Below are positions 1 to 64,000 of a stretch of DNA of 64,000 nt, in pieces. Position numbers and translations under genes: made by a program. Numbering within the stretch: position 1 is the stretch's first letter; the number at the start of each line of letters is the position of its first letter. Below the pieces are notes generated by a model, which saw only the letters and a list, made by a program, of their open reading frames with translations, was not told the DNA's origin and ran no database searches. Source of the stretch: Prosapia bicincta (taxonomy: Eukaryota > Arthropoda > Insecta > Hemiptera > Cercopidae). The stretch spans positions 285,296,925-285,360,924 of the forward strand of contig JBAIZL010000001.1 of the NCBI GenBank assembly GCA_036971475.1. Direction: 5' to 3'.

Positions 1-440
1 CAAGTCAAGACACTCGTGCTTGAACAAGTCAATAAATGCATAACTATTCTAGTCAAGGCATGTATGACCGTATGTCAAGGAGTTCGAGCTTATGCATCCC
101 AATTAATGCATGCTCATATTTATGTCAAGACCTTCGAGCTCGTCCAGGTCAAATAATACGGTCCCATACAAGTCAAGACACTCGTGCTTGAACAAGTCAA
201 TAAATGCATAACCATTCTAGTCAAGGCATGTATGACCGTATGTCAAGGAGTTCTAGCTTATACATGCCAATTAATGCATGCTCATATTTATGTCAAGGAG
301 TTCTGGCTTATAGAAGTCAATTAATGCGTGTTAATATTAATGTCAAGACTTTCGGGCTTGTACAAGTCAGTTAATACGTGCCCACAATACAAGGCATGCA
401 TGCCCATAAGTGAACGAATGCATGCCCACAAGTCAAGGTT
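1..440. repeat. Degenerate tandem repeat, about 168-bp unit with ~45-bp subrepeats
   Basis: The opening sequence (caagtcaagacactcgtgct) recurs at 169 and stays nearly identical for over 80 bases, giving a 168-bp period. Within it, related blocks beginning gtcaag(g/a) and containing ttaatgcatg-like words recur about every 40-50 bp, so the long unit is itself a decayed array of a shorter one. The array probably continues to the left of the window. No coding signal is seen. Confidence 0.8.
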
Positions 441-1585
441 TTTGTGGCTATAGATCGTAAAATTATTTTTTTTCTATTTTAAACACCTTTATTAAACAAA
501 AACGTAATAGCTAAAGTTGGTTTTATGAAATATTATTTCAAAACGTTGATAGAATACGAGCGGAGAAGGCTTTCCTAAAGTTAAGAGACATTTGAAATAC
601 TCTATGACAAGCCCAATTGGTTTAGTTCCAATATATTTTGACAAATTTGCTCGGAATGGGGTGAAAAGGAAACTTCATTTTAGAAATGAACCAACGGAGT
701 GCGATGCTTCTTCCTTAATCAACCTACATCTTTCTCTCTCCCTTCTAACGGCAACCATTTACAGTTTTATATTGGTGAACAGATAGACACACATTTTTTA
801 CCCTTTTATCTATTCTTTGATCTTAAATAATCTTATCTCGTGTATTATTTTTGTAATTTCCAACCCCTTATACATTTTTATACATTTATCTATTTTTCAT
901 ATTATTAATTTAAAATACGTCCTTTGGTTAGATAATGACTTAGCTACCATATTTCATGCCTTAATCTTTTGTTTAAATAAGGAATATAACTTTGTAGGCG
1001 AACACAGAAACTAAACATCGGCACGTGAATTAACCTTGATTACTAACTTGAGGTGCCCTAACACCTAGTGATGCAATTGCACCCACATAAGTTCAAAATA
1101 ACACCCCTGCGTAAACTCACTTAGCTTCAGTACAAGGATAATGAGCTGTATAGTTTTATTTCAATTTTTGTTTAACTTTTTTTGAGAACCTATTGCTTTA
1201 AATAATTGTTTTATTTAGTAAATTTGTTAATACCTAATAAAGGTATTCTGTTAACTATTTCTTTTATTATTAAGTGTATTAAATATATTCTAATAAAACA
1301 TCTATTGAGTACATGAAGTATTCACTGCTGTAGTCAAGTCCCACAGACTTATTCTTTTCATTATTTTATTTTCATTGATATAACGGTGGCATGAAAAGTA
1401 AATACACGAGGAAACAATAGCAATTGACGAGAGTAAGTAGTAAATTTGATAAGGGAAAAACACGTAGAAACCAGACTCCAGTTGTCACTCCAGATCATCT
1501 ACCCTTAAACTATTTCTAGTAACCTTCAAGGTTTTGGAAATAAATGGCTGTTACATCTACTTTAAGAAGTGTTTGTGGCGGAAGG
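441..1585. other. AT-rich sequence, nothing recognised
   Basis: Two short open frames (592-786, 817-1014) begin with non-ATG codons and show low-complexity AT-rich composition and no family motif. I treat them as chance frames. No repeat or RNA structure was recognised. Confidence 0.5.
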
Positions 1586-2108
1586 TCCAAAAGCTTGGCT
1601 TGAATGATGAGTAGGGAGAATGAGGAGAGTCCAAAAGCTTGGTTGAATGATGAGTAGGGAGAATGAAGAGAGTCCAAAAGCTTGGCTTGAATGATGAGTA
1701 GGGAGAATGAGGAGAGTCCAAAAGCTTGGCTTGAATGATGAGTAGGGAGAATGAGGAGAGTCCAAAACCTTGGTTTGAATGATGAGTAGGGAGAATGAAG
1801 AGAGTCCAAAAGCTTGGCTTGAATGATGAGTAGGGAGAATGAAGAGAGTCCAAAAGCTTGACTTGAATGATGAGTAGGGAGAATGAAGAGAGTCCAAAAG
1901 CTTGGCTTGAATGATGAGTAGGGAGAATGAAGAGAGTCCAAAAGCTTGGCTTGAATGATGAGTAGGGAGAATGAGGAGAGTCCAAAAGCTTGGCTTGAAT
2001 GATGAGTAGGGAGAATGAAGAGAGCCCAAAAGCTTGGCTTGAATGATGAGTAGGGAGAATGAAGAGAGTCCAAAAGCTTGGCTTGAATGATGAGTAGGGA
2101 GAATGAAG
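1586..2108. repeat. Minisatellite, 44-bp unit, 12 copies
   Basis: Twelve head-to-tail copies of a 44-bp unit start at 1586, 1630, 1673 and then every 44 bp to 2069. Each carries tccaaaagcttggcttgaat followed by gatgagtagggagaatga. Copies differ by a few substitutions (gaggagag versus gaagagag) and copy 2 lost one base. The minus strand is open in all three frames because 44 is not a multiple of 3 and the unit lacks stops in each frame. These overlapping frames are a repeat artefact, not proteins. Confidence 0.95.
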
Positions 2109-3942
2109 TGATTTTACTTTCAATCAGAATGTGGGCTCTCAGCCTTTTTGAAGCAAAAAAAGCGATTTCTTTGAATTAATTCACAAGCCGCTCAGATTGA
2201 GAAACATAGACTTTTCTTTAATTATCTCTTGAATAAATGGTTGGAGAACTCTGATATCCCTGAGTCCTTGTGGTCGTGCTATCAAAGAAGAGATCGATTA
2301 ACAAACGCTGTAGAATGTTAGCACCACAAGATCAACAACACACTTCTTAACCATAATAAAACAGTAAAAGAGACTGAAACTACGACTCATATGCACATGA
2401 AGCTGAAAAAACAGTACAAAAATACGTAGAAACTGGGGAAATTATGCATTGTTTAAAATCTGTTTCTTACATCCAAATAATGGATAAGGCTAAACCAAAA
2501 AAATCAGATGGAAGATCAAATGAAATGGTCAAATTGTAATATAGATTAAAAAGGATCTCCAGCCCCCAGAAACTAAGCGACATCTATGTTTAGCTCAGAG
2601 GTAAACTCATATATGTAGCTCAATGATGTTAAGAGATCCGTGCACGTCTAAAAATTGTATTCATTTTTACCCTGTTCTGACGTCATAGCTTACCTTCACC
2701 ATCTGACAAAACGTGATCTTGTACGCATCTTTTGCTAGATACCTTCTGCGCATATTACGTTGAACCCATTTTTCGTGTATTCGATACAACAAGGAGAACA
2801 TTGACACACATTGTTTTGCGAACATGATAAACTACGTACAAAAACTATTTAATATAAAAGTATTTAATGTAAAGTTAGTCAAGTGCAAAGAGGTTGTCGT
2901 CGTCATAAAATATAAACCACTTAAAGCCTTTGTCAAGAATATTAGAATATAAATAATTTAGGAGACCAAAATGTCATGTATCTATTTATGCAATATTTTA
3001 AAACAAGGATCACATTAAGGCTATTATTAGCTCCTTAAAACTTGAAAATGAGGCCAAATTATAGGTTTGGATAAGGGAAACATCCCCGAGATAGTCATAT
3101 TCTCCCTAACCGTTGTAACAAGTAAAATAAAAACTGATAAAACAATTTTATCCGACAATAATTTTTTTCATTTTTTATTACCGATTTTTTATAATAGTAA
3201 CAACAATATTTTATTCGTTAATATCTGTTCCAAAACTCTGATAAACCCTCCCGAATTCAAATTCTCTCTTCCGTGTTCCTTTAACGTAAATACTTCAAAC
3301 GTCAGATTTAATATAAACCAAACATCCCCGATGGGCGGAGTTCTCGTTTAGAAATGATAAAGAATATTCGTATGGAAACCATCCATGCATAACTGTATGG
3401 ATCACTGGTCATTGCGACTGACATACCTTGTACTTCGGCAAATATTCTTTGTGTTGGCAGATTGTCTGGTAAAAGTCTCTCAATATGTAACCTTTGTGGG
3501 TTTAAATTACACACACACGCACACAAACACACAAGGTTTTATTTTAACATTTTATTAAAAAATAGGTACTTATTTATAGGTTCTGTATAAGTTAAATCGG
3601 TATAAGTTCTTAAAAGTTATATTCATATATTTAATGTTTTTTAATTAAAGTTTTCCATCTAAATATAAAATTTTTTAAACCACGTTTGAAACTAAGTATT
3701 TAGTTGGATATACTTATACCTATTTCAACTACTGTGCTCAACAAGGATGCAGAAAGAAATATTTGCTGATTAAATTATAAAGTCTAAGCATTTTGATACT
3801 TTGTAGGGTCTACTATAGGTATTTGTGAAACTTGAACTTCATAAGCGAAAGCTGTTTATATAGGTTTTGTAGTGTTGGGGGTGGCGCGGAAAGCCAGTTT
3901 ATCTCGAGCCGTCACAGCGTTTGCTGTATAGTGCAGACCACG
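2109..3942. other. Mostly unrecognised; possible coding-like scrap near 2.2-2.3 kb
   Basis: A plus-strand stretch around 2224-2310 reads NKWLENSDIPESLWSCYQRR before hitting a stop. It looks protein-like, but I cannot place it and it has no clear splice sites. A short CA-rich tract lies at 3511-3535. The open frames at 3067-3351 and 3308-3532 have no recognisable domain. Confidence 0.35.
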
Positions 3943-4255
3943 TAACCGTGTACTTGGTCTTGAGACATCGCAAGTGATTTCTCGTGTACTACCACTTCTC
4001 AAAACATGTTACATACTCAGAATGTTCTATACGTCATATTTCTACACATATTTCAAGATTATTTGTCTTTTCAAACCAAAGATAAATTATCATCGAACTT
4101 ACCTAATATCGACCGTCTCATGCAAGTCAGTGTTTTAACAGTACTTATCATGTTTGTAGAAAATTATTTCTACTGACCCTGTACTTCCCGTCTCACCTAC
4201 TGCGATCACTCAAGGCGAGTTGCACGGTTACACGATCCGGACTATACTAGCCGTT
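3943..4255 (+). mobile_element. MITE-like element, copy A
   Basis: The ends form imperfect terminal inverted repeats: cacgtaaccgtgtacttggt near 3948 and its inverse (ggcgagttgcacggttac) ending near 4253. The interior (ctcgtgtactaccacttct, acatgttacatactcagaat, taatatcgacc) matches the reverse complement of 40060-40320, so this is a dispersed non-autonomous element. No transposase is present. I could not fix a target-site duplication by eye. Confidence 0.7.
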
Positions 4256-5108
4256 ATACAGATATTTCGCGTCGTGTTTCAGTGTTCTGTCGGACGCCCT
4301 TTGCCCCTCTATCCGCGCTAGAGGGAAATATATTATGTTTTTAAATCGTTCAACAGTAGAAAATTTCAGTTTATTCGTCATTGAGACATGTACGGATCTT
4401 TAATTATCGTTAAATCAATTTAAATTACATATTTCGTCCAAAAATATTAACGATAATGAAGATCATTAGTTTGGTTGTCCAAATGTTCATACAGAAAACT
4501 TATTACAGGAAAAGATGTGTAACAAGAATGATGGATATAATGATTTATATAAATCACCAGCTGTACCCTGCCACGCTTTTCTGTGGCACATTGTGGTTGC
4601 ATGGATGAGAAATGAGGAGCAAAACGAAGCATATGTTTCTTAGGAGTTAATTTTTATATACTTCAGAGGTTAAGGCTATGTATAGCTAAAGCTGTCATTT
4701 TTTGATCAAACCATTGCCGCAGATCACAGAGTTTTAATCGTTTCGACACAGCTGGCTGTTAAAAAAAGCTGTTTGCTCCTGGTCGCGGGTAAGTTACAGA
4801 AGCGAAAAATAGATAGATACAATCTTTGAAGCACGTTGTAAGAAATGTAAAAATTTGAAATCAATCGCTACAGACGTTTTTGAAGCCTACACAAACCAAC
4901 ATAACATTTTTATATGTAAAGATTAAATGATCGAAAATGTATTATATGAGGAGCGAGAAATAAAATTAGATCTATAAAATGACAGATTTGTAATATTTTC
5001 CAATCACTCATGATTCTATTTCACATATTAGGCCCTAAAGTTTGTTTTATGATAGTATATATTTCAAAATATGCCAAACAGTTGATCGACATGTTTAAGA
5101 GATATTTT
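4256..5108. other. Nothing recognised
   Basis: AT-rich sequence with no supported gene. The small minus-strand frame at 4447-4632 has no recognisable motif. Confidence 0.4.
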
Positions 5109-5109
5109 A

Positions 5110-5503
5110 GATTATTATTTTAAGATTATGCTATGAATCTTATAAGCGTCAAAAGATATAAGATTATGCTATGAATCTTATAAGCGTCAAAAGATATTAT
5201 AAGATTATGCTATGAATCTTATAAGTGTCACAAGATATTATAAGATTATGCTATGAATCTTATAAGCGTCAAAAGATATTATAAGATTATTCTATGAATC
5301 TTATAAGCTTCAAAAGATATTATAAGATTATGCTATGAATCTTATAAGCGTCACCAGATATAAGATTATGCTATGGTTCTTATAATCGTCACAATATATT
5401 ATAAGATTATGCTATGAATCTTATAAGTGTCACAAGATATTATAAGATTATGCTATGAATCTTATAAGCGTCACAAGATATTATAAGATTATGTTATGAT
5501 AAT
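5110..5503. repeat. Minisatellite, ~41-bp unit containing a hairpin, about 9-10 copies
   Basis: The repeating unit is ataagattatgctatgaatc followed by ttataagcgtcacaagatatt. Each full unit holds a perfect inverted repeat, ttataagatt and aatcttataa, separated by the 8-base loop atgctatg, so the array could fold into a row of regular 10-bp hairpins. Copies vary mainly in gcgtc/gtgtc and caaa/caca. One copy (about 5358) has changed both arms. The array ends about 100 bp before a Penelope-like element. Confidence 0.9.
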
Positions 5504-5656
5504 GTCTTAAAGCTTTCACATCGATTTTTGTGATATTTTGTTTGTATTTGTTGGTGTAATATTAGTAATGTTATAAATTATTTGGTGTTTTTAAACATAT
5601 GAATTGATAAATAAAAGAATAAATATGCTACGACTCACAATTATAAAAACTTTATT

Positions 5657-5699
5657 ATCATACGCATTTCAATGACAATATGACATCATCTTTAGTGAT
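5657..5699 (-). ncRNA. Degenerate hammerhead ribozyme motif, family C, left arm
   Basis: On the minus strand stem I is AUCA / UGAU at the two ends. The first core box reads CUAAAGA (G5 changed to A), then a weak stem II, then GAAA followed by UGCGUA, where the intact arm has CGCGUA. The core change and broken stem III palindrome predict no activity. Confidence 0.55.
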
Positions 5700-6038
5700 G
5701 CTACACAATTTAAACTTAATTGAAGAAACTAAACATAACCTATAATATTCTAACAATAGTAAGAACCGGATCAGGGGATTGCCAAATTTTTCAATCACGG
5801 CTACTAATATATTTACATTGAACACCATATGATAACTACAAATATTTAATTTTGATGAACCAATAATATTAATAAAACATAATAATAACAAAATTATTGA
5901 AATAATTTGAAACAAGATAATATTTAACATTATATTAATTTAAAATATTATTGAATTTTGAATTTGTCCTAATTCATTATAACAATTTTATTTTTATTTC
6001 TATTTATAAATAAAGTTTCCATTTATTAATCTAATTTC

Positions 6039-6430
6039 TTAAAAACTTATCACATTTTTTAAAAGGACAACATTGTTACTTTTAAACTCGTGTTTCTCGT
6101 CCAAACAATGCTTTGCTATAGCTGACTTTTCAGGCCTATTATATTTAAAATGGGGAAAATGTTCTTTTGCTGTAATTTGTATGTTTCTTTTAGTTTGTCC
6201 AATATATTTCATCTGGCACACATCCCACTGTAAATCTATAAATTCCCGATTTATTTTCATTTTTTATTATATCTTTCTGTTTCCCTAATAGATTTTTTAG
6301 GTTAGTTCTTGTAACTAACTTTACTTTTACATTACTATTCTTCTCCAAAGCTTTTTTAGCCAAGTTAGATAAAGGTGGATGGTAAGTTAGATCTAATCCA
6401 TTATCTTTCCTCTCTATTTTTTAGTAGCGT
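6039..6430 (-). pseudogene. Penelope-like ORF fragment: linker plus GIY-YIG endonuclease, frameshifted
   Basis: Read on the minus strand, one frame gives a linker (KLVTRTNLKNLLGKQKDIIK) then KSGIYRF, the GIY half of a GIY-YIG nuclease. The next motif, MKYIGQTKRN, is in another frame, so a frameshift separates GIY from YIG. After it come KEHF and a segment ending AIAKHCLDEKHEF, which matches the usual helix and HxxxxxH-type tail of PLE endonucleases. In intact elements this domain nicks target DNA for reverse transcription. It lies between two inverted hammerhead-bearing arms. The RT domain is absent, so this is a dead fragment. Confidence 0.8.
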
Positions 6431-6615
6431 ACATCTTGAATTATTAATTTTCGTCCGTTTCATACGATAATATTTGTAGTAGTCATATGTTGTTCAATGT
6501 AAATATATTAGTAGCCGTGGTTGTAAATTTGGTAACTCCCAGATCTGGTTTTACTTTTTTTTTAAAACATTATAGGTTATGTTCAGTTTGTTCAATTACG
6601 TTTAAATCGTGTAGC

Positions 6616-6658
6616 ATCACTGAAGATGATGTCACATTGTTATTGAAACGCGTATGAT
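6616..6658 (+). ncRNA. Minimal hammerhead ribozyme motif, family C, right arm
   Basis: Stem I is AUCA (6616-6619) with UGAU (6655-6658). The core is CUGAAGA (6620-6626), followed by a weak AU-rich stem II and GAAAC, then the self-complementary ACGCGU that forms a two-base-pair stem III, and A at the cleavage position. This matches the minimal hammerheads reported in Penelope-like elements, which are thought to act as dimers. Stem II is poor, so activity is uncertain. Confidence 0.6.
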
Positions 6659-6710
6659 CAAAATGTTTTTATAATTGTAAGTCGTAGCATATTTATTCTT
6701 GTATTTATAA

Positions 6711-8571
<1,861 letters not shown>

Positions 8572-9115
8572 TTCTTCTTCTTAGTGTCCCGTGACCTAAC
8601 GAACGTCGGCAACCATCAACGCTATTTGAGCCCACTGCTCTCCTAAAAAGTGTCCTTGTGCTGGCTCCTTACTATTATCGTAAGTTCTTTAGCCAAAATG
8701 TCCTGCGTAACAAACCTCTTGTGCAATCAATTTTACCTTGTGTAATAAGCTGAGCAGTTGATATTTTGTAATACTTAAATTATGGTCGAAATATTCTAAC
8801 TTCCTCTGTTTGATTTAGTCTTTGATTTAGTGTGTATGGATTAGGTTTGTTCAGCTGATTGATGTGTTTAGGACTTTGTCAACCCTCGAAATACGCAGCA
8901 TACGCCGGTAGGTCCACATTTCGAAAGCTTCCAGTCTCTTACACGTGGGATATGGGACTGCCCTTGCTTCAGCTGCATACATGAGTATACTGAACACATA
9001 ACATCTAAGGATACGAATCCTTAAGGGCAGATCAAGGCTGCATACTAAGGCCTCCATTTTGGTAAAGGAGCCTCGAGCTTCATGTTATAATTACTACAAT
9101 AAAGAGTAATTATAC
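8572..9115 (-). pseudogene. Decayed LINE reverse-transcriptase C-terminal fragment
   Basis: The minus strand reads ILRCYVFSILMYAAEA, then CKRLEAFEMWTYRRMLRIS, the classic end of the RT/thumb region of insect non-LTR retrotransposons (usual form LL-YG-E-W ... KRLEAFEMWxYRRMLxISW). Beyond a stop near 8851 the similarity continues in fragments: KYQLLSLLHKVK and, near 8580-8660, a GEQWAQIALMVADVR-like tail followed by a HEEE-type end. Several stops and frameshifts interrupt it. The 5' part (endonuclease, RT palm) is missing, as expected of a 5'-truncated LINE copy. The clade cannot be fixed by eye. Confidence 0.8.
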
Positions 9116-10649
9116 ATAGTTACTTTACTTATCACCCAGCACTTTAGTTTGGAGTCTCAAACGCTTTGCCATGGTCAAGTCTGATTTGTCAAAGGCCCTA
9201 ATGTTCAGAGTGTTGAAAGTCATGAAGGTTTCGGTTACATCTTCCCAACTTTAGGCAAGGGAGGCTCCAAGATAGACTTTCGGGGGGAGGGGTACAAAGA
9301 CAGGTAAACAAGTGGTGTTTTGGGGCAGAAAATGTTTAAAAATAAAGGCCTGGAAGTGAAATTTTAAGCTACTTCTTGTACTTAGAAACCACAGGAAATG
9401 TGTCATTTTTTTCATCAAAACATGCATTTTATTTGAATTTACATAGATATTAAAATTATTATTTTGTACATAATGGAAAATATTGTTTAACTTTCATAGT
9501 TTCATCAAACGGCTCGGTCTGACGAGGACGACGCGGAGTCATAGTACACGGACTAGTATAGCCGACCCAGTACGGAACTAGTGCACGACTTGTAACACGC
9601 TGTTGTTTATGCTGGGTGGAACTACCAATGTTATCAGATGAATTACTACACTTCATTACATAAATGTAAAAACAATATACATTGCTTTAAGATAAAAGTC
9701 AAATGAAAAATTCATTTTTATAAATAAACCGTGATAAATTTAAATGTGTTTCCAATATGAAAAAAGGATATTTATAAAAAAGTCCCTTTCCTGGAGCCGT
9801 CCTTCACTTTAAGTGTCTCTATTTAAAAGTTTTTTTCTCCACACAAAACCTAAATTACTTCGTGATGAAAACTTACACTCCATATTGAAATTTATTATGT
9901 GTACTCTTGTTTGCCTCAGCTCGATAATAATTATTTGACAGCTTAGAAGCTGACGTTTAGCCGTCTAAACTGTTGTCTTCGACATTTTTCTGCCACTCGT
10001 TCTGTAATAAGAATTTTTTGCAAAAATATGTCAGCAATTATTTGCGACTCAGGCAACAGGATTGTTAGAATATTAACCCGCAAAGACATCTGCATATTGA
10101 ATGAAGCTGTTTTCAATATTCATTCCTATAAAGTCTAATAAATATTGTCTCTGAAGTGATGGCCTGGAGCGGGGCGAGCTAGCTAATTATAATGTAGAGG
10201 TCGGTAGTGTAGTGCGCGACAAACTTCGCTGTAATTACAGTCTGCAGTCTAGAGTGCAGCACTGTGCAGATTTATGTTACAATCCTTTTAAGCTAATTAA
10301 TAATTTCCTATCTCTAGCCTACAGGTTAAATGTAGTTGTTAATTGTGAGCGTGCGTAAATGCAAAAACAATAAAGATGTTATAATAGATTTCAAGGTGAC
10401 TTCGTAGATATATAGATATGCAAAATCAATGGCAATTAATTTTATGGAAATAGATTTGTTTACATTTATATGATTAGGATGTAAATATTATAGAAATTCT
10501 ACTTTTTTCAAACCTTACTAAAATACTGGCACAACTGTTACACTTTACATATTTAATTTATTGTCGATCTTTTTGTTTTAAATAAAAATCTTACAAATTT
10601 AATTCAAAGAAAATATGACTCATCAAGACATAATGACATTTTCTCTGGT
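9116..10649. other. Nothing confidently recognised
   Basis: The minus frame at 9459-9656 reads moderately protein-like (SRALVPYWVGYTSPCTMTPR) but has no recognised domain or splice context. The 9150-9260 stretch may belong to the neighbouring LINE. The rest is AT-rich without features. Confidence 0.35.
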
Positions 10650-11040
10650 ATCCTTTTTACAATTCCTTCTATTAGTTCACACTCTCCGTATATTTATATA
10701 TATATCTTGTTCAAACTTCCAATCGTTAATAAAATACTTTTTATTCATGCACTCTTAGTTCAAATACATTTGATTAAATTTGTAGTGGATTACATTTGAT
10801 GTCAAACCGTTTTTTCCAAATATTAATTCATTATTTTAGTTTTATGTGGGAGAGAAACGTTTCACAATAGGTTGCAAGGTATGCAATATAATTATTTCGT
10901 TTCATTTGACTTAAAATGAGTGATAACATACGATTTCATAAAACAGCTGATTTTATGTTATAGGTTATGTGGTAGAACAGTTGTTTTAACGCACAGATTA
11001 TGTTACTTAATTATTTACTTAATAAATAAAATTTTCCTTT
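10650..11040 (+). repeat. Dispersed repeat R1, copy a
   Basis: Copy of an AT-rich family marked by caattccttctattagttc at one end and aaaacagctgattttatgtt plus gttatgtggtagaacagttg near the other. Relatives lie at 30.1, 32.7, 33.9 (inverted), 38.0, 47.3 (inverted) and 58.9 kb (inverted). No coding capacity; probably a non-autonomous element, class unknown. Confidence 0.75.
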
Positions 11041-11621
11041 TTTCACTTAAGTATTGATTGACTTTAAGAAATTACCGTTTTTATTACTTGTGGCAGCAAA
11101 ATATTTACAATGTTTACTTAGATGATGTGAAATTAATTTAAATTTTAATTAAAATTAATCATGTTTAAATACTTTTGATCTTTTTGACTAATAATTCACT
11201 ATTTTGTAAAGCATTTACGACATTTTAAGCATATGTATGAAACTCCGAGTTTATTTAGGAAAGTCACAACCAAAGATCTTAAGTACTCTGGTTGATACTG
11301 AAGTCTTAAACTGCGATGAGAAGATTAGGCTGTTTAGCTTATTTGCTTATTAACGAGTTTCAGAAATTATACGACTTACTAAAAGCTAAAATACAGTGTT
11401 TACAGGTTATTTGTAAACTTTAGAACTAATAAAGGGTAGGTAACTGCTTTAAAGAGATCTATGTAATTTAAAGGTTGAGAACATGTTTAGAATTATATTT
11501 TATTATTAATGAAAATGGACATTATTTTGGAACAAACTCTACATATTTTTATATTGACATTGTGGCACTTATAAATCTGACGTTATTGTTTTCTAAATCA
11601 TTTTAAAATTAAATGATTTAA

Positions 11622-11623
<2 letters not shown>
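11041..11623. other. Nothing recognised
   Basis: AT-rich spacer without repeats or open frames of note. Confidence 0.4.
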
Positions 11624-11682
<59 letters not shown>

Positions 11683-11708
11683 AGGAAACAGTGTTGCATA
11701 ATCTACAA

Positions 11709-11754
<46 letters not shown>
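11624..11754. repeat. (TA)n tract, spacer, then (TA)n(TG)n microsatellite
   Basis: TA repeats run from 11624 to 11680. After a 28-bp spacer a second tract (11709-11754) passes from TA to TG with a TATG interruption. Confidence 0.95.
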
Positions 11755-11756
<2 letters not shown>

Positions 11757-14700
11757 CTAAAACTGTATCCTTTGGATATATTGATTATACCCAATGGAGG
11801 CTGTTCTCTTTCCTATTTAAGATAATATATTTCTACTGAAAAGTTAATAACATTTAAAATGTATGCTTTCGTAAATTCAGGTTTCAAAGTACCTTTGGGT
11901 TAATGCTTATAGGGCGGAAACCTCCCCCACTATATTTTCCACCTCTGAAATGTTCTTATATTAATCTTTTCAATGAAATTTTTTTTTCAGAAAGTTTATA
12001 TTTTTAAGTAGAGCTTTTCACTTTAGCGGTTTTATTCCCGTTGAAAGTACTTTTATTTAGTGTGATTCAGGCGAAGCCAGTGGAATTGTATTAGGTCTGT
12101 ATTTAAATAAACCCGTCAATGTTTTTTGCAGCAACAATATCATAAGGAAAAGGTTGTACAACAAAATGCAATTTTAAACTTTGGTTGTGAATTTTATATT
12201 AATTGTTAGGGTATAATTTTTTTTAATCTTTTAAAATTTTATTAGTTACGGGACCTTACACTCGGGGCCGCGGCCTCACACTCGGGACTTAGTCTTAGGC
12301 GGGCATACACCCATCCCGAGAGATCGTGAGAGCAATAGATACATAGGTAACAAACTGTACAAAAGGCAAAAACTTTCTTCACCTTACAAACGCTTTCTTT
12401 GTGAATGAAAACAAAGTAATTTTTATCGTGCACTACGACCTCTGGTATTTTGCGGCCCTCGTACAGTAGTCAGTCCGACTTTACCTGTACACACCACACA
12501 CACTTTATATTGAACAACTGCCTTTTGGTCTCATGAGATGGGGTTATATCCGCCTAGGACCAAACCCCGAGTCTGAGGGCCAGCTCTTAGGTGAGGCCAA
12601 CCAAGAAAATACAGGTCCGATTGCACTACCTGGATCGAAATAATCTGACGGGGTATTGAACCTACGGAAGGTTCTACTGGTCCCGCGAGTAGTTCTGAAA
12701 CCATAATGATGGTTGGAATTTATCTTGTCCCAGGGGCCTTATAGTAAAGTCGCAAGACTCTTGTGTACTGGTACACCGGAATCGAGCCTCCAAGCCCCCC
12801 TCGTCTAGTTATCCTGGCGCGAGTCACGAGTTTGAGAGTCAAAAGACTCCTTGTATCATTTTTTTTGCCACCATCTCTTTTCTTACTCTTTTCCACATAA
12901 CACACTGCCGAATACGTTCAGACTTTAACAACATATCCAAGAGCCAAAGATAGTCAATGCCTTGAACCCAAGAAAATATTGTCTCACTAATTTTTTAAAT
13001 TACTTCAGTTACAAACTCGACAAGTAGAACATTTAATATTACTATGAATATCACTATGTTTATACATTAAAATGTCGCCGAACGTTATGGGCAACGTAAT
13101 TGAAGAGACAATACGTTACTCTTAATTAACAGAGTAATTAATTAACACGTGGAGCATTTGTGTGTTGACGTTCGTCCGCAGAATGACCCAAAGACCGGAC
13201 GCTGCCTTCAGACAACGGTTCTATTGTGGTACAACGGACCGGTCGCGTGTGTAGACGCAGTGTCTGGAATAAGTAATTGGGTAAAACTGAGTTGTTTTTG
13301 CAGCACCTAATTTCACAATTTTACTCTCTGGAAGGTTTTATTCATCAGGTATGTCCGAGCAGATGGTATTCTGTAAGTCTGTTTGACTTCAGTACCGACT
13401 GTACACCCACGACCCCGATAAAGAACAGATTTACTTCAATTACGTGGCCCATAATACTTCATATGTACTATAATATATTATATCCCAAAGCGTAGAGTAC
13501 ATTCCGTGCGTAACTGCCCATAAGCAGCATTTAAATTCTTTTCGTATATTTTAATGGTGATAATCAGTTCGATCGATTCCCTTAGAGGCTTACATACCGT
13601 TCTTTATCGATGAAATCAGATTATCTATAGTTTTTCGTATTCAAGACGACTAACAGTAAAACATTTCTGTACCTACTTTAATTTCCCTCATTTTTCTTTC
13701 AATTTCTTCTTTCACGTGTTTTCTTTACTCATTGAGAATATAGGATAAATAACAGTATTTCCGCAATAGAACCACAACACCAAGGTACACAAATTATTCT
13801 TTGTAGATCTGCTTAAAATAGTAAGTAGTTATGAAAACTTCTTCTATAGTAAGATAAAAGCCCTAAGTAATGTTGCCCAGAAACATCACAAGTTATATCA
13901 GACGAGGTTAACCCTTTAAATTTTAGTAGACAAAATATTTTTAGTAATTTAATCTAAAGAAATTTAAAGTAAATAGAAAAATGGGAAACACTAATATTGG
14001 GGAAATTATATTGTATTTATAAATTAGAAATGGGAAAATGGAAAACTAAAACTCCTGGGACTTGGTGAGGTAGTCAGCCGTACTTTTCCTAGCGCTTATA
14101 TCATCATCTAAATTTAGGTTTTTCGCAGATGAATAACGCTTAAGTTTAAATTTGCTTTTTCTCTCCATGAAATTAAAAGATTTTAAAAAATTAACACTCT
14201 GAAAAGACAGAAGAATTCAAACAGATTCTAAATGAGAAATGATTTTTCAAGTGAAAACGTCTTAGGACGCTAAAGGTAAACGAAGTGCAATAAACTTTCC
14301 GAAAGCCATAGAACTTGGTTTATAACGTTGCCGGGTAGCTTTAAAAGCTTTGGGGCCTTCACTTAGAGGTTGTTTGGAGGATATGTTTAAATTGTTTTCA
14401 AATGGAATATTTTATATACAGTATTTAAAAATATCGCATAATATTTTACGTGATATTGAATGAGGTAAATTAATTAATAATATGCCATACATATGTATTT
14501 ATTATTTCTATGTTGAGCTACACTGTCCTAGCTTAATAAATTTGATATGACTAGGTGAAAGTGGAAAACCTGCAGACCACTAAGGCGGAGAGGCTGCAGC
14601 CGTTTGGCTACTCCAGAGCTTGGAAAAGCGGTGTCTTTCATTTAATCTCAGGCTGTAATATTGAATCGGTCCTGCACAGGAAGGTAGACTGCACGAGCAC

Positions 14701-15194
14701 CATGTCTACAGAGCTAAGCTAAACGCCCTTTCCTTCCAAGGAGGATATGAAGTTACTGTGTATACAGAGTCATTTTATTTTTGGGAATAAAAACCTGACA
14801 GTAGCCGACTTGCCAAAGAAACACATCTGGGTCAACCAAAGGCGTCAGTTGCCCAGGAAACTTTCGTATCGGTAGAAAGGTTTCCTACAAGATGCTGGGA
14901 ACATTTTACATAGAGAAACGGATGTGAAAGTATACAAACTACACAGGCCTTAAGTCTAGTGTTCACCAGGTACATGGTTCCATTGAGTAGAGTAACAATA
15001 ATGAGAAATAATGATTAGTTCCAAAACATAATTATGGTGTTTCTCTCCTCAATACAGCGCAATAACTAAAATATATTGCAAAACGATGCGGTGGAAGACA
15101 TTATAAATAGATTTGTAAACATTTTAAAAATCTTGCATCCCGCATAGATGTGAGGTAAACTGAAATGTTTCTTGCAGATGTAGTAGGCCTATTA
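11755..15194. other. Long stretch without a recognised gene; some GC-richer islands
   Basis: Islands at 12245-12470, 12530-12830 and 14560-14900 are richer in GC and contain short open frames (12242-12433, 12720-12905, 13277-13495) but no family motif. They could be decayed mobile elements or unrecognised exons. I see no paired splice sites with a domain to support a gene. Confidence 0.4.
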
Positions 15195-15290
15195 TCTCTT
15201 GAATTATATAGTCCATTGCGTTCGGTGAACCTCAATTAATCACTTTTATATTAGTTTATGGCTATCCGAACTTTAATTTGACCTTACTGA

Positions 15291-15335
15291 GACAAAACGT
15301 TTTCGATCCCTCTGTGGCCGATTTTCATCAGTGTC
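15291..15335 (-). ncRNA. Minimal hammerhead ribozyme motif, family B
   Basis: Minus strand: stem I GACA (15335-15332) pairs with UGUC (15294-15291). The core box is an intact CUGAUGA. Stem II is formed by AUC/GAU with a GC-rich internal part and the loop ACAGA. Then come GAA and the palindromic AACGUU giving a two-base-pair stem III, with U at the cleavage position. All parts of a Penelope-type hammerhead are present, and this is among the best-preserved in the window. Confidence 0.7.
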
Positions 15336-15560
15336 TAAATGTTCCGCTGGAGTTGTTGTTAAGTTAAGCGGTGACGGTTTTAATAGCAGGTTTTCGATAG
15401 TATCAAAGAATATGTGCGATTTGTATTGGGTTTGTTCGTTTAATATGTTTGTATTTTGTGTTTTTGTAAATTTCCTATTGTTCTGTGTTTTGAGATGTGG
15501 TCCTTTTTTGTTGATGTGTAAGATTTCTAGGTTATGGTAAATGCTTGTGTATGTGTGTCC
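15336..15560 (-). pseudogene. GIY-YIG endonuclease C-terminal tail of a Penelope-like element (family B)
   Basis: The minus strand reads through LTHQQKRTTSQNTEQ, EIYKNTKYKHIKR and IAHILFDTIEN. This aligns with the tail of the longer copy at 19230-19931 (NTLEQFGIYRHSNTHKND ... SHILFDHIT). In PLEs this region follows the catalytic GIY-YIG core, which is missing here. A stop interrupts the frame just after NTEQ. The hammerhead-bearing terminal repeat follows directly downstream on the minus strand. Confidence 0.75.
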
Positions 15561-15944
15561 CGTTTCTTTAAAGCGATTAGAGAATGCTGTCTCAGTACGT
15601 TTTTACAAATTTACAAAATTAAAGTTCGGATAGTCATGAACTAATGTAAAAGTGATTAAGTAGTACTTTCGTCCTTGAAATCGTTAATTCTAAAAGGAGT
15701 GAGTACGAAAGGTATTCTAAAGGAGTATTAAAAGGATCTTTTGGGTTTAGTAAGCATCAATTTAGGTGGTTTTTATTCACCTCTTAACACAAATATAAAC
15801 ACATGAATTTTATTACATTATTTGAGAATTCAAAGAATGTCTTTTCATCTTAACCTTTCATCGAAAGTAAGTACTTTGTTGTGTTTTAAATTATATTGTT
15901 GTGCTTCGTTTTTTTTTGTAACCAACGTTTATTCCATTATAAGC

Positions 15945-17150
15945 AGCCATCAGCTTCATTAGCTAATATCAATTTGGAGAATTTACGTTCATCTTTACAT
16001 ATAAGAACGATAGGAAAGACAGACGGGATCAAAGAAAGACGGAGAGAAACAGAGGAGAGTAGTGAAATAGAGAGAGAAATACTTTCATTCCACCATGAGC
16101 ACCCATAAACTATCAATTTGGAGAACGTACGTTTACCTCTATTTATAAAAACGATGGGAAAAACAAACGGGAACAAAGAAAATCAAAGGGGGAAACGGAG
16201 AGGATGATGGTGAATCAAAGAGACAGAGAAGAGAAAGAGAGCGGGAGACTGAGAGAAAAAGAGCATGAGCATTTATCAACATTAACTATTATCAATTTGG
16301 AGAATGTACATTTAACTAGGGGATGATGGTGAATTAAAGAGACAGAGAAGAGAAAAAGAGCGGAAGATCATGAGAAAAAGAGCGTGAGCATTTATCAACA
16401 TTTGCTATTATCTATTTGGAGAATGTACATTTAACTAGGGGATGATGGTGAATTAGAGAGACAGAGAAGAGAAAGAGAGCGGGTTATAAAGGGAAAAAGA
16501 GTTTGAGCATTTATCAACATTTGCTATTATCTATTTGGAGAATGTACATTTAACTAGGGATTGATGGTGAATAAGAGACACAGAGAAGAGAAAGAGAGCG
16601 AAAGATTAAGAGAAAAAGAGCACGAGCATTTATCAACATTAGCTATTATCAATTTTGAGAATGTACATTTAACTAGGAAATGATGGTGAATTAGAGAGAC
16701 AGAGAAGAGAAAGAGAGCGGAAGATCGAGAGAAAAAGAGCATGAGCATTTATCAACATTAGCTACTATCGATTTGGAGAATGTACATTTTTAACTAGGTG
16801 ATGATGGTGAATTAGAGAGACAAAGAAGAGAAAGAGAGTGGGTGATCAAGAGAAAAAGAGCACAAGCATTTATCAACATTAGGTAATATCAATTTGGAGA
16901 ATGTACATTTAACTAGGGGATGATGGTGAATTAGAGAGACAGAGAAGAGAAAGAGAGCGAGAGATTAAGAGAAAAAGAGCATGCTCAATTATCAACATTA
17001 GCTATTATCAATTTGGAGAATGTACATTTAACTCTACGTTAGGGCGAAAGGGAAAAACAGACGAGGATAGAGAAAGACAGACGGGATAATAGTGAAATAG
17101 AGAGAAAGAGAGCAGGAGATCAAAATACAGCGAGAGAAAATGCCACCTTT
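15945..17150. repeat. Purine-rich tandem repeat, ~120-bp unit, 7-9 copies
   Basis: The word gagcatttatcaacatt recurs near 16267, 16386, 16506, 16625, 16744, 16864 and 16984, a period of 119-120 bp. Each unit also carries atttggagaatgtacattta and a long GA-rich stretch (agagacagagaagagaaaga). Copies at the two ends (15945-16200 and 17030-17150) are more diverged. The plus strand is strongly purine-rich for over a kilobase. Open frames inside are artefacts. Confidence 0.93.
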
Positions 17151-17982
17151 TAACAAAAAATATTGAAAGTATTTTTGTGTGGTTTTGAAGTGTAATTAAA
17201 AACTATAAAACTGACAACCTACACCTTATTTTAATTTTCGCAAAAACATTACAAAACATATTCATACTAAATTGAAATAGAGTAAAATCCATCTCTAACG
17301 CCAACCGTAAGCAATCTGCTCGCAGAACAATAGAATAAGACATTAGCTTAAGCCAGGTGTGGGTTCCTATTGATTCCAAAGCAATCCGAAACTCTCGTAC
17401 TGAAGCACACCTGTGTCTCACAGGCACCGTTGTATATCTTTCTTAGCTTAGTGATGCTTCCGAACTGACGCGAATGTAATCTGTGATCAACTCTACAGCA
17501 TTCTCACAGTTCAAAGGACTTTATAAACCAAACAAATCTAAACGTTAAGATAATCTGTTGTTTCAGATTTATAGTCTCGCTTGATAACGAAGGAATTTCT
17601 TCATTTCAGTTTTTAGAGGACTGAAAAGGCAAGTAAAGCGTCGTTTGTTTATTGTATAGATGTTTCTGATAGTTAACGATTGATTTATTACTAGGTCGTA
17701 TTGTTAAGTCATCGAAATACACCAGACTTAGGTTTTTAGTTAAAACCGCATTTAAACGTAGGATGCTAGTGATTGGGAGCGGACCTTACACAATTTTTAA
17801 AATAATTTTGTGGTACAGTTTTATATTATTTCTTCGAAGTTTCCAATATTATGGCATTTGTGCAAATGATTTTTTTTTGTAAAAACAAAAACAATTTTAA
17901 AAAATTAACACGTTCCTTATAATTATGAAAATTATAAAACTTTCCTTAAATACCAGGAAAACTGGAACACTTTACAACATTA
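17151..17982. other. Nothing recognised
   Basis: The minus frame at 17203-17427 is the only notable one; it has no recognisable motif. Otherwise AT-rich. Confidence 0.4.
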
Positions 17983-18059
17983 ATCACTTTAACAATAGTT
18001 TACGACTATCCGAACTTTACAGTTTGTAAATTTGTTAAAACTTACTGAGACAGAACGTT

Positions 18060-18590
18060 TTCGATCCCTCTGTGGCCGGTTAAGCGGTGACGGTTTTAAT
18101 AGCAGGTTTTCGATAGTACCAAAGAGTGTGTGCGATTTGTATTGTGTTTGTCGTTTAATATATTTGTATTTTGTGTCTCTGTAAATTTCATATTGTTCTA
18201 GTGTGTTGAGATGTGGCCCTTTTTTGTTGATGTGTAGGATTTTTAGATTATGATAAATGGCTGTGTATTTGTGTCCTGATTGTTTTATGTGATTGTAAAA
18301 TGTTGAGTTGGTGTTCCTCGACTCTTTATTTAAAGCTGCGACCTGTTTGTCCAGTAGAATTTGTTACATTCGTGCAATTTAGTTTCTATAAGCCTTGTGC
18401 CTGTAGTTTATCTTTGTTGTTGGTGTCGTGTTGTATTTTGTATTGTAACTTGTTATTAGTTTTGTATGCTATTTCGTATCCAATTTTTTGAAATTTGTGG
18501 GCTATTTTGTATGTTGTTTTGTTTATTTTAGTGTTTTTTTGTATTTTGTACCATAGTTTGTCTACTATTGTGGTGTTTTATCCATTTGTG
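18060..18590 (-). pseudogene. Penelope-like linker and GIY-YIG remnant, family B copy 2
   Basis: In scattered frames the minus strand reads IAHKFQKIGYEIAYKTNN (linker), then GQTGRSFK and EEH from the nuclease core, and later EIYRDTKYKYIKR with TLFGTIENLLLKPS. Order and wording parallel the intact-looking copy at 19230-19931 and the 15.3-kb fragment. Several frameshifts and stops show it is dead. The hammerhead at its 3' end has lost the CUGAUGA half by deletion: the GAAAACGUU half remains near 18047. Confidence 0.75.
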
Positions 18591-18678
18591 TATGCTAAAT
18601 ATTTCAAATTACACTTCTGCTATTACTTGCGACCAGATATTTGTTAACTAAAAGTTATTAATTGTTAACTTACACTTG

Positions 18679-18712
18679 GAGGAAACTTTCGTCTTACGAC
18701 TTCTTCAGCCTC
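18679..18712 (-). ncRNA. Damaged hammerhead motif, family A, minus copy
   Basis: Minus strand: stem I GAGG/CCUC is intact, core CUGAAGA is present and stem II GUC-GUAA-GAC is intact. After GAAA a two-base deletion destroys the palindromic AACGUU of stem III. Probably inactive. Confidence 0.6.
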
Positions 18713-19222
18713 GTATTTTTGCCGCTAGGAATGCTGCTGTTGTGCTTCCTCGGTACCATTTTTTGAAAAATAGTAGTGATGTGATCGAAAAGTATGTGTG
18801 ATTTGTGCCGTGTTTGTTCATTTAAGATGTCATTTTTATGTGTGTTGCTATGTCTATATATTTCAAACTGTTCTAGTGTGTTTAATTTATGGCCTTTGTT
18901 GCATGTGTGGAGGATGCTCATGTTATTTTCCATACTTTTGCATGAGTGTTTAGTGTCCATGAGGTGATTTGCGAAGGTGGATTCAATAATAGTGTGCAGT
19001 GCCTTTTTGTGTTCTTTATATCTTTCGGCGAAAGATCTGCCTGTTTATCCAATATAGAAATTATTGCAGTTGTTGCATTTGTCCTGGGTTATTGTATGTG
19101 TTGAGATTGTTTTTAATAATGTGTCTGATAGCCGTTTGGGTTTTATTTGTTGTTCTGTAAGCTACATTGTATCCTGATTTTTTGAATTGGTGCGCTATGT
19201 TATTTGTGAGTGTGTTTATGTT
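18690..19222 (-). pseudogene. Penelope-like GIY-YIG endonuclease fragment, family A, minus copy
   Basis: Mirror copy of the plus-strand fragment next to it. The open part (18694-18960) reads MDTKHSCKSMENNMSILHTC and LNTLEQFEIYRHSNTHK, nearly identical to the plus copy. Further upstream the nuclease core has a small deletion that removes the GVYKLK part. The YIGQTG motif is broken by a stop where the plus copy has Gln. It is therefore a pseudogene. The two copies meet at about 19222-19228, giving a long imperfect palindrome that could form a hairpin of several hundred base pairs. Confidence 0.85.
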
Positions 19223-19229
19223 GTATTGG

Positions 19230-19931
19230 GTGGTTCACGCAGCATTCATACATTTACTATACAGACTAAATAAAATACCTATGTCCACATCTAACTACAC
19301 AGAGGAACTAAATACAATCAAATATTTAGCTCACAAAAATGGATATGACAATTATTTAATAGACAAACTACACAGAAAAATACTCAACAAAAACACGAAC
19401 ACAAACAAATTCATCACCCTCACATACATAAACAAACTCACAAATAAGATAGCACACCAATTCAAAAAGAGATACAATGTGGCTTACAGAACAACAAATA
19501 AAAGCCAAACGGCTATCAGACACAGCATTAAAAACAATACCAACACATACAATAACCCAGGAGTATATAAACTAAAATGCAACAACTGCAAAAGGTTCTA
19601 TATTGGACAAACAGGCATATCTTTCGCCGAAAGATATATAGAACACAAAAGGGCACTGCACACTATTATTGAATCGACCTTCGCAAATCACCTCATGGAC
19701 ACTAAACACTCATGCAAAAGTATGGAAAATAACATGAGCATCCTCCACACATGCAACAAAGGCCATAAATTAAACACACTAGAACAGTTTGGAATATATA
19801 GACATAGCAACACACATAAAAATGACATCTTAAATGAACAAACACGGCACAGATCACACATACTTTTCGATCACATCACTTCTAACTTTCAAAAAAAAGG
19901 TACCGAGGAAGCACAACAGCAGCATTCCTAG
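19230..19931 (+). CDS. Penelope-like element, partial ORF: RT tail, linker and GIY-YIG endonuclease (family A)
   Basis: The frame stays open to a TAG stop at 19929-19931. Its upstream 60 bases (from 19167) are antisense of the inverted copy, so the real element sequence starts near 19230. Order: the end of the RT region (AFIHLLYRLNKIPMS, YTEELNTIKYLAHKNGY), a linker (KKRYNVAYRTTNKSQTAI), then GVY at about 19560, a CxxC pair (CNNC) and FYIGQTG. Then come AERYIEH with the conserved Arg and His, an ESTFANHL segment with Glu and Asn, and a His/Cys tail. This is the GIY-YIG nuclease that nicks target DNA for Penelope retrotransposition. Most of the RT is missing, so it is a 5'-truncated copy although the remaining frame is uninterrupted. 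It is the best-preserved protein-coding mobile-element piece in the window. Confidence 0.88.
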   Translation: MVHAAFIHLLYRLNKIPMSTSNYTEELNTIKYLAHKNGYDNYLIDKLHRKILNKNTNTNKFITLTYINKLTNKIAHQFKKRYNVAYRTTNKSQTAIRHSIKNNTNTYNNPGVYKLKCNNCKRFYIGQTGISFAERYIEHKRALHTIIESTFANHLMDTKHSCKSMENNMSILHTCNKGHKLNTLEQFGIYRHSNTHKNDILNEQTRHRSHILFDHITSNFQKKGTEEAQQQHS

Positions 19932-19943
19932 CGGCAAAAATAC

Positions 19944-19979
19944 GAGGCTGAAGAAGTCATAAGACGAAAACGTTTCCTC
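19944..19979 (+). ncRNA. Minimal hammerhead ribozyme motif, family A, plus copy
   Basis: All elements are in place: stem I GAGG (19944-19947) with CCUC (19976-19979); core CUGAAGA (19948-19954); stem II GUC (19956-19958) with GAC (19963-19965) over an AUAA loop; GAA; then AACGUU, which allows a two-base-pair stem III in a monomer or a longer palindromic stem in a dimer; U before the cleavage site. It lies just 3' of the ORF stop, where Penelope terminal repeats carry such motifs. Confidence 0.72.
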
Positions 19980-20240
19980 CAAGTGTAAGTTAACAAATGT
20001 CTGGTCGCAAGTAATAGAAAAAGTGTAATTTGTTATGTACAACCAGCTCGTCATGAACAGCAACAAGATTTCGCTAAATATTTAATTGTGTCTAGTTCTT
20101 TGTTTATGTTTTCTGTGGTAACTGCTTGACCCAACATCTCCAAGCAGAAGATACTGATGAAAATCACCAGATAGCGATAAATTTACAAAATTTAAAGTTA
20201 GGATAGTCGTAAACTATTGTTTAAGTGATTAATAAGATTC

Positions 20241-20648
20241 ACCGAACGTAATGGACTAAATTCAAGAACTTTACAACAATAACAAAAAGACTAACCCAAT
20301 ACAAGAATAACTTTTCTAATAAATTATTGAGAAATAAGTTCTTCTCGATTTATTATAAATGTTTTAGCGTTATTTAGTAATATCTATTAATCAACATGGG
20401 TGACTGAAATCAGTCCGGAGGTTTTTTTTATAACGAAACTCGGTGAAGGTTTCTGTTATGGGCGCTAAGCTGGATAGAATGATCGACGGCTAGTTTCAAT
20501 ATCTTCACTACAAAGGAATTATATCAAAAAAATCGGGAGTATAGGTAAACAAATGGATAGCTCTTTAGTGGTTCACCCAGACCCTTCATAGAATACATAT
20601 TGACGCATGTCTTGTCATACATTGTGACATCGCAAGTTTTCGATACAA
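20241..20648. other. Family B flank then unrecognised sequence
   Basis: Up to about 20265 the sequence still matches (inverted) the outer family B phrase at 15195-15230. Beyond that nothing is recognised. Confidence 0.45.
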
Positions 20649-20825
20649 ACTGTCTGGTAAGTGACACCAGGTTTCGTCGCATACTGACTGTTTATACACC
20701 AACGTTTTGTTGTATACAGGCTAGTTAGTGACAGGTTTCGTTGGATTCTGGCTGGTTAGTGACAGGTTTCGTTGGATACAGGCTAGTTAGTGACAGGTTT
20801 CGTTGGATACTAGCTGGTTAGTGAC
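20649..20825. repeat. Short tandem repeat, 31-bp unit, about 5 copies
   Basis: ggct(a/g)gttagtgacaggttt followed by cgttggatac recurs at 20718, 20749, 20780 and 20811, with a more diverged copy before. Confidence 0.9.
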
Positions 20826-21660
20826 CCCCGTTTTCATAGCTTACTGATTGACCAAGATTTATACAACAGACAGCATACTCTGAATTTACGGCCCCTTTGT
20901 CCGTTATTCTATCGTCTAACCTATGGTAATTGTACCGCCTAATTTTACTTCTCAGGCTTGATTTAATATACAGTGTCATGCTTGCCAACATTTCAACAGT
21001 ATTGTTTCACACGTGGCGATGCTTATACTACAATGTATTGACAATATACTGAAGTCAGTTAAAAAATTGTCATTACTGGTGACCTCATCTAAATATGGTG
21101 AATGTTGATTTTGTTGAATGTGTAAAGTAGTTCTACATTGTGGTTATAATTTCGTGTTTAGGCGTTTTAATTTACATATTTTGACAAAATCAGGAAAACC
21201 ACAAAAAGTTAATTAAAATCGAAAAAATATTCCCTGCTTAAAATATTTCGATTCTATAATCGAACTGGTGGCCGCTGAAAAACACCACTTTCCAAAAACT
21301 CGTAGGCTATAAAGGCAAATGCAGCCCTTACGTAATTAAGTTCAAGTGGGAGTGACGTGGAATATTTAACCAGCCCAGCACCGAGCAAAACTCACAAGGA
21401 CACTTGATCAGAAACGGAGCAGACAAAGGCCTTTTCAAACCATCGATTTTTTATCAGGCCATAAAAATTTCACAGTAGCAGGCTGACCTCTGGTTTTTTT
21501 GATGAACTATTCCAAAATAAGTTTACAATCCTTTTGCAAGTTTGTATCTTTACTAACGTAGGAAATTGTAACAACGTGAGACTCATCTATTCTTATGCTT
21601 CGAAATATTACACAACTTATTCTTCATTCGACTCAGGACTTCTTACAGATTTACTCATTT
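20826..21660. other. Nothing recognised
   Basis: No open frame, repeat or RNA signature found. Confidence 0.4.
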
Positions 21661-21990
21661 ACAGTCTTACTCATTTCTGAGTCAGACTCATATCCTTTGA
21701 TACCTGTAAGACAGGCCTCTAGTCTCTATTGTTCTGTTAATTTTTACGTACAATGTGGACATTTTCTACAGGAGAATAACATTTCTGAGTCATACTCATA
21801 TCCTTTGATACCTGTAAGACAGGCCTCTAGTCTCTATTGTTCTGTTAATTTTCGCGTATTATGTGGACATTTTCATTACATTTTCTACAGGAGAATAACA
21901 TTTCGGAGTCATACTCATATCCTTTGATACCTGTAAGACAGGCCTCTAGTCTCTATTGTTCTGTTAATTTTTACGTATTATGTAGACTTT
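21661..21990. repeat. Tandem triplication, ~107-120-bp unit
   Basis: Three copies begin at about 21673, 21780 and 21900 with ttctgagtcatactcatatc and share ctgtaagacaggcctctagt and ctctattgttctgttaattt. The second copy is longer by an inserted cattacattttc duplication. The apparent frame at 21595-21927 simply follows the repeats. Confidence 0.92.
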
Positions 21991-23830
21991 TTCAACAGAA
22001 TTAACATGGAATGATCTAAAAGATAAAGCTTTTCATGATGCTGTAGTAACAACACTTTATGCACATCCAGTCCATTTATTTGAAGGTCATCAATTGTCAA
22101 CTTTGTCTTTAATTTTTTAGATGACATTCAACACCGTAAATTACACCTGAGCAACCAATGATCACAGTGAATTGAAAACATTAGAACACGGCCATTCCTG
22201 ACATAATATTTACACCATCTAGAAATATGAAGATCTTTGTTATTTTATTAAAACATAAAAAACGAAAATAGGAAACAATAAAAATAAAACAAGGCAACTA
22301 TTTGAATACTTTTTCCTTCATTTTGATGATTTCAAAACACAAGTAATACACAAGATATTGCTGAATAATTTACAATAGTTTTGTTAAAAAAAACTGAAAA
22401 AATGCACATGAAGAGTAGTTTGTATGTAATAGTTTACACTTGGCAATAATATACTATTTACATACATTGTTTTATTTACATCAATAGTTTGTATTAAACA
22501 TACAAAATATAGCTTTAAAACAAATTATAATACAAAAATACACAGATAATCAATTATCAGCTTCGTTTCTTAGTTGTTATAAATTAGCATAATTCCTAAC
22601 TGTCTTGAAGACTTGGATTATATTTTATAAAGCTGTGAAGCCATTCCCACCTTGTATCTTGTCATTGGTCAGTGTTTCATGTGCATAATACATGTTAATT
22701 TGGAGCAGTAGAAGCTAACAAAATAATTTCTCTTAAGGAAACCAACATTTCCTAATTGAATACTGATACCAAAATTAAGTAGAATTACAGTTTTGTTGTC
22801 TTCAACTCATAAAATATTTTTTTCTGCTGTATTTTATTGCATCCATGTAAATTTCAATTTTTGTCTTGATTGCCAGAAAAACAAATTATCATAGAAAAAT
22901 AAATAACCCCACAGAGCTAGTAAATAGTTAACTTTTAGTGAGAAAGACAGTCTTCACTATACAAACCAATTTGTTACAAATTATTTGTGGTTATTTTAAC
23001 GGAAAATTTTTATTTACCCATTAAAATACATTCTTTAATCTTAGCAGAATCCATATTGTTCCAATGCAATTATTTCACACAAACCAAATAATCGTGTTAA
23101 ATATCTAATGAACAATTTTTAAATATATGGAGTCATACTAAACCAGTATGCAACAATTACTTGAAGAAACTGTGGTGTGGTTTTTTGTTATATATAGACA
23201 AAACTTCATAAGCCACAAAAACTTTTATCTATGTCCTGATGTACATTTCTATTGCAAAGGAATCATCTTCATGTTAGTCTTGTAGTAATTTCCACTGACG
23301 ATGATTGCTTCGCAATTAAAATACACGACATAAATAGCTTTTATTATTTAAGAGGTATATAATACAGTATGCAATAAGTTATATTATGCTCAATGTTGTT
23401 AAATACTTCTTAATGTTTTGATTATAGTATAAATATAGATAAGTTGTTAGGCCTATATTTTACACTTTAATTTTTCGATTTTGGCACCATTCTTAAAAAA
23501 TACATTTAACAATTACAATGGACATTTAGCATAACAAATGTGGTTTAAGATTTGAAATTGCTGTTACACATCGTAGGTATTTAAATGTGTATTTGTGACG
23601 TGTTCTTTGCAGTTTACTAGTTTGCAAATTGAAAATTTAAATTTAAATTTGAAAACATATTTTAAATTCATAAAAAAGCTACAAAAATATTAAGTTTAAA
23701 TAATGTCACTGAAGAAACAACAATTTTAATCGGTTATTGACTAATGTTATTACATTATACAAAGTTATTGTTTTTACTTGGAGATTCATATAAGTACAAA
23801 AATTCTAAATTAGTGTTAAAAATATGTAAA

Positions 23831-23831
<1 letters not shown>
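21991..23831. other. AT-rich, low-repeat stretch, no gene recognised
   Basis: No supported exon, element or tandem repeat. It lies downstream of the last coding exon of the minus-strand gene and could include 3' flank or an extended 3' UTR, but nothing proves it. Confidence 0.4.

Positions 23832-23892
<61 letters not shown>
23832..23892. repeat. (TA)n microsatellite
   Basis: About 30 uninterrupted TA/AT dinucleotides. The surrounding open frame with an IYIYIY run is an artefact. Confidence 0.97.
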
Positions 23893-23895
<3 letters not shown>

Positions 23896-25638
23896 AATTT
23901 ATTGTTTAATTTTTTATGTTGAAAATAAATGTGTTTTTTATGATTACATTTTTATGTTGATAATTAAAGTTGTTAAAAACTTTAAACAAAGCGTTATAAC
24001 TTTATTAAGTAGTAATTTTACTTCTTTTACAATTATATAACATACTCTTGTAGAACATGTAGGCCTACATCTGCATTGCTTAACATACCAAGACACACAA
24101 ATGTTACAGTTATGTTTCCTTCGTCAGACGTAGTATTACAGGCTACATATTACGAAAGTGTCTCTGACATAAATAAAACAGCAAACACACAATACAACAG
24201 TACCAAATTTACAAAACATTTATAAAAAAAAGCTGCAATAGTTGTGATTGTCAGCATGCATACTATTGCTTAGCTTGTACCATAATTCGTAAGCATCACA
24301 TCCTATTAATGATGTGACGATTTCTGGGTTCACAATTTTAAAAGCAAACAAAACTTTACAAATGCTTAATATACTGTATAGAAATAATGACTTTAAGTTT
24401 AAATACACTGCGTTTTTACATATAACTATTAGTAATTAAAATTTAATTCATTTCCTAAATATCCTGTACACTCTAAACTTATTAAAATGGAAATATTATT
24501 AAAATACGTTTTTTTTGTTACACATAACGATTTAAATACGTTTGCAGCGACACTTCTGCATTAAGCTATATGTTGATGCTTTGGTTACATCTTAAAATAA
24601 CAGTTTTGCTGGCTAGCTGCTTATTAAGATATGTTATGAAACATCTATTTTTAAAGTTGTATTAATGTTCAAAGTATAAGCAAATAATAGGAAGAAAATA
24701 ATAAAGAAAAAGTAGAAATGACTTACAAATTTGTAAAAAAGTTTCAATTAAACAAATTATTATTTAACAACTATAAAATATATTGGCCTAATCAATATAT
24801 TAAAATAGTGATACAAAATTGTTTCAATTTATATTTTTCCCCAACATTTTCACAAATAAATGCGTCAGCATCTCCAGAAAAAACTATATCATTTAATATA
24901 TGATCTATATATATGTTTCTGTAACATTTTGTTACTAAACACAAAACCTTTTTTTAATGTAAACTTATTCTATATATTAAATTAATTTTGATTATTGCCA
25001 CCATTTCAGCAGTATGACACAGGTAAGGTCGCCTGATTTCCAAATTTGGATTATGCAGTTCGAAACCTGTTTTCTCTTTGGTTTTATTTTTCACTGTAAT
25101 GGTGCCCTCCTTTATTAAGTATTTCATTTCTTACAAACATATCTAAATAAATAGCAAATACAAAGCCAACATTGTTTAAAATAATACAATATTTTGACTA
25201 CGAAAACGAATCACAGTTTTACAAAAGAAATGTTTTCAGAGTTCTGACGAACAATAATTAACTGATATTGTTGGGCTTTATCACTACACCACACTTATTG
25301 TAGGACTAGTCTAGCATTAGTCTGCAAAACGATGATAGAAGCTCAGGAATTAAGATAACTAAAACAATGACTTGCATCAGTATTTATATAGTTTACACAG
25401 ACGCCTAAGTATGTCCAAGCAAAATTAGAATATGCAGTCTTACTATCACAGGACTAAACACGCAAAGTCTCACTTTCGAGTCTGACTGTACACGGCATAC
25501 AAAGAGAATTGTCACAGGCTTCCAGGAACATCAGCCCTTATCAGAAATACAGACTAGTTTTTCCATTATTGGGCACGGTTTTACCGACTTTTTAAATACT
25601 TTATACATGGCAAACATTTTTACCAACCCAATTTTTTT
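23893..25638. other. AT-rich; possible tRNA-like scrap near 25.0 kb
   Basis: No gene seen. At about 25020-25075 a T-arm-like phrase (gcagttcgaaacctg) follows a 40-base AT-rich spacer, as in tRNA-derived SINE heads, but the A box is poor. The short frames at 24220-24408 and 24718-24903 have no motif. Confidence 0.35.
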
Positions 25639-25644
25639 TTTATT
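25639..25644 (-). promoter_or_regulatory. Possible polyadenylation signal AATAAA for the FnIII/TM gene
   Basis: AATAAA on the minus strand, about 108 nt after the proposed stop codon at 25752. Such hexamers are common in AT-rich DNA, so this is only positional support. Confidence 0.3.
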
Positions 25645-25751
25645 ATTTTAAATTTTTTTATGATTACAACCTAAACTTAGCACCTTTTGAATTTGATCTT
25701 TTCATCGTCAGTTCTCTTTGTACACCTTAATCGCTATTGAGGACCGAAAGG

Positions 25752-25876
25752 TCACACGGGAGCGTCCGAAGTGGAAGGGACGTGCGTAGATTCACTGGAA
25801 GTACTGACTGGGAAGACTCGAGGACAGCGACTGGCCGCACTTTGGTCAGTAACCAAAGTCACCACAGGCGGGAACA
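25752..25876 (-). CDS. Terminal coding exon of FnIII/transmembrane protein gene
   Basis: A 3' splice site (tattgttgcag, with a ctaat branch-like word about 25 bases earlier) opens this exon in phase 1, exactly what the previous exon's end requires. The junction codon becomes GTG (Val). Forty further residues are open, with VFPPVVTLVTDQSAASRC at the start and a Ser/Thr/Pro-rich end (STSSESTHVPSTSDAPV), then TGA at 25752-25754. It lies about 950 bp downstream of the transmembrane exon and would complete a cytoplasmic tail of about 67 residues. The base composition is clearly richer in GC than its surroundings, as expected of an exon. A plus-strand frame over the same bases is a shadow. Confidence 0.7.
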
Positions 25877-26825
25877 CTGCAACAATACATTCACATTAGC
25901 TAAGGTAAAACATAGCTTCTCCGAACCTGACCTTATTACCCTGTTATCACAGAATACTATTTTTACAAATACAAAAGACGCCAAACAAACATTTACAAAC
26001 TTATTAAGTTAGGCCAATAGTTTTGACAAAAAAAAAGGAACAGTCTACTATTTCTGTAAAGGTAGCAACTGTATGTTTTGTTTGACATTCATCTTTGTAG
26101 AAATTACTGTTTTTCCAATAAAACTAATGTTTTTGTTATGGCTTTACATTACTTACCTAAATGCACTTTTCTCTATTTGAATTAACTAAACACATTGGCT
26201 ACAGTTAACTTTATAAGTAATATGCTATTTGTTTACTTCTTTCTCCACTAGTACATGAAGAATAAATACACAAGTAGTGGAAAATATAATATTCTCCTTG
26301 AATGAATCCTTATCAACAATTTCAGACTTTATAAATAACTTACCTCACCTTCAAAAAATTTTTTTTAATTTTTTTACTAAGAGCGATTCAATAGTGCCTT
26401 ACAGAATAAAAAAGATACAACTACAGATTTCTTAAATTAGATTTACTAATGGAGTTATATAATATAAACAGGCTTCTTATAAGGATTGACGTCACTAGAT
26501 CTATCCATAAATACCTAATATGAGCATATTACTGTGAGAGAAGTAACTATAGGAAAACTAACCTATAAAACGATTAATGATACTCCAACAGTTTAGTGCT
26601 TTTTTTGTTGTTACATTTATCTTTTTAACAAAAATTAATGAAATTAAAATATGTGCATATTCTAAATAATAATTAATTAACTTCTTTCCATCGACATCAG
26701 GTATTATAAGAAGTTTGGCATGACAACATAACCTAAAATTGCCACAGCATAATTATCAAGATTAAACCCCCACACAAAATAAATAATAGACTGTAGATTA
26801 TAATATAAATAATAGTTGAACTGAC
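25877..26825 (-). other. Intron, 949 bp
   Basis: Starts with GTCAGT (weak at the third base against GTRAGT) and ends TTGTTGCAG on the minus strand. AT-rich, with no repeats recognised. The boundaries are inferred from splice sites and frame. Confidence 0.65.
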
Positions 26826-27141
26826 CTCTCGATAGATTTGGCGTAAAAACTTCATCCTGGACCAGCTTACTGTGGCCAGGAGACGAAGGATAGCGCCGCC
26901 ACCTCCACGTCAGAGCTGCCAGTACCGCCAGGAAGACAACCACTGCCGCGCCGACACCGGCCACCAGCTCTAGGTGGGGCCTGGGCTTCACCGCTATCCG
27001 CCGTGGCGTGCCGTGTTGCGCCACATCACCAGCAGGTGGCGGTAGAGGTGTTTCGAACTCGACGGCCAGTGCTCGGTGAGTGTCCAGGACAAGTTCTTCA
27101 CTTTGGTCAGGGCGTTGCGAGTTATGGCTTACAAGTTCTAC
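26826..27141 (-). CDS. Exon with end of an FnIII domain, transmembrane helix and start of cytoplasmic tail
   Basis: The exon starts after a good 3' splice site (cctttctaaattctattacag with a cctaaac branch-like word), phase 0, and ends before GTCAGT in phase 1 (316 bp). Residues 1-20 (VELVSHN ... SEELVLDT) supply the F-G strands of the FnIII domain begun in the 61.4-kb exon. Residues 21-57 are a Pro-rich extracellular stalk. Residues 58-79 are a clear membrane helix (AGVGAAVVVFLAVLAALTW), followed by a basic stop-transfer (RWRRY). This makes a single-pass, N-out protein. The base composition is strongly richer in GC than the flanks. The family could be an anosmin-1/Kal-1-like or another FnIII adhesion protein; this is inferred from the FnIII wording, not proven. 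Confidence 0.8.
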
Positions 27142-27948
27142 CTGTAATAGAATTTAGAAAGGTTTAGGTTGAAATTCTCCTGTCTGGTGATTGACATCAA
27201 GATAACAATTTATTTGGATAAACAATTTGTTACCAATTTTTGTTTAATTCTTTTTAAAATGCATTTATAAATTTGTATTGCCGAAGACAAAAACCATTAC
27301 TGATAATAAAACGAATAAATTTTTTCAATGGCAAAAGTTGTTTTGGCTGTGGATTTATAGTGTTACATAACATTTCTGACTTGAAAAAATAATTTTTTTA
27401 TAACTATAGACAACGCTCGTAAAATAAGGAAAAAATAGACTTTAGGCGCAACCGCTTAACACTCGACGCGTGAAAACACTCGAATTTTTCAAACATAGCG
27501 TTTCAATTACTGTTTAATATAGCCTACATTCGAAATTAACGAGTCGTTAAATTAAAGAATAAAAAAAAGGAAGAGTCGAATTAAACGAATGAAAAATTAA
27601 TACATAATACATAAAACACATTATTCAGGTTTTCTATAAAATAATTGTACTGTATATATTCACTCACAAAATGTAAAACTTGTAAAATAAGTAGGCATTA
27701 ATTTTAACAAATTTTATATCCAATGTGAACGATATATTTTATATTTTGTTTGTATTTTGACAGATTACAGAAGCAATTTTTGGGAGGGCTGGATTGTAGA
27801 ATCTGATATTCTGGATTCATCTAGGAATGCAGACCTCTATAAGCCTTCAACTATTATTGCATTTAAAATAGTCTCAAAATGAATTAATCTCAAGCAGTAA
27901 TTCCTAAAGAATACACAGAGAACAGAAACATTACACAAAGAGGCAGGA

Positions 27949-28161
27949 GTGGAAGCACGCAATCAGCAGCTCAACTTGGCAAAGTTTATGAGTGGAAGCA
28001 CGCAATCAGCAGCTGAACTTGGCAAAGTTTAGGAATGGAAACATGCAATCAGCAGCTGAACTTGGCAAAGTTTAGGAGTGGAAGCACGCAATCAGCAGTT
28101 CAACTTGGCAAAGTTTAGGAGTGGAAGCACAAAATCAGCAGCTCAATTTGGCAAAGTTTAC
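27949..28161. repeat. Minisatellite, 43-bp unit, 5 copies
   Basis: Starts at 27949, 27992, 28035, 28078 and 28121; unit gtggaagcacgcaatcagca followed by gctgaacttggcaaagttta and a short linker. Confidence 0.93.
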
Positions 28162-28631
28162 TGGTTTGGGTGATGCCTAGGAAGTAGCTACCATAGGGGC
28201 TAGTGACTGAACATACGTCAACGAATACATACGCTAACAGTGTTTTGTTTCTGTTCATGGTGTTTAGGGGCAGCGATTTAATTGGAAAGGTTGCTAAACA
28301 CGTCCAGTGGCGGATCTAGAAAAATGTTTTGGGGTAGAGAGTGGAGAAGGGGTCTCCCGCATACAGAAACTATTGAGGAAATATCGTAGCTATAGTGTAA
28401 ACTCTAAGGGTTTTCTAATAGTTATAGGCCTACTCTGTGACATTAAACACTCGTTAAATAGTCTCCTTTATCTTGTATTTACAATAAAACTGCCTATTCA
28501 TTACATTGCGGGTGGACGAATTAATGATTATACTGTATTGCACTATTACGGCTATTAATATGGGAATCTTGCTGCTGTTCATGACGAGCTGGTTGTTAAC
28601 TAAAAGTTGTTAAATTGTTAACTTACACTTG

Positions 28632-28667
28632 AAGGAAACGTTTTCGTCTTACGACATCTTCAGCCTC
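28632..28667 (-). ncRNA. Hammerhead ribozyme motif, family A, minus arm
   Basis: Stem I GAGG with CCUU (one G-U pair), core CUGAAGA, stem II GUC-GUAA-GAC, GAA, AACGUU, U. All essential parts are present, with a slightly weakened stem I. Confidence 0.65.
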
Positions 28668-28790
28668 GTGCTGCAGTTGTGCTTCCTCGGTACCATTTTT
28701 CCGCACACACTCTTCGATCACATCACTTTTAACTTTTAAAAAAATTGTACCGAGGAAGCACAACTGCAGCATTCCTAGCGGCAAAAATAC

Positions 28791-28824
28791 TATGCTGAAG
28801 AAGTCGTAAGACGAAAACGTTTCC
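28791..28824 (+). ncRNA. Hammerhead ribozyme motif, family A, plus arm
   Basis: Core CUGAAGA (28795-28801), stem II GUC-GUAA-GAC, GAA and AACGUU are intact. Stem I is damaged: UAUG replaces CGAGG and leaves a single pair. Probably inactive. Confidence 0.55.
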
Positions 28825-29095
28825 TCCAAGTATAAGTTAACAATTTAACAACTTCTAGTTAAGAAAAAGTCTGGTCGCAAGTAATAGCAAAAGTGTAATA
28901 AGTAATTAATATGGGTTGTAAACATATATTTCTAATTAATCAGTAGGTATAAATCTGGGACTAACGGGTGTACGCAAACATAGGAAATGGCATTTTATTA
29001 TTTTTTTATAGTATTATTTTATAGTTTAAAAATTTTCACTCCCAAATTTTTTGGGCACTTGAGCAACAAATCGTCTCTCCTTAAATCCACCACTG

Positions 29096-30107
29096 ACCAC
29101 GTCATACCAATTTTTAATAGATTAAGTAATCATTTTATTTTGCACTTCAAAAAGAAAATTATTTGGTTAATATAGTTTACATTCAACAACCACTGAGATG
29201 AAATCAATTTTAGATCCAATTAGATCACTTTAATTAGTGATAGAATTTAAGATCTTCAGAAAATTCGAAATATGCTTATTTTTAGATTTCTAAACAAAAT
29301 AACTACCGCCTAAATAGCTTTAGAATGGTGTACAATACACCACTTTCCTTCACAGTAATCTTGGCTTGATAAGTCATCCCTTCTGGAAAATATCGTCCAG
29401 AATTCATATAGAAAGTTTACAAAGAAATTGGATGCGAGCGAGTTGTTAAATAAAACTTGACATAAAAGACGGAGCCGTATTATTGGATCCGCACACAGGA
29501 TCGGATTGAATAAAAGCGTCCCGGAGAACGTGTTCCTTGAGGAACTCACGTAGGCCTTCCTTTCCTTCGCCCCCTTCAAACTTGATATTATTTACTCGTA
29601 GGGTAAACATAAAAGGGCGTCTTGATTGGGTGGAATTAGATTTTCTCCAAGTGTCAGTTGATCTGTCAATAGAAAAGGCCCGTGATCAACTTTTGTTCGG
29701 CTCAGGAATTCGAGTTCTACGAAAACACATGATTTCCCAATCCTTCAAATTCTTTAGTCGTGTTTATCTTTCTACTGTAAAATATATCACGATAGCTGGT
29801 TTCCTTTTGATTTTTGACGCGTAAATGCAGAAAAAAAACTGTTGGAAACAAATTTAAAAAAGGTGTCAAAATGTATATTGTAATTTTGGAATTAACACAA
29901 ATCATAGTATTTATATATAGCGATACTATTCAGAAAATAATTGCAGTATAGAATTCTTGTAGACAAGCCATTTCGTTTGTTAATACAAAATTGTAGACTG
30001 TATCAAATTTTGAACTAGTAAATTATAATTAAATAAAATAACCTCACTTTCCACTAACAATTTGATCCCTATAATTATAAACAAAAAAAGTTTGAATTCT
30101 TAATAAT
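29096..30107. other. Nothing recognised
   Basis: Two overlapping antisense open frames near 29310-29824 carry no motif; intronic. Confidence 0.4.
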
Positions 30108-30500
30108 GCTCACGTTCTTTTTTCAATTCCTTTTTCTAGTTCACACTCTCCCTAAATATATTTATAAATCTTGTTCATATTTTCAATCGTTAATAAAATA
30201 CTTTTCATTCGTCCACTCAGCTTCAAATAGATTTTTTTAACTGCTACTGGATGTCAATACAGTATTTTTTTCAAATATTAGTTCATTAATTAAATTTAAT
30301 AATGAATTAATTTGTTTTATATGGGAAAGCATTTCACAAAAGGGACAAGGTATGGAATAAAGTTATTTCGTCCCATTTGACTAAAAATAGTCACAACATA
30401 AGATTTCATAAAACTGCTGTTTTAAAGCATAAGTTATGTTCCTATAAATTTTTTTTGGGTTATGTTACGTCAACTATTATTTTCAAAATTTCACATAAAA
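30108..30500 (+). repeat. Dispersed repeat R1, copy b
   Basis: Begins with ttcaattcctttttctagtt and cacactctccctaaata; later carries caatcgttaataaaatactt and aagatttcataaaactgctg. Same order as copy a at 10.65 kb. Confidence 0.75.
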
Positions 30501-31827
30501 AACCAGCGTTTCCTATTTTGAATCGAAATGCTTTGATATTTTCTACATCACATTTCCAAATTTGGAAAGATTTATGGACAAAAACAATGACAAATTCATA
30601 CAAATATTGATTTCATAATGTGAATAATATGTTTAGTTAATTTTTTTAAATACTACTGTTTTTTCAAACTTAATAAACCCAATAAAATAATGCACAAGAA
30701 CAAAGGTCTTTTAGTTTGTTTTGAAACAGCCAGGAAAATACACAATTTATCAATCAGTTATTTTCTGCAGATTTAGTAATGAATACAAAGAAAATAGAAA
30801 TTATTAAAACTAAAGTTGAAATTAAAATGGAGTAAAAAAAGAACTCAAAGTAATCAAATATATGCAGAGAAATATTTTCGTGAGCGATAAAAAATGAAAA
30901 CATTTACTTTACTGAATCTGCAGAAGTAGAGCGTAAGATTGTCTTGAGGAATCTACAGAGCGATAACAGTTTGGTTTTAATGATTCTTTCTGGAAAGGAT
31001 TCAGTTATTAAGTTATTTCAAAGATCCTTCATGTATAATTGGAGAGTGCATAGATGAAGAAGAGTTTGCTACGACCTTTAAAGTAAGATAAAAACTGAAG
31101 TTTTAATGCTCCTGGCTGAGATGTTGAAGTAGGAAGGCAAGAAAGACTTGCTCTCTAAAAGGTGATACAAATTAGACAAATAAGGTTACCTCCTTTTACA
31201 GATGCCAACCCGCAGAACCTGTCTTAATAAGGTAATCAAAGAATCCTGGTTTCGATGAAATCCTGGCTTGGATGTGACAAATGCTTTAAACGGGAGAATC
31301 CAAACTCGATCTGACGCGACTTCATGGGTGGGACAGAGGGCAATAGTGGTTTGAAAATGTGGAAGAATCACAACCAGTATTAATTTGATAAGCTTATCAT
31401 GGTTATGTTGGAGTTAGTACGGCCATGTCCCACCAGGCGTTGGTAAGAGCGCTGCGGGATCTCGTCAATGATTCATAACCAACTGGGATTGTTTTGTAAT
31501 CAGGGACGTCCAATTAAATCGCCCCCCTCCCTTCACTGCCTGTTTTTATTTATGTGTTGAATGCTCTATCAAGGGTCAGTCGCCGGGGTCAGGTCTAAAG
31601 AACAAGTGTCTTCTCCGACTACTACAAAGTTTTTTACCCTCTGACCTCTTTGTCTATCAGCTGTTGGTTGATAAATCAAGACGGCATTTTTTCGGTGGTT
31701 TTATGAATCGTTAATTTTTATTGAGCTGTATTTTTAGGAAGTTTAATAAAAAAACTAAAGAATTAAGCCCGTTTTATATAATAATGAAAAATATTTTGAC
31801 ATTTTTTTAAATCACGTACATAAATGT
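30501..31827. other. Nothing recognised
   Basis: No supported gene. A GC-richer patch at 31400-31640 contains a run of C (gcccccctccc) but no motif. Confidence 0.4.
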
Positions 31828-31946
31828 AAACGACATAAATGTTTTGTAAAAATGCATCGTAGACAAATGTTTTGTAAAAATGTACCGTAGACATAAATGT
31901 TTTGTAAAAATGTACCGCAGACATAAATGTTTTGTAAAAATGTACC
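31828..31946. repeat. Short tandem repeat, 30-bp unit, 4 copies
   Basis: Unit agacataaatgttttgtaaa followed by aatgtaccgt. Because 30 is a multiple of 3, the antisense frame shows a 10-residue peptide repeat (VHFYKTFMSA); this is an artefact. Confidence 0.9.
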
Positions 31947-32654
31947 AAAGTTATATTTACAATATTTGTATTTTTATTTTGTGCTTTCATCTGTTTTTTC
32001 CATTTACCCTCTCTCAAGTTCGGTTCAAAATATAACTGAACAATTTCGAAAATAATATTACTCATTTAGATACAATTTAAATGACTTTTAAACCTATAAA
32101 GTCAGTAAACTTTATTTTAGTTCAGTAAACTGGTTTAGGCTTTACGGAAAAATATTTTGTCTGTATTTATAGTTTGTTTCATAAATATTTAAATCGGTAA
32201 GATACAATAAAATTTACATTTTACGGAATTTATTCATCTACAGTGAACAATGTCTGGAATTATATATAATCAAGTAGACGGGCATTTTCAAAAACATGTA
32301 AAATTGAAGGACGGAGGAGGGGTACACTTTGTAAGGCAAACGTTCATTATACTGATGTACATGTCGGTGTTTTTTATGCATAAAATATTGAAAATAAAAG
32401 GGGTGATGAGAGCGCTACGGGCGGAGGACGCTCCAACGACTGTAACAACAAAATGCATTTACAAAAGTGCTTTGAACTTTAGCCGTCTAGTCAATATTTG
32501 CTGTCAGTCTTGTTACAATAAAATATACAACGGATTAAATATCGCCGGCTTATGTAAACAGATTAACAAGAATAATTGTTGTGAAGCTAAAGTTTACTAC
32601 CCAATTTAAAGTTCTGATGTTTAATAGGTGTAACAAACATAATGGTTAGAAATA
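31947..32654. other. Nothing recognised
   Basis: The plus frame at 32250-32609 (119 codons) is the longest here; it has no recognised domain and biased AT-rich composition. I do not call it a gene. Confidence 0.35.
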
Positions 32655-32950
32655 ATTACTGATCTTCTTTTCTTCAATTCCTACTATTAGTTCACACTCT
32701 CCCTATAGGCTTACATCTACGTATTTACATATATATTTTTCAAACTTCCAATTGTTAATAAAATACCTTTTATTCATCCACCTAAGTTGAAATACATATT
32801 TATTTATCTTGTAGTGATAACAATTAATGTTCATAACTTTTTAAAAAAATATAAATTCATTATTTAAATTTACTTAATTAATGGTAATAATTATTTGGCT
32901 TTATTTTGTCACTTAATATCGTGATTCTGTTATATGCATATACGTATTTA
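32655..32950 (+). repeat. Dispersed repeat R1, copy c (truncated)
   Basis: Shares tcaattcctactattagttc, aaacttccaattgttaataa and ttttattcatccacctaag with copies a and b, then loses similarity. Confidence 0.7.
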
Positions 32951-33929
32951 TATTAATTGTAATAATTTAATAAAAAGTAACTAAATTACAATATTTCTTT
33001 GTTGACCAGAGTGGGAATTTTAATTTTTTTTAAATTAATATTGAGTTAGTGGTAAACTACAGTGGCGCTATTAAAATTCTTCTCTAATGCCGCTGGTGTT
33101 CGTAAATAAAATGGATAATTGACATTTATAATCAAAGGTGGTATTTATATTATTTTGTTTGTATTTAGGCCGAGTAAAGGAAAGTTTGTTCCAGCGAATT
33201 CCTAAAGCCCTCTGAAGGTTTAACAATAGATATTCACTAATGTTTGAAGGGAAACGAAAAGTTTTGAAGTTAGGAAGAAATTGTATGTGCTGCGTCTGGA
33301 AAGGATCACGAGGGAATAAAGCTGGCTCGTCGTTAAGATAGCACCCTGAGGATGATCCGAACTGTACCAGAAAGGAAGATACATCCATTAGAGAACAGAT
33401 GAAGGTCAGCTGGAGCTGTAAGGAGAGTTTGACTAAAGGCTTAGTTAAGATTATTCTGGTAGATAAGGCAGCCTCTCTTATCTGATAATGTCAGAGCATG
33501 TGACTAAAATGCTGAGGTTCTCGCTGTTAACGATGCTACGATTTTTAGTCGAAAAAAGGAACAAAACGAATCTCATAAGAACAAATCACGATTTTTTCCC
33601 TGGCGGAAAAGCAAATACGACTATCATCGCCTAAACACAGAACACCTAAACCTTAACCTACTAATCTAGAACTAGATAATCTAAATATCTAAACACTATT
33701 ACCTAACACTACTACTACTTTCAAAACTAGGACTAAACAGTTATACTGGGTTGCTTGAAGTAAAAACATTAAACTAAGAATTAACCCTAACTTAGAGTAA
33801 CTGAAACTAAACAAAATGAAGATGGCGTAGGAAGGTAGTAACAAGGTCAATGGGTTAGGTATCGTCGTTAGAGTAGTAAAAAAATATAAAACAACATAAA
33901 CAACAACAAAATTTAATTCCTATTTATGT
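32951..33929. other. Nothing recognised
   Basis: The minus frame 33071-33388 has no domain. The stretch 33640-33740 is rich in ctaa-like words (cctaaaccttaacctactaa), but they are not a regular array. Confidence 0.4.
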
Positions 33930-34345
33930 TACAAAAAAAAACAATTTTATTCGAGTTACTTTCATTAAGTAATTGAAATTAATATAAATAAAGTAACAAA
34001 ACCTATGCGCTAAAACAGCTGTTTTACCACATAACCTATAACCTAAATCAGCTGTTTTATGAAATCATATATTATCACTTATTTCAAGTCAAATAGGACA
34101 AAATAACTGTATTGCATACCTCGCCCCTTTATTTTGAAAAGTTTTTATGACATATAAAACTAAAATTAATTCATTAAATATAATCGAGGAATTAATTTTT
34201 TAAAATACTGTATTAACGTCAACTGTCATTCACTACAAGTTTAAGACAATGCATTTGCACTTGGAGTGGATGAATAACAAGTATTTTATTAACGATTGAA
34301 AAAGATGTATATAGGAAGAACGCGAGCTATTAGAAGGAAGTGAAA
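33930..34345 (-). repeat. Dispersed repeat R1, copy d, inverted
   Basis: Reverse complement of copy a: contains aaaacagctgttttaccaca, aacctataacctaaatcagc and, at the far end, caagtattttattaacgatt. This gives R1 in both orientations inside one intron. Confidence 0.75.
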
Positions 34346-36441
34346 ATAAACTGAAAAAGAATGTGTAACTAACTATAGATAATTATGGAAAAAGCCCCGA
34401 ATATTTAAAAATATCATAGAATTCGTTGAGTTTAGTGGACAAAAGACGTTGATCTTAAGAAATAACACAGAAGAAAACACAGTTGAAAATTACTGAAAAA
34501 TTCACACCAAGAGAACGGCTCGTAGTTTATTTGTATGTGTTCTTATATGTGTCACATCGTACTAAAGGGAAATGGTTATTGTATTTGCTCCAACTTTAAA
34601 GATACAAAATTAATAACGACATCATTGCAAGATATACCAAATATGTAAATTACATATCCCCCCCCCAAAAAAAACGGATAGTAATTTGGTTTACAACAGA
34701 TAGAAACTTTTACAAAATGGGCGAAGCAATGTTTTTTTTCACTCCAAATTCGGAGTCCATAACAAGGACGAGATAAAAAATACCGTCGGTGTGAAATCCG
34801 GATAGCTCGGTACAACACTGTTACAGAACAGTAGCAGTCGCGCGATTCATATCACGCGAATATTTTAACATTATCCTGTGGGAACACGGGACGGCTCCAT
34901 TAAAATCAAGGAATTTTCTATCGTCATTTTATTTACATAAATAAATTGGAAAAAATAATGTTATTTTTGTGAAGAATTTTCCATTTTAATATTTGAATAA
35001 TAAATGCTATAATTATTTATCTGTTATGCACCTATCATTGTAAAAAATGTGGGAATCTGACACAAACAAAACTAAAAAAAAATGGGAAGTATTAACTTTA
35101 GGCGTTGTATATTTAATGTGCCACTGACAGATTACACTTAATAAATGAAAATAACTACCTATTTGTGTGTAAGCTATATTTATTATTTTAATTTTTTTAT
35201 ATGAACAATGGTAAAAAGGGAGAAATTTTAACATAAAAACGGACAATATTGGTGGGATAGAACGAAACGCATTGGTCTATGAATATGTAGGGACGAGGAT
35301 GTGATAAATATAAAGAACAGAGCGCCAGAACTGTTATTATCGGTGTAAACCACATAGCACTGAAAGTGGTTACCAGTTCTACTTGTCCGATACTACTGCA
35401 GCTTGATTAAAAGCAAACAAGGCAATAAAACCCACAGACATGATATGTGGCCTAACGTTGGGTGACCGCTGGCTCATTATTCAAATTTAATAAAAAAAAA
35501 GAGAAGAAAAATGTGTTGCGAGGCAGGTGGCGACATCTGTGAGATAGTTAAATAAACTTGGTCGGGGAAAGCAATTCCGTGCTGAACTATATTGCCGGGG
35601 TTGTAGGTGGTGAAAAACGCCCAATCTATTTTTATAACCGCAAAAACATTGGACGGAAAGAAAATTGAAAAAATATCCATCCCTCGCATTTACGTTTACA
35701 GTAGGGATCTGCATACATTGTGGCGTAATTGTGCAAACGTTCAACCATTCTTTTAAAGCGATTCTTTAAATTACGCGACGGTTCCATCAGAGTTTCTCTT
35801 GCGCGTATTTGAGTTTGTCGTATGTGAGCGTAAACCTTTTCCTGCCCTTATCAAACTACTTGTAACAAGGGGGCGTAACTTGGAAACTTTTGTCAGGGGA
35901 AACACCCTCCGGTTGTGCTGAATTTAAGATTTCTTTCTCTTTATTTTAGAAACAAAAACAGCAGTAATATTTTATTGCCTCGTATGTTTATGTTTCCACT
36001 TGTCAAGAATACGTAATATAAGCGGCAACTAATGCTACCTTTTATACGCCTTTCGTTTCTTCTCCGATTAATGTCTCATGGACATTGGTTATCTGTTGTT
36101 TAATAACAAGAAAAATGTAAGAGTTAAAATGTAATAAATCAAAACAATAAGGGTTATTAGTCACTAAATAAAGGCAAATTGTATTAATGGCATAAAATTA
36201 GAAAATAATTATGCCAATTTTTATAGATTTTTATATCTTCCTTTAAATCTTGTGAAGGTTTTTTTTTATTAATAATTCGATCTGTACTATTTCCGTAAGG
36301 TTGGAAGACGGTAGAGCCGCGGGAATGTTAGCAGTTCTGAAACACAAAATGCCGTTTTAACTCTGTGAACTTCTATCACATACTGAGAAAGAGGAAATCG
36401 TGATACATAACTATAGGGTACCCCTTCGTTCCATTCTCGCA
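34346..36441. other. Nothing recognised
   Basis: Several short minus-strand frames (34576-34818, 35013-35246, 35477-35744) have no motif. A short C run and A run occur at 34661-34677. Confidence 0.4.
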
Positions 36442-36454
36442 GTGTGTGTGTGTG

Positions 36455-36552
<98 letters not shown>
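36442..36552. repeat. (TG)n microsatellite with a TA interruption
   Basis: TG runs 36442-36455, TATATATATA to 36465, then about 44 further TG dinucleotides. Confidence 0.97.
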
Positions 36553-36553
<1 letters not shown>

Positions 36554-36914
36554 CCTGAGCCTTAGTTCCTTATTAACTGGACCAACAGGGTTGTTTCTTG
36601 TTATAACGACAAAATAATGTCTATTCTATTTGTCCCAGTATTTAAAAAAACTATTTGTCGAATGTCTGGTTTTTCCCAAAAATATAATTCCTGTCGAGAA
36701 GTCAACTGGAATGACGTATAACAGACAAGACGCCCCCCATTTGTTGTTTTCAATACATCACTGTCAAGTGTTTCACAAGTTTGTTCTCTGCTGACTGAAT
36801 TGTTATTATTTATAACAGGATGGGTGAAACTGACTCGGAGTTTGAAAAGATTGCTAATGACTAATGTGACAATGTTCATATAAGTATCGTCTCATGAAAC
36901 ATTTCATTACTCAA

Positions 36915-36918
<4 letters not shown>

Positions 36919-37004
<86 letters not shown>
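36919..37004. repeat. (TA)n microsatellite
   Basis: About 43 uninterrupted TA dinucleotides. Confidence 0.97.
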
Positions 37005-37005
<1 letters not shown>

Positions 37006-37029
37006 CGGATCTATTACAGCTGTCGCCGT

Positions 37030-37450
37030 CTCTCCGTCTCAAATATACAATTTCTTCTGTCATACGTAAATGCCTTTGCCAGGCTTCTTAGTCATTGCTT
37101 CGTCGATTCCATTACCCTAACTTCTTGCTGGTCGTCCCCTTTCTTTTTCCAGGAGGAATCCACTCAAGTACTTTTCGGGGGGGGGGGGGGTGCCTGTCTT
37201 CTACCATCCTCTTTACATGTCTAAACCATGCCAATTTCCTTCTCTCTGTCAGTTACACTTCTATTAGTTTTAAAATTTGTTCATTTCTGATCCTTTTCAA
37301 GTATCGATTTACCGCAGCTTTGTCGTAAATAGTCCATTTCCAACGTCATTAACTTGTTATTACAGTTTATTAGGGTTTAGTAACATCCCATACCTCTGAA
37401 CCGTAGAGTGTAACGCTCTGAACAATACTTTTATAAATTCGTTTTTTTGT
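37030..37450 (-). pseudogene. Decayed LINE reverse-transcriptase C-terminal fragment
   Basis: The minus strand reads RIYKSIVQSVTLYGSEVWDV, then after stops LEMDYLRQSCGKS, RIRNEQILKLIEV, RRKLAWFRHVKRM and KVLEWIPPGKRKGRPARS, ending GIDEAMTKK. This is the usual C-terminal order of insect LINE polymerases (LYGSEtW ... LRrsCG ... RIRNEeI ... LxWFGHVxRM ... PGKRxxGRPrktW). Stops, frameshifts and a G14 tract in the middle show it is dead. It sits inside the giant intron of the minus-strand gene, in the same orientation. The wording differs from the 8.6-9.1 kb fragment, so it is a different family. Confidence 0.85.
37177..37190. repeat. G14 homopolymer inside the LINE fragment
   Basis: Fourteen consecutive G on the plus strand interrupt the LINE reading frame (DRHP ... 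RKVLEW). Likely replication slippage or assembly uncertainty. Confidence 0.9.
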
Positions 37451-38019
37451 TTCTCTCGTGATTGTCTTTTGCCAGAGAGAGTTTGAAACTCGTGTCACCG
37501 CTCAGCCTTTATTTCTTCTCAGGGCAGACCTTTTCTACTATATATTTCCAGGCAGTCCTGAAAACTATTTATACACTTTAAAAAGAACCCAAATTTGACA
37601 TAAGGTCTATACGATTAAGATTCATCGAATAATAACAAGACTGAATTTGATTCAAGGCGAAAAGTATGTAAATGTTATCGTTGTCTGATAGCTAAGGCAT
37701 TGGAGATGCAGTGGTAAATCATTACTGTGTAAAGGGCGTTGGAGTTAAAATATTGTTGGCATTGAAAAGTAGTGTCTTTCGAAGAATAACGATAAATTTT
37801 ATACACGGTGTATATCTGGTAACCTTATCAGATATGAGTAGGGGATGTAGACATCGATTAAGGGATGTACACGAAATACTGGGAATTATTAAAACATAAT
37901 CTGCTGAAGAATAGCTATCGATTTAATAAACCCAAATAATTTTTTCATCACATTTCTTAGGAAAATGCTTGTCATTTAATACGTTTGTAAAAATATTTAT
38001 TTTTAGTGACAATTTTTCT
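37451..38019. other. Nothing recognised
   Basis: Up to about 37500 may still be LINE flank. The plus frame 37711-37899 has no motif. Confidence 0.4.
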
Positions 38020-38170
38020 AGCCACCTACACAAACTTATTTTTCTCTCAGGATACGTTATGAGTCAGCTCAAAGTGAATTAAATGAAAACATATGATTTT
38101 ATATATCAGCTTATTTTATGATGAACTTTATCTAGTAAAAGTAAAACAACTGTTTAAACCGTAGCTTGTG
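38020..38170 (+). repeat. Dispersed repeat R1, diverged copy e
   Basis: Contains ctcaaagtgaattaaatgaa and aacatatgattttatatatc, then agtaaaacaactgttt, matching in order the reverse complement of the 47.3 and 58.9 kb copies. Confidence 0.5.
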
Positions 38171-39705
38171 ATACATTATTTATTGAACATTGTTAAAGAA
38201 AAAGGTTATTATATAATAGTTTTGCATCAGGTAATAAATATACTAATTTATTTCAATTTAGATAAACCTCAATACAAATAATTCAATAAACCGATAGCAA
38301 TAAGTTATGTGTCCAATGTTTAAAGTGAATATATTCTTAGAAACGTCTGATAGTTTTAAAGAACTGATTGGAATTTTTTTAAAATGATATTCAGTAAACA
38401 CTGAATAAATATTTTCTACTTTATTTTATAATTAACTACAAATAAATATCTTTTTTATTATAAAACAATTGATTTATAATCTTATAACCTCATTTCATTC
38501 ACTGAAAATTTTGCAAAAACTATTAGCTCTAATTTGTTATTCAAATTTGATGTTAAATGTAAAATGTCGGTATTATAGTTTCTTATATTATCACAAAATG
38601 GTAATTTATTATTACTCAAAATTAAATATTTTTTGTAGTGTACTTAAAATTTCTGTAGACATAGCTATAAAGTTTTTTACTTCTGTCAGCACTCCCTCAA
38701 TTTGTTAATATTTTAGGACAAATTAAAGGATCAATAGGCTAGTTAATGAAAAATATTCATATATAATTTTTTTTTAATGTGAGATTATATAATTCAAAAA
38801 TGTGAGATATAAAAGCACAGTTATTAAAATTTTTAATATCCAATTGCAGTTTATATTCCTTACAATTTTTTTTAAACATCTATAACGAGATATCTAAAAT
38901 CCTAACTACCAACTGCAGAGATTGTCTGACAAAGCCATTGAAATTATTGAATTATGCTAAAATGTGTGGTCCGATATCCATTTGATCTCTACCAAGGTCT
39001 GATACCAAAACCACCTGTACGTTGGTGGATGCAATAAGTAAAATATATCTGGATGAAATTGTATCCTTAATTTGTGTAACAAGTTTATATATAAATAAAT
39101 TAATAAGACAAGTAGGAAAGTCGAAAATATTACGAATAAAAAAACATTACAGTTTCAAACTGATAGTGGCTTTGAAAGTATCCTAACGAAGTTGGATACT
39201 TGAAGAAATTGGTTCGAGATATCGACGGATTTGTTGCATGAAAACCGCGGAACCTCGTACACAGTTGTTGCGTTAATATAGAAGGATTAAAAGTCCTGTT
39301 TTAAGCTTTAAATGACTTTGAATATTTCGTTTCAATATCGAACGTAACCTCTACTCGAGCGGTTTCGTCGAGGGTGCGGAAAAGTCTCTTGAGATGAGAA
39401 GCGGAAAATAATTTAATATTTCCAGCTTAAAACTTCGTCCTAAATTGCTCCAAGTTTTGATGTAAAACTGCAAACAACCTTCCACTTCAATATGGAAAAC
39501 CTCGGAGATATACAGCACTGGTTTACCCAAATGTTTTTTTGGGTTGGTGGGGAGGCGAGCATTTTGAGGCAGACTGTATAATAATGCTTACCAAGGTGAG
39601 ATAGTCGAAGAATTAAGGATAGGATTAAAATAGGCACGTGCCAATCTTCTGATGTAGGAGTAGAAGGAGAAACTCTAGGGCCTAAGATGTTTAGTGAGGG
39701 AAAAC
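38171..39705. other. Nothing recognised
   Basis: AT-rich, with short chance frames only. Confidence 0.4.
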
Positions 39706-40320
39706 GTAACCGTGCACTTGGCCTTGAGATATCGCAGTAGGCGAAACGGGAGGCACGAGAAGAGCCCTAGCGTAGAAATGTGTTCTGCGCACGTGCTGTC
39801 AATGTGTTCCTCACCTACAAACATAGGCCTACCGGTACGCTAGTTTTTTAGATGTTATATTTGAGTAAGTAATATAAGTACTTACAGATAGGTAAAAGTA
39901 CTAATTTTACTAAGATAGGGTGCACAAATCAAATTAAATATTATCCCGTTTCTGAATTGTAATTTTCTGTAAATATGACGTTGTGTTAAAAAATGTTTTT
40001 GGGAATGAACTTATAGTTTTGATCTGCCTTGGGTCAGGGCTCTTCTCGTGTGCCGGTAACAGTAGAGGGTCAGTATAAATACTTTCCTACTAACATGATA
40101 AGGACTGTCAAGATACTGACTTGCTTGAGAAGGTCGATATTAGATAAATTCGATGACAAATTAGCGTCGGTCTGAAATAAGTCTTGGAAATATGTGTAGA
40201 CATATCGGATGCAGAAGCTGTAGATGTATAGAGCATTCTGAGTATGTAACATGTTTCAAGAAGTGGTAGTACACGAGAAAACTCGTCCGATATCTCAAGG
40301 CCAAGTGCACGGTTACGTGG
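39706..40320 (-). mobile_element. MITE-like element, copy B, interrupted
   Basis: Ends are near-perfect terminal inverted repeats: cgtaaccgtgcacttggcct then tgagatatcg on the left, and cgatatctcaaggccaagtg then cacggttacg on the right. The right half (40060-40320) is the reverse complement of copy A at 3.9 kb. Copy A lacks about 300 bp present here, which marks an insertion. No coding capacity. Confidence 0.8.
39750..40058. mobile_element. Small inverted-repeat element nested in MITE copy B
   Basis: Sequence absent from copy A begins with gcacgagaagagccct (39752) and ends with agggctcttctcgtgtgcc (about 40034-40052), which are inverted repeats of each other. The simplest reading is a second MITE that inserted into the first. 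Exact ends and target duplication are not resolved. Confidence 0.6.
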
Positions 40321-40886
40321 CCCCTGACTATACACTTCTACTGATATCCAGGGACGCATTATTAGCAATGAAAAACTTCTTGTAGCCTACTCAACATTGG
40401 ATTGAATCTACCTCGTATAAAAAAGTAGTAGATAGTGTACAAGAAGATACAACAGAAAGGCATTTAACAAAAATACGAATAATATAGATAGTGTACAAGA
40501 AGATGCAACGAAGAGTCATTTATACACTAATATATTCATACAAAGGCAATATATATGAAGGGCTATTTAAAACGTAAGAAACCATCCTACCCGACTACCT
40601 GCCTTAAACCGTCGAAAGTCGCATATTTTTCATTTACAACCATCTACTCATAAATAATGTAATATATTTATGTAGGCTTGTGGAACCTGAAAACCCAGAT
40701 GGAGACACTAAAGGAATTCCGGAAAATGGTGAACAATTCAATTGTAATACCTTAGCCCATTTACTGTAGTGAATGTGACCCAAACAATGGATCTTGATTT
40801 GAAGTCGTTCCTTGATGAGCGTTACGTGAAAAAATGTCCTTTCATAATCCAAGAATTGAAGGACGTAAGTGTAGAAGGAAGAAGTG
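40321..40886. other. Unrecognised, with one short local duplication
   Basis: tagatagtgtacaagaagat occurs at about 40430 and 40487 with similar flanks. No gene seen. Confidence 0.5.
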
Positions 40887-43800
40887 TAACATCTTCGTCT
40901 AAGAAACTTCTACAGCACCGATCAAATTACAGTAAGATCTTCGCCTAAGAGACTTCTATACCACCGATCAACCTACAGTAACATCTTCGTCTAAGAGACT
41001 TCTACCATCTATCCACCTACAGTAACATCTTCGTCTAAGAGACTTCTATACCACCGATCAACCTACAGTAAGATCTTCGCCTAAGAGACTTCTATACCAT
41101 CTATCCACCTACAGTAACATCTTCGTCTAAGAGTCTTCTATACCATCTATCCACCTACAGTAAGATCTTCGTCTAAGAGACTTCTATACCACCGATCCAC
41201 CTACAATAACATCCTCGTCTAAGAGACTTCTATACAACCGATCCACCTACAATAACATCTTCGTCTAAGAGTCTTCTATACCACCGATCAACCTACAGTA
41301 AGATCTTCGTCTAAGAGACTTCTATACCACCGATCCACCTACAATAACATCTTCGCCTAAGAGACTTCTATACCACCGATCAACCTACAGTAACAACTTC
41401 GTCTAAGAGACTTCTATACCACCGATCCACCTACAATAACATCTTCGCCTAAGAGACTTCTATACCACCGATCAACCTACAGTAAGATCTTCGTCTAAGA
41501 GACTTCTATACCACCGATCAACCTACAGTAACAACTTCGTCTAAGAGTCTTCTATACCACCGATCAACCTACAATAACATCTTCGTCTAAGAGACTTCTA
41601 TACCACCGATCAACCTACAGTAAGATCTTCGTCTAAGAGACTTCTATACCACCGATCAACCTACAGTACCATCTTCGTCTAAGAGATTTCTATACCACCT
41701 ATCAACCTACAATAACATCTTCGCCTAAGAGACTTCTATACCACCGATCAACCTACAGTAACATCTTCGCCTAAGAGACTTCTATACCACCGATCAACCT
41801 ACAATAACATCTTCGCCAAAGAGACTTCTATACCACCGATCAACCTACAGTAACATCTTCGCCTAAGAGACTTCTATACCACCGATCAGCCTACAATAAC
41901 ATCTTCGTCTAAGAGACTTCTATACCACCGATCAACCTACAGTAACATCTTCGCCTAAGAGACTTCTATATCACCGATCAACCTACAATAACATCTTCGT
42001 CTAAGAGACTTCTATACCACCGATCAACCTATAGTAACATCTTCGCCTAAGAGACTTCTATACCACCGATCAACCTACAATAACATCTTCGCCTAAGAGA
42101 CTTCTATACCACCGATCAACCTACAGTAACATCTTCGCCTAAGAGTCTTCTATACCACCGATCAACCTACAGTAACATCTTCGCCTAAGAGACTTCTATA
42201 CCACCGATCAACCTACAATAACATCTTCGCCTAAGAGACTTCTATACCACCGATCAACCTACAGTAACATCTTCGCCTAAGAGACTTCTATACCACCGAT
42301 CAACCTACAATAACATCTTCGCCTAAGAGTCTTCTATACCACCGATCAACCTACAGTAACATCTTCGCCTAAGAGACTTCTATACCACCGATCAACCTAC
42401 AATAACATCTTCGCCTAAGAGTCTTCTATACCACCGATCAACCTACAATAACATCTTCGTCTAAGAGACTTCTATACCACCGATCAACCTACAGTAACAT
42501 CTTCGCCTAAGAGACTTCTATACCACCGATCAACCTACAGTAACATCTTCGCCTAAGAGACTTCTATAGCACCGATCCAACTACAGTAACATCTTCGTCT
42601 AAGAGACTTCTATACCACCGATCAACCTACAGTAACATCTTCGCCTAAGAGACTTCTATACCAACGATCAACCTACAATAACATCTTCGCCTAAGAGACT
42701 TCTATAGCACCGATCCAACTATAGTAACATCTTCGTCTAAGAGACTTCTATACCACCGATCAACCTACAGTAACATCTTCGCCTAAGAGACTTCTATACC
42801 ACCGATCAACCTACAGTACCATCTTCGTCTAAGAGACTTCTATACCACCGATCAACCTACAGTAACATCTTCGCCTAAGAGACTTCTATACCACCTATCA
42901 ACCTACAATAACATCTTCGCCTAAGAGACTTCTATACCACCGATCAACCTACAGTAACATCTTCGCCTAAGAGACTTCTATACCACCGATCAACCTACAA
43001 TAACATCTTCGCCAAAGAGACTTCTATACCACCGATCAACCTACAGTAACATCTTCGCCTAAGAGACTTCTATACCACCGATCAGCCTACAATAACATCT
43101 TCGTCTAAGAGACTTCTATACCACCGATCAACCTACAGTAACATCTTCGCCTAAGAGACTTCTATATCACCGATCAACCTACAATAACATCTTCGTCTAA
43201 GAGACTTCTATACCACCGATCAACCTACAGTAACATCTTCGCCTAAGAGACTTCTATACCACCGATCAACCTACAATAACATCTTCGCCTAAGAGACTTC
43301 TATACCACCGATCAACCTACAGTAACATCTTCGCCTAAGAGTCTTCTATACCACCGATCAACCTACAGTAACATCTTCGCCTAAGAGACTTCTATACCAC
43401 CGATCAACCTACAATAACATCTTCGCCTAAGAGACTTCTATACCACCGATCAACCTACAGTAACATCTTCGCCTAAGAGACTTCTATACCACCGATCAAC
43501 CTACAATAACATCTTCGCCTAAGAGTCTTCTATACCACCGATCAACCTACAGTAACATCTTCGCCTAAGAGACTTCTATACCACCGATCAACCTACAATA
43601 ACATCTTCGCCTAAGAGTCTTCTATACCACCGATCAACCTACAATAACATCTTCGTCTAAGAGACTTCTATACCACCGATCAACCTACAGTAACATCTTC
43701 GCCTAAGAGACTTCTATACCACCGATCAACCTACAGTAACATCTTCGCCTAAGAGACTTCTATACCACCGATCAACCTACAATAACATCTTCGCCTAAGA

Positions 43801-45135
43801 GACTTCTATACCACCGATCAACCTACAGTAACATCTTCGTCTAAGAGACTTCTATGCCACCGATCAACCTACAGTAACATCTTCGCCTAAGAGACTTCTA
43901 TACCACCGATGAACTTACAGTAACATCTTCGCCTAAGAGACTTCTATACCACCGATCAACCTACAATAACATCTTCGCCTAAGAGACTTCTATACCACCG
44001 ATGAACCTACAGTAACATCTTCGCCTAAGAGACTTCTATACCACCGATCAACCTACAATAACATCTTCGTCTAAGAGACTTCTATACCACCGATCAACCT
44101 ACAGTAACATCTTCGCCTAAGAGACTTCTATACCACCGATCAACCTACAGTAACATCTTCGCCTAAGAGACTTCTATAGCACCGATCCAACTACAGTAAC
44201 ATCTTCGTCTAAGAGACTTCTATACCACCGATCCACCTACAGTAATATCTTCGTGTAAGAGACTTCTATACCACCGATCAACCTACAGTAACATCTTCGC
44301 CTAAGAGACTTCTATACCACCGATCAACCTACAGTACCATCTTCGTCTAAGAGACTTCTATACCACCGATCCACCTACAGTAACATCTTCGTTTAAGATT
44401 CTTCTATACCACCGATCCACCTACAGTAACATCTTCGCCTAAGAGACTTCTATACCACCGATCCACCTACAGTAACATCATCGTCTAAGATTGTTCTATA
44501 CCACCGATCCACCTACAGTAACATCTTCGTCTAAGAGACTTCTATACCACCGATCCACCTACAGTAACATCTTCGTCTAAGATTCTTCTATACCACCGAT
44601 CCACCTACAGTAACATTTTCGTCTAAGAGACTTCTATACCACCGATCCACCTACAGTAACATCTTCGTCTAAGATTCTTCTATACCACCGATCCACCTAC
44701 AGTAACATCTTCGTCTAAGATTCTTCTATACCACCGATCCACCTACAGTAACATCTTCGTCTAAGAGACTTCTATACCACCGATCCACCTACAGTAACAT
44801 CTTCGTCTAAGATTCTTCTATACCACCGATCCACCTACAGTAACATCTTCGTCTAAGAGACTTCTATACCACCGATCCACCTACAGTAACATCTTCGTCT
44901 AAGATTCTTCTATACCACCGATCCACCTACAGTAACATCTTCGTCTAAGAGACTTCTATACCACCGATCCACCTACAGTAACATCTTCGTCTAAGATTCT
45001 TCTATACCACCGATCCACCTACAGTAACATCTTCGTCTAAGATTCTTCTATACCACCGATCCACCTACAGTAACATCTTCGTCTAAGAGACTTCTATACC
45101 ACCGATCCACCTACAGTAACATCTTCGTTTAAGAT
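40887..45135. repeat. Satellite-like array, 46-bp unit, about 92 copies
   Basis: Unit: acatcttcgtctaagagact, tctataccaccgatccacct, acagta. Variants: cgcc/cgtc, atcaac/atccac, cagta/caata, gagact/gattct. Proximal and middle copies mostly have atcaac, distal ones (from about 44340) atccac. Higher-order structure is visible: 41697-42565 and 42893-43761 share rare variants (ccacctatc, cgccaaagag, gatcagcct, tatatcacc) at a fixed offset of 1196 bp, which is 26 units. The distal part shows gagact and gattct units in partial alternation. Stops in all frames; no protein. Confidence 0.97.
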
Positions 45136-47279
45136 AACTCAGACAAGATGGTTCTTGTAGGTTTCATAAAACAATGATGGATCGCTGTTTTAAATGAAGT
45201 TATCCAATTTTTTATAAGAGAAACTCAGCAATAAGCTTTCTAATATCAAAACTTATTCTTTCAGTTTGATAATAGTATGATAATGTAAAGATTTAGTATA
45301 AAAAGGTTATTATTTTTAATAATTGGCAATGTTATTTATTTGTTTTTTTAATTAAAATTTCGTTTTTCTCAGTTTACAAATAAAGTTATATTGCTATTGT
45401 TTTCCCTGTGCGCTGGATATTATAAAATCAGAACCACTTTGGCCCTTTAGGATTATTCAAAGGACATTCTCAAATAAAATTAGCGTACTTAGTTTTTTTA
45501 GTTAATTACTAATTAATTTACTAATTAGTTTACTTAGTTAATTAGTTTCTTTTGTACGACTCTAGTGTAGACTACCTTCTTACAACCGCATCTGCAAGTA
45601 AAATCTATTCCTTAGTCGTTTACATATTTAGAAGTCAATGTAATCAATATATAAACATTGTAAATATTGTTATATGTAAATATTTATACGTAGTCTAGTA
45701 AATGTATATTTTGTATATATAAAACCTATATAGTTATAAAAATGTATAATTTTTTAAATTATTTTACAAATATTTATTTCTACAAGTTATAATTAATCGG
45801 TAGTAGATAAGTTAGCGCTTGCTAAATTGACAACGATAGTATATTTAATCGCTACCTATTCATATTATCTGAAGCGGTTAGAGAACTGATTCACGTCCGA
45901 CATAATACAAGAAAGGCCCTTAAACAATCTAAAGAGGCCACATGGTTGGGATTATATATTATATTTACTAATTGTGTAAGAGCAATAAGAGAACAATAGG
46001 CGACCTTTCGAGAGTTTGAAGTAGGTGATCAGATAAGATGCCCCTTACGTTTCCAAAACAGCAAATAATATTAAAATTCAATGACAAACATTTTTCAAAA
46101 TTTTAAAAAACAACACAAATTCGTTAAAAACTTTCTATTTGTTGGCAAATATATTCAAATGTACAAATATAAGAATGTTACAACAAAAAAAAATTATCAG
46201 GTACTTTTAGAACGTTAGCAACCCAGTCACACACTGGTCGATTGTCATGGCCACTCTGATCGCTGTGATCTACACAGATTCTCGTCTTGACCGTAACTCA
46301 CGGCCTCTTAGATATCGTGTTACCATTGCGCGACTACTGCCACTGCCATTGTTGGCGTGGGTCAAGGTTCGCACCTTCTACAAGGTCTGCTATTACAATA
46401 CTTTCACTACATTCGATTCCATTCACAGCGAGCGTCGGCGACGGCCGGTTCTTTCATCACTTCCACTTGTTAATTAGCAAACAATTAGCTTCTTTGATTT
46501 ATGGTTGTGGCTGAACAGTTGTTTCATGGCACTGGAATGAAATGCTGTATTTGAACCGTAAATGCATTTTAACGTTGGTTCAGCAATGTTTATTCAAATA
46601 GTCGAATATAACAGTATTTCAAAAGTATTTACAGTATTTGATTCCATCTTCACTTGAGCTAATAGTTTTTCATGAAAAACACTGTGTATCCTGTTCATGA
46701 AAATTTGGAACGTAACACTGTGACTGTCCCAAAAAAGCTAAAAGAGGAATGGAATCGAAAACTTTCGACATGAACATAAAGAGTTTGATTAAAAACAATC
46801 AGGTTTCAACTTACTAGCAGCAACACGTATCATTAGAAATTTCACCTTGTAAAAATAGTACAAAAATTAGCGTTTCCTGTATTCTCGCCAGGGCCTCGTC
46901 TACCTTTTTGAGACCTGCGTTTAGAAAACGTTTTATTCAGCACCCTGAAGGCGGCGTAACCGAAACGCGACGTACGTTGAACATTTTCACTTTCTTTCTT
47001 TATTGAACTGGCTTCTTATTTTAACTTTATTTTTAAAAAAATGCTACCTAGGAAGAAATTCCAACGGTTTTTACATTTGTTTATGCATAATTATTTACCC
47101 TATGCAGGAAGGTAACATGACAAAAAATAGGTTATGCCGTTTGAAGGAGTGCCTACATAAGTGAAAAATTTCAGAGCCTCGTCTACAGAACCTTTGCGAT
47201 AAACATTTAAAATTGAGGAGTGGGGGTGATAAACTACCTGAACATTTGTTATCAGACCCGCTTTTTCATTTAAAATATT
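45136..47279. other. Mostly AT-rich; GC-richer patch at 46.2-46.5 kb
   Basis: Two overlapping plus frames at 46247-46514 follow a GC-richer patch but have no recognisable domain or supporting splice sites. A weak hammerhead-like core is noted at 46945-46970 (see findings). Short att/aat duplications (ttagttaattactaattaat) at 45495-45550. Confidence 0.4.
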
Positions 47280-47590
47280 GGATTAAAAATACGTAACCTA
47301 TTATTATCGTTATATTGAATTATTTGTACTGAGATTTATCCAAATTTAAATAAATTGATATATTTATTAACTGATAAAAAATATTTAATAATAACCTTTT
47401 CGCTTAACAACATAACGTGTAACATAAATCAGCTGTTGCATGAAGTAATTAGTTATCATTTATTTGACTTTGAGGTGACTCATACCATAACCTGATAGAA
47501 TTTATTATTCTGAAAGAAATTATACTGACTTGAAATCGTATGTTTTTGTCCATCCAATTAGTTTTTGTAGACGATGTTATAAGAGGTTTT
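47280..47590 (-). repeat. Dispersed repeat R1, copy f, inverted
   Basis: Contains aacataacgtgtaacataaa, tcagctgttgcatgaa and tttatttgactttga, in the order expected for inverted R1. The part from 47300 also matches 58873 onward. Confidence 0.65.
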
Positions 47591-47678
47591 CGCTTCAATT
47601 GTTACTAATAATTATTTGGATTTCTATAATGTCATGATTAGAAACAAAAGTAAGTACTTGAAAAGTTATAATCTGAAG

Positions 47679-49690
47679 GCTTATTGTAGTTGACTGATTT
47701 ATTGAGCAAAGAGCTGATAGCAGGGTAATGTTACGCGGTTTGCTTGTTGTAGTTGCCTGATTTATTTAGCAAAGAGCGGATAGCAGGGTAATGTTACGCG
47801 GTTTGCTTGTTGTAGTTGCCTGATTTATTGAACAAAGAGCTGATAGCAGGGTAATGTTACGCGGTTTGCTTGTTGTAGTTGCCTGATTTATTGAACAAAG
47901 AGCTGATAGCAGGGCAATGTTACGCGGTTTGCTTGTTGTAGTTGCCTGATTTATTTAGCAAAGAGCTGATAGCAGGGTAATGTTACGCGGTTTGCTTGTT
48001 GTAGTTGCCTGATTTATTGAGCAGAGCTGATAGCAGGGCAATGTTACGCGGTTTGCTTGTTGTAGTTGCCTGATTTATTTAGCAAAGAGCGGATAGCAGG
48101 GTAATGTTACGCGGTTTGCTTGTTGTAGTTGCCTGATTTATTGAGCAGAGCTGATAGCAGGGTAATGTTACGCGGTTTGCTTGTTGTAGTTGCCTGATTT
48201 ATTTAGCAAAGAGCGGATAGCAGGGTAATGTTACGCGGTTTGCTTGTTGTAGTTGCCTGATTTATTGAGCAGAGCTGATAGCAGGGTAATGTTACGCGGT
48301 TTGCTTGTTGTAGTTGACTGATTTATTGAGCAGAGCTGATAGCAGGGTAATGTTACGCGGTTTGCTTGTTGTAGTTGACTGATTTATTGAACAAAGAGCT
48401 GATAGCAGGGTAATGTTACGCGGTTTGCTTGTTGTAGTTGCCTGATTTATTGAGCAGAGCTGATAGCAGGGTAATGTTACGCGGTTTGCTTGTTGTAGTT
48501 GACTGATTTATTGAGCAGAGCTGATAGCAGGGTAATGTTACGCGGTTTGCTTGTTGTAGTTGACTGATTTATTGAACAAAGAGCTGATAGCAGGGTAATG
48601 TTACGCGGTTTGCTTGTTGTAGTTGCCTGATTTATTGAGCAGAGCTGATAGCAGGGTAATGTTACGCGGTTTGCTTGTTGTAGTTGCCTGATTTATTGAA
48701 CAAAGAGCTGATAGCAGGGTAATGTTACGCGGTTTGCTTGTTGTAGTTGCCTGATTTATTGAGCAGAGCTGATAGCAGGGTAATGTTACGCGGTTTGCTT
48801 GTTGTAGTTGACTGATTTATTGAGCAAAGAGCTGATAGCAGGGTAATGTTACGCGGTTTGCTTGTTGTAGTTGCCTGATTTATTGAGCAGAGCTGATAGC
48901 AGGGTAATGTTACGCGGTTTGCTTGTTGTAGTTGACTGATTTATTGAACAAAGAGCTGATAGCAGGGTAATGTTACGCGGTTTGCTTGTTGTAGTTGCCT
49001 GATTTATTGAGCAGAGCTGATAGCAGGGTAATGTTACGCGGTTTGCTTGTTGTAGTTGCCTGATTTATTGAACAAAGAGCTGATAGCAGGGTAATGTTAC
49101 GCGGTTTGCTTGTTGTAGTTGCCTGATTTATTGAGCAGAGCTGATAGCAGGGTAATGTTACGCGGTTTGCTTGTTGTAGTTGACTGATTTATTGAGCAAA
49201 GAGCTGATAGCAGGGTAATGTTACGCGGTTTGCTTGTTGTAGTTGCCTGATTTATTTAGCAAAGAGCGGATAGCAGGGTAATGTTACGCGGTTTGCTTGT
49301 TGTAGTTGCCTGATTTATTGAACAAAGAGCTGATAGCAGGGTAATGTTACGCGGTTTGCTTGTTGTAGTTGCCTGATTTATTTAGCAAAGAGCTGAGAGC
49401 AGGGTAATGTTACGCGGTTAACTAGCATGAAGGTTTGCGTGTTGTAGTCGCCTGATTTATTGAGCAAAGAGCTGAGAGCAGGGTAATGTTACGCGGTTTG
49501 CTTGTTCTATTTGCCTGATTTATTGAGCAAAGAGCTGAGAGCAGGGTAATGTTACGCGGTTTGCTAGTTCTATTTGCCTGATTTATTGAGCAAAGAGCTG
49601 ATACCAAGGTAATGTTATGCGGTTCTCTAGCTCTGAAGGAATGCTTGTTGTAGTCACCTGATTTATTGAGCAAAGCGCTGAAAGCAGGAT
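47679..49690. repeat. Satellite-like array, alternating 63- and 61-bp units, about 32 copies
   Basis: Unit: gttgtagttgcctgatttat, tgagcaaagagctgatagca, gggtaatgttacgcggtttg, ctt. A shorter type has gagcagagctg in place of gagcaaagagctg (61 bp). The types are ordered in a higher-order pattern: the block at 48626 recurs at 48998, an offset of 372 bp, equal to three long plus three short units. The 3' end (after 49400) is more diverged and holds small insertions. The minus frame 49422-49673 is an artefact. Confidence 0.97.
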
Positions 49691-52067
49691 ACTGTTATGT
49701 AGCGTGAATATCATGTTTTAACAGGCTTCACAAAATAAAACTAGAGTTTAAGCTAGAAATCTAATCAATGATAGTCCATATGCTGGCACAGACTCCACTA
49801 GAATGAATCATTTACAGCGAGAAAAGGTTTGCCGCTAATTCCAAAGAGGTAAAGCAATTTCTAGAAACACAGCCCTTGTACCTTGCAAGGAAATTATTCA
49901 GCGAGATTTTATCATTGAACTAGTGACTGCAATAAGGGTACTCAAGGTGACTTGAAATTTCATTTCCCTTGAAAAAGATAAAGAATACACGGTGGGTAGA
50001 AAATTCAAGTTTTTTTTTTATTCAGTATTACTTAGTTCATCTAAATACTGTATTAATAATCAAAATAAAAACTTACACAGTAATTTAAGTCCATTGATAT
50101 TTCGGTGTAAGAATTACACAAAACAAATTTGATCTGAATTGCAGTTACTTATGATTTAAACGTTTGCAATGTATGAGCAAAAACTCAAAAACACAAACAA
50201 AACTCTGAATTTGTTCATATTTTCATTTCCCTATCCGAGAACACACCACCAGTTTACAATGTCTGTTTGTGTTTGAAAGGTTCAATAAACTGTCAACATG
50301 TGGTTTTTGTTTATAAAAATAGAGTAAACATTCTGGGACGGTTTATGTTCAAGTAAACAAAACCAAGCTCAACAACCCGATCTAGTGGATACAAACCGAA
50401 CTAATAAAATAACCTTGTTATTCCTTCTCTGTTCCCCTTCTTTTGTGGGAATAGCTTCCTAATTTGAAGTAGATTTTATATGTTTAGTCATTTGTTCATG
50501 AAGGATAAAGAAAGGGTTTAGAAGGATACAAGGAAGACTGGAGTCACCTTCATGGAAATTTGATCACATACGTCACTCAGAAACACAGGTTTTCCATGTC
50601 ACATTCCTAGCACATCGAAGAGCAGTACTGAACTCTGGCTGTTTTATTTATACAGTTCTGAGGCTGCAGTTTGTATCTTGTAGGGAAAACGAAAAATGTT
50701 TGTGAACATTCTTCTCGCTGACGTACTGATTAAATTCAGTTTCAAAAATCTTCGGTTAGGTTTCTTTTAGATGACTGTAATACTCGTTGCAAATACTCTT
50801 CTGTGATTTTCATTTGTACAGGGAGTAGTTAAGCGATCTGAAAACCCCTTCAAGCTGTCAAAACACTACCTGATATTCGAAATGTTTCTACAACACAATA
50901 ATCACAGCCTTACTAGGCGGGTTTTGTAAAATTGTTCCTGAAAGCGTAATGTAGTGTGTGGCAAACTAGGCCCACCCGCACGTCCAATTAAAAAAAATTA
51001 CCATATCTGAGAGAAGGCAACTACAGCTGACTCATTTTCAGTACTGTTTATTTTAGTGGTTTATTTCATACGCTATTTATACTTCCACTTTCCGGTTGTA
51101 AAAACAAAATTTTTAAAATAAATTTAATTAAAGTTATATTTCCAACTGTAGGACATTGAATCATAAATTCAAATCAACCAAATGCCTTTGCATGTGAATA
51201 AAGTACACAGAAATAAAACATTGTCATCTTCAATTATTCAAATCAAACAAATACACTTAGCGATCTTCTCTCGTTAGCGGCTCGCGTGTTACACCTGCGA
51301 CCACTTCTTACTTTACGGTAACTCCGAACCCCTCCCAATTATTTCAGTAAAATACGAGTGGTTCTAAATAATACGCGTCTACCCACCCAGTGGTAGTTGG
51401 TCGCGCTGGGCTCGTAAATCCTCAATTCGGTCGAAGGAATGGGAAGGGTGGAGAGAAGGCTGGCCACTTTCAATAATTAATAAATCACTGATAACACATT
51501 TCAATTAAGTGGGTGCGTTGGGCAATAATTCTTTGATGTCCTGCGTACATGCTAGGCTGGAAATTGTATAGATAGCGTCTGGCGTTGCGAGGATAAGGCG
51601 TTCAGGATTGTAGGATTTCAATTATAGGGCACTAGGAGTTTTTTTTTAAATTGTGACAGACTAAATTGTAACAGAGTTACTGTTCTTTTCATTGAATGCC
51701 ACTTATACTAAGTAGGATGATAAAAGGAATCTAAGATTTCTTAACTGAAGTGGAAAATATTAATCTAGACCTACTTCTATGTTTAATTGGCGCGTTCTGC
51801 ATCTCAAGACAAAGGCCCAAAAATTAGTTTTAAAATATTACCGTTTAATCTCACAAGCTGTTAAAAATCAGTATCTCTTTGTAACACACTTTAGATGGTG
51901 TTACATATTAAAAAAAGGTAATTTCAGAAATCGAACGAGAATGCATTCGAAAATGTAACAATATAGAACTAGATCAAAAAATTGTGATTTGTTAGAAATA
52001 AATCAAATCTCTGGTTGGTAGTGGCATCTGTAGGAATAGTTTAAAAACTAAAATTAAAGTAATATGC
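49691..52067. other. Nothing recognised
   Basis: No exon, element or tandem repeat seen; a GC-richer patch at 51270-51450 has no open frame of note. Confidence 0.4.
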
Positions 52068-52150
52068 GCACATCGATGCGCGGTAGCTAGGACGCTTGCT
52101 TTGCGACCGATGGTTAACTCTCTTGAAATCGGGATGTAGAAGGAAACGGT
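52068..52150 (+). other. Possible tRNA-derived SINE head
   Basis: gcgcggtagctaggacgctt then gctttgcgaccgatggtt resembles the tRNA-related head of insect SINEs (A-box-like GGTAGCTAGGACG, anticodon-arm-like middle, B-box-like GATGGTTAACTC, where GGTTCGANTCC is expected). The B box is mutated. The following tail has a diverged repeat of atgtagaag...gtcgtctccaagagc at about 52133 and 52231. Confidence 0.4.
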
Positions 52151-53547
52151 CGTCTCCAAGAGCAAGGAAAGGTTTTGTTTTAAAATTTTTAATGTAGTAG
52201 TCATTTTTTTAATTTTTTCGTATTCAGAATGTAGAAGACAGCGCACGTCGCCAAGAACGAAGATGGAACGCTGAGTTACTGAAGTCTTTTTCAAAATCAT
52301 GACCGAGGGAATCTTGTAAGGTCTTTCCAATAGAAGGGTGCGAGGCTACACCTTGTTAAAACAGCTAAGTGAACAAATTCAAACTTTGGTGAACCACCAC
52401 AAAATTTAAATGCATAAACAGTTTAATACAAAATTAATAAACTTTAAATTTTTCAATACGTACATAAATGTAATGTATGCATTATTTGGTGCATTTGTTT
52501 TCAGTTTAAATTGTAAAAATTAATTATGAAAAGAGCAAGCAAGCAAACTCGAAAACAGAGTCATTTCAGCCATTGATTTGTTAATATGTAGATTTCCTCA
52601 TAAGTAAATTGTTAAATGTTCACAATTCAGTAACTAACGCAATGTTTCAGAAATATGTATTTTGGTTTGTAACTTTATAATTTTTTCGGCTAAATAAAAT
52701 ATGTTTAATTTGTTTTAATTGAAGATTAAGAGGGCAATTATTTAACGACCACACAAATCCCATACATCTTAATTTAATAAGCCTTTAAACAATTTTCTAA
52801 TAAGACTTTGCTGGTCATCTTCTAAATATGTAACTATAAACTGCAATATTTAAAACCAGCTTTAATTCATAAGAATTAAAGCTACCAAAAATAATTTACA
52901 GTTACATCTTTAAAACCTTGATTTTTTTATAAAATCGTGAAAAATTTTGAATGAGACGTTTCACCATTCATACTCTAAAAATATATTAATACGCCATACA
53001 GCTTACTCGTAGAGAGAGAATATAGGAGAAAAGAGAACCGAAGGAATAGCGAAAATAGCTTATAGGACAGTATTTCAATTAGAACTCAAAAAGCAGGAAT
53101 ATATTATAAAATCAACCCAGAAAATACAAATAAAAATTATTTAAAAGCGGGTATCATAAATAATTCTCGGTCGGGAAGAAGGAAAATGACTGAAGTTTAT
53201 AAAGGAAAACATTTCGAAGCTATACATGACGATACGCAGAAAACTGCGTTATTGTGTCGCGCGTACAAGGTTCGGTACAGACGGATTCTTAGGCTTAGCC
53301 TTGCTTAATGGTGTGTTCACCGAAATACTTCAACTTGAAACAGGTTTTTTACATTGTTGGCAGTAAAAACGTCCAGCAATTAAACAACTACAAAAACAGA
53401 TGATTTCTTTGATGCTACGTCACTCCTGGCACGACTGGGAACCTCAACATACGGTGGGTTTAATTGTTTTTAAGTAATGCAAAAACTGAGAATGTGGATA
53501 TATTCATTTTGAGGCTTCAGAGGTTGTGATACATTTTGAACAATCGC
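52151..53547. other. Nothing recognised
   Basis: AT-rich, no gene. The minus frame 51992-52330 overlaps the SINE-like head and has no domain. Confidence 0.4.
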
Positions 53548-54176
53548 GCAATGTAATTTTACTGACTGTTTCTTATCTCTCTGAATAGTGTAATTTTACT
53601 GACGGTTTCTTATCTCACTGCATAGTATAAGTTTACTGACGGTGTCTTATCTCACTGAATAGTGTAATTTTACTAACAGTTTCTTATCTCTGTATAATGT
53701 AATTTTACTAAAGGTTTCTTATCTCACTGCATAGTATAAGTTTACTGACGGTGTCTTATCTCTCTGTATAGTGTAATTTTACTGACGGTTCCTTATTTCT
53801 CTGCATAGTGTAATTTTACTAACAGTTTCTTATTTCTCTGCATAGTGTAATTTTACTGACGGTGTCTTATCTCTCTGCATAGTGTAATTTTAGTGACGGT
53901 TCCTTATCTCTCTGCATAGTGTAATTTTACTAACAGTTTCTTATCTCTGTATAATGTAATTTCACTGACGATTTCTTACCTCTCTGCATAGTGTAATTTT
54001 ACTGACGGTTTCTTATCTCTCTGTGTAGTGTAATTTTACTGACGGTTCCTTATCTCACTGATTAGTGTAATTTTACTGACTGTTTCTTATCTCTCCGTGT
54101 AGTGTAATATTACTGATGGTTCCTTATCTCACTGAATAGTGTAATTTTACTGACGGTTTCTTATCTCTCTGCATAG
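53548..54176. repeat. Minisatellite, ~37-bp unit, about 17 copies
   Basis: Unit gtgtaattttactgacggtt then tcttatctctctgcata. Variants include tgtat/tgcat/tgaat, ggtttc/ggttcc and gtaag for gtaat. Confidence 0.95.
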
Positions 54177-54465
54177 TGAAACTCTATATCTTTGTAGACT
54201 GTTTTATGTCACATATTAAGAAGAACTCATAGAAAATGCAAATATGAAATAAGAGGCGGGGTTTAAAAGTAGGGTGATGAGAAAAAGTAAGTGGACTTAT
54301 CTATGTACAACAGAGGTGACGACTCGATCACCAAATGTTCTTATAGTTTTATTTATATGTAATGATAAATAATTAATAGTAATGTTTTTTTTTTATTTTG
54401 AATAGTTTCTTACTATACTTTACTAAAACAAATAGAAGACATACACAAGACTCGTAAATTAATCA

Positions 54466-54505
54466 TGACTCATACGCGTTTCAATGACAAAGTCATCATC
54501 AAAAA
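54466..54505 (-). ncRNA. Partial hammerhead motif, left arm
   Basis: Minus strand: UUGAUGA (C3 changed to U), stem II UGAC-UUU-GUCA, GAAAC, palindromic ACGCGU, A, then UGAGU. The 5' strand of stem I is lost. Confidence 0.5.
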
Positions 54506-54577
54506 TTAATGTTGCTGCTACAAACTCCAACTTACAACTAAGGTCCTTAGTTGTAGGTTAGAGTTTGTAGTAGCAAC

Positions 54578-54617
54578 ACTCACTGATGATGACTTTGTCA
54601 TTGAAACACGCATGAGT
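54578..54617 (+). ncRNA. Hammerhead ribozyme motif, right arm
   Basis: Stem I ACUCA (54578-54582) pairs perfectly with UGAGU (54613-54617). Core CUGAUGA is intact. Stem II is UGAC-UUU-GUCA. GAAAC is present but preceded by two extra U. Stem III has ACACGC where the palindrome ACGCGU is expected. Between them the two arms hold all parts of an intact motif. Confidence 0.6.
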
Positions 54618-54668
54618 CAATAAATGATAAATTTGTTGAGTCTTGTGTATCTTTGTTATTTGTTTTAA

Positions 54669-55291
54669 CATAAACTCACAAGCTAAGCTCCAATAATAGT
54701 TGTATATTTTACTCATTCCACAACCGATGTTGCATTTTACTTAACAAAATAAATTAGTGAGAAATAATAATAAAAGAAGTAATTAAAATTTCAAGTAAAT
54801 CCAAAATAATATATTTTGAATTATATTTTTTACATTTTATTAATTTTGTAATGGTTTAAGTGATTAATTTGTAATTGAAATGCAATTTTTAAAATATGGT
54901 TTCAACGTAATGCCATCTTGATTAAACCTAACGCAACGCACCTAATGTATAATGGAGATAAAGGAATCAGGATTAACGTCCTATTATAGTTGGTTTCACT
55001 TCAAAGGAGAGATTACCAATGGCTCTGAAGTCATAGATAAGAAAGGGAAGCGACGTTCTAATCTGAAATCTTAACATGTTGAGTATAATGTGGTTTTAGT
55101 TCCTGCATTATCCGAAAGATGGGTGGCCGAGTTTTGCGGATAATTATCTCCCGAGTTGAAGGTAATACTTTCCTTAAACTTCAGTCCTAGTCTCTGAAGG
55201 AACTGTCGCGGGATTTTCCCTAACAAGGTTTCTGTCTTGCCAGGTTTTTTAATCAGGCTCTTAGCGCGAGACCTGTTTCATTTTCACTATC
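54669..55291. other. Nothing recognised
   Basis: AT-rich then moderately GC-richer; no open frame with a motif. Confidence 0.4.
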
Positions 55292-55935
55292 TTCATGGAA
55301 AGAGCCTATTAGCTAGGTACATGGGTAATCCCGTTTCTTTCTCTCGCGGTAGGAATACTATACTTTGATTTAAAGTAGAATAGGAATGGGTCTGTGGCAG
55401 GGTAGGGATGCGGTGTTGTCAGTTCCAACGCCATTAACTCTCAACCCGCCGTCGCCAGCAGTAGTAAATTACTCCACCACAGCTACGATGAAACTGAGCG
55501 ATGAACGGAAGTTTAACGTCGAATTGGCAACAAGGCTCACCCACGCAGCAAGATGGCAACAAGGCTCACCCACGCAGCAAGATGTTAACTTCTTATACGT
55601 TCAGATGGCGGTATCCCCCACTCCCTCTGGCCATTTTCACCTACGTAGAATCCTATTCTGTTTTAAAATCAAACTATAACAGCATGCGTATGTGAGACGG
55701 AAGCAGCTCGTTACAAGTTGGCTGCCATGAGGGCCGGGCGGATTCTGGGGACCCAGACACGGCTAGAAAAAATTTCCATGGAAAGAGCTTATTAGCTTAG
55801 TACATGGAGAATCGATACCGTTTTCCTCACGGGCGGAAGGAATACGGTACTAACCGTACAAGCATGTGAGACGGAGGCAGATTGTTACAGGATAACTGGC
55901 ACGAGTCTAACGGTCCAGATCCGGGTTGAAAATAA
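55292..55935. repeat. Local duplicated blocks in a GC-richer segment
   Basis: A block starting catggaaagagcctattagc (55294) recurs at 55778 with about 75 similar bases. A second block (atgtgagacggaagcagctc, 55689) recurs at 55864. Within it a 29-bp unit (tggcaacaaggctcaccc) is tandemly duplicated at 55525-55583. The plus frames at 55386-55695 run through these repeats and have no family motif. Possibly a decayed element present as two partial copies. Confidence 0.6.
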
Positions 55936-57800
55936 ATACCCGAAAAACTTCTTCTTGATTCCCTCAAGTTACAAAACGTATTAAAAATTGTAAACGTAAA
56001 TTGGATTGAGTTCAAATGGCGATTTGTTTTTAACGTTGACGCATATTATTTTTTTAAAAATTCACGTTCGGGTAGTAAAACTATAAACCTTTATTTCTAA
56101 TATAAACAGAAATAACATTCGATTTCCTTAAATATACAATTTATTTTTAAAAGTTACCATTTTAAATCCATCGTTCTTATTTATTAGATGTTGGCCCGTT
56201 TAGTCGCATTCTATTTCCATAGCCCTTAAATACAAATATTAAAATAAATCATTATTGTTTATTTACAATACATTATATTAATTTTACTCGTGTTTAAATC
56301 ATACTCACTCAAATTTTCTACATCTAGTTAGTAGACACCAAGAGAATGTTTTTATATTTTATTTAATAAATTTTTACATTATAACCGAAGTGTGGACACT
56401 TTACACGTCGACATGCGGCCGTGTATTGCGGAAAAGTGTAGAAAAGTAAGCAAGATGGCGAAAAGAAAATAATGGTGACAAGGAGTGCATGTCTTCCGAC
56501 TACCTCCTTGTCAAAGAAGTCAAAGATAGGTCCTCCATGTGGCAGTACCTCCAGTCTTGCATACGAAACCAATGCCCCCACGCATCCAACCTCAAACGCA
56601 TGACTCTCGTCCGGGTGAGAATCGTCAGGTCCGGGACAGATAGGCTTGGTGGCACCACCAGTCTGCAAGAGTCACTTGTGACGAGACAAACTCCGACCAG
56701 GCACTGCGGTTCGCTTCGCCCGTTTATATAGAAATACTCGGAACCAGTAGATCCTTCCAAACGGTGAGGTTTCCGTGCAATACCTCGTCTGATTAGTTCG
56801 ATCCAGGTAGTCCAATAGGTCCATAATCCTCCCTAGGTTGGCCTTTCCTAACGCCGAACCTTCAGATTCGGAACTTGATCCTTGATGGAGATAACATCCT
56901 GCTGGACCTTCAGAACTGTACAATTCGACAGTCGTAGAATTTATATTCATATTTATACCAACAATTCGGTTGATGTGTCACATAATAAACATTATCAAAT
57001 TACCATATTGAATATAACCGAAAAATAATATTGCCATACACTTAGAAAAGTAATCAGATAAATTAAAGAGCGTCACTAAATTAACCTTCCGATAAATGAA
57101 AGTTTTTTACGTCAGATAAAAATGAGCGTCCGTTAGCGGAAATACTTTTACCATGTAAAAAACCCGCGACTCACTTTATTAGATTCATCTACAACACTCC
57201 TGCTTCTTAGGATAATTGCATAACTAGACGTCCAGCTTACTTACGGTTCTAGGCCCTTGTTTGGCGCTAATACGGGAGTCACGAGGAGGACATGTAACAC
57301 GACATGCAGTGCGCATGTCGCTACCAAATAACGGCCGTGTAACTGGAGACTCAAAGGGATTTGGTGCAATGAACGTTAATGTACCGTTAATTTATTCCTT
57401 TGTACGAATCCTACAGTAAACAAGCCTCGTGAGAAATGTTTAAAATGTATTTTTACTAAGTTAGTATTATCTTATAACTGATAAGAAACAATACTTTCTC
57501 CAACATTGCATCAAGTTATTATTTCCCAACTTTAAATAAGCACGGCACAAAATGTTACGCCTACGATAACGTAGGACAGATTAAAACAACACACGATTGA
57601 AAAGTAAAGTAATTTTTACTTAAACTTAAAGTAAAATTAAACTGATAAATTATTGTATAATACTGTTTTAGGACAATAATACTCCTTAGGAGTTGTTCTT
57701 ACTTTAGTAATCTGAACACAGTAATGGAAAAGCGTGCCTAAAAGTGGGGAAGAGATTTACCCTTTAAGAAATCTTGTAGCCATTTGGAAGATCAGAGGCT
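55936..57800. other. Mixed sequence; GC-richer patch 56390-56960 of unknown nature
   Basis: Overlapping frames on both strands (56363-56950) reflect a GC-richer, stop-poor patch. None shows a domain I recognise. It could be a decayed mobile-element coding segment; flanking splice sites were not found. Other parts are AT-rich. Confidence 0.35.
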
Positions 57801-57960
<160 letters not shown>

Positions 57961-58864
57961 GGCTGTAAGAAAACTAAAAAAAACATGTGATTACCAACGC
58001 ATATCAACTTAAAGTAGCTAATTACTTGAGAAAACACTAAATAATTTTTACAAAAGATAAGCTGCGTGCATAAAATGTTAAGAGATAGCACGTTAAATCT
58101 ATGTAACAGACACGTTTTTACAGTACGATTCTTACCTGAAATAAAATCCTGCTAAACTTAAATTTCGTGCTAAGAGTTGGGTTTTAGCGATTTAAATTTC
58201 CCGAAATACTTGAATTTGTAGTTCTATTTAAATTCTACCAAATAAATGTGTCCTTAGGGTGGAATATTCTTTAATTAAATATTGTGAAACTCTTCATACA
58301 TTACACGAACAATATTAGAAATTAAATTCCTTGAATCTTCTCTTTTGATTAATGTATTATTTAACATATATCGAAGTTATTGGAATATATATATCCCTAA
58401 TAACAAAATAAATTGGTGGGCACGCAATGTATTGTTATTCATAAAATGTACAAACATTAATTTGTTTTTCAATTATCGATTGCCTACAATAACTATTACC
58501 TACAAGAAAGATAAGGTTCGTAGATAGAAAATACAGTGTATGTTTATCTAGCTAGTAAAACCGTTTCAAATTTATCTCCTCGACTATTACGACATAGTCA
58601 TTACAATAAGATCTTTCTGTCGGATCTTCTGAACTAAAGGACTACCTAGAGACTCAAACTGAGGGTCGTAGAAGAATTTCAAGTGCGAGTGTATTTTTAA
58701 AACAAATATGTTGTGACACTCATGGGAGTGACGACAGAAGTGAAAACTTAGACTACAGAAATACTGAATTAAAAAAAACACATTTAATTTTGCGTAACAG
58801 AAATTACTTAAACATTTATTTGTTATAAGACGCGCTTCAAATGTCTTCATTTCAAAAATTGAAT
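57961..58864. other. Nothing recognised
   Basis: AT-rich, with short chance frames only. Confidence 0.4.
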
Positions 58865-59190
58865 TAATAATATTACTTATTATTATCGTTATATATAATT
58901 ATTTGTATTGAGATTTATAAAATTGGAATACATCTATCAACTTATTAAAATTATTTAATAATTAACAATGTTCAATAAATAATGTAACATATCCTAGGTG
59001 TTAAAACAGTTGTTTTACAACATAACGTATAACATAAAATAAGTTGATAAGTCGTATGAAATCATGTTATTGAATTCACTTTGAGTCGACTCATAACGTA
59101 GCCTGAGAGAATTTATACTGACGCAAGTTTTTGTACATGTCCATCCAATAAGTTTTTGTAGGCTTCGCTATAAAAGTGTTTACTTCAAAA
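58865..59190 (-). repeat. Dispersed repeat R1, copy g, inverted
   Basis: Shares ttattattatcgttatat and attgagatttat with 47300, then aacagttgttttacaacata, ataacataaaataagttg and agtcgactcataacgtagcc, the last matching the 47460-47510 region. Confidence 0.65.
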
Positions 59191-60666
59191 AGTCACTCGC
59201 TTATTTCGAAAATTTGGAAGCTGAAAAGTTGATGATACATTTTTCAGTAACACAAGTGTAGAAATCTGTTTATGGCATTAGCATTACGTCTTAGCCAAAC
59301 TGTATTAGTTTTATCATGAGATGTGCCTTTTAAAACTGCGATAATATTGCCAAGCTTAATAATAAAGAAAACTACGTCTAAATAAATAGTCTTGGAAGAC
59401 AAAGAGACTTTGATGCTGAGGTAAGAATAATATAGCTTTAAACAAATACAAAAGAATATTATTCAAAAGTTTTTATAAGATTAGAGTCTATTGTTACTGT
59501 ACGCACTTAAACAGAACTTAACTTCGTCTCCATTCATTAAAATTCAAACAAATTCCTCGATAAGTTATTTAAAACAATCCTGACTAAATCTTATTTAAAA
59601 TTGTCGATACTGTAGTGATTTAAACTTCATTATTCTTCTATCTCGTAAAGAATGTTTTTTTTAATTAAGGAAAATAAAAAAAACCTCTTTGTTAGCGCAA
59701 AGTAGTATAAGTCCTTTTGTTGTAAGAAGACAAGCTTCCTCGCCCCTCTTTCTCCTCCTTTAGTGAAAACAGAAAATAAAAATAAAACACGCAAACGAAA
59801 TCCCTTTTCATTGTTACAGACGTATTTTTTTCAGTCAGTAAAGAAAAACAAAGTTTTAAACAAGAGCAAAAGAAAATGAATCTTGAAAGTATGGTTTGTT
59901 AGCGAAAACACGAATAAGAGGATGAAATGATGACAGAATGGGGCTATGTGTATAGGGAGGGGAGTTGAACCTTTTTATGAATACACAAGTAATTTCATTA
60001 TAACGGGAAAGTACTCGACTTTTATAAGATATATGCCTCGTATTTATTTCAAAGGGTAAACGTTAGTGTTTTTTTGTATTCTGTGAGGTAAAAAAAAAAC
60101 CTAAGAAGATTCTTACAGATGCTAAAAAAAATTTATTGAGGTTAAATTGAATTTTGCAATATTGATGAAATTGTTGTATAAATAAAATTTAGGCCTATAT
60201 ACTTTTCTTAAATTTGTACTTTTCTTCAGGAAGGCTCCTTCCGGAACGTGACTGCTTTAATTTCGGGGGAAATTTAAAGTGGATGTGATGAAATTCAGCA
60301 TAAAATAACTCACTGAACAATGCGTAAAGTTATAAATATTTTGGAATCCTTCGTTCAGAAATTAATTTTCTAGTGTTATTTACTCAAATAACGAAGGTCT
60401 TGGAATACACAGACATAGAAAGTTTCGTAATAAAAGCCATTAGCTGAATCAGAGCAGCTACTTAAATAAATCCAACTACTTGCAACCACATCAAATATTA
60501 GGAAAGGATTGGCAAAAATCGAGCATAAAATAGCACCTTTTAAATAGTGGATGAACGGGTGATAAATAAGTGTTTTCATTAAAACAGTAATTGAACATGG
60601 TATCGAAATAAATCTGAATGTTTGATAAGTAATTAGTATTTTCATAACAGCACCCACCAAACAGAG
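59191..60666. other. Nothing recognised
   Basis: AT-rich intronic sequence; the minus frame 60376-60675 has no motif. Confidence 0.4.
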
Positions 60667-61303
60667 TTTAAACACTGGTACAACGTGGCTAAATGGTTTA
60701 ACGGTGGTACGACATAGCTAAATTGTTTACACAGTGATATGATATGGCTAAATGGTTAAAACAGTGCAAAGAAAATGACTCAATCCTTTAAACAGTGTTA
60801 CAATATATCTTAATGCTTTAAACAGTGATACGACGACATGGCTAATTTGTTTTAAACAATGCTGCAATATAGCTTATTGCTTTAAACAGTGATACGACAT
60901 AGCTAATAGCTTTAAACAGTGATACAACATGGCTAATTGCTTTAAAAAGTGATACGACATGGCTAATAGCTTTGAACAGTGATACGACATTTCTAATAGC
61001 TTTAAACAGTGATACACGACATGGCTAATAGCTTTAAACAGTGATACAACATGGCTAATTGCTTTAAAAAGTGATACGACATGGCTAATTGCTTTAAACA
61101 GAGGTAAAAATGACTAAAGGTTTAAACGTATGACAACACGGCTAAATTGTATTAAACAGAGCTACGGCAATGCTAAATGGATTAAATAGTATTGCGACAC
61201 AGCTAAATGGTATTAAACAGTGTTACGACAAGGCTAAATGATTTAAAACTAATTGCAACATAGCTAAATACTTTAAACACTACAAAGAAATAGCTAAATG
61301 GAA
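60667..61303. repeat. Degenerate minisatellite, ~30-bp unit, about 20 copies
   Basis: Unit: gctttaaacagtgatacgac followed by atggctaata. The middle copies (60870-61090) are best preserved; outer copies drift in length and sequence. The array ends about 80 bp from the 5' splice site at 61380. Confidence 0.9.
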
Positions 61304-61380
61304 GGCCATTTGTGATCTTGAATGTTTCGCAGAGCAATTTGATAGCTGAATATAGTAGTATTGTAAGTCTGAAGCCTCAC

Positions 61381-61608
61381 CTGTATGTGATAGATAGTAT
61401 CCGGCCACAGAGACAGCGTGACGCAGGTAGAGTCCGTGAAGAGGTTACCTTTAAGTCCACCGCCATCCACTTCCCAAGTGACAAAGTAGACCGCTCTAGA
61501 CGTCGGGATTGGGGACTGAGGGTCCCAAGCGATCTCGGCAATCACTAGCACCTTCTGGTGGATCAAGGAGATTTCCCGAAGGTTCCACATGTTGTTCCGT
61601 GGATCGTC
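61381..61608 (-). CDS. Exon encoding most of a fibronectin type III domain
   Basis: On the minus strand the exon follows a 3' splice site (cctaatatttgtccag) and ends CAG before a strong 5' site GTGAGG; 228 bp, phase 0 at both ends, 76 codons. It reads DDPRNNMWNLREISL, VLVIAEIAWDPQ, AVYFVTWEVDGGGLKGNLF, CVTLSLWPDTIYHIQ. The order of a B-strand Trp, a C-strand W in VTWEV, an E-strand Leu and the F-strand Tyr of DTIYHIQ is that of an FnIII domain lacking its last strands, which the next exon (26826-27141) supplies. The wording GGGLKGNL ... LSLWPDT recalls anosmin-1/Kal-1 FnIII domains, but I cannot confirm this. Upstream exons must lie beyond the window. Confidence 0.82.
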
Positions 61609-63063
61609 CTGGACAAATATTAGGAGCTTCTATATATACAATCTCTAAAACTATAAGGGATAGTTCAAGAATATATGTAATCTAAGTGGTTAAAATAAAA
61701 AAACAGAGCATGATAATTTGTTTAGATAATTAAAACTCAATTTACGTCTGCAGTCTGACACATGAAACGAACGATTCACTAAATTTTAAAAATGTTTTCA
61801 AATTCTTTGATATAATAAAATTATGCTCTTTTCAAGTAATAAAGGTTTTCTAAAAATAAAAATTTAAATGTATATTTAAAAAATCAAAACCTGCAAAAAA
61901 CCACTGTAGTGTACCAATTACACTACACTGTAACAATTACTATTGTGAGGGCAAGTAACGATACAAAAGTACAGTTTATTATACGTAATGTTTAAGTTAT
62001 GTAAAACATTTCGAATTTCAGTTAAATCATTGCAGTGAAAATAACATTCTTCCAAATCTGCCAGCATCTAGATGACACCAGGCAAAATGTCGTGCGTCCA
62101 AAGGCTTGATGAATTAATCATAATCTACGGTACGGGACTCATTTGAAATGTAAAGTTGTACAGCGGATAGCTATTGAGTAGGTTTGGGACTTATTGCATG
62201 TGGGAGTAGCGTCAGCCCTCAGCAATGCAAGAAGAAGAAATTTATGCATGTTTTATTGGCAGTGCAAGCATTATATTACTGTTTACAATAAGGGTCAGCC
62301 TGAAGGTTAAAGTTCACGATATGGGAGAAAACAAGAAGGGTTAAATATTTCCATGCAATATTAGTCCGTGGATGTTATAAGCTTATAAAAATGTGAAAAT
62401 ATTACGCTATTCTTAAAAAAATATATGTAATAAAAATTATATATTTGAGCAATTTTTAAAAACAAAATAAACAATTAAAATATTTTTAAACAAAATAACT
62501 TTTCACTACGTTTTCAAGAAATAGTTCACCACTGTCTCCGTGGTAGAGCGGGGCAGCCTCAACAGTTGCTACTTCATCACAAAGTGTTTATTGACTTGGA
62601 TTTATTTAATGAATAATTGTACACAAAAATTACCATTGAAGACTGACAAATGGTTTTATTTTGTATGTAGTCGTTCCCCTCAGACACAATTTTTATAGGT
62701 AGCTGTTAAGTGCCTTTGCATGAACATCTTATTTCGAGTGAAAGAACAGATGCCAAAATATAATGTAGGCGCAGCGTAAATTTAAGCAATAGAATACACG
62801 AACGTTTCCTTTACAACAGTAAATCCAGAAATAGTGAACCTTTAGCTGTTATTCTTGTTGGTAAAACACTTCATTAACATCATGTAGAAATGTTACCTTT
62901 TCCGTCTATTGGAAGAGTTAATAAATTTTGTAGTTTACGACAGAAGGGCGTTATATTATTACCCAAAGAAAAGGCGTTATATTATTACCCAGAGATACAG
63001 TTAACTGTTAATTTAATGGAGAAGGGGAATATACTGTAGTGTGATATGTCGGACAATGTAAAC
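61609..63063. other. Intronic/upstream sequence, no exon recognised
   Basis: No further FnIII-like or signal-peptide exon found on the minus strand. A stop-free minus-strand stretch near 62520-62590 (VATVEAAPLYHGDSGE) lacks a 3' splice site, so it is not called. Confidence 0.4.
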
Positions 63064-63735
63064 GGGGCGAGGTGAAGGAGTTACTGGTGTATATATTTGG
63101 TGAAAATGTTTTAAACGTAGTTTGTTTTGTAAATTAGCTCTGAGGATAATTGGTGTGCAATCGAAATGTACATAAGGTGTTAAATAAATGAAAAACATTA
63201 CGCCACAGTTGATTTATGTAGTTGAATTCATATTTATTGATGAATATAATTTTCAATCAATTATTTAATTGATACGTTTTTGGTATCGTTCCTCTTATAT
63301 GTTTACGTACTTTTTATATACCTGATAGAAATTTGGAAATTATGATTCGTGTAAGAAAGTTAATTTACTTAGTGGGGATGCTAGTACGTCTCATATTAGG
63401 GGCGAGGTGAAGGAGTTACTGGTGTATATATTTGGTGAAAATGTTTTAAACGTAGTTTGTTTTGTAAATTAGCTCTGAGGATAATTGGTGTGCAATCGAA
63501 ATGTACATAAGGTGTTAAATAAATGAAAAACATTACACCACAGTTGATTTATGTAGTTGAATTCATATTTATTGATGAATATAATTTTCAATCAATTATT
63601 TAATTGATACGTTTTTGGTATCGTTCCTCTTATATGTTTACGTACTTTTTATATACCTGATAGAAATTTGGAAATTATGATTCGTGTAAGAAAGTTAATT
63701 TACTTAGTGGGGATGCTAGTACGTCTCATATTAAG
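63064..63735. repeat. Near-identical tandem duplication, 336-bp unit, 2 copies
   Basis: 63064-63399 and 63400-63735 begin ggggcgaggtgaaggagtta and end gctagtacgtctcatatta. I saw essentially one difference (attacgccac versus attacaccac) over 336 bp, so the duplication is very recent or an assembly artefact. AT-rich, no coding. Confidence 0.93.
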
Positions 63736-63812
63736 GAAAGAGCTAGGGATAAGGCATGTTCGGCACAGCCAGGATATGTAAGTCAGGTTAGATCATACAG
63801 ACTATATGTATG

Positions 63813-63990
63813 CATATATGTTTGAGTAAATTTTTCTGCCATTCCTAACTTTTCAATATTCTCTTCTGTTGAAGCGTTAAACATCAATAGTACTCTTGAA
63901 GTTTTGAAAATGGAGTTAATCCGAAACGCGTCAACAAAAGAGAATATTGAAAAGCTAGGAATGGCAGAAAAATGTACTCAAAACATATAG
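63813..63990. mobile_element. Penelope-like terminal repeat pair, family D
   Basis: Inverted arms: tgccattcctaacttttcaa then tattctctt (about 63838-63866), and aagagaatattgaaaagct then aggaatggcagaaaaa (63936-63972), extending to gtttgagtaaat / gtactcaaaac. The 70-bp centre holds a hammerhead-like motif. No coding remains; the right end is close to the window edge. Confidence 0.65.
63901..63935 (+). ncRNA. Degenerate hammerhead motif, family D
   Basis: Stem I GUU/AAC; first core box UUGAAAA (two changes from CUGANGA); stem II GGA-GUUAA-UCC; GAAAC; palindromic ACGCGU; C at the cleavage position. The 3' half is perfect, the 5' core decayed, so it is probably inactive. Confidence 0.5.
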
Positions 63991-64000
63991 AAATATTCCT

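Follow-up and report, generated by a model that had tools for sequence, protein, structure and literature searches.

The 64,000-nucleotide stretch of the Prosapia bicincta genome analysed here (the window) carries repeated hammerhead-like motifs in Penelope-like elements (PLEs), raising the question of whether these motifs are genuine ribozymes and how they relate to PLE insertion, the mode of which is still poorly known (PMC11167929). A preliminary description had listed ten stretches, read as at least nine copies of one architecture in four PLE families with minimal hammerheads. Direct re-reading of the window confirmed all ten stretches as quoted, and the four families (A, B, C and E; Table 1) were borne out. 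Counting a site as intact when it keeps CUGANGA and GAA and forms 4 bp or more in stem I, four of the ten remain, namely 6616(+), 15290(-), 19944(+) and 28632(-); with five sites decayed and 63901(+) not supported as a hammerhead by its core and its stem I, the figure of nine was overstated. The ATG triplet absent from both family E sites of the window is retained by that family elsewhere. A loss of the invariant C3 in most family E copies was considered and rejected: 658 exact matches with an A at this position reflected a slip over the ATG repeats, many of the C3-less readings being the same copies shifted by 3, and the family keeps CUGAUGA-U-GAUGAC.

Table 1. Hammerhead sites, insertions and related features, in window positions.
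Feature	Position	Strand	Remarks
Family A insertion	5609..6742	.	inverted pair; left end tail-less, right end tailed; 12-bp target duplication at 5597-5608 and 6743-6754
Family A hammerhead	5657..5699	-	decayed: CUAAAGA in core (sequence reading)
Family A hammerhead	6616..6658	+	intact core and stem I; ACGCGU palindrome
Family B insertion 1	15197..15659	.	left end tailed, right end tail-less; no target duplication found
Family B hammerhead	15290..15336	-	core, stem I and palindrome intact; copies elsewhere in the genome have a stronger stem II
Family B insertion 2	17980..20267	.	left end tail-less, right end tailed; 11-bp target duplication
Family C insertion	18605..20072	.	nested in family B insertion 2; left end tail-less, right end tailed; 11-bp target duplication at 18594-18604 and 20073-20083
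Family C hammerhead	18679..18712	-	decayed: stem III partly lost (sequence reading)
Open frame, C-terminal part of PLE protein	19161..19931	+	GIY-YIG-like motif at its end
Family C hammerhead	19944..19979	+	intact; AACGUU palindrome; additional A after A9
Family C tail, right arm	20033..20072	+	outer end of the 18605..20072 insertion
Second family C insertion (D)	28565..28904	.	left end tailed, right end tail-less; 11-bp target duplication at 28554-28564 and 28905-28915
Family C hammerhead	28632..28667	-	core intact; additional U after A9
Family C hammerhead	28791..28824	+	decayed: stem I gone
Family E insertion	54425..54702	.	left end tail-less, right end tailed; 11-bp target duplication, one mismatch
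Family E hammerhead	54466..54505	-	decayed: C3 gone, one ATG triplet gone
Family E hammerhead	54578..54617	+	stem I intact; one ATG triplet gone
Palindromic element at window end	63815..63989	.	contains site 63901-63935; hammerhead unsupported
Candidate hammerhead, unsupported	63901..63935	+	UUGAAAA replaces CUGANGA; stem I of 3 bp

Each (-,+) pair of hammerhead sites is a single insertion, as follows from the target duplications. The insertions display the hallmarks of PLEs, that is, 5' truncation, inverted terminal repeats, a short target duplication and an optional 3' tail. The GIY-YIG-like open frame, the first part of which overlaps the opposite arm, stops 12 nt before the family C hammerhead; in a metagenome homologue with 38% identity the GIY-YIG domain is joined to a reverse transcriptase, and the window copy corresponds to the C-terminal part only. 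A Pfam search with window fragments returned no match. Extending the analysis to a genome sample, 46 family C pairs were seen, of which 38 could be typed (three of them forming one tandem array) and 8 could not. All 38 have one tailed and one tail-less outer end, with the tail on the left in 17 and on the right in 21, and the same holds for 9/9 typed insertions of families A, B, E, G and I. The tail measures about 32-40 nt and the opposite outer end lacks it. Exact target duplications of at least 11 bp accompany 21 of the 38 pairs compared to 2 of 698 mismatched pairs. Neither the tails nor the pairing of sites into single insertions, nor the additional nucleotide beside stem II described below, had featured in the preliminary description.

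The presence of one tailed and one tail-less end per insertion fits two-strand target-primed reverse transcription in which each start site is used once, and we consider it likely that the observations as a whole reflect minimal type I hammerheads of endonuclease-bearing PLEs inserting by this route from two start sites. The hammerheads would sit slightly upstream of the two reverse-transcription start sites, and the palindromic stem III would let two copies build a double hammerhead. Judging from the products, the element protein would cleave both target strands, and each target 3' end would prime cDNA synthesis on the element RNA. At the observed end positions, synthesis from one strand would begin at the inner site and produce a tail-less end, and from the other strand at an outer site about 32-40 nt downstream, which would produce the tail; the two cDNAs would then be joined head to head via their truncated 5' ends. 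The usual template end appears not to be made by hammerhead cleavage, and many arms end at the first base of stem I, which may represent the RNA 5' end. Support comes from the outward-facing 3' ends and the one target duplication per pair, and from a purified lizard enzyme that cuts and extends both strands, starting at two adjacent internal sites (PMC11167929). On the other side, the lizard PLE showed no start-site difference between top and bottom strand, and its hammerhead did not cleave without protein (PMC11167929). Also speaking against this explanation are 23 family C arms for which no partner was found, the untyped 8/46 pairs, the first family B insertion with its lack of a target duplication, and signs that the two cDNAs are not independent. 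Partner arm 5' ends lie within 40 nt of each other in 19/38 pairs compared to 7.0 by permutation, and it is this closeness that argues against independence.

That same near-symmetry favours self-priming, in which one cDNA or antisense template folds back and is copied into a head-to-head pair. The inverted head-to-head ends, target duplications and tail on one inverted end seen here resemble those of the rotifer Adineta vaga Penelope elements, for which self-priming on an antisense template is suggested in the published account, in contrast to the reading preferred here (PMC3846280). Rare variants common to both arms point the same way: 18 pairs together hold 25 of them, where control means predict about 3.8, although 14 of the 25 fall in two pairs; a nearest-relative test of the arms, which over 81 columns has little power, placed the partner at a distance of 0.086, equal to the median of the others. 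However, copying a cDNA to its start predicts two tails or none, which was seen in 0/38 typed pairs, and so the single tail per insertion argues against simple self-priming. In addition, several arm junctions are blunt or carry filler, and arm lengths differ by hundreds of bases. Self-priming is unlikely, though the best placed of the alternatives.

Slightly less probable again is that the hammerhead cleaves tandem element transcripts and the cut RNA serves as the insertion template. Conservation of the motif in seven families and the dimer cleavage reported for PLEs would suit such a role. Against it, none of 76 arm 5' ends comes within 2 nt of where the cleavage product is predicted to end, and about 12 (three from one tandem) lie at -5 to -3 of that point, but because loci were chosen by the hammerhead core, with the motif needed in one arm, arm 5' ends are biased and weigh little against a cut-RNA template. 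Furthermore, the lizard element inserts normally in vitro when it carries catalytic mutations (PMC11167929).

Could the motifs be chance look-alikes? A strict canonical hammerhead descriptor gave 0 matches on the window since stem II does not lie flush after CUGANGA. The preliminary description had proposed Rfam covariance models as a check and had named a lack of matches as refuting; the outcome went against it, as the models found no hammerhead at the sites: no match reached the gathering score on the window, and at E up to 10 no hammerhead appeared on the window or on 15200-20100. We used a relaxed descriptor that tolerates 0-2 unpaired nucleotides next to stem II, with stem III a near-palindrome of 6 nt, for which a Markov null predicts 0.0033 intact sites per 64 kb compared to the 4 observed. 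With stem I left out of the descriptor, five matches were obtained, of which four form 4 bp or more in stem I (null 0.15); in this set, therefore, the pairing is not a selection effect. A generic descriptor run on 360 kb (the window plus 60 genome loci) yielded 28 sites outside family C compared to 0.27 expected, and all 28 have a palindromic stem III although the descriptor did not demand it. The core of a minimal type I hammerhead (CUGANGA and GAA, with H before stem I) is thus present at 4/10 listed sites and at these 28. Stem II does not follow A9 directly as in the canonical spacing; an additional A or U intervenes in 26/28 non-family-C sites and in the 66 family C readings, a feature found in seven families of this genome.

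Stem pairing bears on the same question. The preliminary description had read covariation into stem I, and pairing is indeed kept between families (A AUCA/UGAU, B GACA/UGUC, C GAGG/CCUC, E ACUCA/UGAGU), but within family C no such signal emerged: among 94 arms, double changes in the four stem I pairs numbered 0, 0, 0 and 1, and pairing did not exceed the expectation for independent columns, which is what neutral decay gives. Inside family C, the second refuting condition of the preliminary description, stem I changes that do not preserve pairing, also came out against it. In stem II of family I, two base pairs that the query did not specify are formed in 97 and 99 of the 100 places listed, compared to 50 and 78 expected for independent columns. 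Compensatory changes in stems I and II are thus seen from family to family and, for family I, in stem II, with the caveat that the descriptor itself partly required stems. Despite the silence of Rfam and the lack of covariation inside family C, these counts leave chance resemblance very improbable. The window motifs are most probably minimal type I hammerheads of the PLE kind, with self-cleavage predicted from sequence. A double-hammerhead dimer fold is predicted for the 19944 copy, and for the typed family C consensus the predicted dimer adopts another pairing with no double-hammerhead fold.

Least probable of all is the reading of the pairs as miniature DNA transposons that move by cut-and-paste and are bounded by terminal inverted repeats. 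It would account for the inverted arms and short target duplications but not for the inner ends that vary from copy to copy, the outer ends unequal by a fixed length, or the PLE coding sequence in long arms. Metazoan retrozymes consist of short tandem repeats that are non-coding and carry a canonical type I hammerhead with loop contacts; the window copies do not fit this description, being inverted pairs rather than tandem and having no Rfam match.

Minimal type I hammerheads in PLEs were reportedly described by Cervera and de la Pena in 2014 and by Lunse, Weinberg and Breaker in 2017. The published PLE hammerheads resemble those of the window in being type I, with a tiny stem III, in PLE terminal regions and thought to act as dimers; a possible difference is the additional A or U that follows A9 in seven families of the present genome. 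The preliminary description was right that such ribozymes are established, and since dimer-cleaving PLE hammerheads are already published, the motif itself joins known PLE ribozymes. Its density had been put forward as new but does not set the window apart: the genome contains more than 20,000 matches to another family, and for a coral the published count of type I motifs exceeds 6,000, spread over 16 families (PMC7229834). The additional A between A9 and stem II has a counterpart in the plus-strand hammerhead of chrysanthemum chlorotic mottle viroid, a viroid ribozyme rather than that of a retroelement, which is reported to be active with the insertion, to cleave faster with U there and to be harmed by C or G (PMC3705267). 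Poseidon of the green anole combines reverse transcriptase and GIY-YIG, a hammerhead near the start region, a 30-40 bp tail between two start sites, and cutting and extension of both target strands; its tail is termed optional, unlike the exactly one per typed insertion found here (PMC11167929).

The pattern of CUGANGA, one A or U, stem II, GAA, palindrome and H provides a descriptor that detects ribozymes missed by Rfam, with all catalysis here inferred from sequence. For insertion, inverted pairs with one longer and one shorter end hint at copying into both sides of a DNA cut. The tail-less arm extends further 5' in 25 of the 33 pairs that differ by at least 5 nt (two-sided p 0.0046; three of the 33 come from one tandem), as though a leading polymerase had been followed by a second one. 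Beyond the two-start-site explanation as such, we tentatively suggest, at somewhat less than an even chance, that PLEs insert by a concerted two-ended reaction in which each cut strand primes at its own start site, the two lying ~35 nt apart and each being used once. The template may be a single RNA or two RNAs joined as a dimer through the palindromic hammerhead, which would then be kept as much for RNA pairing as for cutting. A strict one-tail rule, drawn from genomic insertions, would mean that neither start site can stand in for the other and that priming takes place on both strands of the target.

The preliminary description had listed ten hammerhead sites in the window, and their sequences are present exactly as quoted there. 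The Rfam check that it had proposed returned no hammerhead match in the window, and a descriptor with canonical spacing fitted 0/10 of the sites. With a relaxed descriptor permitting 0-2 unpaired bases beside stem II, four of the ten proved intact, the chance expectation for intact sites being 0.0033 per 64 kb under a Markov null; five others are decayed copies, and the hammerhead reading of 63901 was not supported. Dropping the stem I requirement gave five matches in the window, with stem I present in 4/5. Each site pair represents both outward-facing 3' ends of a single Penelope-like element (PLE) insertion composed of two head-to-head arms, and truncation has often removed the motif from the partner arm.

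PLE insertions, intact hammerheads and other repeats in the window
Feature	Position	Strand	Remarks
A insertion	5609-6742		exact 11-12 bp flanking duplication
B1 insertion	15197-15659		no target duplication found
B2 insertion	17980-20267		exact 11-12 bp flanking duplication
C insertion	18605-20072		nested inside B2 (family C within family B); exact 11-12 bp duplication
D insertion	28565-28904		also family C; exact 11-12 bp flanking duplication
E insertion	54425-54702		11-bp duplication, one mismatch
Intact hammerhead	6616	+	relaxed descriptor
Intact hammerhead	15290	-	relaxed descriptor
Intact hammerhead	19944	+	relaxed descriptor
Intact hammerhead	28632	-	relaxed descriptor
Array	40886-45134		~92 copies of 46-bp unit
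Satellite array	47679-49624		63-bp unit and longer forms
Repeated unit	63064-63733		335-bp unit, two copies, 99% identity; near palindromic element 63815-63989

A generic descriptor, whose sole conditions on stem III were an initial A and a final T, was scanned over 60 genome loci sampled by hammerhead core together with the window (360,127 bases). It produced 66 readings resembling family C plus 28 further ones, compared with 0.27 under the null. Stem III is palindromic in all 28 non-C readings (AACGTT, ACGCGT, AAGCTT, ACTAGT, ATGTACAT and ATATATAT), and the exact AACGTT occurs in 42/66 family C readings, most of the remainder carrying point changes or being shifted readings. A9 and stem II are separated by exactly one extra base in 26/28 non-C and 66/66 family C readings; both exceptions are window sites, one of family A and the damaged one of family B, and the family A site is also compatible with one extra base given a 4-bp stem. 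Families A, B, C, E, G, H and I have A or U at this extra position, with C in single family C copies (1/94 arms). A published study of a viroid hammerhead that carries this insertion too reports that A is tolerated, U is faster and C or G is harmful (PMC3705267).

Pairing in stems I and II of the generic-descriptor matches is partly imposed by the descriptor itself. Two family I stem II pairs left unconstrained in the query are paired in 97 and 99 of the 100 matches listed, which derive from a few subfamilies, compared with 50 and 78 expected from independent columns. Inside family C, base changes in stem I fail to preserve pairing, as expected of dead copies. A family I hammerhead at another genome locus (L022, 7419-7467) has the 8-nt palindrome ATGTACAT as ATATATAT, a change that preserves the palindrome, and L005 carries at 1692-2130 a retrozyme-like tandem array of four family I hammerheads in 132-bp steps. 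According to reviews and reference lists, minimal hammerheads of PLEs, and the fact that they act as dimers, have already been published. That the palindrome is kept though its letters vary between families favours a role in dimers. For the 19944 copy, the predicted dimer takes the form of a double hammerhead; no such form is predicted for the dimer of the typed family C consensus.

Searching the genome (2.2 Gb, 361 contigs; all counts are lower bounds) for family cores yielded at least 5,943 + 5,837 family C matches at ≤2 mismatches (reversed-pattern control, 42 + 44) and, at ≤1 mismatch, at least 1,606 + 1,606 for family E (control 0) and at least 10,203 + 10,279 for family I (control 0), which is known from genome loci, none having been seen in the window. 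The family C motif begins 12 nt downstream of the end of an open frame; in family B the motif continues within the reading frame. Upstream of the family C motif, the frame end features G-V-Y, Y-I-G, R and E, an order that we take to be the GIY-YIG nuclease motif. Nine homologues of the frame were found, one of which (38% identity) has a preceding reverse transcriptase domain; Pfam gave no match on window pieces.

Copy ends fall at either of two sites, the longer end bearing a tail. The family C typing sample (60 loci and the two window insertions) comprised 46 pairs, 38 of them typeable at both ends, and all 38 combine one tailed with one tail-less end, the tail lying on the left in 17 and on the right in 21. 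Three of these pairs form one tandem in L036, leaving 36 independent; in the remaining 8 pairs an end is decayed or cut, and for 23 arms no partner was identified. The same pattern is seen in window insertions A, B1, B2 and E and, by eye in printed arms, in three insertions of family G and two of family I. The offset between the outer ends is 36 nt in A, and 39 and 32 nt in the two family I insertions; the automatic family G values (89, 24 and 32) are unreliable, the targets being AT repeats. Inspection by eye of the 100 exact tail ends listed revealed no outward-facing two-tail pairs within 5 kb. The two closest papers, on the lizard PLE (PMC11167929) and on rotifer elements (PMC3846280), describe the tail as optional; neither the literature sections examined nor the search listings mention a strict one-tail rule.

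The predicted hammerhead product end (+28) lies within 2 nt of 0/76 arm 5' ends, a weak test of cleavage-site ends since the sample required the motif in one arm. The start of stem I (-5 to -3) coincides with 12/76 ends, three of them from one tandem. Besides -4, family C arms in L001-L060 show a second 5'-end cluster near -190 to -180. The missing cleavage-site ends agree with the lizard PLE, whose insertion in vitro is independent of the ribozyme (PMC11167929).

Exact duplications of at least 11 bp accompany 21/38 pairs, compared with 2/698 mismatched pairs. The two cDNAs of one pair are not fully independent, because the arm 5' ends are close (within 40 nt of each other in 19/38 pairs, compared with 7.0 in permutations) and some pairs have rare variants common to both arms. 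The tail-less arm is longer in 25/33 pairs differing by at least 5 nt (p 0.0046), and arm junctions are blunt, contain short filler or show small overlaps. For rotifer elements it has been suggested that one cDNA folds back and is copied (PMC3846280); this should leave either both ends tailed or neither. In the lizard PLE, the enzyme makes cuts in both strands of the target and extends them, starting at two adjacent internal sites (PMC11167929). No difference in start site between strands was observed there (PMC11167929), a comparison that does not bear on whether one molecule uses both sites. We propose priming from both ends, in which each cut target strand would prime cDNA at its own start site, one site each; such a mechanism would account jointly for 3' ends that face outward, for a single duplication per insertion and for the one-tail rule.
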